The notes beneath the pieces were generated by a model. The model made no database searches and had not been told where the DNA came from. It saw nothing but the letters and a program-made list of their open reading frames with translations. Positions 1 through 28,233 of a DNA stretch of 28,233 nt are shown here, piece by piece. The DNA comes from a virus, in IMG/VR virus record IMGVR_UViG_3300030430_003150, positions 1-28,233 of that record. One strand, given 5' to 3'. A program made the position numbers and the translations under genes. Within the stretch, counting starts at the first letter, position 1. Each line of letters opens with the position of its first letter.

Positions 1-1865
1 ATACGGGTATTAAAGGAAGTTTAGCCGGTACCGGTTTATCAAAGACATTTATTGCATTAAACAAAGAGGGAATTTCGCTTGAGGACGCTATGAATAAAGT
101 ATCAAATTCGAGCGATCAATTAGGTACGGCCGTTGAGTTGGTTGGAGTTGTTGGTGCAAAATCTCTTTTGAATTTAGCAAACAACGCGGAGAAAATTGAC
201 GAATTAGAGGAGTCGTTTAATAAGGCAAGCGATACCGTTGAACAAGGCGGAAAACAATTTGACGGCGCAGCCAAAGCAATTGCAGAAATGAGGCTCGACA
301 ATTTGGAGGGTGATACAACAAAACTCGGCTCGGCGTGGGAAGGGTTTTTATTAGCAATTGAGGACGGGGACGGTATAATTAATAAAATACAAAGGACCAT
401 TGTTCAAGGTTTAACCATTGCAATAACAGGCGCGACCAAGGCCGTTGAGTTTTTCGGTTTTTTATTTGGTGATATTTTTGAGGCAAATAAATTAATTATG
501 CAAGGGGCGAGGCAAATTATAGGCGGAGGCTTTTTGTATTTAGTTGGCCAAATAACAAAAGCCGCAAATAATATATTAATTCAAATATCACGTATCCCAA
601 TTATAGGCGCAGCAATTGACGCGAACGCAGCACAAAAAAGAGTAAAAATGGCCGCCGCAATAATTGACCGGGCGGAGGATGAAATAAGAAAAGGCCGGGA
701 TGCGTTTGTAGAAGTTTATAATAAGGGTAAAACGTTTGCAGCACGTTATCAAGCCAAAGCAGAAGCAAACGAAATTTTGCGAGAGGAAAAAGCGAAAAAT
801 GCGGAATTAGCCGAAATACAAGAGGAAAAATTAGAACAGGACAAAGAGGCCGCAGAAAAAGCAAAAAAACAACGCGAGGATGATCTAAAAAAATTACTTG
901 ATTTAGAGAAAAAATACTTACAACGCCAACAAGACCTTGACGATACAACCTCTTTACAAAAAGCGCAACGCCAAAGGGAACGCGCACAAGCGGAATTAGA
1001 CGCGTTAAAATTAAGCAATGAGGAAAAAATAAAAGCACAAGAAGCATTAAATAATTATTTTGACCAATTAGAGGAGGAGGCCGCTGCAAAAGACCAGGAA
1101 AAAATCGACAAACAAAACGAAAAAGACGCAGCCGATAAACTTAAAAAACAAGAGGAGCGTTTAAAGGAGTTGGAATTAGATAAAGAATTTGAGGCCCTAC
1201 AATTTGAGGAGCGCCGCGCAATTTTAGACGAACGCCGAAGGTTAATAAATGAGGATGAATTATTAAGCGAAGAGCAAAAATTAGCAGCGTTGGCAAATAT
1301 ACAAAAAGCCGAGGAAAAACTCGACCAAGATAAAGTTGCGGGTAAAATGGCAGCGCTTGACGCGGTGCGTAATTTAGCGGGCGCAGAAACCAGGGTCGGC
1401 CAAGCATTGTTATTGGCAAAACAAATTTTACAAATGAAGGAGATGATGATGGACCTTAAAAACATAACGTTTAAAGGTAAAAAGGCATTAGCAGAAACCG
1501 CAGTCGATGCCGGGCAAAACGTATCAAAATCCGCAAAGATTGGCTTTCCTCAAAACATTATAACAATTGCCGCAGCGATCGGTCAAGGTATCTCAATTAT
1601 GAACACGGTTAAAAAAGCCGTTTCAAGAACAGGCGCGGGCGCAAGCGCACCTCCGCCTCCAACACCGCCGCCGGTTCAAGAGGCAACGGCACAAGCAGAA
1701 AATGCCGGCCCCGCGTTTAATGTAATTGGGGCGAGCGGTACTAACCAAATTGCGGACGCTTTAGCCGGTCAACAACAAGCACCAATTCAAACGTTTGTTG
1801 TTGCGAGTGAAGTAACAAGCGAACAAGCGCTCGAGCGTAATATAGTTGATAGCGCATCAATTTAA
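1..1865 (+). CDS. Phage tail tape measure protein (C-terminal part)
   Basis: The reading frame is open from base 3, so the start lies outside the window; about 620 codons are visible. The first visible stretch (GSLAGTGLS, then LVGVVGAKSLLNLA and LEGDTTKLGSAWEGF) matches the core of TP901-type tape measure proteins, which set tail length and leave the tail during DNA ejection. Two hydrophobic stretches follow (about bases 400-490 and 565-625), then a long Lys/Glu/Ala-rich coiled coil (about 650-1420). A Pro-rich linker with PPPPTPPP (about 1650-1680) leads to a compact end containing NVIGASGTNQIADAL and SEQALERNIVDSASI, a tail I associate with Bacteroidota phage tape measures. The family is secure; the missing N-terminus cannot be assessed. 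Confidence 0.93.
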   Translation, partial: TGIKGSLAGTGLSKTFIALNKEGISLEDAMNKVSNSSDQLGTAVELVGVVGAKSLLNLANNAEKIDELEESFNKASDTVEQGGKQFDGAAKAIAEMRLDNLEGDTTKLGSAWEGFLLAIEDGDGIINKIQRTIVQGLTIAITGATKAVEFFGFLFGDIFEANKLIMQGARQIIGGGFLYLVGQITKAANNILIQISRIPIIGAAIDANAAQKRVKMAAAIIDRAEDEIRKGRDAFVEVYNKGKTFAARYQAKAEANEILREEKAKNAELAEIQEEKLEQDKEAAEKAKKQREDDLKKLLDLEKKYLQRQQDLDDTTSLQKAQRQRERAQAELDALKLSNEEKIKAQEALNNYFDQLEEEAAAKDQEKIDKQNEKDAADKLKKQEERLKELELDKEFEALQFEERRAILDERRRLINEDELLSEEQKLAALANIQKAEEKLDQDKVAGKMAALDAVRNLAGAETRVGQALLLAKQILQMKEMMMDLKNITFKGKKALAETAVDAGQNVSKSAKIGFPQNIITIAAAIGQGISIMNTVKKAVSRTGAGASAPPPPTPPPVQEATAQAENAGPAFNVIGASGTNQIADALAGQQQAPIQTFVVASEVTSEQALERNIVDSASI

Positions 1866-1871
1866 AAAATG

Positions 1872-1900
1872 TGCAAAAAAATAATAAATTAACGTTATAT
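1872..1900 (+). promoter_or_regulatory. Candidate late promoter (site A), protease operon
   Basis: TGCAAAA (1872-1878) and CGTTAT (1893-1898), separated by 14 bases; CGTTATATA continues as at site C. The ATG at 1908 follows with only about 8 bases. No terminator was found between it and the tape measure gene. Confidence 0.55.
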
Positions 1901-1907
1901 AAATAAT

Positions 1908-3389
1908 ATGAAAATAGTCGAGTTAATTTTAGATGATGAAAACGAAAATTTTGTCGAAGCGATAAGCGTAGTCGAGCATCCGGCCATTGAGGAGGATTTC
2001 GTTGCATTAAAAGACCAAAAGCAATTTAATTTTGCCAAGCAAGATGAGGAGAAACGTTTGCTTGTTGGTGCAATTTTAACGCCAAATAAACCGATATTTA
2101 GGCGTAATAATGATGAGGATTATTATATTTATTTTAATCGCGATACGGTACGCCAGGCAAGCCAATTATATTTAAAAAAGGGTTTTCAAGCATCGGCAAC
2201 ATTAGAACACCAACAAAACGTTAGCGGTTTAACATTGGTTGAGTCCTGGATAGTTGAGGACCCCAAAATGGATAAAACTAATTTGTACGGTATGGATTTG
2301 CCAAAGGGTACTTGGGCCGGTGCAATTAAAGTCGATAACGATGATATTTGGGATAATTTTGTTAAAACGGGCAAAGTAAAAGGCTTTTCAATTGAGGGTT
2401 ATTTTGTTGATCGTGCCGACGCCAAACAAAAAGAAACGGATGAGGATTTGGCTAACGAAATGTTAAACGAATTAAAACAAGCGCTTGAGGGAGTTGAATT
2501 AGAAACGTTCAACGATTACCCGGAAGCAGCCGTAAACAATGCAAAACGTGCAATAAAATACAAAGAGGAAAAAGGCAGCGATTGCGGGACGAGCGTTGGT
2601 TGGACAAGAGCCGGGCAACTTTCGAGAAAAGAAAATATCAGCCGTTCGACGATTGCTCGTATGGCAAGTTTTAAAAGGCACCAACAAAATAAGGACGTGC
2701 CGTATGATGAAGGTTGCGGCGGTTTAATGTGGGACGCTTGGGGCGGGAGCGCCGGAGTTGAGTGGGCAATAAAAAAATTAAAACAAATTGACAAAGAAAA
2801 ATTAGAATACATTGAGGTCGACGAAAATTACGCAATAATTAACGACCGATTGGCATACGCAACAAAAGAACAGGCAGAAAAAATCGCCAAGGATATTGGT
2901 TGCGAAGGGCATCACGTACATATTGAAAATGATAAGGAGTGGTTTATGCCGTGTAAACAACACGCGCTCGCAGAAATTGGACCACGTGGAGGCGTAAAAC
3001 GCAGCAAAAAAGCACCGGCAAGCGATACGCCAAATAAAAACCCAAAAGGCGAAGGCACCGCAAAAGGTGACGCGTCAACCGCCAGGGGTGCAAAGGTTAG
3101 TAAAAAGGACGAGGCAACACTACAAAAAAAGGTTGACGATTTTAACAAACGTTATAAAGATAAATTAGGTTACGGCGCAACGTTAGGCCAATTAAAAAGC
3201 GTGTTTCAGCGCGGCCTTGGTGCGTTTAATACCTCACACTCCCCAACGGTTAAAAGCGCCTCACAATGGGCATTTGCCAGGACCAACGCGTACCTTTATT
3301 TATTAAAAAATGGCAGACCGCAAAACGCGAAATATACAACCGATTACGATCTGTTGCCAAAAAAACACCCAAAATCAACTAAAAATTAA
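1908..3389 (+). CDS. XkdF-like prohead protease fused to three further modules
   Basis: Residues 1-165 resemble the XkdF/prohead serine protease family: VEHPAIEEDFVAL, a start LLVGAILTPNKPIFR, ATLEHQQNVSGLTLVESWIV and VKGFSIEGYF, with His/Ser candidates for catalysis. Residues about 205-300 form a second module with a CGTSVGWTRAGQLSRKENIS motif and DEGCGGLMWDAWGG. Residues about 300-355 are a small Cys/His-rich segment (GCEGHHVHI, then WFMPCKQH). The remainder carries GPRGGVKRSKKAPASDTPN and ends in YDLLPKKHPKS. The protease would mature the capsid; the roles of the other modules are unknown to me. It lies just after the tape measure gene and upstream of the scaffold and capsid genes, with a candidate late promoter directly in front. 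Protease call fairly sure. Confidence 0.8.
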   Translation: MKIVELILDDENENFVEAISVVEHPAIEEDFVALKDQKQFNFAKQDEEKRLLVGAILTPNKPIFRRNNDEDYYIYFNRDTVRQASQLYLKKGFQASATLEHQQNVSGLTLVESWIVEDPKMDKTNLYGMDLPKGTWAGAIKVDNDDIWDNFVKTGKVKGFSIEGYFVDRADAKQKETDEDLANEMLNELKQALEGVELETFNDYPEAAVNNAKRAIKYKEEKGSDCGTSVGWTRAGQLSRKENISRSTIARMASFKRHQQNKDVPYDEGCGGLMWDAWGGSAGVEWAIKKLKQIDKEKLEYIEVDENYAIINDRLAYATKEQAEKIAKDIGCEGHHVHIENDKEWFMPCKQHALAEIGPRGGVKRSKKAPASDTPNKNPKGEGTAKGDASTARGAKVSKKDEATLQKKVDDFNKRYKDKLGYGATLGQLKSVFQRGLGAFNTSHSPTVKSASQWAFARTNAYLYLLKNGRPQNAKYTTDYDLLPKKHPKSTKN

Positions 3390-3394
3390 TTAAA

Positions 3395-3688
3395 ATGAAA
3401 TTGTCGGAAAACACAAATGTAACACTTGACCTTAAAACAATTGGGATGATTATTGGTTTTACATTAATGTTGGCCGGCACGTATTGGAGTTTACAAGGTC
3501 AAATTAGTTTAGCAATGAGCGAACCCCAACCGGAGGTTAGTAAAATAGAATTTCAATACAAAGATGAATTGGTGCGCACAACAATTGAAAAAGTAGAAAA
3601 AGACGTCGTTAATATACAAGAGGATATTGATGAATTAAAAGAACAATTGGCAAAAATGGAGGAGCGCCTTTACAATAAATTAAGGTAA
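3395..3688 (+). CDS. Small membrane-anchored coiled-coil protein
   Basis: A 97-residue protein starting 5 bases after the protease gene. Residues about 15-36 (IGMIIGFTLMLAGTYWSL) are one transmembrane helix; after a short linker, residues about 50-95 are rich in Glu/Lys heptads and predict a coiled coil ending in EERLYNKLR. The topology (short N-terminus, one helix, charged helical tail) would fit a spanin-like or membrane-tethered assembly factor, but it is far from the lysis genes and no specific family is certain. Its stop overlaps the next start by one base (TAATG), so it is probably co-translated with the exported thioredoxin-like protein. Confidence 0.75.
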   Translation: MKLSENTNVTLDLKTIGMIIGFTLMLAGTYWSLQGQISLAMSEPQPEVSKIEFQYKDELVRTTIEKVEKDVVNIQEDIDELKEQLAKMEERLYNKLR

Positions 3689-4026
3689 TGTTTAAAACGT
3701 TTATATTATTGTTTTTATTTTGTGGTTTTGTTAATGCCCAAGATTATAAAAGTGATATAAGCGTTGTGCAGTATTCGGCAAGTTTTGTAAAAGATAACGA
3801 GTTGAATTTAAAAAAATTTAACGAGCATAATACATATTATTTTTACATTGAAACGGATAAAAAATTATTTGAAAACGACAAAATTAAGTATTTACCAACA
3901 ATTGTTATTTTTCAAAATGGTAAAGAAATTTTACGAATTGAGAGCGGGGTGAGTTTAAAACTCCCGGAGGATGCTGCAAAAAAAATAGATCGTAAATTAA
4001 ATGAATTATTACAAAATAAATTTTAA
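3688..4026 (+). CDS. Exported thioredoxin-like protein lacking the CxxC site
   Basis: A 112-residue protein with a clear signal peptide (residues 1-17, hydrophobic core ending VNAQ). The mature part reads as a small thioredoxin fold: a strand ISVVQYSASFV where thioredoxins have the WCxxC active site, a later strand with a YLPTIVIFQNGKEIL segment that matches the cis-proline loop and following strand, and a C-terminal helix. The active-site cysteines are absent, so redox catalysis is unlikely; binding or chaperone roles are more plausible. It sits between a membrane protein and a predicted outer-membrane protein, suggesting periplasmic action. The fold assignment is by pattern and the function is unknown. 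Confidence 0.72.
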   Translation: MFKTFILLFLFCGFVNAQDYKSDISVVQYSASFVKDNELNLKKFNEHNTYYFYIETDKKLFENDKIKYLPTIVIFQNGKEILRIESGVSLKLPEDAAKKIDRKLNELLQNKF

Positions 4027-4031
4027 AAAAT

Positions 4032-4157
4032 ATGATACGTTTATTAAAATACATAACAAAAAAATTAGAAGCCTTTAAGTGTTGGGTTCATATTAATTGG
4101 AATAACACACTCGAAAAATTAAAATCAAAATGTATATGCGAAAATTTGCCCTCATAA
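4032..4157 (+). CDS. Small hypothetical protein (41 aa)
   Basis: An ATG six bases after the previous stop opens a 41-residue frame, basic and with aromatic residues and Cys (FKCWVHINW, later CICEN), ending inside the next gene, which it overlaps by 28 bases. The tight packing (gap of 5 bases upstream) and full coverage of an otherwise empty stretch support it as a real gene. No family recognised; no signal peptide or membrane helix. Confidence 0.45.
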   Translation: MIRLLKYITKKLEAFKCWVHINWNNTLEKLKSKCICENLPS

Positions 4158-5212
4158 CCGCGTTATTATTTACAACAATTTGTAACGCTCAATTACTAAA
4201 AGAAATTTTTAAGTATTCAACTTTATACGGTTCATATACGGAGTCAAGCCCCTTATTTGTGCCGGATAGTTATTTTGTAACACAAGGCGGGGAGGTTATA
4301 AATACAACCCCGGAAGTAACAAACGATTTTAGTTATTCTTTTGGTATTCGCAAAATTGCGAGGTTTGGTTACGAAAATAAAGAAAACCGATTTTATGATG
4401 GCAGCGAACAAAACTCAAGTTTAAATAGTAATTTTGGGAATGTTAAAGGCCTGGAGTATTTGGTGCAATATACAAAGGGTAAACAACGCGGCCGTGAATT
4501 TGAAAGCGAACGTTACTTTTTAAGGTATTCGCGTAAATGGTGGAGTACTAAATTAGAAATACAAAAAAACGGTATTATTAATTTGAATTATAAAAGCGCT
4601 GATTTGCGTTTAAAAATACCAATTGGCAATAAATTTAATTTAAGTATTGGCGGCATTGTTAGAACACACAAACCTTACGGGTTTAACCCAATTGCAAATT
4701 ATTTAGAAACCTCGCCTTGGTGGGATTTGGCTTATGAATACGGTTATTATGATATTTATTACGGCATTGATTACGATAACGACGGGCAGTTAGATAACTT
4801 TGATTGGTATTGGGTAAATGAAAACGGGGACCGGGTTGCGGATACCGATCTGGATTTTAGGCGAAACATTTATCAAGATATTGTAAACGATTATAACCAA
4901 ACACAATTAAACAACATTGGAACGTTGGCAACGTTAAGTATTATTGCGGGTTCTGATTTTTATTATTACCGTGATAACTTTTGGTTGCATACTTGGGCCA
5001 ATATATTACCAAAACACAAACATATTAGCGGCGATAAAATTTACAGTTATAAAAATTATATTGGCTCGGATGATTGGGTTGATTATAATTACGGCGTGAT
5101 GTTTGGGTGGTTTATAACTAAAAAAATTGGTTTATTTACAGAAATTGAACAAACCCGGTTTTGGGATAAAAATTTACAATTCATAAAAGCCGGCGTAAAT
5201 ATACAAATATAA
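4130..5212 (+). CDS. Predicted outer-membrane beta-barrel protein encoded among structural genes
   Basis: A 360-residue protein with a typical signal peptide (MRKFALITALLFTTICNAQ). The second ATG (4136) gives the cleaner signal peptide and may be the true start. The mature part is rich in alternating aromatic/polar strands (YEYGYYDIYYGIDY, FFTEI-type ends) and finishes with a strand ending in a hydrophobic residue (FIKAGVNIQI), as outer-membrane barrels do. A DxDxDGxxD-like loop (YDNDGQLDNFDWYW) suggests calcium binding. No lipobox is seen. Location between protease and scaffold genes implies expression with the virion genes. Possible roles include altering the host surface (superinfection exclusion), assisting exit, or a virion component. 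I do not recognise a characterised family. Confidence 0.7.
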   Translation: MYMRKFALITALLFTTICNAQLLKEIFKYSTLYGSYTESSPLFVPDSYFVTQGGEVINTTPEVTNDFSYSFGIRKIARFGYENKENRFYDGSEQNSSLNSNFGNVKGLEYLVQYTKGKQRGREFESERYFLRYSRKWWSTKLEIQKNGIINLNYKSADLRLKIPIGNKFNLSIGGIVRTHKPYGFNPIANYLETSPWWDLAYEYGYYDIYYGIDYDNDGQLDNFDWYWVNENGDRVADTDLDFRRNIYQDIVNDYNQTQLNNIGTLATLSIIAGSDFYYYRDNFWLHTWANILPKHKHISGDKIYSYKNYIGSDDWVDYNYGVMFGWFITKKIGLFTEIEQTRFWDKNLQFIKAGVNIQI

Positions 5213-5361
5213 TGTACCGATATTTAAAAAATAAATTTTCATTTAAAACCCCGTCACGTTGCCGAGCGCAAAGCAAGCGCGCTTGTTTATGCCCAAACGG
5301 TACATACTCTCGTAAATGTTGTGACGGTTCATTACAGGCCCAAGGAATAGGCAAAATTTAA
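5212..5361 (+). CDS. Small Cys-rich protein (49 aa)
   Basis: The ATG overlaps the stop of the barrel gene by one base (TAATG). The 49-residue product is basic at the N-terminus and carries five cysteines in the pattern C-x7-C-x-C-x8-CC, with the core ACLCPNGTYSRKCCDGS followed by LQAQGIGKI. The spacing could hold a metal or two disulfides. I associate this short motif with many flavobacterial phage structural regions (recollection), where it lies near the capsid genes. It has no signal peptide, so a cytoplasmic zinc-binding knot is slightly more likely than disulfides. Function unknown. Confidence 0.65.
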   Translation: MYRYLKNKFSFKTPSRCRAQSKRACLCPNGTYSRKCCDGSLQAQGIGKI

Positions 5362-5370
5362 AACCTTAAA

Positions 5371-5399
5371 CGCAAAATAATTTAACGTACGCGTTATTT
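5371..5399 (+). promoter_or_regulatory. Candidate late promoter (site B), scaffold/capsid operon
   Basis: CGCAAAA at 5371-5377 and CGTTAT at 5392-5397, 14 bases apart, the same spacing as the sites before 1908, 7694, 19409 and 25654. Here the motif lies 34 bases before the ATG, leaving a normal leader. Promoter identity is inferred from recurrence. Confidence 0.5.
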
Positions 5400-5425
5400 A
5401 AGTATTAATCATTAAAAAATTAAAA

Positions 5426-6001
5426 ATGAGTAACGCAATTGATACATTAAATAGGGTCAAGGCCGTATTGGGTCTTGAGGTAAAAATGGAGCAATTAAAA
5501 CTCGAAAACGGCACAATTCTCGAAGCAAACAAATTTGAGGAGTCGGAGTCGGTTTTTATTGTTACCGAGGATGAGAAAGTTGCGCTCCCAATTGGTTCTT
5601 ATCAACTTGAGGACAACAGAATTTTAACAGTCGAGGAAGAGGGCGTAATTGCAAAATTAGCCGACCACGAGGAAGAGGAGGAAGTTGAAAAAGAGGAAAA
5701 AGAAACCGAGGAAGTTGACGCGCAATATGTTAGTAAAGAAGAATTTTCACAAGCATTGGAAGAAATTAAAGCAATGATTGACGAAGTAAAAGCGGGTTAT
5801 AAAAAACTTGCAGAAAACAACGAAAATTTAGGATCTGAAAAAGCAGACGAAAAAGCAGAATTACAAGCAGAATTAAGCAAACCGGCAGTACAACCTTTTA
5901 AACACTCCCCGGAAAAAACGGCAAAAAGACAAGTCGTTCAATTCGCGGAAAGAAGGCCAAAAAATATGTTGGATATTGTATTTGAAAAATTAAATAATTA
6001 A
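5426..6001 (+). CDS. Capsid scaffolding protein
   Basis: A 191-residue, very acidic, helix-rich protein directly upstream of the major capsid gene (5-base gap), the usual place for the scaffold. The N-terminal third has short beta segments (MEQLKLENGTILEANKF, VALPIGSYQLEDNRIL). The middle is Glu-rich (EEEEEVEKEEKE) and then predicted coiled coil (residues about 105-150). The C-terminus is basic (KTAKRQVVQFAERRPKN) and ends with a short amphipathic helix, typical of scaffold tails that bind the coat protein. Assigned by position and composition more than by motif. Confidence 0.78.
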   Translation: MSNAIDTLNRVKAVLGLEVKMEQLKLENGTILEANKFEESESVFIVTEDEKVALPIGSYQLEDNRILTVEEEGVIAKLADHEEEEEVEKEEKETEEVDAQYVSKEEFSQALEEIKAMIDEVKAGYKKLAENNENLGSEKADEKAELQAELSKPAVQPFKHSPEKTAKRQVVQFAERRPKNMLDIVFEKLNN

Positions 6002-6006
6002 GAAAA

Positions 6007-6996
6007 ATGAACACAAGAAAAATTAATTTAGCAGACGCCGACAATTCGATAAATTCGATAACGACCACGTACGCGGGTGAGTTTGCCGGAAAGTACATTT
6101 CGGCGGCATTATTGTCGGGTAAAACATTGGCCGAGGGTTCAATTACCATTAAGCCAAATGTAGCGTATAAAGAAGTCCTTAAAAAGGTGACAGATGATGC
6201 AAATTTCATAGTCGATGCAACTTGTGATTTTGCTAACGGTGGGACACCCGATACTTTTTCTCTAACGGAAAGAGTACTCGAACCGGCTCAATTTCAAGTA
6301 AATTTACAATTTTGTAAAAAAGATTTTATTTCGGATTGGGAGTCGATTGCAATGGGTTACTCAAGTTACAAGTCGTTACCGCCAAAATTCAGCGATTTTA
6401 TTTTGGGACACGTAGTGGCAAAAGTAGCGGAAAAAACCGAGCAAAACATTTGGCAAGGTGATGCAAATAATACCGGCGAATTTGACGGGTTTACAACATT
6501 ATTGGCGAATGATTCAGACGTACAAGATGCGGCTAATTCATCAGAAACCTCATTTACGGCGGGCAACATTAGAACGTTGCTCGGTAACGTTGTTGATAAA
6601 TTACCAAGCGCAGTTTACTCACAACCGGATGTAACAATTTATTTACCGACGGCAGCATTGCAACCATTTATTAGAGCAATGAGCGGTTTTGGTAATAATG
6701 GAGCCGGTGCGGCGGGTATCAACAACCAAGGTGACCTTTGGTATAACCAAGGTAACGCCTTATCATTTGAGGGTATTAAATTGCAGCACGCTCCAGGATT
6801 GCCAAGTACTAACATAGTTGCGGGACAATCAAGCAACTTTTATTTTGGTACGGGATTATTGGCAGATCATAACGAGGTTAAATTGATCGATTTAGCGGAT
6901 ATTGACGGGAGCCAAAATGTACGTTGTGTTATGAGATATTCAGCCGGGGTCCAATATGGCATCGGAAGCGATATCGTATTACTAACGTTGGCATAA
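6007..6996 (+). CDS. Major capsid protein
   Basis: A 329-residue protein following the scaffold gene and followed by a strong terminator, as expected for the most abundant structural gene. Segments such as FDGFTTLL, TIYLPTAALQPFIRAM and the late NVRCVMRYSAGVQYGIGSDIVLL end strand are compatible with the HK97 coat fold. No long N-terminal delta domain is present, in line with a separate scaffold gene. Composition is less Lys-rich than its neighbours, as usual for coat proteins. Fold assignment is inferred from size, location and strand pattern. Confidence 0.85.
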   Translation: MNTRKINLADADNSINSITTTYAGEFAGKYISAALLSGKTLAEGSITIKPNVAYKEVLKKVTDDANFIVDATCDFANGGTPDTFSLTERVLEPAQFQVNLQFCKKDFISDWESIAMGYSSYKSLPPKFSDFILGHVVAKVAEKTEQNIWQGDANNTGEFDGFTTLLANDSDVQDAANSSETSFTAGNIRTLLGNVVDKLPSAVYSQPDVTIYLPTAALQPFIRAMSGFGNNGAGAAGINNQGDLWYNQGNALSFEGIKLQHAPGLPSTNIVAGQSSNFYFGTGLLADHNEVKLIDLADIDGSQNVRCVMRYSAGVQYGIGSDIVLLTLA

Positions 6997-7003
6997 TATA
7001 AAT

Positions 7004-7027
7004 AAGGGGACGTAAAACTCCCCTTTT
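7004..7027 (+). terminator. Intrinsic terminator after major capsid gene
   Basis: Seven-base-pair stem AAGGGGA (7004-7010) with TCCCCTT (7019-7025), 8-base loop, followed by T. It lies 8 bases after the capsid stop and 27 bases before the next gene. The short T tract suggests partial read-through to the probable tail tube gene, which has no promoter that I can see. Confidence 0.7.
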
Positions 7028-7053
7028 AGTTTAATAATTTAAAATATATACAA

Positions 7054-7596
7054 ATGGCGTGTTTAATAAATAAGGGAAGGACCGAACCGTGTAAGGATAC
7101 AGTTGGCGGCATACAAGCCGTTTACTTTATTGATTTTGGCGGTTTGGGTACTGTTACATATTCATCATCAAGTGACGAAATTGCAAGTTTTAGCGAAAGC
7201 ACAATAAACGCATATAAATATCAAGTAAGAGGCAATAGTGGATTTGAGCAAACTGTTACAAGTTCAAGAGAGAATGGTACGACTTTTTATGATCAAGTTT
7301 TAACATTGAATTTTAAAAAATTGTCACCCGAGTCGCACGACCAACTTGCGTTAATTGCAGTTGCAAGACCTCACGTAGCAATTGAGGATAACAACGGCAA
7401 CGTATTTTTAGCGGGATTGGAGTTTGGTTGTGATGTGAATGGTGGGACCGTAGCAACGGGCGCAGCGATGGGCGATATGAGCGGTTATACGCTTACATTG
7501 CAAGGAATGGAAAAAAAGCCGGCTAATTTCTTAAACGGTGGTTTAAGTGGTGCGGGTATTACTGTTGTGACTGGTTCTGATATAAGCGATATATAA
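7054..7596 (+). CDS. Probable major tail tube protein
   Basis: A 180-residue, beta-strand-rich protein flanked by terminators on both sides, as high-copy structural genes often are. It starts MACLINKGRTEPCKDTVGG and contains alternating-strand segments (NSGFEQTVTSS, TFYDQVLTLNFKKL) and a late LEFGCDVNGGTVATGAAMGDMSGYT-type region, split here across about residues 120-150, consistent with a tail tube fold. Position between capsid and portal genes is not the classical one, so a capsid decoration protein is the main alternative. No signal peptide. Confidence 0.6.
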   Translation: MACLINKGRTEPCKDTVGGIQAVYFIDFGGLGTVTYSSSSDEIASFSESTINAYKYQVRGNSGFEQTVTSSRENGTTFYDQVLTLNFKKLSPESHDQLALIAVARPHVAIEDNNGNVFLAGLEFGCDVNGGTVATGAAMGDMSGYTLTLQGMEKKPANFLNGGLSGAGITVVTGSDISDI

Positions 7597-7628
7597 AATA
7601 GTTTTTTTCATAATTTGAGTTAGTTGTT

Positions 7629-7659
7629 AAAAGGGGTTGTTTAGGCAACCCTTTTTTTT
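7629..7659 (+). terminator. Intrinsic terminator after tail tube gene
   Basis: Stem GGGTTG (7634-7639) with CAACCC (7646-7651), loop of six, extended outward by A-T pairs and one G-T pair, and followed by eight T (7652-7659). A strong rho-independent terminator; it belongs to a group of three sharing the GGGTTG/CAACCC stem in this window. Confidence 0.88.
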
Positions 7660-7660
7660 A

Positions 7661-7689
7661 TGCAAAAAAATTAATTATTTGCGTTATAT
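7661..7689 (+). promoter_or_regulatory. Candidate late promoter (site C), portal operon
   Basis: TGCAAAA at 7661-7667 and CGTTAT at 7682-7687, 14 bases apart, immediately after a strong terminator, where the portal operon needs a new promoter. The CGTTAT lies 12 bases before the ATG at 7694, implying a very short leader. The -10-like block is identical over CGTTATATA to site A. Confidence 0.55.
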
Positions 7690-7693
7690 ATAT

Positions 7694-8077
7694 ATGATAC
7701 TATTGAAACCAACAACCGAGGCACAAAATTTATATTTTATAAAACGGCCATTTATAACGGATTCGAGTAACGTTTCGCAATTAATACAAATTACGGACGA
7801 TATTACAAATAGCGATTTAACGTATTCAGTTGGTACCGCAACCGAGGGGGATTATACGCGTTTAATAATGAATATAACAGGCCTAAAAGAGGGGCGTTTT
7901 TATTCATTGGCAGTATTTGACAAACCGGCGGGCGGCGGTGATAATACGTGCGTTTATAAGGATAAAATTTTTGTTACAGACCAGGATATCGACCAGGTTG
8001 ACAATAAAAATTATACGATCAATGATGGCGAATTTGTAGAAAACACAACAGAAAATAACGATTACATTGTAATATGA
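7694..8077 (+). CDS. Putative virion-associated beta-sandwich protein (127 aa)
   Basis: The frame opens at a TTG (7637), but that falls inside the terminator stem; the ATG at 7694, just after the candidate promoter, is the sensible start and gives 127 residues. The sequence is strand-rich (LTYSVGTATEGDYTRLIMNI, then GRFYSLAVFDK) and ends in a short acidic tail (NTTENNDYIVI). It resembles a small immunoglobulin-like or fibronectin-like sandwich. The stop overlaps the portal start (ATGA). I associate similar small genes before the portal with flavobacterial phages, but the function is unknown. Confidence 0.65.
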   Translation: MILLKPTTEAQNLYFIKRPFITDSSNVSQLIQITDDITNSDLTYSVGTATEGDYTRLIMNITGLKEGRFYSLAVFDKPAGGGDNTCVYKDKIFVTDQDIDQVDNKNYTINDGEFVENTTENNDYIVI

Positions 8078-9921
8078 AAAAGAAACAACAAGGCAAAATA
8101 AATATAGTTAATTTGGCTAATTATGTAAGCCCGGATATACGTGTTGAAAAAAACAAAGATTGGGTAACGTTTGGGGATAACAATTCATATTTTGCATATT
8201 TATTGGACCGTTATACAGGCTCACCAACTAACAACGCAATTATTAACGGTATAAGCCAAATGATATACGGGAAAGGTTTGGATGCAACCGATAGCAATAA
8301 ACAACCAAACGAATACGCCCAGGCAATATCGTTATTAAAAAAGGAGTGCATACGTAAATTAGTTTACGATTTAAAATTAATGGGTCAATGCGCAATACAA
8401 ATTATATACTCAAAGGATAGAAAAAAAATAGCACGTATTGAACAAATGCCAATTGAAACGTTAGCAATGGAAAAATGCGACGAGGATGATGGCGAAGTAA
8501 AAGCATATTATTATTACCACGATTGGGAAAATTTTAAACGTGGAGACGAGCCAACACGTATCCCGGCATTTGGGACAAGTAACGAGTCAATTGAAATTTT
8601 ATATATAAAACCATACGTTGCCGGGCATTATTATTTTAGTCCGGCGGATTATGCGGGTGGTTTGCAGTATGCCCAACTTGAGGAGGAAATTGCGAATTTT
8701 CATAATTCAAATATCCTTAACGGTTTGGCCCCGTCAATGCTCATCTCGTTTAATAACGGCATACCAAACGAGGAGGAGCGTGAATTAATCGAAAGGCGTA
8801 TTTATGAAAAGTACTCCGGCAGTTCAGCAGCGGGCAAATTCATTTTATCTTTTAATGATTCTAAAGATAACGAGGCAAGTATTGAGGCCGTACAATTAAG
8901 CGATGCACACCAACAATATGAATTTTTGTCAACGGAGTCAATGCGTAAAATAATGGTTGCTCATAGAGTTGTATCGCCTATGTTGTTAGGAATTAAAGAC
9001 CAAACCGGTCTTGGTAATAACGCCGATGAATTGAAAACCGCCTCGACTCTTATGGATAACACGGTGATAAGGCCGTTTCAAGAGTTAATGTTGGAGGCAT
9101 TTGATCGCATTTTGGCATATAACGGAATATCCTTAAACCTATATTTTAAAACATTGCAACCGTTAGAATTTACAGAAATTGACTCGGAGTTGGTTGATGA
9201 CGAAACGCAAGAAGAGGAAACGGGCGTAAAAATGAGTAATAATCATTTAGAATTAAACCAGGAAGAGCAAAACATATTATTTGAAAATTTAAAAACAAGT
9301 GAATTAAACAACGATTGGGAGTTTGTAGACAAACGAAATGTTGAGGAGGATATGATTTCTCACGAGGATTGGGCAACGATTTGTATTGAACCCAAACAAA
9401 ATTTTGTTACTGAATTAGCCGGCAAGGTTATACCGCAAAGGCGTAAACAAAATGAAAATACTTTTTCATATTTGGATAAAAGTTTTTACCGTGTACGTTA
9501 TAGATATAAGGCAGCACGTGCAAGCGGCAACTCACGCGATTTTTGTTCGCGTATGATGACCCGTTTTGGCAGCGATGGCAAACCGGCCGTTTACCGTATT
9601 GAGGATATTGACGCTGCAAGCAAAAGCGGCGTAAATAGACAATTTGGGCATAAACAAAAGCCGTACGATTTGTTTCGTTGGAAAGGCGGTCCGTATTGTC
9701 ACCACGTTTGGGAGGCGGTATTATACCGTTTAAAAGATAAAACAAAACCAAGTAAATTTTTGCGCAACTATCAAGAAACGGGCAGCATACCGAAAACATA
9801 TAAACCAACGCCTTACGGTTTTAGGGATTCAACAATACCTCCGGTTGATATGGAATACGGCGGGCATCACCCTAATTGGATAGCGAGCGTAAATAGTAAT
9901 AAACGAAAAAGAAAAAAGTAA
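8074..9921 (+). CDS. Portal protein with C-terminal extra domain
   Basis: A 615-residue protein. Residues about 1-365 follow the portal pattern: an N-terminal SYFAYLLDRYTGSPTNNAII helix, WENFKRGDEPTRIPAF, and the stem-region stretch MVAHRVVSPMLLGIKDQTGLG followed by NADELKTASTLMDNTVIRPFQ. The portal forms the dodecameric DNA entry ring. From about residue 455 a separate domain begins (FSYLDKSFYRVRYRYK, FCSRMM, YRIEDIDAAS, RWKGGPYCHHVWEAV) with conserved-looking Cys/His residues, perhaps metal-binding, and a basic end KRKRKK. The linker region (about 366-450) is acidic. Portal identity is fairly secure; the extra domain is not recognised. Confidence 0.82.
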   Translation: MKKKQQGKINIVNLANYVSPDIRVEKNKDWVTFGDNNSYFAYLLDRYTGSPTNNAIINGISQMIYGKGLDATDSNKQPNEYAQAISLLKKECIRKLVYDLKLMGQCAIQIIYSKDRKKIARIEQMPIETLAMEKCDEDDGEVKAYYYYHDWENFKRGDEPTRIPAFGTSNESIEILYIKPYVAGHYYFSPADYAGGLQYAQLEEEIANFHNSNILNGLAPSMLISFNNGIPNEEERELIERRIYEKYSGSSAAGKFILSFNDSKDNEASIEAVQLSDAHQQYEFLSTESMRKIMVAHRVVSPMLLGIKDQTGLGNNADELKTASTLMDNTVIRPFQELMLEAFDRILAYNGISLNLYFKTLQPLEFTEIDSELVDDETQEEETGVKMSNNHLELNQEEQNILFENLKTSELNNDWEFVDKRNVEEDMISHEDWATICIEPKQNFVTELAGKVIPQRRKQNENTFSYLDKSFYRVRYRYKAARASGNSRDFCSRMMTRFGSDGKPAVYRIEDIDAASKSGVNRQFGHKQKPYDLFRWKGGPYCHHVWEAVLYRLKDKTKPSKFLRNYQETGSIPKTYKPTPYGFRDSTIPPVDMEYGGHHPNWIASVNSNKRKRKK

Positions 9922-9924
9922 ATT

Positions 9925-10437
9925 ATGGCAACGGCGTTATTTATAACAACAAAAGATTTAAAACAAAATACGTTAATTGACGGATCGGTTGACGTGGATA
10001 AGTTTATATATTTTTTGAAAATTAGTCAAGAGATTCATATTCAAAATTACCTTGGCGGCGCATTATTTGAAAAATTACAAACGTTGGTTAAAGACGGTAC
10101 GATAAACGATTCGGCAAACGCAGATTATAAAACGTTAATAAACGACCATATAAAAAATATGTTAATACATTTTGCAATGACTGATTATTTACCGTTTGCA
10201 AGGTTTACAATTTCTAACGGCGGCGTATATGCCCAGGGTTCGGAAAATAGCGCAAACGCAACCAAAGAGGATATTGACACGTTAGTTAATAGTCACCGCG
10301 ACTTTGCTCAATTTTATACAAGGCGTTTTATTGATTTTATGAATTATAACCAAACGAAATACCCGGAATATAACGCGAATAAAGACGATGATATGTATCC
10401 GGACCGTGATGCAACTTTTCAAGGTTTTGTGTTATGA
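9925..10437 (+). CDS. Head-tail connector (adaptor) protein
   Basis: A 170-residue, largely helical protein 3 bases after the portal gene. It has the layout of gp6/gp15-like connectors: MATALFITTKDLKQNTLIDG, then DVDKFIYFLKISQEIHI and LGGALFEKLQTLV (the LxxxLGxxL region), and a long central helix NDHIKNMLIHFAMTDYLPF. The end (NKDDDMYPDRDATFQGFVL) is acidic. It would bind the portal ring and the tail. Its stop overlaps a small gene (ATGA). Confidence 0.75.
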   Translation: MATALFITTKDLKQNTLIDGSVDVDKFIYFLKISQEIHIQNYLGGALFEKLQTLVKDGTINDSANADYKTLINDHIKNMLIHFAMTDYLPFARFTISNGGVYAQGSENSANATKEDIDTLVNSHRDFAQFYTRRFIDFMNYNQTKYPEYNANKDDDMYPDRDATFQGFVL

Positions 10438-10580
10438 TTGGGCATTTTGGTAATAACGCTTTAGAATTTATGAAACGTAAAAGCAAACCTAAAAAGAAAA
10501 ATATAGAGTTGTTAAATAGGTTTATAAAAAATAAAAATAAAAATTTAAAAAATGGCAACATTAACGGGACAAAAAATTAA
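10434..10580 (+). CDS. Small basic hypothetical protein (48 aa)
   Basis: The ATG overlaps the connector stop (ATGA), the coupling typical of this window. The 48-residue product starts MIGHFGNNALEFMKRKSKPK and is strongly Lys/Asn-rich; the frame ends 29 bases inside the fibre gene. Composition resembles a nucleic-acid-binding or disordered peptide, but low complexity makes any function uncertain. Confidence 0.45.
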   Translation: MIGHFGNNALEFMKRKSKPKKKNIELLNRFIKNKNKNLKNGNINGTKN

Positions 10581-11976
10581 GGATACATACGACGGCCTTT
10601 TAAAAACAAACGATAGCACAAGCGGCTTGCCCGCAACAGGCAAAACAAACATTGAGGACGGCGTTGGTAACGATAGCGCTTTATCATTAGGAAGGGACGG
10701 CCAGGGTGCAACAATTACAGGCAAAACAACAACCGACGTTATTGGGGACGTTTATTCAAATGAAAATAACAGGGTTTTAAATAATGGCGGTCCGGGTGGT
10801 TTAACGGCAACGTTTCGGGGCGATGTACTTGCACAAAACGGGGATAAGGTTTTAGAAAATGGAACCTCACAATCGGACGCTACATTTAAAGGTAACGTAC
10901 TCGCCGAGGATGGCAGTACAATAATAACAAGCGGCTCGAGTGGCGGTAGCGGTACTTTTAGCGGCGTTGTCACGGATCAAATTGAGGCCAAAACACAACC
11001 CCCAGGCAGCGCAACAAATGGCTCAATTGAGGTATCGAGTGCGATTTTAGCGAGCGAAAGTTTATCGGTTGAGGGTCCAATAGATACCCAATCAAATATA
11101 AGTTGTAACGGCGGAAGTATAAGCGTAACGCAAGGGGATATTGAAGTAAGCGGCCAAACCAATTTTATAAAAATTTCAGGTTCAAGCGGTAAATTAGGAA
11201 TTAGAACAAACCCAAGTAAAGCGTTTGATTGTGCCGGGAGCGCAGATATATCCGGGCTTGTAAATTTTGGGAGTGGCAGATTTCAACACGTAGGTTATAA
11301 TAACGGGACCAAATTTGGTAATTACGGCAATACGTTTAGTACAACGGGAGCCGGCGGCTTGCCAACTATGCAAATGAAAAACGGCGACTCCGCGTACACG
11401 TGGGGACCTCGTTATAATTTAGCAATTGGCCCAAGTGGTTTTATGGTTGAGGACGAGAAATACTACACAATAAAAATAAACCCAAACGGTTGGGGTGCAA
11501 ACCAAGGCGGCAACGGTTATGATGAATTTGACTTATTTAATTTTACGCCCGGGCCGGTTCAAATGATTGAAATTTTAGGCGTTGAATACTTAAGAAAGGC
11601 TCAAATGATACCAGGCGAGAGCGGTTATCCGCCTGTAAGGGGTGGTTATGGCGGGCCAAATTCAGATCCGTATATTTTTATTAACACGGGCCAAGGCGAA
11701 AACGCTCAAATTTGGAGTATGAGTTTGGGCGAATATAGAAACAACGACGGAATGTATATAACCAATAAACCAATTAATCCAATTGCATCGGACGGCACGG
11801 GTAATAATGAAACATTTAGGGCCGGGATTATGCCTAAACTTGGCTTAAGGAGGTTGAACAAACCAGGCGGCGGCGTAAATGAAACAAGGCCAAATTACTC
11901 CGTTTATTTACGGATCAAATTTCGTTTAATTACGGGTAAATTTATTGATCAAACGACCGAGCGTACAATTGGTTAA
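10552..11976 (+). CDS. Head or tail fibre protein with N-terminal repeats
   Basis: A 474-residue protein rich in Gly, Ser, Thr and Asn. It starts MATLTGQKIKDTYDGLLKTN, an opening I associate with virion fibre proteins of Bacteroidota phages. Residues about 70-145 contain imperfect units of roughly 25 residues built on T-F-x-G-x-V-L-A-x-x-G (TFRGDVLAQNG, TFKGNVLAEDG, TFSGVVTD). The C-terminal half (about 250-474) is a distinct Gly/Tyr-rich globular region with LNKPGGGVNETRPNYSVYL near the end, a good candidate for receptor binding. It is the last structural gene before the lysis genes, a common position for fibres. Exact type (head fibre or tail fibre) is not decidable. Confidence 0.68.
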   Translation: MATLTGQKIKDTYDGLLKTNDSTSGLPATGKTNIEDGVGNDSALSLGRDGQGATITGKTTTDVIGDVYSNENNRVLNNGGPGGLTATFRGDVLAQNGDKVLENGTSQSDATFKGNVLAEDGSTIITSGSSGGSGTFSGVVTDQIEAKTQPPGSATNGSIEVSSAILASESLSVEGPIDTQSNISCNGGSISVTQGDIEVSGQTNFIKISGSSGKLGIRTNPSKAFDCAGSADISGLVNFGSGRFQHVGYNNGTKFGNYGNTFSTTGAGGLPTMQMKNGDSAYTWGPRYNLAIGPSGFMVEDEKYYTIKINPNGWGANQGGNGYDEFDLFNFTPGPVQMIEILGVEYLRKAQMIPGESGYPPVRGGYGGPNSDPYIFINTGQGENAQIWSMSLGEYRNNDGMYITNKPINPIASDGTGNNETFRAGIMPKLGLRRLNKPGGGVNETRPNYSVYLRIKFRLITGKFIDQTTERTIG

Positions 11977-11977
11977 A

Positions 11978-12097
11978 ATGGATAAACGAATAGAATTAAT
12001 CGCACAATTAGAAAACCTTTTAGAACACAAAGAGGACCTAACTGATGCAGAAATTAAAGATATAAACGAACAATTAGAAAATGCGAAAAATAACTAA
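11978..12097 (+). CDS. Small coiled-coil protein (39 aa)
   Basis: The ATG follows the fibre stop by one base; the 39-residue product (starting MDKRIELIAQLENLLEHK) is a continuous acidic amphipathic helix. It overlaps the endolysin start by 17 bases. Such very short helical genes between fibre and lysin are plausible fibre chaperones or trimerisation helpers, but that is a guess from position. Confidence 0.5.
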   Translation: MDKRIELIAQLENLLEHKEDLTDAEIKDINEQLENAKNN

Positions 12098-12524
12098 AAT
12101 TATTGTGCATTGTAGCGCAACAAGAGAAGGCAAAGATTATAGTGTTGAAACGATACGGCGTTGGCATTTAAAACGTGGTTGGCGTGATATTGGTTATCAT
12201 TTTGTTATACAAAACGATGAGGAGGGTACTATTAACGAAGGCCGCCCAATTGAACAAACCGGCGCGCACACTAAAGGCGAGAATTATTGCTCAATTGGTA
12301 TTTGTTATATTGGCGGGGTTGAGGCCCAACGTGACGAGCGTGGCAAATGGCCGGCAAAGGATACACGTACGCCGCAGCAAAAAGCATCGCTTGAGGAGTT
12401 GTTATGTAGTTTAAAAATACAATACCCGCAAGCCGTTATATACGGGCATCGTGATTTTAGTTCAAAGGCTTGCCCTTCATTTGACGCAAAAAGTGAGTAT
12501 GAGTGGATAAGCAACCAAATTTAA
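12081..12524 (+). CDS. Endolysin: N-acetylmuramoyl-L-alanine amidase (amidase_2, T7 lysozyme type)
   Basis: A 147-residue amidase that cuts the bond between muramic acid and the peptide stem. All key residues of the T7 lysozyme family are visible: zinc ligands His10 (VHCSAT), His123 (GHRDF) and Cys131 (KACPSFD), with catalytic Tyr39 (IGYHFVI) and Lys129. The length matches single-domain family members, and there is no signal peptide, so export depends on the holin encoded downstream. The lysis genes follow the fibre gene and precede the holin, with no intervening promoter seen. Confidence 0.95.
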   Translation: MRKITKIIVHCSATREGKDYSVETIRRWHLKRGWRDIGYHFVIQNDEEGTINEGRPIEQTGAHTKGENYCSIGICYIGGVEAQRDERGKWPAKDTRTPQQKASLEELLCSLKIQYPQAVIYGHRDFSSKACPSFDAKSEYEWISNQI

Positions 12525-12525
12525 A

Positions 12526-12651
12526 ATGCCTAAAAAATTTGTTTATACATACGTTAAAAAACAACATAAAAAACGACCCGGGGTTCATAGTAAAAACGCA
12601 AGCCGGGGACAAGTTAAATTCAAAAAAAAATATAGGGGACAAGGCAAATAA
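12526..12651 (+). CDS. Small very basic protein (41 aa)
   Basis: The ATG starts one base after the amidase stop. The 41-residue product is Lys/Arg-rich with the segment KKRPGVHSKNASRGQVKF and ends KYRGQGK. I associate the RPGVHSK...YRGQG pattern with small genes next to lysis or structural modules in Bacteroidota phages (recollection). The extreme basicity suggests RNA, DNA or anionic-envelope binding. Its stop overlaps the next start (TAATG). Confidence 0.62.
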   Translation: MPKKFVYTYVKKQHKKRPGVHSKNASRGQVKFKKKYRGQGK

Positions 12652-12782
12652 TGGAAACATTTAAACACTTAACGGGATTATGCGGCGAAACGCATCCCAA
12701 CATATATACGATATTATTTATATTAATTTTAGTTTTTACAATTTATATATTATACAAAAATGAGCGACAAAAAGAAATTTAA
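12651..12782 (+). CDS. Small single-span membrane protein of the lysis cluster (43 aa)
   Basis: A 43-residue protein with an N-terminal GLCGETHPNIYT segment and one strong transmembrane helix (about residues 18-35, ILFILILVFTIYIL), then a short charged tail. It overlaps the holin gene by 23 bases. Position between the endolysin and the holin suggests an accessory holin or antiholin; no sequence family confirms this. Confidence 0.58.
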   Translation: METFKHLTGLCGETHPNIYTILFILILVFTIYILYKNERQKEI

Positions 12783-13191
12783 GGATACAAAAGTTGGTAA
12801 ATTTTTATTGGGGACCGGATCTGAAATTGTAAACAACATTGGTGACGTGTTGCCGGATAAAGGTTTGTTAGGGGTTGTAAAAAACTTAATTGACAAAGAC
12901 CCCGTGTTGCCTGTTGAGGATAAAGAAAAGGCTCTAAAATTGTTGGAGTTGGACCGTGTTGAAATGGAGGAGGTTACTAAACGTTGGAGCGCGGATATGA
13001 GCGCAAGCGGTACATTTTTGACGAAAAACGTAAGGCCAATTACATTGTGTTTTTTTTCAATTGCATACGTGACGGGTTGGTTTTTAGAATACCCGCTTGA
13101 CAGTATTCAAGGAGTTTTATCGCTAATTGTTGGCGCATATTTTGGCTCGCGTGGAATTGAGAAAGTGATGGGGAATAATAGGCACAAATAA
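12760..13191 (+). CDS. Holin, 3TM gene-transfer-agent type
   Basis: A 143-residue protein. The soluble N-terminal half contains KEKALKLLELDRVEMEEV and the ADMSASGTFLTKNVRPITL junction, typical of the GTA-type holin family, followed by hydrophobic helices (ITLCFFSIAYVTGWFL and GVLSLIVGAYFGS) and the end SRGIEKVMG. It would release the cytoplasmic amidase through the inner membrane. It closes the late lysis block; downstream is a 120-base AT-rich spacer. The family call is by motif and context. Confidence 0.82.
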   Translation: MSDKKKFKDTKVGKFLLGTGSEIVNNIGDVLPDKGLLGVVKNLIDKDPVLPVEDKEKALKLLELDRVEMEEVTKRWSADMSASGTFLTKNVRPITLCFFSIAYVTGWFLEYPLDSIQGVLSLIVGAYFGSRGIEKVMGNNRHK

Positions 13192-13303
13192 GATTTTACC
13201 CGTATATTACATATATATTATTTTTTTTGTTATTAAATAATTATATATTTATATCGGCGAAGTTATTAAAAATTTTTTACAAAATCAAATCGCGTGATAG
13301 TTT

Positions 13304-13309
13304 GGAGGG
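13304..13309 (+). promoter_or_regulatory. Strong Shine-Dalgarno site before the NinG-like gene
   Basis: GGAGGG ending six bases before the ATG at 13316. Other genes in the window start after A-rich leaders, so this site is exceptional and determines the start. Confidence 0.7.
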
Positions 13310-13315
13310 ATAGCA

Positions 13316-13708
13316 ATGCCAAAAAAAACAACAAGAAGCAAACTTGTAAAAAAAGCCGATGCCGTATTTTCTGAATATATAAGGCGGCGTTTTGCAGATC
13401 GTAACGGGATAACCGAATGTTGTACTTGTGGCAAAAAAGACCATTGGAAAAAATTACAATGCGGGCATTTTCAGTCGCGCCGGTTTTATTCAACGCGTTG
13501 GGACGAGCAAAATTGCGCCGTACAATGTAGCGGGTGCAATGTTTTTAAATACGGCGAGCAATACAAATTTAGTATTTATATTGACCAAAAATACGGACCC
13601 GGCACAAGCGAGGGTTTACTAAAAAAAGCAAACAAAATTTATAAATTGTCTAATTATGATATTCAAGAAATAATTGAGTATTATAAAGCCGAATTGTCAA
13701 AATTTTAG
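13316..13708 (+). CDS. NinG/Rap-like recombination endonuclease
   Basis: A 130-residue protein with the zinc-finger and core layout of lambda NinG (Rap): CCTCGKKDHWKKLQCGHFQS, then FYSTRWDEQNCAVQCSGCN (about residues 35-75), and a C-terminal helix with GTSEGLLKKANKIYK. NinG-type nucleases act at recombination and branched-DNA structures. Unlike the other genes here it has a true Shine-Dalgarno sequence (GGAGGG, 13304-13309) six bases before the ATG, which fixes the start. Two hairpin terminators follow, so it may be transcribed separately or as the tail of the late block. Confidence 0.85.
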   Translation: MPKKTTRSKLVKKADAVFSEYIRRRFADRNGITECCTCGKKDHWKKLQCGHFQSRRFYSTRWDEQNCAVQCSGCNVFKYGEQYKFSIYIDQKYGPGTSEGLLKKANKIYKLSNYDIQEIIEYYKAELSKF

Positions 13709-13717
13709 TATATTTAC

Positions 13718-13742
13718 AAACTCTTTTTTACGAGAGTTTTAT
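13718..13742 (+). terminator. Hairpin terminator after NinG-like gene (first of two)
   Basis: AAACTCT (13718-13724) pairs with AGAGTTT (13733-13739), loop of eight, then TATT. It starts 10 bases after the stop codon. The T tract is short, so it may need the second hairpin 12 bases downstream. Confidence 0.6.
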
Positions 13743-13753
13743 TGTTTATTTAA

Positions 13754-13796
13754 AAGGCGCAGCAATTTCTTTTTTTGTTTGCGCCTTCTTTTTTTT
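13754..13796 (+). terminator. Hairpin terminator, second of two
   Basis: AAGGCGCA (13754-13761) pairs with TGCGCCTT (13780-13787), 18-base T-rich loop, then C and eight T. It insulates the NinG-like gene from the next unit; its T tract ends within the upstream box of the following promoter. Confidence 0.72.
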
Positions 13797-13825
13797 GGTT
13801 ATATTAACATTTTTTTATATCTTTG
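13794..13825 (+). promoter_or_regulatory. Host-type (Bacteroidota) promoter before the replication genes
   Basis: TTTG (13794-13797), 20 bases, then TATCTTTG (13818-13825), which fits the Bacteroidota primary sigma consensus TTTG-N19/20-TAnnTTTG. It is directly downstream of two terminators and 27 bases before the ATG at 13853. It shares an AGTATTAACAATAAAA-like stretch with the promoters at 23022 and 24645. Confidence 0.82.
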
Positions 13826-13852
13826 GCAGTATTAACAATAAAATTCTTAATT

Positions 13853-14032
13853 ATGGATTATTTACGAGCAAGGATCGAGGCCCTGGAAAATGAGGTCGAA
13901 AACCTAAAAAAGCAAGTTGAATTTTTGGAAGCAACAAAAGAAATTGAAGTCCAAAAAAACGAATTGCAAATTAAAATCGATAAAGATTACTTATTTAACA
14001 ACGAAACAAAAACTTTAAATTATGGAAAATAA
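13853..14032 (+). CDS. Small coiled-coil protein, first gene of the replication unit (59 aa)
   Basis: An upstream TTG (13823) lies inside the promoter, so the ATG at 13853 is the start. The product is a predicted leucine/isoleucine heptad coiled coil (LRARIEALENEVENLKKQV, residues about 3-48), acidic and basic alternating. It overlaps the next gene by 11 bases. It may be a small dimerising regulator or replication accessory, but no DNA-binding motif is evident. Confidence 0.68.
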   Translation: MDYLRARIEALENEVENLKKQVEFLEATKEIEVQKNELQIKIDKDYLFNNETKTLNYGK

Positions 14033-14414
14033 AATAACAAAAATAACTCCCGACAATTTTTATAAGGATAAACCTAAATGGAAGGTTACTTTTGACAATG
14101 GTTCTGAATGGACATTTTTTGCAAAAGAAAAAACCAAACACGATGATTATAATATCAAACCGGTTGGGCATTTATTAAATTGGGATATTAGTAATGCAGA
14201 ATATAACACCGCCAGGTCTAAAGATTTTGCGATCAATAAAAACGCCCCGGCAAATTATAAATTTACAGGCGGCAAAGGTAAAGCGGACCGCGAGGATATT
14301 GCGGGAAGTGTTGCTTTCAAAGGTGCAATTGAGTTGTGTAATTCGGGTAAAATACAATTAAACGAAATTGCAGAATATACAACGAAATATAAAACATTAC
14401 TTTTAAATATATAA
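14022..14414 (+). CDS. Putative OB-fold ssDNA-binding-like protein (130 aa)
   Basis: A 130-residue protein whose N-terminal half has strand-like, aromatic-containing segments (KWKVTFDNGSEWTFFAKEK) that could form an OB fold. It then contains Lys/Gly-rich KFTGGKGKADREDI and a C-terminal helix (AIELCNSGKIQLNEI). It sits directly before the protein with a DDDLPF tail and two genes before a RecA-fold ATPase. The assignment is weak and based on context; it is otherwise a hypothetical protein. Confidence 0.5.
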   Translation: MENKITKITPDNFYKDKPKWKVTFDNGSEWTFFAKEKTKHDDYNIKPVGHLLNWDISNAEYNTARSKDFAINKNAPANYKFTGGKGKADREDIAGSVAFKGAIELCNSGKIQLNEIAEYTTKYKTLLLNI

Positions 14415-14416
14415 TT

Positions 14417-14719
14417 ATGGCAAACCAAGAAAATATGGAGGATTTTTTCGTAAACGAAAACTCCAAAGATTTTGTAATTTTTGACCTTGTGTTTAATTAC
14501 GAAACGTTAAAAAAACAATTAGCAAAACACGAGGAGGTCTTTAAGTCAAATAAAGGCCGGGGACGTATAAGTATTTTAAAATCACAATACGAAGGCAAAG
14601 GCCCGTATGCATCGTTAAGCACCTGGATAAACCCAAACCCGGTAACGGAGGTCAAATACGATGAACATTTAAAAGACCGTGAACCGGTTATAAATAAAGA
14701 TGATGATTTACCGTTTTAA
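14417..14719 (+). CDS. SSB-like protein with DDDLPF C-terminal tail (100 aa)
   Basis: A 100-residue protein 2 bases after the previous gene. Its last residues are KDDDLPF, essentially the acidic-plus-aromatic tail (DDDIPF) by which bacterial SSB recruits replication and repair proteins. The body has a helix (FNYETLKKQLAKHEEVF), basic KGRGRISILKSQ and an aromatic strand ASLSTWIN. It is shorter than bacterial SSB (about 170 residues) and lacks an obvious full OB core, so it may be a compact phage ssDNA-binding protein or a partner-recruiting adaptor. Followed by a strong terminator. Confidence 0.62.
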   Translation: MANQENMEDFFVNENSKDFVIFDLVFNYETLKKQLAKHEEVFKSNKGRGRISILKSQYEGKGPYASLSTWINPNPVTEVKYDEHLKDREPVINKDDDLPF

Positions 14720-14747
14720 TTATTTTGTTAAATATGTAGTTTTCATT

Positions 14748-14777
14748 AAGGGGGTTGTTTTCGCAACCCCTTTTTTT
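14748..14777 (+). terminator. Intrinsic terminator between SSB-like and ATPase genes
   Basis: GGGGTTG (14751-14757) pairs with CAACCCC (14764-14770), loop of six, flanking A residues pair with the seven T that follow (14771-14777). A strong terminator with the same core stem as those at 7629 and 25581. No clear promoter of either type was found between it and the ATP-binding gene at 14831. Confidence 0.9.
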
Positions 14778-14830
14778 ATTGAACATAATTTTTTAAATTG
14801 CAGAAATAAACAATTTTTAATAACTCAAAT

Positions 14831-15745
14831 ATGCTTATAAACGTAAATAAAACAATTGAACACCTCGACAAAATCAGATCCGGAAAAATTAAAGAAGGGT
14901 TAAAATTAGAAATACCGGAAATAGACCAATTTATAAGGTTTAAACCAACAAATTTTAACGTTATATTGGGTCACGCCAACGTTGGTAAAACTACATTAAT
15001 TTTATATTTAATGCTATTATATACAAAAAAACACGGGTTACGTTGGTTGATATTTAGCAGCGAAAACGAGGCATATTCTATATTACGCAAACTTATTGAA
15101 TTTTTAGAATTACAACCTTTAAACAAAATTGATCCGAAAAATTATAAAAAACATATTGATTATATAAACAACCATTTTAAAATAATTGACTCAAGCGAAT
15201 TATATACATACAAAACATTATTAGAAACGGCAAACAATGTAAAAAGCGCTTGGGATTATAACGGTTTATTAATTGACCCGTATAATAGTTTAATAAAGGA
15301 CCACGCATTAATGAAGGGCGTCGGTTCACACGAGTACGATTACCAAGCAACAAGTGAAATACGCATATTTTGCAAAACAAAAAACGTAAGCGTATGGCTA
15401 AACACGCACGCCAATACAAACGCATTACGTATTAAACACCCTATCGGACACGATTTCGCGGGCCATCCAATACCGCCGCTCGCCTCGGATGTTGAAGGTG
15501 GCGGCAAATTCGTAAACCGAAGCGATGATTTTTGGGTGATACATAGGTACCTCCAACACCCAACCGATTGGGTTAATTCGGCTATACACGTACGAAAGGT
15601 TAAAGAAGTTGAAACAGGCGGCAGACCGACTCCAATTGATGAACCTATAAAATTAAGCAGCATACCCAACAACGTTGGTTTTGAAATTAACGGAAAGCGG
15701 CTTTTAGAAATACCTTTAAAGGATAAAGATGTTGTACCGTTTTGA
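14831..15745 (+). CDS. RecA-fold ATPase, probable replicative helicase or helicase-like
   Basis: A 304-residue protein with a Walker A motif GHANVGKTT (about residues 47-55) after FNVILG, a Walker B-like strand GLLIDPYNSL (D149), and a later strand VSVWLNTHANT (residues about 190-200) like the sensor region of RecA/DnaB/RadA ATPases. It is shorter than full DnaB and lacks a zinc domain. It is preceded by the SSB-like gene and followed by the sigma gene. The last residues (DKDVVPF) also resemble an SSB-type tail. Most likely a DNA unwinding or strand-annealing motor; a DnaB-type helicase core is preferred but not proven. Confidence 0.78.
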   Translation: MLINVNKTIEHLDKIRSGKIKEGLKLEIPEIDQFIRFKPTNFNVILGHANVGKTTLILYLMLLYTKKHGLRWLIFSSENEAYSILRKLIEFLELQPLNKIDPKNYKKHIDYINNHFKIIDSSELYTYKTLLETANNVKSAWDYNGLLIDPYNSLIKDHALMKGVGSHEYDYQATSEIRIFCKTKNVSVWLNTHANTNALRIKHPIGHDFAGHPIPPLASDVEGGGKFVNRSDDFWVIHRYLQHPTDWVNSAIHVRKVKEVETGGRPTPIDEPIKLSSIPNNVGFEINGKRLLEIPLKDKDVVPF

Positions 15746-15894
15746 AAAATGGAGTCCACATAAAACAAGTATTTATTGCCGGCGTAATGGTTGGCGTTTT
15801 ATACGACGAATTTTATGAATACGAAACAGGCCGAAATCTAAAAATTATAACATTATGTTTTTTTGTAATTGGCATCCAAGTAATTTTATGGTAA
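15742..15894 (+). CDS. Small two-helix membrane protein (50 aa, TTG start)
   Basis: A TTG (15742) overlapping the previous stop opens a 50-residue frame; the ATG at 15787 would give 35 residues and lose the first hydrophobic segment. The longer form has IKQVFIAGVMVGVLY, a charged loop (EFYEYETGRN) and a second helix (IITLCFFVIGIQVIL), ending at W then TAA, which overlaps the sigma start (ATGGTAA). I associate this topology with small phage proteins of Bacteroidota. The TTG choice is favoured but uncertain. Confidence 0.5.
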   Translation: MKNGVHIKQVFIAGVMVGVLYDEFYEYETGRNLKIITLCFFVIGIQVILW

Positions 15895-16376
15895 ACGTTT
15901 TGAAAATACTCGCAAAATCTCATAAACGTTGGGTAACAATTGCCCGGTCTTTTGGCCTGGATGCTGAAGCGGAGGACCTGGTTCAAGATATGTATTTGAA
16001 AGTACACGCGTGGCAAGGGCGTTATGATAAAACATTAATGTATAATGAAACGGAGGTAAATTATTATTTTGTATTTATAGTTTTAAAAAATTTGTTTAAC
16101 GACAAAATGCGCAAAAATAAAAAAACAGTACGCGAGCGCAATAACTATTTAAACAAAACAACGCAGCCTCATAATTTAGAGTATAATGAACAATTAAACG
16201 AAATTAAAAAAGAAATAAAATCTTGGCATTTGTACGATCGTAAAATTTACGAGTTAATTTACCAAGAGGGTTTTTCAATGTTGGAGTTATCAAAAAAAAC
16301 CGGCATTGACTATTATTCTATTTATAGAACAAAAAATAAAATTGATAAACTATTATATAAAATTCTAAACAAATGA
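15888..16376 (+). CDS. ECF-like sigma-70 family RNA polymerase sigma factor
   Basis: The frame can be extended upstream to 15855, but the ATG at 15888, overlapping the previous stop, gives a cleaner 162-residue protein. It shows region 2 (AEAEDLVQDMYLKVHAW, residues about 25-45; the core-binding and -10-recognition helix) and region 4 (YDRKIYELIYQEGFSMLEL and YYSIYRTKNKIDKLL, a helix-turn-helix for -35 recognition), with a basic linker containing DKMRKNKK. Length and layout fit ECF/group-4 sigma factors. It probably directs host RNA polymerase to phage promoters, see the recurring motif before late genes. Encoded in the early region; its stop overlaps the next start (ATGA). Confidence 0.85.
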   Translation: MVNVLKILAKSHKRWVTIARSFGLDAEAEDLVQDMYLKVHAWQGRYDKTLMYNETEVNYYFVFIVLKNLFNDKMRKNKKTVRERNNYLNKTTQPHNLEYNEQLNEIKKEIKSWHLYDRKIYELIYQEGFSMLELSKKTGIDYYSIYRTKNKIDKLLYKILNK

Positions 16377-16879
16377 AAATAAAAATCGACAATAAAAGTA
16401 AAAACGAAGTTTGGCAGTTTGTTAAAAACAACAACATTGGCAAACGACATACGGCCAACGGCAACCAGGCCGAGCAATATACCGGAATGTTAGGCGAATA
16501 TATTATAAAACGTATGTTTGGTAAAAGCATTGATTTAAAAGCGGAATTTGACGGCGGTTGGGACCTCGAGCATAAAGGGCTCAAAATAGACGTTAAAACA
16601 ACAGGCCGCCGCGTGCCGCCGCGTGAGTGGTATGTTCATAATTTGATCGGGTTTCAAAAGGATTTTGATTGTGACGCGTATATATTTTGTACGCTGAATA
16701 AACAGACATACGAGTTGACCGTGGATGGTTGGATCACAAAAGAGGATTTTTTTGAAAAAGCCGAAAAATTTAAAAAGGGTACATTAAGAACACGCCAGGA
16801 CGGCACCAAATTAAAATTAAAAGCAACCGGTTACGAAATTAAAATAACCGATTTGCAGCCAATAGAAACATTAAAATAA
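16373..16879 (+). CDS. PD-(D/E)XK-fold nuclease-like protein (168 aa)
   Basis: A 168-residue protein with a helix ending QYTGMLGEYII, then the core GGWDLEHKGLKIDVKTTGR (about residues 61-79), in which Asp and the Asp-x-Lys pair fit the PD-(D/E)XK active site; a strand AYIFCTLN follows. The family includes holiday-junction resolvases and restriction enzymes. It overlaps the sigma stop (ATGA), so it is translationally coupled. The target is unknown; the basic C-terminal KLKLKATGYEIKI could bind DNA. Confidence 0.72.
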   Translation: MKIKIDNKSKNEVWQFVKNNNIGKRHTANGNQAEQYTGMLGEYIIKRMFGKSIDLKAEFDGGWDLEHKGLKIDVKTTGRRVPPREWYVHNLIGFQKDFDCDAYIFCTLNKQTYELTVDGWITKEDFFEKAEKFKKGTLRTRQDGTKLKLKATGYEIKITDLQPIETLK

Positions 16880-16884
16880 ACAAA

Positions 16885-17025
16885 ATGAAACATAAACATA
16901 ATGTAATTGAAAATATAATTTTTAACGCGTTTAGAAAAAAAGAAAAGAAAAACAAAAAACGTATAAAAAAATTAAAAGAGGATGGTTATATAGTGTATAA
17001 AAAAAAAATTACTACACGTACTTAA
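16885..17025 (+). CDS. Small highly basic protein (46 aa)
   Basis: A 46-residue frame with ATG 5 bases after the nuclease stop. It begins MKHKHNVIENIIFNAFRKK and becomes Lys-rich (KKEKKNKKRIKKLKE), then DGYIVYKKK. The first half could form an amphipathic helix. A small nucleic-acid-binding protein is plausible; low complexity makes it uncertain. The next 58 bases are AT-rich with no feature seen. Confidence 0.5.
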   Translation: MKHKHNVIENIIFNAFRKKEKKNKKRIKKLKEDGYIVYKKKITTRT

Positions 17026-17083
17026 ATAACAACTATTTTAGAGAAATAAACCACATTAAAATTAAAAGTAAAATTAATAATAA

Positions 17084-17227
17084 ATGAAATTAGGAGACCT
17101 CGTATTTTATATAACGAAATATACCGGCATACGTTGGTTAGTTAAACGCGTGACAAAATGGTTAGGCGTTGAGGATTGCGGTTGCGATCGAAGGCGTGAG
17201 GAGTGGAATGATATCGATTTGTTTTAG
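17084..17227 (+). CDS. Small CGC-motif protein (47 aa)
   Basis: A 47-residue product beginning MKLGDLVFYITKYTGIRWL, then KWLGVEDCGCDRRREEWND. The short pattern tGI-x(4)-Lys-x(7-9)-DCGC-x-RR is one I associate with small genes in Bacteroidota phages; its function is unknown. The ATG follows an A-rich stretch and the stop (TAG) is followed within 1 base by the next ATG (17229). Confidence 0.7.
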   Translation: MKLGDLVFYITKYTGIRWLVKRVTKWLGVEDCGCDRRREEWNDIDLF

Positions 17228-17228
17228 T

Positions 17229-17444
17229 ATGGAGGCAAATGATAAAAAACGTTGGGCGTTATTCAAAGAAAACGTTACAACAAAATTAAATAAACCGCAT
17301 TTTAAATTATTGTGCGAGTTACATAGTAAATACTTTAAACATACGTATTACGAGCCTTGTACTTGCACGCCAAACACGGTAAAACAATGGATTAACCAAT
17401 TAAACGATTTATATGAGAAGGATAACAATAACCAACAAACTTGA
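17229..17444 (+). CDS. Small conserved-type protein with Cys pair (71 aa)
   Basis: An upstream GTG-type opening (17169) lies inside the previous gene, so the ATG at 17229 is chosen. The 71-residue product has a helical start (EANDKKRWALFKENVTTKL) and the core LCELHSKYFKHTYYEPCTC, with PNTVKQWINQLNDLYE at the end. The HxKYF-x(4)-YYEPCTC motif looks metal-binding or DNA-binding. I associate such a protein with flavobacterial phage early regions. It overlaps the next gene by 32 bases. Confidence 0.68.
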   Translation: MEANDKKRWALFKENVTTKLNKPHFKLLCELHSKYFKHTYYEPCTCTPNTVKQWINQLNDLYEKDNNNQQT

Positions 17445-17835
17445 GCGCGCCCTGGTTTGGTTTTTAAATGGTTTTGATGATTGGCGCCTGGAATGGTGCG
17501 GCGATAAAAATTTATGTTATGACGCTATTGGGAAAACACCAAAAGGCCATAAATGCGTTATTGAGATGAAATTTCGCAAAAAGTATTATAAAACTAAATT
17601 AATTGAAAAGTATAAAATGGATGAGTTAATGCAATTGCCGGACGATATTGTTAAAATATATTTTGTAAGCGACCCAAAGGGTACGTATTATTTTTGGCTA
17701 AACAAATTAAAAGATATGGAGGTAATAAATAAACGTTGTCCTTCGACTACATTTTGGCGAAAACATAAAATTGAAAAGGAGGTATATATGCTCGATGAGG
17801 CTTGGGCGTCTATTGTAAACAAGTCGAGTTATTAA
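17413..17835 (+). CDS. PD-(D/E)XK-like nuclease, small (140 aa)
   Basis: A 140-residue protein. The N-terminal part has LCYDAIGKTPKGHKCVIEM followed by KFRKKYY: Asp and the Glu-x-Lys combination are spaced as in PD-(D/E)XK cores. The remainder contains a strand DIVKIYFVSDP and a YFWLNKL helix, ending MLDEAWASIVNKSSY. It is one of three such nucleases in the early region; it could act in recombination or host DNA breakdown. The overlap with the previous gene argues for operon-linked expression. Confidence 0.65.
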   Translation: MRRITITNKLERALVWFLNGFDDWRLEWCGDKNLCYDAIGKTPKGHKCVIEMKFRKKYYKTKLIEKYKMDELMQLPDDIVKIYFVSDPKGTYYFWLNKLKDMEVINKRCPSTTFWRKHKIEKEVYMLDEAWASIVNKSSY

Positions 17836-17837
17836 AT

Positions 17838-17868
17838 TTTGTTAATATAAATTTAATTTATATATTTG
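17838..17868 (+). promoter_or_regulatory. Host-type (Bacteroidota) promoter
   Basis: TTTG (17838-17841), 19 bases, then TATATTTG (17861-17868), a full fit to TTTG-N19-TAnnTTTG. It sits just after the nuclease stop and 18 bases before the ATG at 17886, so it begins the recombination/origin unit. Confidence 0.85.
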
Positions 17869-17885
17869 CAAACTAAATAAACAAT

Positions 17886-18194
17886 ATGCACAAAAAAATT
17901 GATAACCTTAAACAATTAGAATACCTCGCGCATTTTATAAGCGGTTCAAAATTAACCCAAAATTGGTTAAAATTAAAACCAAAAAATAAAGAGGTTAAAA
18001 CAATGGCGGAGGCTTGGACGGGTACGTGTTTTTATGTTACATATTTAGAGCAAGAGTTGCGCTTATATAAAAGCGTTTGTTCTGAATTTCGAGAGGATAA
18101 AAATAATAACGAATTAGAAAACCGCGAATTAAAAAAACAGATCGTAAAATTAAATAAACAAATAAACAACCTTAAAAAAATAACTAAATTATGA
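17886..18194 (+). CDS. Coiled-coil protein (102 aa)
   Basis: A 102-residue protein, first gene behind the 17838 promoter. Residues about 38-52 are EAWTGTCFYVTYLEQE; the C-terminal 45 residues are Glu/Lys/Asn-rich and predict a coiled coil (LENRELKKQIVKLNKQINN). Its stop overlaps the next start (ATGA), so it is coupled to the RecE-like nuclease; it might be its partner or regulator. No specific family recognised. Confidence 0.65.
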   Translation: MHKKIDNLKQLEYLAHFISGSKLTQNWLKLKPKNKEVKTMAEAWTGTCFYVTYLEQELRLYKSVCSEFREDKNNNELENRELKKQIVKLNKQINNLKKITKL

Positions 18195-18970
18195 AAATGA
18201 TTACATTGTTAGACGGCACCGTTTGGCGTTACAAGGATATTTTACCCAAATTAGATAACGACGATTTTTATTATGGCGAATTAGGCACAAACGCATTAAG
18301 CAGCAGTTCAATAAAATTACTTGTTGATAGTCCAAAAAAGTATTATTACGTTACAAATTACGCACCGTTAGAAACGCAAGGTTTGCGTGATGGTAAATTG
18401 TTGCACCAATTAATCCTTGAAAACGACAAATTTGAAAAAAATATATTTGTTGACGTACAAAGTAAAAATACTAAAAAATACAAAGAGGCGCTAAAAAAAC
18501 ACGGCACGGTCTACACAATGAAAGAGCGAACAGATGCCGAACGTTTAGGCGATGCCTTACTTAAAAACGATTACGCCGTATCACTATTAAAAAACGCACG
18601 TTTTGAAGTTGCCGAGATTGGTTATGTTAATGACTGGATATTTAGAGGCAAGGCGGATATTTTAGGCGAGGGCGGTACTATTGTTGATATTAAAACAACC
18701 ACGGATATCAAAGGTTTTAAATATGCCGCTAATAAATACGGTTACGATATACAAGCATATATTTATTGCCAATTGTTTAACGTTAATTATTTTGATTTTA
18801 AATTTTTGGTTTTGGATAAAGGGAGTTTGGATATTGGAATTTTTGAAGTTACCGAGGAGACCTATTTACGCGGAAAAGAAAAAACCGAAATTGGTATAAA
18901 ACGTTACGAGGATTGGTTTACTAAAGGCGAGGTAAATTTAGATAACTATTATATTAAAGATATTATATGA
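18191..18970 (+). CDS. RecE-like exonuclease VIII-type PD-(D/E)XK nuclease
   Basis: A 259-residue protein with the layout of phage exonuclease VIII-like PD-(D/E)XK proteins: an N-terminal ALSSSSIKLLVDSPKKYYY helix, GLRDGKLLHQLIL with His, then FRGKADILG (Asp), IVDIKTTTD (Asp-x-Lys) and YDIQAYIYCQLF (Gln-x-x-x-Tyr). These are the expected catalytic residues for processive 5'-3' digestion. Such enzymes resect double-strand ends for recombination by strand annealing; an annealing partner may be the ssDNA-binding proteins upstream. Stop overlaps the next start (ATGA). Confidence 0.88.
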   Translation: MKMITLLDGTVWRYKDILPKLDNDDFYYGELGTNALSSSSIKLLVDSPKKYYYVTNYAPLETQGLRDGKLLHQLILENDKFEKNIFVDVQSKNTKKYKEALKKHGTVYTMKERTDAERLGDALLKNDYAVSLLKNARFEVAEIGYVNDWIFRGKADILGEGGTIVDIKTTTDIKGFKYAANKYGYDIQAYIYCQLFNVNYFDFKFLVLDKGSLDIGIFEVTEETYLRGKEKTEIGIKRYEDWFTKGEVNLDNYYIKDII

Positions 18971-19395
18971 GACAATTAGCAGCATTGGGCCGAACAATTA
19001 ATAAATTAGCGGGCGTCAACATTTATCAAAACACCAGGCACCGGCCAATTATAGAGGCAAGGAGTTTGTTTTCTGTTATTGCGTATCGATACCATAATTA
19101 TACATTTGAGCAAATTGCTAATTTTTTAATTAGCAAAGGAAAAACGAGCGATCATTCAAGCGTGTTACACGCGTATAAAAATTTTGATATGTACGCACAA
19201 TATAGCAAACACCTTATTGAATGGCTTGAGGATATTGTTGGCGGTACAAAAAATTTTAATAAACAACAATTAATAAAATTAGTAAACCATAAAATATCAT
19301 TATTGGAGGAGCGTGAAATAAACTTAATATACGATATCGTTGATAACCTATATTTAACAACATTGGAAGTCGAGGCCGAAAATGAAAACAAATAA
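18967..19395 (+). CDS. DnaA domain IV-like DNA-binding protein
   Basis: A 142-residue protein with a DnaA domain-IV-like helix-turn-helix: IIEARSLFSVIAYRYHNYT followed by FEQIANFLI and the signature-like SDHSSVLHAY (about residues 61-70), equivalent to the RDHSTVLHA motif that reads DnaA boxes. There is no Walker motif, so it is a stand-alone DNA-binding module with a helical C-terminal part (LLEEREINLIYDIVDNL). It might recognise a phage origin or compete with host DnaA. Last gene before the methyltransferase module. Confidence 0.78.
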   Translation: MRQLAALGRTINKLAGVNIYQNTRHRPIIEARSLFSVIAYRYHNYTFEQIANFLISKGKTSDHSSVLHAYKNFDMYAQYSKHLIEWLEDIVGGTKNFNKQQLIKLVNHKISLLEEREINLIYDIVDNLYLTTLEVEAENENK

Positions 19396-19404
19396 ACGTT
19401 ATTA
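19376..19404 (+). promoter_or_regulatory. Candidate late promoter (site E), terminase module
   Basis: CCGAAAA (19376-19382) and CGTTAT (19397-19402), separated by 14 bases as at the other sites; CGTTAT ends 6 bases before the ATG at 19409. The upstream box is the weaker match, and it lies inside the preceding coding end. Confidence 0.42.
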
Positions 19405-19408
19405 ATAT

Positions 19409-20605
19409 ATGAAGCCAAATTTATTTACAGTATTTAAAGAGAAGGTTAGTATTACAAAAATAAAACCAAACCCAAATAACCCGCGTATAATTAAGGATGT
19501 TAAATTTCGCAAATTAGTTAAAAGCGTGATTGACTTTCCGCAAATGTTAGAAATACGGCCAATTGTTGTAAATAAAGATTTTGTTGTATTGGGCGGTAAT
19601 ATGCGTTTAAAAGCCTGTATTGAAGCCGGTATAAAAGAAATATATATAATTAAGGTTGATTTGCCGGAGGCGCAACAAAAAGAATTTATAATAAAAGATA
19701 ACGTTGGTTTTGGTGAGTGGGATTGGGATGTATTGGCTAACGAGTGGGATAACCCGTTGTTAATTGAGTGGGGCCTGGATGTTTGGGATTTTGATAACGC
19801 AGATATTGAAATTGAAGGCAATATAGACGATGACGAAATACCCGAACAAATTAAAACGCGTGTTAAATTTGGGGAGGTTTGGCAGTTAGGCGAGCATCGA
19901 ATAGCGTGCGGCGATAGTACAAACCCCGAGCATATTAAAAATTTAATGAATGGTAAAACGGTTGATTTAATTTTAACAGACCCGCCTTATGGCGTGAGTG
20001 CAAGCGGCGGCCGTACCCAAACCGTAAAACGCGATAACATTAAAAAAATAGAAAACGACGATTTAAGAGGCGAACAATTAATAAAATTTTTAACAAACGC
20101 ATTTAAACAAATACCATTAAAAGACAAAACAAACATTTACATTTTTTACGATCAGAAAACCCAGGCCGAATTTATAACGGCAATAAAACAATGCAATTGG
20201 GAATTTATAAGGACGTTAATTTGGAATAAAAACAGTTTTGGCTTAAGCGGTAAAAAAGGGTACCGCCCCAAATATGAGATGATAGCGTATGCCGTAACGG
20301 ATAAAGATTATTTATGGTATGGCGACAATTCACAAGCGGACGTTATTGATAACGCCAGGGAAAAGAAAAGGCACGGCTCACACCCAACAGTCAAGCCGAT
20401 TGATTTGATGGTTAAACTAATTAAAAACAGTAGCCAAAAAAATGATATTGTAGTTGATATATTTTTGGGCAGCGGTTCGACTTTAATAGCGTGCCAAAAA
20501 ACAAAGCGCGTATGTTACGCAATAGAATTAGACCCGTATTATTGTGACGTAACGATTGAACGTTGGCAACAATTTACAGGCCAAAAAGCAAAACGATTGA
20601 TATGA
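19409..20605 (+). CDS. ParB-like domain fused to DNA methyltransferase
   Basis: A 398-residue fusion. Residues about 10-115 form a ParB/sulfiredoxin-type domain (PNPNNPRIIKDVKFRKLV, then VVLGGNMRLKACIEAGI). The rest is a beta-class amino methyltransferase: motif IV DPPYG (about residue 190), a WYGDN and HPTVKP region, then motif I-like VDIFLGSGSTL (about 350) and AIELDPYYCDVTIERW. The order (motif IV before I) fits the beta group, so N6-adenine or N4-cytosine is methylated. No restriction partner is seen, so DNA modification or evasion of host restriction is more likely. Stop overlaps the small terminase ATG (ATGA). Confidence 0.9.
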   Translation: MKPNLFTVFKEKVSITKIKPNPNNPRIIKDVKFRKLVKSVIDFPQMLEIRPIVVNKDFVVLGGNMRLKACIEAGIKEIYIIKVDLPEAQQKEFIIKDNVGFGEWDWDVLANEWDNPLLIEWGLDVWDFDNADIEIEGNIDDDEIPEQIKTRVKFGEVWQLGEHRIACGDSTNPEHIKNLMNGKTVDLILTDPPYGVSASGGRTQTVKRDNIKKIENDDLRGEQLIKFLTNAFKQIPLKDKTNIYIFYDQKTQAEFITAIKQCNWEFIRTLIWNKNSFGLSGKKGYRPKYEMIAYAVTDKDYLWYGDNSQADVIDNAREKKRHGSHPTVKPIDLMVKLIKNSSQKNDIVVDIFLGSGSTLIACQKTKRVCYAIELDPYYCDVTIERWQQFTGQKAKRLI

Positions 20606-20958
20606 GTAAACCGAACAAAACCGAACATAGTAAAAAAGCAATGATTGCAGCGTTAGAGCAAAGCCTCGGCGTTGTAACAACCGCTTGTAAAAAAACAGGG
20701 ATAGGCCGTACAACATATTACGATTGGTACAATTCAGATCCGGAATTTAAACGCGCAGTTGATGACGTTCAAAACGTGGCCCTTGATTTTGCCGAGTCTC
20801 AATTACATAGGCAAATCGCAGAAAACAACACGAGCGCAACTATATTTTATTTAAAAACTAAAGGCAAAGGTCGCGGGTATGTTGAACGAACCGAACACAC
20901 CGGCATTGAAGGGACCAAATTATTTGAGGTCGAAATAATAAAGAATGAGGACCGTTAA
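20602..20958 (+). CDS. Terminase small subunit
   Basis: The ATG at 20602 overlaps the previous stop (ATGA); an upstream extension to 20563 is inside the methyltransferase gene and is rejected. The 118-residue protein has an N-terminal helix-turn-helix (IAALEQSLGVVTTACKKTG, then GRTTYYDWYNSDPEFKRAV), an oligomerisation helix (DFAESQLHRQIAENNTSA), and ATIFYLKTKGKGRGYVER, the segment common to small terminases. It binds the packaging site and recruits the large subunit. It is not adjacent to the large subunit: a PP-loop gene intervenes. Confidence 0.82.
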   Translation: MSKPNKTEHSKKAMIAALEQSLGVVTTACKKTGIGRTTYYDWYNSDPEFKRAVDDVQNVALDFAESQLHRQIAENNTSATIFYLKTKGKGRGYVERTEHTGIEGTKLFEVEIIKNEDR

Positions 20959-21811
20959 TTCTTTGAGCGGCGGCAAAACCTCGAGTTATATTGCTAAACA
21001 TTACCCGGCCGATTATAATGTTTTTGCATTAGTTAGAACGACCGATAAAAACTGTATATACCCGGACAAAAAATTACGGCAAATTGTATCGGATAAATTG
21101 GGGGTTGAGTTTATTGGAACGTTAGAGGAGGATGTTATTATTCACACGATGCTTGACCTCGAGCAGTTTATAGGACAAAAAATAAATTGGGTTACCGGCG
21201 AGCCTTTTGATAACATAATAATAAGAGGCGATAAAAAATACTTACCAAATGTAACGCAACGCTTTTGCACGGTTGAGATGAAGTTAAAACCGATATTTAA
21301 TTGGTGGCTTAATAATTGCAATATGCAGCCAATAAAAACCCGCATTGGTTTTAGAGCAAATGAGACCAGGCGCGTAAATAATATGTTGGCCCGTTGCAAT
21401 GCTGAAGGTTTACTTGAACACAAATATATTATTGGTAAAAGTAAAAACGGCAAACGTAACAAATGGAAAACGGTCGGTTGGCAAAAGCCGGTCTTTCCTT
21501 TATTAAACCCTCCTATTTTTAAAGACCAAATTGAGGCGTATTGGAAAGGTAAGCCGGTACGTTTTGCGTACCTTAATAATTGTATTGGTTGTTTTCATAG
21601 AAATCCGGTATTATTACGTTATATGAGTGAAAAACACCCCAAAAAGTATCAATGGTTTATCGATCAAGAAGAGGATAAAGGTTACGGACATAAAGCAAAA
21701 AGAACGTTTAAAAACGGCACAACATACCGAGAAATTAAAAACAGTTTAAAACAAATGAGGTTTTTTGATGAGAATTTTACCGAGTGCGATTCGGGTTATT
21801 GTGGCTTATGA
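20945..21811 (+). CDS. PAPS-reductase-like PP-loop protein between the terminase genes
   Basis: A 288-residue protein whose start has the PP-loop SLSGGKTSSYIAK (residues about 6-18), the ATP-pyrophosphatase loop of PAPS reductase, DndC and related enzymes. The remainder contains FCTVEMKLKPI, a Cys pair CIGC (about residues 213-216), and an end with Cys residues (CDSGYCGL). The cysteines could bind a metal or Fe-S cluster. Related enzymes adenylate a substrate and transfer sulfur or reduce it, so nucleotide or DNA modification is possible. It overlaps both neighbours, which implies it is expressed with the packaging genes. Function unknown. Confidence 0.75.
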   Translation: MRTVNSLSGGKTSSYIAKHYPADYNVFALVRTTDKNCIYPDKKLRQIVSDKLGVEFIGTLEEDVIIHTMLDLEQFIGQKINWVTGEPFDNIIIRGDKKYLPNVTQRFCTVEMKLKPIFNWWLNNCNMQPIKTRIGFRANETRRVNNMLARCNAEGLLEHKYIIGKSKNGKRNKWKTVGWQKPVFPLLNPPIFKDQIEAYWKGKPVRFAYLNNCIGCFHRNPVLLRYMSEKHPKKYQWFIDQEEDKGYGHKAKRTFKNGTTYREIKNSLKQMRFFDENFTECDSGYCGL

Positions 21812-22959
21812 AAATAAAAACCAATATAGTATTTGAGCATTTAACAAACAGTAACGCCAAAATAATTGTTGAACAGGGCGGCACAAGAAGCGGTAAAACA
21901 TATAATATATTATTATGGTTATTATTAAGTTATTGCAGCCAAAACAATAATAAAACAATAACGGTCGTACGTAAAACCTTCCCGGCGGTTAGAGGTACCG
22001 TAATGCGCGACTTTTTTGAAATACTAAAAAGCAATAATATATATTACGAGGAGTTGCATTTAAAAACAACGCACGAGTATTTTATTAATACTAACCGCAT
22101 TGAATTTATATCCTTGGACCAACCTACAAAAATACGAGGCCGTAAACGTGATGTATTATTTATTAATGAATGTAACGAATTAAACTTTGAGGATTGGCAA
22201 CAACTGATATTTAGAACCACGGAAAAAATTATAATTGATTACAACCCAAGTGACGAGTTTCATTGGATATATGATAAAGTATTAACGCGGGATGATGTTG
22301 AATTTTTTAAAACCACGTATAAAGATAACCCCTTTTTGGAGGATGTTGTTGTTAAAGAAATTGAACGTTTACAAAACATTGACGACAATTATTGGCGTGT
22401 TTATGGTTTGGGCGAACGCGGGCAAAACAGATCGTTAATTTTTAATTTTAATACAATTAAAGAAATACCGCCAACCGCTAAATTAATATCCAAGGGCCTT
22501 GATTTTGGTTATACAAATGACCCGACCGCTTTAGTTGAAACGTACACGGAGGGAGACAATATGTATATTAACGAGTTGTTATACCGTACCGGAATGACAA
22601 ACCAGGATATCGCCCGGGAGTTTACTAAATTAAATTTGGACCGCCGTGATGAAATTTGGGCGGATAGCGCAGAACCAAAAAGCATCGAGGAAATTTACCG
22701 CTTGGGGTTCAATATAAAACCAACGGCCAAGGGTTCGGTTAATATAGGCATTGACATAATACGGCGTTATAAATTATACGTTACCGAACGATCTATAAAC
22801 CTAATTAAAGAATTACGCAATTATAAATTTATTGAGGATAAAAACGGCCAATTAACAAACAAACCAATTGACGCGTTTAATCACGCAACAGATGCCGCCC
22901 GTTATAGTGTTGTAAACCGTTTGTCGCGCCCTAATTATGGCAAATATGCAATACGTTAA
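21808..22959 (+). CDS. Terminase large subunit (PBSX-type, terminase_3)
   Basis: The GTG at 21784 would extend the frame, but the ATG at 21808 overlaps the previous stop (ATGA) and gives 383 residues. The ATPase half has Walker A EQGGTRSGKT (about 22-31) and Walker B DVLFINE (about 115-121) with CNEL next. The nuclease half has GLDFGYTNDPTAL (D232), WADSAEPKSIEE (D286) and DAFNHATDAARY (D355/D362), the acidic residues of the RNase H-like site. It packages DNA into the head through the portal. It is a compact form of the family. Ends before a host-type promoter. Confidence 0.93.
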   Translation: MKIKTNIVFEHLTNSNAKIIVEQGGTRSGKTYNILLWLLLSYCSQNNNKTITVVRKTFPAVRGTVMRDFFEILKSNNIYYEELHLKTTHEYFINTNRIEFISLDQPTKIRGRKRDVLFINECNELNFEDWQQLIFRTTEKIIIDYNPSDEFHWIYDKVLTRDDVEFFKTTYKDNPFLEDVVVKEIERLQNIDDNYWRVYGLGERGQNRSLIFNFNTIKEIPPTAKLISKGLDFGYTNDPTALVETYTEGDNMYINELLYRTGMTNQDIAREFTKLNLDRRDEIWADSAEPKSIEEIYRLGFNIKPTAKGSVNIGIDIIRRYKLYVTERSINLIKELRNYKFIEDKNGQLTNKPIDAFNHATDAARYSVVNRLSRPNYGKYAIR

Positions 22960-23021
22960 AAAAAAATTTACCCAATTTTACAGGTTAAAACAAAAAAATT
23001 TTAAAAAAAAAGTAAAAAAGT

Positions 23022-23052
23022 TTTGGAGTTTATAAACAATTGTGTATATTTG
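23022..23052 (+). promoter_or_regulatory. Host-type (Bacteroidota) promoter, accessory cassette
   Basis: TTTG (23022-23025), 19 bases, then TATATTTG (23045-23052), a full consensus match. It lies 27 bases upstream of the ATG at 23079. Bases 23045-23075 form an imperfect direct repeat with 24668-24698. Confidence 0.88.
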
Positions 23053-23075
23053 TAGTATAATAATAAACAATAAAA
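23045..23075 (+). repeat. Promoter-downstream direct repeat, copy 1
   Basis: 31 bases covering the -7 box and the AGTATAATAATAAACAATAAAA leader; differs from the copy at 24668-24698 at two positions. Confidence 0.85.
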
Positions 23076-23078
23076 AAA

Positions 23079-23435
23079 ATGAAAACATTAAACAACACAC
23101 AAGACAAAGTAAATAGAGAGTTCAATTACGAGCAAATTGCAGCAGTAGAAAACGGCGGGTTTGTTATACCATTTGAGAGAAAAGTAGATTTTGAGGATTG
23201 CCGTACTGAAGTTAGTATTTACGATCTAAATCCTAAACAAGTAAAAGCAATATACAACGCGCCATTTTTAAACGTTAGTTTACACACAAGCGCCTTTGAT
23301 TATTTGTTTCCAAGAGAATTAGAAGGCAACGCTAACAAATACATATATATTGTAAAGCGTGGCAACCAAACGTTTTTAGTAAACAACGAGGGTTTTGGTT
23401 ATTCAAGATACATTGTAGAATTAAAAAATTACTAA
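23079..23435 (+). CDS. Hypothetical accessory protein (118 aa)
   Basis: First gene behind the 23022 promoter, and the leader is A-rich. The 118-residue product has mixed strand/helix character (GGFVIPFERKVDFEDCRTEV, ANKYIYIVKRGNQTFLV, YSRYIVELKNY) with one Cys and no membrane helix or signal peptide. I do not recognise it. As the lead gene of an early-type unit in an otherwise late region, it is a candidate host-takeover or anti-defence protein, but that rests on position alone. Next gene begins 1 base after its stop. Confidence 0.7.
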   Translation: MKTLNNTQDKVNREFNYEQIAAVENGGFVIPFERKVDFEDCRTEVSIYDLNPKQVKAIYNAPFLNVSLHTSAFDYLFPRELEGNANKYIYIVKRGNQTFLVNNEGFGYSRYIVELKNY

Positions 23436-23436
23436 A

Positions 23437-23640
23437 ATGAAAATAACAACAAAACAATTTAACAAATATGAGGCCGTTCGAGAGAGCGGTCTTACAAATA
23501 TGTTTAACGTAAGGTTGGTTAGTAATTTAACCGGTTTAACAAACGCACAAATTTTTTACATAATGAAAAATTACAAGGCCTTAAAAGACCAAGCAAAATT
23601 TGATAACAATTTGCAGAAATACAAAGATTTTATTTTATGA
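23437..23640 (+). CDS. Small HTH-like protein (67 aa)
   Basis: 67 residues with KQFNKYEAVRESGLTNMFNV, VSNLTGLTNAQIFYIMKNY and a basic tail. The RESGLTNMF pattern recalls small phage proteins of the DUF5049 type (recollection), and the two helices around GLTNAQIFYI could be a helix-turn-helix. Likely a regulator or minor accessory factor. Its stop overlaps the next ATG (ATGA). Confidence 0.65.
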   Translation: MKITTKQFNKYEAVRESGLTNMFNVRLVSNLTGLTNAQIFYIMKNYKALKDQAKFDNNLQKYKDFIL

Positions 23641-23873
23641 GCAGTATTGACCATTTATACAACGAAAACAAAGAATTAAAACGCGAGTTACGAAATGTTG
23701 ATCGTAAAATCGAGGCCGCACGTATTGCGGAATTAAGGGCAATAAAACTTTTATTATTAGAATCCGAGCCGGCAAGATGGGATTTGCGTTTACGAATTGT
23801 TGAGGTAATTGAAACAAAAATTAATAACCGTATTGAAACAATACTAAACAATGAAAATAACAAACGAGGATAA
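23637..23873 (+). CDS. Coiled-coil protein (78 aa)
   Basis: 78 residues, charged helical repeats (NENKELKRELRNVDRKIEA, then ELRAIKLLLLE) followed by RWDLRLRIVEVIETKI. No family known. It starts in an ATGA overlap with the previous gene and overlaps the methyltransferase by 23 bases, so it is part of the same operon. Confidence 0.6.
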   Translation: MSSIDHLYNENKELKRELRNVDRKIEAARIAELRAIKLLLLESEPARWDLRLRIVEVIETKINNRIETILNNENNKRG

Positions 23874-24477
23874 TATGCAGTTAATGCAACGTTACCCGGA
23901 TAATTATTTTGATTTGGCTATTGTGGACCCCCCGTATGGTATTAACGTAACAAAAATGACTTTGGGCAACGGCAAAAATAAAATTGACCGGGGATCGAGT
24001 GAGTGGGATGCGAACGTACCAAACCAAAATTATTTTGATGAATTGTTTAGGGTAAGCAAAAATCAAATTATATTTGGCGCTAATTATATGACGGAATTTT
24101 TGCCAGGTTCGAGCGGTTGGATATTTTGGGATAAAGGTACGGGTTCAAATGATTTTAGTGATGGCGAGTTAGCGTTTACAAGTTTTAAACGTGCGTTACG
24201 TAAATATAAGGTTAGTTGGGTTGGCGCCAATGCTAACAACGGCACGCCAAGAATACACCCAACAGAAAAACCAATAAAATTATACGAATGGTTAATAATG
24301 AATTACGCGAACCCGGGCGATAAAATTTTGGATACGCATTTGGGGAGCGGTTCGATTGCTATTGCTTGTCACAATTTGGGCCATCAATTAACGGCGTGCG
24401 AAACAGATCCCGGCTATTATGCCGCAGCAATAAAACGAATACAACAACATAAACAACAATTAAGATTAAAATTATGA
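23851..24477 (+). CDS. DNA methyltransferase, beta class, stand-alone
   Basis: A 208-residue compact methyltransferase. Motif IV DPPYGINV is at about residue 26, near the N-terminus, and motif I-like DTHLGSGSIAIACHNL at about 160, in the beta-class order. FWDKGTGSNDF and HPTEKPIKLYEWL lie between, and KRIQQH closes it. The target-recognition region is very small. No restriction enzyme is nearby; a protective or regulatory role is more likely. The start at 23851 lies within the previous gene; no better start was found. Stop overlaps the next gene (ATGA). Confidence 0.88.
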   Translation: MKITNEDNMQLMQRYPDNYFDLAIVDPPYGINVTKMTLGNGKNKIDRGSSEWDANVPNQNYFDELFRVSKNQIIFGANYMTEFLPGSSGWIFWDKGTGSNDFSDGELAFTSFKRALRKYKVSWVGANANNGTPRIHPTEKPIKLYEWLIMNYANPGDKILDTHLGSGSIAIACHNLGHQLTACETDPGYYAAAIKRIQQHKQQLRLKL

Positions 24478-24617
24478 ATTACGACGATTGGTTAGTAGAA
24501 CAAGAGCACAATTACAGGGGTTGGAATGAACCCGAGAACAATTGCAGATATTGCGATAAACCTATACACAAAGGCCCGTATTGTTGCGGGGCGTGTTCGG
24601 AGGCGGATATGCTATAA
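24474..24617 (+). CDS. Small zinc-ribbon-like protein (47 aa)
   Basis: 47 residues with CRYC-x(8)-YCCGAC after NYRGWNEPENN. The two Cys pairs (C-x2-C and CC-x2-C type) fit a small zinc ribbon. The ATG overlaps the methyltransferase stop, so it is coupled to it; it could be a DNA- or partner-binding adaptor for the enzyme, but that is speculative. Confidence 0.68.
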   Translation: MNYDDWLVEQEHNYRGWNEPENNCRYCDKPIHKGPYCCGACSEADML

Positions 24618-24644
24618 AAAAAAATAAAAAAAATTAAAAAAAAG

Positions 24645-24675
24645 TTTGGTATATTAACAAATGTTTGTATATTAG
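24645..24675 (+). promoter_or_regulatory. Host-type promoter variant, second accessory unit
   Basis: TTTG (24645-24648), 19 bases, then TATATTAG (24668-24675): same spacing, one mismatch in the -7 box. It lies 26 bases before the ATG at 24701. A near copy of the -7/leader region of the promoter at 23022, and it also shares TTTGGT and ATATTAACA with that at 13794. Confidence 0.7.
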
Positions 24676-24698
24676 CAGTATAATAATAAACAATAAAA
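24668..24698 (+). repeat. Promoter-downstream direct repeat, copy 2
   Basis: 31 bases, two mismatches to 23045-23075; the shared leader ends 2 bases before the ATG. Confidence 0.85.
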
Positions 24699-24700
24699 CA

Positions 24701-24844
24701 ATGACATCACAACAAAAAAGTACAATTACAAGATTAGAAAATAAAGGATTTGAATATGTTTACAAAACCGGGGACTTGGTTTTAGTAGAAAAGGGAAGTC
24801 AAGCTTTTTATGTAAAAGCGGATGGTTCATATTTTGCCGAATAA
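24701..24844 (+). CDS. Small hypothetical protein (47 aa)
   Basis: 47 residues, first gene behind the 24645 promoter. It starts MTSQQKSTITRLENKGFEY and has two strand-like stretches (VYKTGDLVLVEKGS, then AFYVKADGSYF). Compact and soluble; no recognised motif. Strong leader and promoter support its reality. Confidence 0.62.
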   Translation: MTSQQKSTITRLENKGFEYVYKTGDLVLVEKGSQAFYVKADGSYFAE

Positions 24845-24861
24845 TTTAAAAATAATAAACA

Positions 24862-25077
24862 ATGAAACAAAATCAATACACAAATTTTATACGATCAAGC
24901 GCTAACGCGTTTATGTGGGAGGTATTTATGTTATGGGACCTCGAACATTTACAGGATTACCAAAGCCGCCTTTGGAGTAAACACGAGAAACTTAAGCCGA
25001 CCGAGTGGCAAGCGTTGGATATTTGCACGGCAATAATACAAATTAAAAAAGCAACCAATGGAAAACCCAAAAAATGA
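24862..25077 (+). CDS. Small hypothetical protein (71 aa)
   Basis: 71 residues, mostly helical, Trp-rich (MWEVFMLWDLEHLQDYQ, WSKHEKLKPTEWQALDI). It ends with a basic tail KKATNGKPKK. It overlaps a small membrane-protein gene by 20 bases. No family recognised. Confidence 0.62.
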   Translation: MKQNQYTNFIRSSANAFMWEVFMLWDLEHLQDYQSRLWSKHEKLKPTEWQALDICTAIIQIKKATNGKPKK

Positions 25078-25162
25078 AAGCGCTTATAAAATGGCGTTTT
25101 GGAGTTACGTTGGATTATTACTAACAACAATTTATTTAATTATTAAAACACACTTATTATGA
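25058..25162 (+). CDS. Very small membrane protein (34 aa)
   Basis: An overlapping ATG gives 34 residues with one transmembrane helix (WSYVGLLLTTIYLII) after a polar N-terminus. The stop overlaps the following ATG (TTATGAG at 25158-25164), a coupling used repeatedly here, and it fills an otherwise empty stretch. Small single-span phage peptides often inhibit host envelope functions, but there is no evidence for that here. Confidence 0.5.
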   Translation: MENPKNESAYKMAFWSYVGLLLTTIYLIIKTHLL

Positions 25163-25317
25163 GAAACAATAGAACACAACTCGATGATTTAAAAGACAAA
25201 ATTAGGCATTGCCAAAAAATGAAAGCCCAGGCAATAGACGAGGCCGATATTAAAAAATGGAGAAAATGGGAGGACCTGGAATGTGAGGCCCGTACAATTA
25301 TATATAACATTAAATAA
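25159..25317 (+). CDS. Small helical protein (52 aa)
   Basis: 52 residues, charged amphipathic helices (TQLDDLKDKIRHCQKMK, WRKWEDLECEARTI). Starts in an ATGA overlap with the previous gene. No motif recognised. Confidence 0.55.
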   Translation: MRNNRTQLDDLKDKIRHCQKMKAQAIDEADIKKWRKWEDLECEARTIIYNIK

Positions 25318-25323
25318 ACAATT

Positions 25324-25557
25324 ATGGATTTTTACTTAAACAATTTTACAACAATAGCCGGCTCGGACGGGACGGTATATTTAAGCGCAACAACTAACGA
25401 AGGCGAAAATTTAGATTTTGAAATTAACGCTTATGAATTATATAAGGATTTGCCGGCAATTTTTCAATTTACAAACAAGGCATATTCAGACGAACAAAAG
25501 CGCATAAAACAGGATCATAAAAATTTAGTAACAAAATTAAAAACACAAATAAAATGA
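25324..25557 (+). CDS. Small hypothetical protein (77 aa)
   Basis: 77 residues: strand-like start (FTTIAGSDGTVYLSATT, then LDFEINAYELYKDLPAIF) and a basic helical end (RIKQDHKNLVTKLKTQIK). Last gene of the accessory cassette, 23 bases before a strong terminator. Unknown function. Confidence 0.62.
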   Translation: MDFYLNNFTTIAGSDGTVYLSATTNEGENLDFEINAYELYKDLPAIFQFTNKAYSDEQKRIKQDHKNLVTKLKTQIK

Positions 25558-25580
25558 GAGATTAAATAAAATACCAAATT

Positions 25581-25611
25581 AAAAGGGGTTGCATGCGCAA
25601 CCCTTTTTTTT
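25581..25611 (+). terminator. Intrinsic terminator ending the accessory cassette
   Basis: GGGTTGC pairs with GCAACCC around an ATGC loop, bordered by AAAA upstream and eight T downstream. It separates the accessory cassette from the tail module; the candidate late promoter at 25621 lies 10 bases further on. Confidence 0.9.
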
Positions 25612-25620
25612 GTCTATTTT

Positions 25621-25649
25621 TAAAAACTTTTTTAAAACAAACGTTATAA
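25621..25649 (+). promoter_or_regulatory. Candidate late promoter (site D), tail module
   Basis: TAAAAAC (25621-25627) and CGTTAT (25642-25647), 14 bases apart as in sites A, B, C and E; the upstream box is a weak match but the -10-like part (AACGTTATA) equals site A. It follows a strong terminator and precedes the ATG at 25654 by a very short leader. Confidence 0.45.
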
Positions 25650-25653
25650 CAAT

Positions 25654-26313
25654 ATGAAAATAAAAATACAAATGCCGCAAGGCCTGGAGGATATAACATT
25701 ACGCGAATACCAAAAATATGATCGCGTTTTAAATACTAACGTTGATGATAAAAATTCGGAGCGTTTTATTCAAGTTAAAATGGTTGAGATATTTTGTGGC
25801 ATTACATACGAACAGGCGGCCGCAATGACGTTAAATGATTTTAACCGGGTTGTTACTGAATTAACGGACATTTTATTACAGGAACCAAAACTCGTCCGCA
25901 CGTTTCAACTTGGGCAAACAACCTTTGGTTTTGTGCCGGATTTGGAAAATATAACATTTGGCGAATATATAGACCTCGACAATTTTATTGGCAAAGTAAA
26001 CGAATTACATAAGGCAATGAGTGTATTATATAGGCCCGTAACACAACAACGAGGCGAAAAATATACAATTCAAGAATATAAAGGGGATCTGTTACACGAT
26101 GTAATGTTGGATATGCCAATGAGTGCGGTTGTTAGTTCAATGCTTTTTTTTTACAATTTAGGGATAGAATTGTCGAGCGTTATGATGAATTATACAACGG
26201 ACCCGGAGTTGGCGAAACACCGTCAACAGTTGGAGGCTTTGGCAAAAAGTGGGGTTGGTACTCGAGTTTATACCAATTGGCACAAGGAGATATTAGGCGA
26301 TTTAATGAAATAA
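25654..26313 (+). CDS. Tail assembly chaperone, frame-0 product
   Basis: 219 residues, first gene behind the terminator/promoter at 25581-25649. Segments LEDITLREYQKYDRVL, IFCGITYEQAAAMTLNDF and MSAVVSSMLFFYNLGIELSSV are consistent with the tail assembly chaperone (G-like) of long-tailed phages, which holds the tape measure during tail assembly. It lacks DNA or metal motifs. Near its 3' end the -1 frame is open from 26136 and continues 95 bases past its stop, see the extension. Position upstream of neck and tail genes, and (after circular closure) upstream of the tape measure, fits the role. Confidence 0.75.
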   Translation: MKIKIQMPQGLEDITLREYQKYDRVLNTNVDDKNSERFIQVKMVEIFCGITYEQAAAMTLNDFNRVVTELTDILLQEPKLVRTFQLGQTTFGFVPDLENITFGEYIDLDNFIGKVNELHKAMSVLYRPVTQQRGEKYTIQEYKGDLLHDVMLDMPMSAVVSSMLFFYNLGIELSSVMMNYTTDPELAKHRQQLEALAKSGVGTRVYTNWHKEILGDLMK

Positions 26314-26408
26314 CAGAATTAAATATCAACCAATGTTTAACAATGTTAGCATTTGAAAAAGAAAAATTAGAAGTAGAAAGCAAACAAATAAAAAATAAAT
26401 ATAAATGA
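26247..26408 (+). CDS. -1 frameshift extension of the tail assembly chaperone (G-T form)
   Basis: In the -1 frame there is no ATG-led gene but 53 codons from about 26247 to the TGA at 26406, which overlaps the next ATG at 26405 (ATGA), as other genes here do. The sequence KWGWYSSLYQLAQGDIRRFN (and NINQCLTMLAFEKEKLEV) is not low complexity and has a Trp/Tyr-rich chaperone-like character. Slippage could occur on the GCA AAA AGT site (26242-26250) or on the T9 run (26144-26152). Expected product: about 251 residues using the A site. This matches the gpG/gpGT arrangement of lambda-type phages. Confidence 0.68.
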   Translation, partial: KWGWYSSLYQLAQGDIRRFNEITELNINQCLTMLAFEKEKLEVESKQIKNKYK

Positions 26409-26896
26409 GCATAGACCAAAACATAGGCGCCCAAAGTTATTTTAAAATTGTTGAAAAATTACGGGATGCGTTATTAAATAATAAATTAATAAATACCGTA
26501 ACAGTTGGCGATATTGGTGATATTGATTTAGACAAACAAACAATATATCCTTTGGCGCATATTGTAATTGGGCAAGCAAATTTTGGCAGCACGACAATAA
26601 ATTACGAGGTTAGTATTTTAATAATGGATATTGTTCACAATGACCTTGGTATTGAAAGCGAACCCAGCATATACCAAAACTCAAGCGAGTTATACGTTTT
26701 AAATTCAATGTTAAACGTTGGCAACCATATTGTCGATAAATTATTTGTTGGCGATTTATATGATGGTAACGTTTATATAAATAAAGAAAATGTAACGGCC
26801 GAGCCGTTTCGCGATCGATTTGAAAACGTCCTCGCCGGGTGGAGTTTTAATTTTCAATTAACAACGCGTAATAATATAGACCGATGCAATTCATAA
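26405..26896 (+). CDS. Tail terminator/neck-type protein
   Basis: 163 residues beginning in the overlap with the frameshift extension. SYFKIVEKLRDALLNNKL forms the first helix, followed by strand-rich parts (INYEVSILIMDIVHND, FRDRFENVLAGWSFNFQLT) typical of small phage tail terminators. The family is defined by fold and position rather than by motifs. It overlaps the next gene by 13 bases. Confidence 0.65.
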   Translation: MSIDQNIGAQSYFKIVEKLRDALLNNKLINTVTVGDIGDIDLDKQTIYPLAHIVIGQANFGSTTINYEVSILIMDIVHNDLGIESEPSIYQNSSELYVLNSMLNVGNHIVDKLFVGDLYDGNVYINKENVTAEPFRDRFENVLAGWSFNFQLTTRNNIDRCNS

Positions 26897-27432
26897 ACGT
26901 TAATAAAATTGCCGAGAAGTGGGGTAAATATATTGTTCAACAAAGTAGGTCGCGCCTTACAAAAGGAAAACATAACGTTGATAAAAATTTATACAATTCG
27001 TTAAAATCAGAAATAAAAAAAAATAACCAAGGTATTGATATTTTAATTTCAATGTTGGGTTACGGTAAATTTTTGGATAAAGGGGTGCGAGGTGCAAACG
27101 CGTATTATGCGGATGGTAATACCTCATCAAGTCCGTATTCGTTTAAGTCAAGTTCAAAAATACCGCCCGTTGAAACGTTGGCGAATTGGGCCAAAAAACG
27201 TAACATACGTTTACGCAATGATAAAGGGCAATTTGCAAAAGGCAATTATAATACAATAGGTTTTTTAATTGCGCGCAGCATACGCGACAAAGGCATAAGG
27301 TCAACAATGTTTTTAACGCGTTCATTTCAAACCTCTCAAAAGTGGGTTGAGTTAAAATTGGCTCGTGCAGTTGGTGAGGATGTTGCAAACGAAATACGTA
27401 AAACGGCTAAAAAAATAGAAAGCAAAAAATAA
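26884..27432 (+). CDS. HK97 gp10-like tail/neck component
   Basis: 182 residues with GYGKFLDKGVRGANAYYA, LANWAKKRNIRLRNDKGQF, SIRDKGIRSTMFLTRSFQ, the pattern of gp10-like head-tail or tail-completion proteins. It is basic, ends in a Lys-rich tail (KTAKKIESKK), and lies between the terminator-like gene and the following tail protein. Placement agrees with siphophage neck modules. Confidence 0.72.
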   Translation: MQFINVNKIAEKWGKYIVQQSRSRLTKGKHNVDKNLYNSLKSEIKKNNQGIDILISMLGYGKFLDKGVRGANAYYADGNTSSSPYSFKSSSKIPPVETLANWAKKRNIRLRNDKGQFAKGNYNTIGFLIARSIRDKGIRSTMFLTRSFQTSQKWVELKLARAVGEDVANEIRKTAKKIESKK

Positions 27433-27436
27433 TAAA

Positions 27437-28233
27437 ATGAGTACAATAATAAACGCAAGAAGCCCGTATTATATTAAGAGTATATCAAACCCAAGCGACC
27501 AGGGCGCAAACGAGAATTTGTTTAAGGTTATATATTCTATTTTTATTTATTCGGGACACGTTACAAATGACAAACCAACAACGGCAACTTATACGGTTAC
27601 AAAATTTGTAAAAGAAACAACCGACAATTTTGTTGTTATTGAAATAAGCGAATTAATACGCGATTATTTAGAAACCGAGTATTATACCGAGGCGGTTGAC
27701 GCGGTTTGGGTTTTTATAAGCGCGGTGCGTGAGGATGATACGGGCGCAACATTAAACGCCCCGGGAGGCGGTACAACAGACGAACAAACATATTTAGCCT
27801 TTGACGGTTATGGCGAATTTGAGGAGGGTATTAACCCAAGGACCTCAAATGATCCGACAAACTCCGCCGGTTTTACGCCAATGGTTTTGCAAACAAATAC
27901 TTGCATCCCGTTTGTACGTGGGCGCGATATTAAAATACCTATATTTTCGGAACCATTGCCGCAGGCTCAAACAACCGTAACGGATGCGGTTTGGAATTTT
28001 ACCGATGAATTTTGGGACGTTGAGGATTCAAATTGGAATGATAGCGATAACAGTTTACCAACACCAACAACGGACGTAAATGAAAGCGGCGACAAAATAT
28101 ATTATTTACAAATAACAACCGATAACGCAGTAACAGGCGATACAATTACAATAACCTCAACGAGTGGTAATTCGCAAAGCGTAACGCTAACGTTAAACGA
28201 GGTTTGTCACCCAAAATATGAGGCATACCGCGC
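27437..28233 (+). CDS. Tail-associated protein, partial (right edge)
   Basis: The ATG is 5 bases after the previous stop; the frame stays open to the last base of the window, so 265 codons are visible and the end is missing. It starts MSTIINARSPYYIKSISNP, an NARSPY opening that I associate with tail proteins in Bacteroidota phages, and continues as strand-rich domains (LFKVIYSIFIYSGHVTN, CIPFVRGRDIKIPIFSEP). Two blocks with PTPTTDVNESGDKIYYLQ and TITITSTSGNSQSVTLT could be Ig-like. If the genome is circular the next gene would be the tape measure. Confidence 0.68.
   Translation, partial: MSTIINARSPYYIKSISNPSDQGANENLFKVIYSIFIYSGHVTNDKPTTATYTVTKFVKETTDNFVVIEISELIRDYLETEYYTEAVDAVWVFISAVREDDTGATLNAPGGGTTDEQTYLAFDGYGEFEEGINPRTSNDPTNSAGFTPMVLQTNTCIPFVRGRDIKIPIFSEPLPQAQTTVTDAVWNFTDEFWDVEDSNWNDSDNSLPTPTTDVNESGDKIYYLQITTDNAVTGDTITITSTSGNSQSVTLTLNEVCHPKYEAYR

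Follow-up and report, generated by a model that had tools for sequence, protein, structure and literature searches.

The window analysed here is the whole 28,233-nt stretch of IMG/VR record IMGVR_UViG_3300030430_003150 which belongs to a virus with Bacteroidota hosts that carries its own small RNA-polymerase sigma factor and, as concluded from many related viruses, a probably matching two-box signal at its late gene units. Five such sites are found at 1872, 5371, 7661, 19376 and 25621, and 14 bases separate the two boxes in each of them; these positions and the exact spacing, given in a preliminary description of the same DNA, were all verified in the sequence. The genes, promoters and terminator-like hairpins located below lie on the plus strand. 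Putative late promoter 1 (1872-1898, TGCAAAA-N14-CGTTAT) precedes late unit 1, which is opened by the head-maturation protease gene (1908-3389; Peptidase_S78_2, Pfam PF14550, 1.1e-16), and promoter 2 (5371-5397, CGCAAAA-N14-CGTTAT) precedes late unit 2 (5426-6996) with its scaffold-like (5426-6001) and capsid-like (6007-6996) genes, an assignment based on family matches (PHROG_11320, 8e-36; PHROG_1623, virion structural, 9e-6) as well as on position and conservation. Promoter 3 (7661-7687, TGCAAAA-N14-CGTTAT) precedes late unit 3 (7694-9921), consisting of ORF 7694 and the portal gene (PHROG_33693, 6e-103), and is abutted on its 5' side by a hairpin with a T run that reads as an intrinsic terminator (7630-7659). 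Promoter 4 (19376-19402, CCGAAAA-N14-CGTTAT), whose -35 box overlaps the 3' part of the preceding gene, stands before late unit 4 (19409-22959), in which family searches point to DNA methyltransferase, small terminase-like, PAPS-reductase-like and large terminase genes. Promoter 5 (25621-25647, TAAAAAC-N14-CGTTAT) follows closely on a second terminator-like hairpin and T run (25581-25611) and precedes ORF 25654 (25654-26313), the first gene of late unit 5; this ORF had been described as a tail chaperone, a name without support from family searches, which give PHROG_32199 (4e-20), a PHROG of unknown function.

From the first base of CGTTAT, the ATG is 15 nt away at the protease gene, 34 nt at the scaffold gene and 12 nt at ORF 7694, the methyltransferase gene and ORF 25654, which agrees with the earlier remark that four of the five sites lie 12-15 bases from the ATG, and promoter 2 is the only one of the five window sites expected to give a true leader. 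Three other high-scoring window matches (9475, 12531 and 27505) were considered as further promoters and rejected, since all of them lie within ORFs. As a contrast class, the host-type (sigma-ABfr) promoters mentioned in the preliminary description are also present (pattern TTTG-N18-21-TAnnTTTG), at 13794-13825 (TTTG-N20-TATCTTTG), 17838-17868 and 23022-23052, whose -7 boxes precede the ATG by 27, 17 and 26 nt, respectively. Rfam and tRNA scans gave no matches.

The putative sigma factor is encoded at 15888-16376 and is a phage ECF-like protein of 162 aa with region 2 and region 4 (PHROG_1740 sigma, E=5e-9). Its start at 15888 is likely the true one, because related proteins align from it and a 5' extension would overlap a small ORF in another frame. 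Against Pfam Sigma70_r2, the protein scores 21.5 bits, slightly under the cut-off of 24. In the AlphaFold model (pLDDT 81.7, pTM 0.44), the helices fit two domains with a low-confidence linker (82-94), and region 1.1 and region 3 are absent. When the model was searched with Foldseek, the best matches were ECF sigma factors (first 6dv9, SigL, 8e-4), and the -35 domain superposes on 3hug and 3vfz with an rmsd of 1.7-2.2 Å; the whole-chain TM is low (0.3-0.4), because the placement of the domains is uncertain in the model, as its pTM indicates, or different. The ECF-like sigma factor proposed earlier from the letters of the sequence is therefore seen to have the two-domain ECF fold. In this fold and in its length it resembles bacterial ECF (group 4) sigma factors (M. 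tuberculosis SigL and SigH, E. coli sigma-E, B. subtilis SigW), the nearest solved folds, and its predicted promoters likewise combine a CGT-type -10 box with an A-rich -35 box, but it is encoded by a phage. The spacer of SigW-type promoters is longer than that of the window motif by one or two bases. The protein is 28-71% identical to 22 aligned relatives, and tblastn found no homologues in an annotated phage collection or in bacterial and archaeal genome contigs; by sequence comparison, it and its relatives form a family of their own.

YGCAAAA-N14-CGTTAT has three exact matches in the window, compared with 0.52 expected, a count reached in 2 of 100 shuffles, and allowing one mismatch adds none to these three. 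At up to three mismatches, the level required for both weak sites (19376 and 25621) to count, there is no signal (29 matches vs 31 expected), so that window counting leaves the weak sites unsupported. The comparison with shuffled sequence that the preliminary description had proposed thus favours its three strong sites, which exceed chance, but not the two weak ones, and window-only statistics for the motif are weak. Across databases, TGCAAAA-N14-CGTTATATAnATATG occurs at 97 places in IMG/VR, whereas a 15-base spacer gives three and a scrambled first (-35) box none, and bacterial and archaeal genomes totalling 257 Gb contained no match to the full motif. Exact TGCAAAA/CGTTAT pairs in 162 related loci are spaced by 14 bases in 17 cases and by any other distance from 8 to 21 bases in only 0-3 cases each. 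The ORFs downstream of the motif at the 80 IMG/VR loci examined include homologues of scaffold (62), ORF 7694 (8) and protease (3). A position weight matrix gave 34 matches of at least 15 bits in 0.59 Mb of clade-A records, the set on which it was largely trained, and 33 of these stand immediately before an ORF; decoy matrices gave 2-6 matches in clade A, and records with other sigma types contained one match in 0.94 Mb.

In diverged relatives, homologous sites are found ahead of all five of these late units, including the two with weak sites in the window. The site at the protease slot is kept in all clade-A relatives holding that slot. Nearly every clade-A relative with a methyltransferase or 25654 slot has CGTTATA there, 12-16 nt upstream of the ATG (the methyltransferase slot is kept in G001-G005, G007, G008 and G010, and the weak -35 box of promoter 5, TAAAAACTTT, is itself kept in G001, G004 and G005), and this conservation supports the two weak sites. 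With five late slots per clade-A genome, before structural and packaging units and not before early units, the sites are distributed as expected of a late-promoter class. In relatives, the ATG most often stands exactly 12 nt from the first CGTTAT base, while the scaffold units and some other slots have the motif 22-34 nt from the ATG with both boxes intact (clade-A scaffold slots mostly read CGTTAAA, 23-34 nt away), and the host-type promoters of the same genomes lie at a median of 20-25 nt upstream of the ATG. The upstream regions of relatives thus place the motif before the same late units with a specific 14-base spacer, and the almost leaderless arrangement, earlier called odd, is correctly described but is no oddity of one phage, being conserved across relatives. 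De novo motif search on whole clade-A upstream sets converged on host-type promoters and on the A-rich surroundings of start codons, for which reason slots of named genes were used; the same search succeeded for P12024L and the M group.

Several comparisons suggest that the boxes follow the sigma factor, above all its -35 recognition helix, and not the capsid and protease genes downstream. First, among 16 records of at least 20 kb chosen by the motif alone, 14 have a homologue of the window sigma factor. Second, the motif scores higher the more similar the sigma factor is (rho 0.66; 0.69 as a partial correlation given capsid), but it does not track similarity in capsid (0.18) or protease (0.08). 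Third, canonical boxes are found in 60 of 75 slots where the recognition helix reads Y..[IL]Y and in 4 of 71 with other helices, a count biased in favour because it includes motif-picked records; minus these records (by hand, G052 excluded), it is 20/30 vs 3/67. The motif can be predicted equally well from similarity in terminase and helicase, so that shared phage ancestry is a confounder. G013 and G014 give the sharpest contrast: although close to the window by these two proteins, they have another sigma helix and other boxes. The G013-type helix reads YCSIKRT and its promoters TGTTATA, where the window has YYSIYRT and CGTTATA. As an exception, G011 has a different helix and keeps CGTTATA nonetheless. 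The earlier suggestion that the sigma factor at 15888 switches on these sites gains support at the sequence level, where all of its predictions that were open to a check turned out favourably, among them the change of the boxes with the helix.

Taken together, the five sites are very probably promoters of the late units, read by the host RNA polymerase with the phage ECF-like sigma factor. Of the two boxes, GCAAAA (-35) would be recognised by region 4, and CGTTATA (-10) would be where region 2 opens the DNA. Host-type promoters would serve the early and accessory genes, and the late sites would fire once the sigma factor is made. By general ECF promoter geometry, from which the expected start position derives, transcription would begin within about 0-3 nt of the AUG in most units, where the first -10 base lies 12 nt from the ATG. 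The majority of late transcripts would then have no leader or almost none, and the scaffold/capsid unit would keep a leader of about 15-22 nt. We infer sigma binding, late timing and the exact start sites from these sequence features.

The motif may alternatively be the two-part site of another phage regulator, an activator or repressor overlapping a promoter. A dyad of fixed spacing before late genes would suit an activator as well, and shared ancestry weakens the link to the sigma factor; we nevertheless consider this improbable, as the layout, an A/C-rich -35 with a CGT-type -10, is that of an ECF promoter, and a distance to the ATG mostly fixed at 12 nt leaves no space for another promoter between. 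It is quite improbable that a host ECF sigma factor of a flavobacterium-like cell reads the sites while the phage protein has another role, since the full motif is absent from the bacterial and archaeal genomes searched and, between related phages, a changed sigma factor is accompanied by changed boxes. Very improbably, CGTTATA-N5-ATG is a translation-initiation or mRNA-level signal with an incidental upstream box: its distance to the start codon is fixed in most copies, but the upstream box is kept at exactly 14 bases, both boxes survive in the slots with longer distances, no Rfam family matches, and the two sites directly after terminators need a new transcript. A chance pattern of AT-rich DNA would agree with the window counts at three mismatches but is hardly conceivable, as the counts and controls across genomes already refute it for the entire motif.

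T4 gp55 and SPO1 gp28 are phage-encoded late sigma factors that steer the host polymerase to late promoters. The window sigma factor, as proposed, would act in the same way, but it belongs to another sigma class, seems to read a separate -35 box, and in most units has promoters placed so that leaderless mRNA would result. The only cultured relatives found are the Nonlabens (Persicivirga) phages P12024L and P12024S (Inhavirus; capsid 29%, portal 36%). The portal and capsid led to gp35 of P12024L, which contains Sigma-70 region 2 (25.2 bits, above the Pfam cut-off). Several gene units of this phage are preceded by AACAAAA-N13-CGTTAATA, in most cases at 12 nt from the start codon. Unlike the window, P12024L has AACAAAA as the -35 box, a spacer one base shorter and a very divergent sigma factor; its database record has no promoters annotated. 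The ECF-type promoter motif SM6 of Flavobacterium psychrophilum (PMC9723704) belongs to a host regulon, unlike the phage late units of the window. The literature library searched contained no report of these promoters or of this sigma factor.

To our knowledge, Shine-Dalgarno sites are not used in Bacteroidota and leaderless mRNAs are rare. Only 5.5% of mRNAs are leaderless in F. psychrophilum (PMC9723704), the mean leader of Flavobacterium johnsoniae is 33 nt (PMC6847099), and leaders under 10 nt make up about 3.7% in Bacteroides thetaiotaomicron (PMC7366714). As a tentative and rather unlikely extension, this lineage may base its late programme on leaderless transcripts produced with its own ECF sigma factor, and late translation may shift to 5'-terminal AUGs; if so, late phage messages would be favoured at both transcription and translation in hosts with a few percent of leaderless mRNAs. 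We believe that the sites offer a readable late-promoter code for a large, almost uncultured phage group, paired with its probable reader protein. In addition, the clades differ in both boxes and in the recognition helix, which provides a natural series on the DNA choice of ECF sigma factors, and the conserved near-zero leader in such a phylum raises a question of translation that is directly testable in cultured P12024L.

In the source DNA, an IMG/VR virus record of 28,233 bases with 36% GC, family searches identified genes that include those for a head-maturation protease, a portal and a large terminase, and a sigma factor at the PHROG level. The five two-box sites of the preliminary description, at 1872, 5371, 7661, 19376 and 25621, were confirmed, with 14 bases between the -35 box (TGCAAAA type) and the -10 box (CGTTAT) in each, and terminator hairpins lie directly upstream of two of them. 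When the window alone was shuffled, the three strong copies (1872, 5371 and 7661) stood marginally above chance (3 found vs 0.52 expected; 2/100 shuffles reached 3), but the two weak copies did not, their level of up to 3 mismatches giving 29 matches vs 31 expected. Using a matrix trained without the window, the sites at 7661, 1872, 5371 and 25621 ranked highest in the window, and the site at 19376 ranked 13th, with several sites inside ORFs scoring higher. The protein encoded at 18967-19392 matches the C-terminal helix-turn-helix of DnaA below the Pfam threshold (23.3 bits against a cut-off of 31.5).

The placement of the motif before late units was borne out in the relatives grouped as clade A, which have it at the same five units, namely protease, scaffold/capsid, ORF 7694 with portal, methyltransferase/terminase, and ORF 25654. 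Counted from the first -10 base, the ATG lies 12 nt away in most copies at every slot (the position before a given late unit) except scaffold, where the distance is 23-34 nt; host-type promoters (TTTG/TAnnTTTG) of the same records lie at a median of 20-25 nt from the ATG. At the slots of the weak copies 19376 and 25621, the relatives' -35 boxes are likewise weaker, and the weak -35 box TAAAAACTTT of the site before ORF 25654 (25621-25647) is itself conserved in the related records G001, G004 and G005, as if the late units differed in promoter strength in a graded manner. Two ORFs at 3688-5212, with no Pfam match, separate the protease from the scaffold unit, and a PAPS-reductase-like gene (20945-21808), matched in few of the relatives searched, is flanked by terminase genes. 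Record G050 has the three strong sites letter for letter, and loci L003 and L004 have an identical sigma; all three are probably the same phage from other samples.

Across 162 related loci totalling 1.7 Mb, exact TGCAAAA/CGTTAT pairs number 17 at 14-base spacing and 0-3 at each other spacing from 8 to 21. Scanning all 2.9 million IMG/VR contigs, we found TGCAAAA-N14-CGTTATATANATATG in 97 loci, the control with a 15-base spacer in 3 and that with a scrambled -35 box in none, and the pattern was absent from 84,980 genomes of bacteria and archaea. Across the 80 IMG/VR loci examined, the ATG within the motif begins an ORF with a median of 200 codons (62 scaffold-gene homologues, 8 ORF 7694 and 3 protease).

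The phage sigma factor has 162 aa counted from the ATG at 15888, and its Pfam region 2 match reaches 21.5 bits (cut-off 24). Its AlphaFold model has two domains (pLDDT 81.7, pTM 0.44), and the best Foldseek matches are ECF sigmas; the -35 domain agrees with solved ECF sigmas to 1.7-2.2 A, but the whole-chain TM-score is low because the model leaves the position of the domains relative to each other uncertain, or because this position differs. A small ORF in another frame (15742-15894) overlaps the start of the gene and may be the cause of its conserved 5' extension.

Among records picked by the motif alone, 14/16 of those of at least 20 kb, and 0/8 of the shorter ones, encode a homologue of this sigma. 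The motif score, compared over 26 records that have both the sigma and late slots, correlated with similarity to the window's sigma (rho 0.66; partial correlation 0.69 with capsid controlled), and was uncorrelated with capsid (0.18) or protease (0.08) similarity. However, terminase (0.70) and helicase (0.69) were about as high and are therefore confounders; the link is confounded by phage ancestry, and few contrasts break this. One is given by records G013 and G014, in which terminase and helicase resemble the window's as closely as the clade-A ones do, but the -35 recognition helix is YCSIKRT (window, YYSIYRT) and the boxes at the protease, scaffold and ORF 7694 slots are CCAGTTGT-like/TGTTATA, so that sigma is separable from the confounder. 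Over all records, 60/75 slots are canonical (window-type boxes) with a Y..[IL]Y-type helix vs 4/71 with other helices, counts that include motif-picked records and are biased toward the link; without these, they are 20/30 vs 3/67 (by hand from the same table, record G052 omitted). Boxes of their own mark other clades as well: a variant -10 box, CGATATA, precedes four slots of record G041 (L220, L221) and the protease slot of locus L154, and G035 and L115 have their own box, AAGTTATC.

Among annotated phages, a related capsid and portal were found in Nonlabens phages P12024L/S and in no others. Sigma-70 region 2 is present in P12024L gp35, and an unsupervised search found AACAAAA-N13-CGTTAATA before gp01, gp05, gp08, gp37, gp42, gp45 and gp46, in most cases with the ATG 12 nt away. 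This motif differs from the window's in its -35 box (TGCAAAA in the window) and spacer (N14). Allowing one mismatch, AACAAA-N14-CGTTA was found 8 times in P12024L vs 1.8 expected, and 0/100 shuffles reached 8.

By the usual ECF geometry, transcription of most late units should start 0-3 nt upstream of the AUG. Messages of this kind make up only a small fraction in those Bacteroidota that have been studied: leaders longer than 10 nt make up 87% in F. johnsoniae (PMC6847099), those below 10 nt about 3.7% in B. thetaiotaomicron (PMC7366714), and leaderless mRNAs 5.5% in F. psychrophilum (PMC9723704). Judging from the sequences compared, the most likely mechanism is that the host polymerase would transcribe the early genes from TTTG/TAnnTTTG promoters, sigma would then be produced, and the sigma-bearing polymerase would transcribe the five late units.

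Follow-up and report, generated by a model that had tools for sequence, protein, structure and literature searches.

A phage gene trio of inner-membrane coiled coil, redox-dead thioredoxin and outer-membrane barrel as a candidate spanin-like complex without a lipoprotein

Three adjoining phage genes, coding for a putative inner-membrane coiled-coil protein (TMCC), an exported thioredoxin-fold protein (TRX) and a predicted outer-membrane beta-barrel (BARREL), constitute a conserved unit that may operate as a spanin-like, lipoprotein-free complex for the disruption of the outer membrane at lysis. A spanin-like machine is the simplest account of the trio because its members would occupy three compartments, the other two constantly co-occur with the barrel, endolysin and holin genes usually lie close by and a spanin gene is mostly missing. 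Judged from sequence, the chances of this reading are evenly balanced, because u-spanin-like genes exist in three clades, some copies are displaced and there are phages with neither the trio nor an evident spanin. The broader proposal is more tentative and falls somewhat short of even: that a three-part machine of coiled coil, dead thioredoxin and integral barrel, with no lipoprotein, represents a third class of phage outer-membrane-disruption system in hundreds of uncultured, probably Bacteroidota-infecting and mostly spanin-less phages. How spanin-less phages pass the outer membrane is an open question in the spanin literature, with Bacteroidota phages among the cases (PMC6139136). The trio provides a concrete and testable candidate with hundreds of homologues, and, if the reading is true, an adaptor together with an integral barrel can replace the lipoprotein in the task that spanins perform.

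The unit was analysed in a virus record of 28,233 bases (the window, by which we mean this whole stretch of DNA), with no bacterial genome around it. On its plus strand, genes for the head, the tail and lysis follow one another at short distances as far as about position 13,700 (Table 1), and no RNA elements or tRNAs were found. The original prediction had described TRX and BARREL as an exported pair with a 41-residue gene between them, and all these reading frames are indeed present. Its placement of the pair between protease and scaffold genes was also correct, the scaffold match being a weak one; the same PHROG spans both the protease N-terminus and the scaffold. TMCC had been overlooked and is the third partner of the same unit, its stop codon overlapping the start of TRX. 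The window endolysin is encoded on the same strand as the trio, about 7 kb downstream. The extra domains of the protease reading frame are DUF3721 and DUF5824.

Table 1. Trio genes and neighbouring features of the window
Feature	Position	Strand	Description
Protease ORF	1908..3389	+	S78_2 maturation protease, then extra domains
TMCC	3395..3688	+	97-aa putative inner-membrane anchor with coiled coil
TRX	3688..4026	+	112-aa exported thioredoxin fold without CxxC
41-aa ORF	4032..4157	+	Cationic, amphipathic, Cys-containing
BARREL	4130..5212	+	360-aa exported, predicted 12-strand outer-membrane barrel
Scaffold-like protein	5426..6001	+	phrog_24921 E 2e-5; synteny with P12024L
Endolysin, N-acetylmuramoyl-L-alanine amidase (Amidase_2)	12081..12524	+	E 9e-13
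3-TM holin-like protein	12760..13191	+	Homologous to the holin after the endolysin in trio phages and P12024L

The thioredoxin-like nature attributed to TRX was corroborated by several comparisons. The family profile matches thioredoxins of the PDB (E 7e-9), PF00085 is matched by 61 of 67 homologues at E<=0.1 (best 1e-8), and the structure model (pLDDT 87) resembles thioredoxins with Z about 11. The signal peptide that had been predicted is present; it is hydrophobic and ends in VNA/Q. The combination of a cis-Pro loop with the absence of CxxC, described at first for the window, extends to the whole family, where P70 is kept in 67/67 members and CxxC appears in 0/67. With thioredoxins and periplasmic thioredoxin-fold proteins (PF00085, PF13098) TRX shares the fold, the cis-Pro loop and a conserved aromatic residue preceding the now lost active site; unlike in thioredoxins, the CGPC positions are replaced, by V-K-D-N in the window according to our alignment. 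On these sequences, classic redox catalysis by TRX is excluded. The earlier idea that TRX and BARREL form a chaperone-client pair obtained no support, because TRX has lost its redox residues and the protein that constantly accompanies the pair is TMCC, at the inner membrane.

BARREL starts with the anticipated signal peptide, hydrophobic and ending in CNA/Q, and a reliable structure model (pLDDT 86) contains the barrel that had been set as the check, with 12 long strands; these predicted strands and the export signal would place it in the outer-membrane beta-barrel fold class. Its best PDB matches are outer-membrane barrels, namely TamA (Z 11.2), CymA and OmpG, with NanC also among the neighbours, and one clear viral match, A0A516LKJ4, was obtained in BFVD (TM 0.76, 29% identity). 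Any one family of Pfam, PHROGs or NCBIfam accounts for at most 3 of 67 members, and annotation missed BARREL because of this void in three libraries and of the lack of a GenBank phage match. Like the phage-encoded outer-membrane proteins of Lom/Ail type and the porin-like ones in BFVD, it would be a phage-encoded outer-membrane barrel; unlike them, it belongs to another family and has 12 strands, a long plug or loop and two obligate partners. Two long conserved stretches stand out in the model, a loop or plug at residues 181-265 and a turn at 76-106 that would be periplasmic if the N-terminus is. This turn, which includes the low-confidence segments 79-86 and 91-94, is conserved about as strongly as the strands and is a possible docking site. 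The acidic DxDxDGxxD loop remarked in BARREL is present in the window as DxDxDG, but it is not a defining feature of the family because only 16/67 members carry it; its candidacy as a calcium-binding functional hallmark was rejected on the same count.

Membrane topologies were drawn from hydropathy. In the window, a single N-terminal transmembrane segment covers about residues 17-33 of TMCC, and the C-terminal part shows the heptads of a coiled coil (I64 V67 V71 I74 I78 L81 L85 M88 L92). The hydrophobic segment is present in 52/52 family members, followed by a median of 66 residues with regular heptads, and differences in length within the family consist of 7-residue gaps, one heptad each. The N-in/C-out orientation is assumed, and net charges fit no single orientation clearly.

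Homologues were collected from IMG/VR metagenomic contigs, mostly fragments, and frequencies describe the best 80 per list. The scans recovered at least 113 non-redundant loci with at least one trio gene, a later one added at least 80 further loci that partially overlap the first set, and at least 593 barrel loci were counted in one scan. Among the matches listed, TRX and TMCC are encoded in all barrel loci flanked on both sides, 42/42 in the first scan and 56/56 in the second (98/98 together); L066 and L168, considered as barrel loci devoid of TMCC, proved to be gene-calling misses. The order TMCC-TRX-BARREL prevails in the first set and BARREL-TMCC-TRX in the second. Within each locus the trio genes share one strand and are mostly separated by a few nucleotides, with a median of -4 nt between TMCC and TRX. 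Some loci (L198, L225 and those of CTBCT order) contain duplicated TMCC, and TRX, in certain cases on both sides of one barrel gene. Occurrence of the trio is nested, TMCC being found alone, with TRX but without detectable BARREL, or with both, as would suit a chain that starts from an inner-membrane anchor. Pairwise divergence is correlated between TMCC and TRX (0.52), TRX and BARREL (0.46), and TMCC and BARREL (0.35), the best of 300 random pairings reaching 0.15, and this ranking, with TMCC-BARREL lowest, is the one expected if TRX is the middle link. The measure is supportive rather than decisive because BARREL correlates also with the M15 endolysin (0.43; TRX 0.22, TMCC 0.06). Compensation between TMCC and TRX lengths is weak (rho -0.27, p 0.009, uncorrected for kinship).

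Bacteroidetes follow a Q-rule for signal peptidase I substrates (PMC5837995). A cleavage site of the form x-[small]-Q was detected in 94/110 TRX and 95/101 BARREL homologues compared with 12% of other genes. These Q-rule sites therefore support export and a Bacteroidota host, and the sequences indicate that the hosts of trio phages are probably Bacteroidota. Among bacterial genomes, one homologue (L235) resides on a contig of a Bacteroidetes MAG, and the other match (L236) on a contig binned as an alphaproteobacterium. No cultured phage with the trio was found by tblastn of three barrel subfamilies, one TRX and one TMCC against 50,697 GenBank phage records, a search that equally did not bear out the suggested occurrence of such genes in flavobacterial phages. 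A 105-kb trio phage record (L009) additionally encodes GroEL and GroES homologues, named by eye, at 238-1851 and 2004-2261.

The commonest neighbours of the trio are lysis genes. Among 112 non-redundant loci, these are an M15 peptidase in 50, a homologue of the 3-TM holin, at most 5 genes away, in 46 and an Amidase_2 endolysin in 16. To avoid the bias of a near-trio search, hydrolases and TRX were mapped on 50 whole records, 41 of them with a hydrolase. In 34/41 a hydrolase lies within 3 kb of TRX, whereas uniform placement would give 6.3 (naive tail 6e-22, uncorrected for kinship), a proximity seen with M15 peptidases (27/30) as well as amidases (7/11) and in both gene orders. The trio family thus occupies the location that is usual, if not universal, for spanins. 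The window and some 12 related loci have the trio surrounded by structural genes; where the distance to the endolysin is known, it amounts to roughly 7-20 kb. The virion operon originally described is thus real in the window and a few relatives, but it is not the usual setting of the family. Remodelling of the envelope before lysis comes closest of the three functions first suggested, because homologues sit in lysis modules. Nonlabens phage P12024L, the closest cultured phage when major capsid and protease are compared, has the protease N-terminal part and the scaffold as one 349-aa protein directly followed by the capsid gene, and the window cassette therefore stands in a gap that is absent from P12024L. 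Neither TRX nor BARREL was found in this phage, which has an 88-aa gene of transmembrane-plus-coiled-coil type directly before its M15 endolysin, weakly matched by the TMCC profile (E 0.01). A 118-136-aa gene with two transmembrane segments and a coiled coil occurs slightly upstream of endolysin/holin in L256, L260, L262, L287 and L306, which have the same holin family and no trio; comparison of L306 with L303 looks like a replacement of TMCC and TRX.

With the two-component spanins (lambda Rz/Rz1, T4 PseT.3/PseT.2) the trio would share an inner-membrane coiled coil exposed to the periplasm, a second component in the outer membrane, overlapping or nearly overlapping genes and the usual place beside endolysin and holin. 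It differs from them in that the outer component is an integral barrel and not a lipoprotein, and in that a third, soluble thioredoxin-fold protein always accompanies the barrel; no sequence relation was found. Spanins commonly contain cysteines, whereas TMCC and BARREL have almost none, which argues against a spanin-like reading. Unimolecular spanins (T1 gp11 type) would have the same job, and a lipoprotein of this kind stands beside the trio in three clades; the three trio proteins themselves have no lipobox or C-terminal transmembrane segment, and BARREL carries a signal peptidase I site and not the lipobox of an o-spanin. Because the lipoprotein feature is missing, the trio is not a spanin by definition, yet it may still work like one. 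In a survey, no spanin was recognised in about 13% of phages, two Croceibacter phages and one Bacteroides phage among them, and an outer-membrane protein was named as a possible o-spanin (PMC6139136). According to a later survey, the unimolecular type is the sole kind of spanin in Bacteroidetes phages (PMC12596118).

In agreement with a lipoprotein-free arrangement, most trio phages checked have no spanin-like lipoprotein gene near the trio. Within 8 genes of it, three clades (L005/L006, L053 and L159) encode a lipobox protein with a C-terminal transmembrane segment, that is, of u-spanin topology, which follows the barrel directly or lies close to it, and a few others a lipoprotein without such a segment. 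The u-spanin-like family is present in 2/50 trio records and had no tblastn match in GenBank phages. When ten phage records and the window were scanned for lipoboxes in six frames, one clear lipoprotein gene emerged, in G012, the rest being weak or short, with no convincing lipoprotein on the coding strand of the window. Embedded o-spanin-like lipoprotein frames, such as a 51-aa frame at 4944-5099 of the window, were discarded as candidates since they are not conserved (4/101 BARREL, 2/110 TRX and 1/108 TMCC genes); so few carriers suggest that they probably arose by chance. Lipoproteins of the type ITHVLAxTxxGDT..., without C-terminal transmembrane segment, adjoin the M15 endolysin or the holin in L250, L253, L156, L075, L200, L204 and L236 and appear once inside the trio (L046); they are possible outer-membrane partners.

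The proposed mechanism, for which we infer membrane orientation, physical contact, chain order and outer-membrane disruption with its mode of action, would be as follows. The three proteins would be expressed late and form one complex spanning the envelope. TMCC would be anchored in the inner membrane with its coiled coil in the periplasm, TRX, its redox chemistry lost, would serve as periplasmic adaptor, and BARREL would dock to it from the outer membrane, possibly via the flexible turn 76-106. After the inner membrane and the peptidoglycan have ceased to be barriers through the action of holin and endolysin, the connected proteins could break the outer membrane by spanin-like pulling of the membranes or by distortion of the barrel, and would thereby replace a spanin with no lipoprotein involved. 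Several observations speak against this scheme. In the three clades mentioned above a gene of u-spanin topology coexists with the trio, some trios are far from lysis genes, and an evident spanin is often missing also from phages that have this holin and endolysin but not the trio, so that the absence of a spanin is not diagnostic. Moreover, a periplasmic part of about 62 residues in TMCC plus one thioredoxin domain would make a short bridge across the periplasm.

An alternative that we consider unlikely, though with some claim to be true, is that the unit senses the timing of lysis. TMCC would be holin- or antiholin-like, with TRX binding its periplasmic part, and BARREL would relay a surface signal, e.g. 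the adsorption of another phage, that delays or triggers lysis, comparable to T4 RI acting on holin T. Weak matches of some TMCC members to small holin or holin/antiholin PHROGs and the location with holin and endolysin are consistent with it, as is the presence of TMCC alone beside these genes, expected if TMCC acts as effector and was joined by TRX and BARREL only later. However, the holin match of the window TMCC is weak and covers the coiled coil alone, many of the same loci have a separate 3-TM holin, no sensory domain is evident, and loop L4, maybe facing outwards, is conserved about like many strands. Next comes superinfection exclusion or receptor masking, in which a barrel made late and its partners would block the receptor or the passage of the DNA of competing phages. 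Phages are known to encode outer-membrane barrels and to carry moron genes close to their lysis genes, Lom and Bor of lambda being examples, and the unit moves as a cassette among genome positions. This explanation is nonetheless improbable: the unit tracks the lysis module across phages with unrelated hydrolases, and exclusion genes usually act alone. Membership of the trio in a defence system was rejected for want of a PADLOC match, which is weak evidence against exclusion. It is still harder to credit that BARREL is an accessory pore that weakens or permeabilises the outer membrane in the course of lysis, uptake or release, TRX and TMCC being its assembly factors. The closest structures are those of pores and assembly barrels (OmpG, CymA, NanC, TamA) and the u-spanin-like gene coexisting in three clades would fit a helper role, but a lasting complex is suggested by the strict co-occurrence of the three genes and their correlated divergence, and TRX and TMCC do not exist only for barrel assembly because both occur without the barrel. 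Finally, a virion or tail component or assembly chaperone, as the place between protease and scaffold in the window and between minor structural genes in 12 related loci could suggest, is very improbable, since cleavable Q-rule signal peptides would take TRX and BARREL out of the cytoplasm where virions are assembled, the unit lies elsewhere in most relatives, and P12024L has its fused protease-scaffold without the cassette.

Several small proteins were also observed. The 41-residue gene between TRX and BARREL is real, as had been proposed, and is not a constant member of the unit. It belongs with 41-42-aa cationic Trp/Cys peptides with a KCxCE-like tail (L041_11 and L261_7), whose genes in L041 and L261 adjoin amidase endolysins, one of the two phages having no detected trio; a small lysis peptide is a possible function. 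Disruptins are small cationic phage peptides that lyse the outer membrane. The 41-aa product is similarly small, cationic and amphipathic with relatives beside amidases, differing in its inconstant association with the trio. Beside the holin, the window encodes at 12526-12651 a conserved basic protein of 41-45 aa with the end YRGQGR/K (family f5), found at this place in many phages. Lastly, a 49-aa reading frame at 5212-5361 has a conserved Cys-rich tail (CLC.NG.YSRKCCDGSLQAQGIG.I), and its family, of which L058_15 is a member, recurs in several other trio phages.
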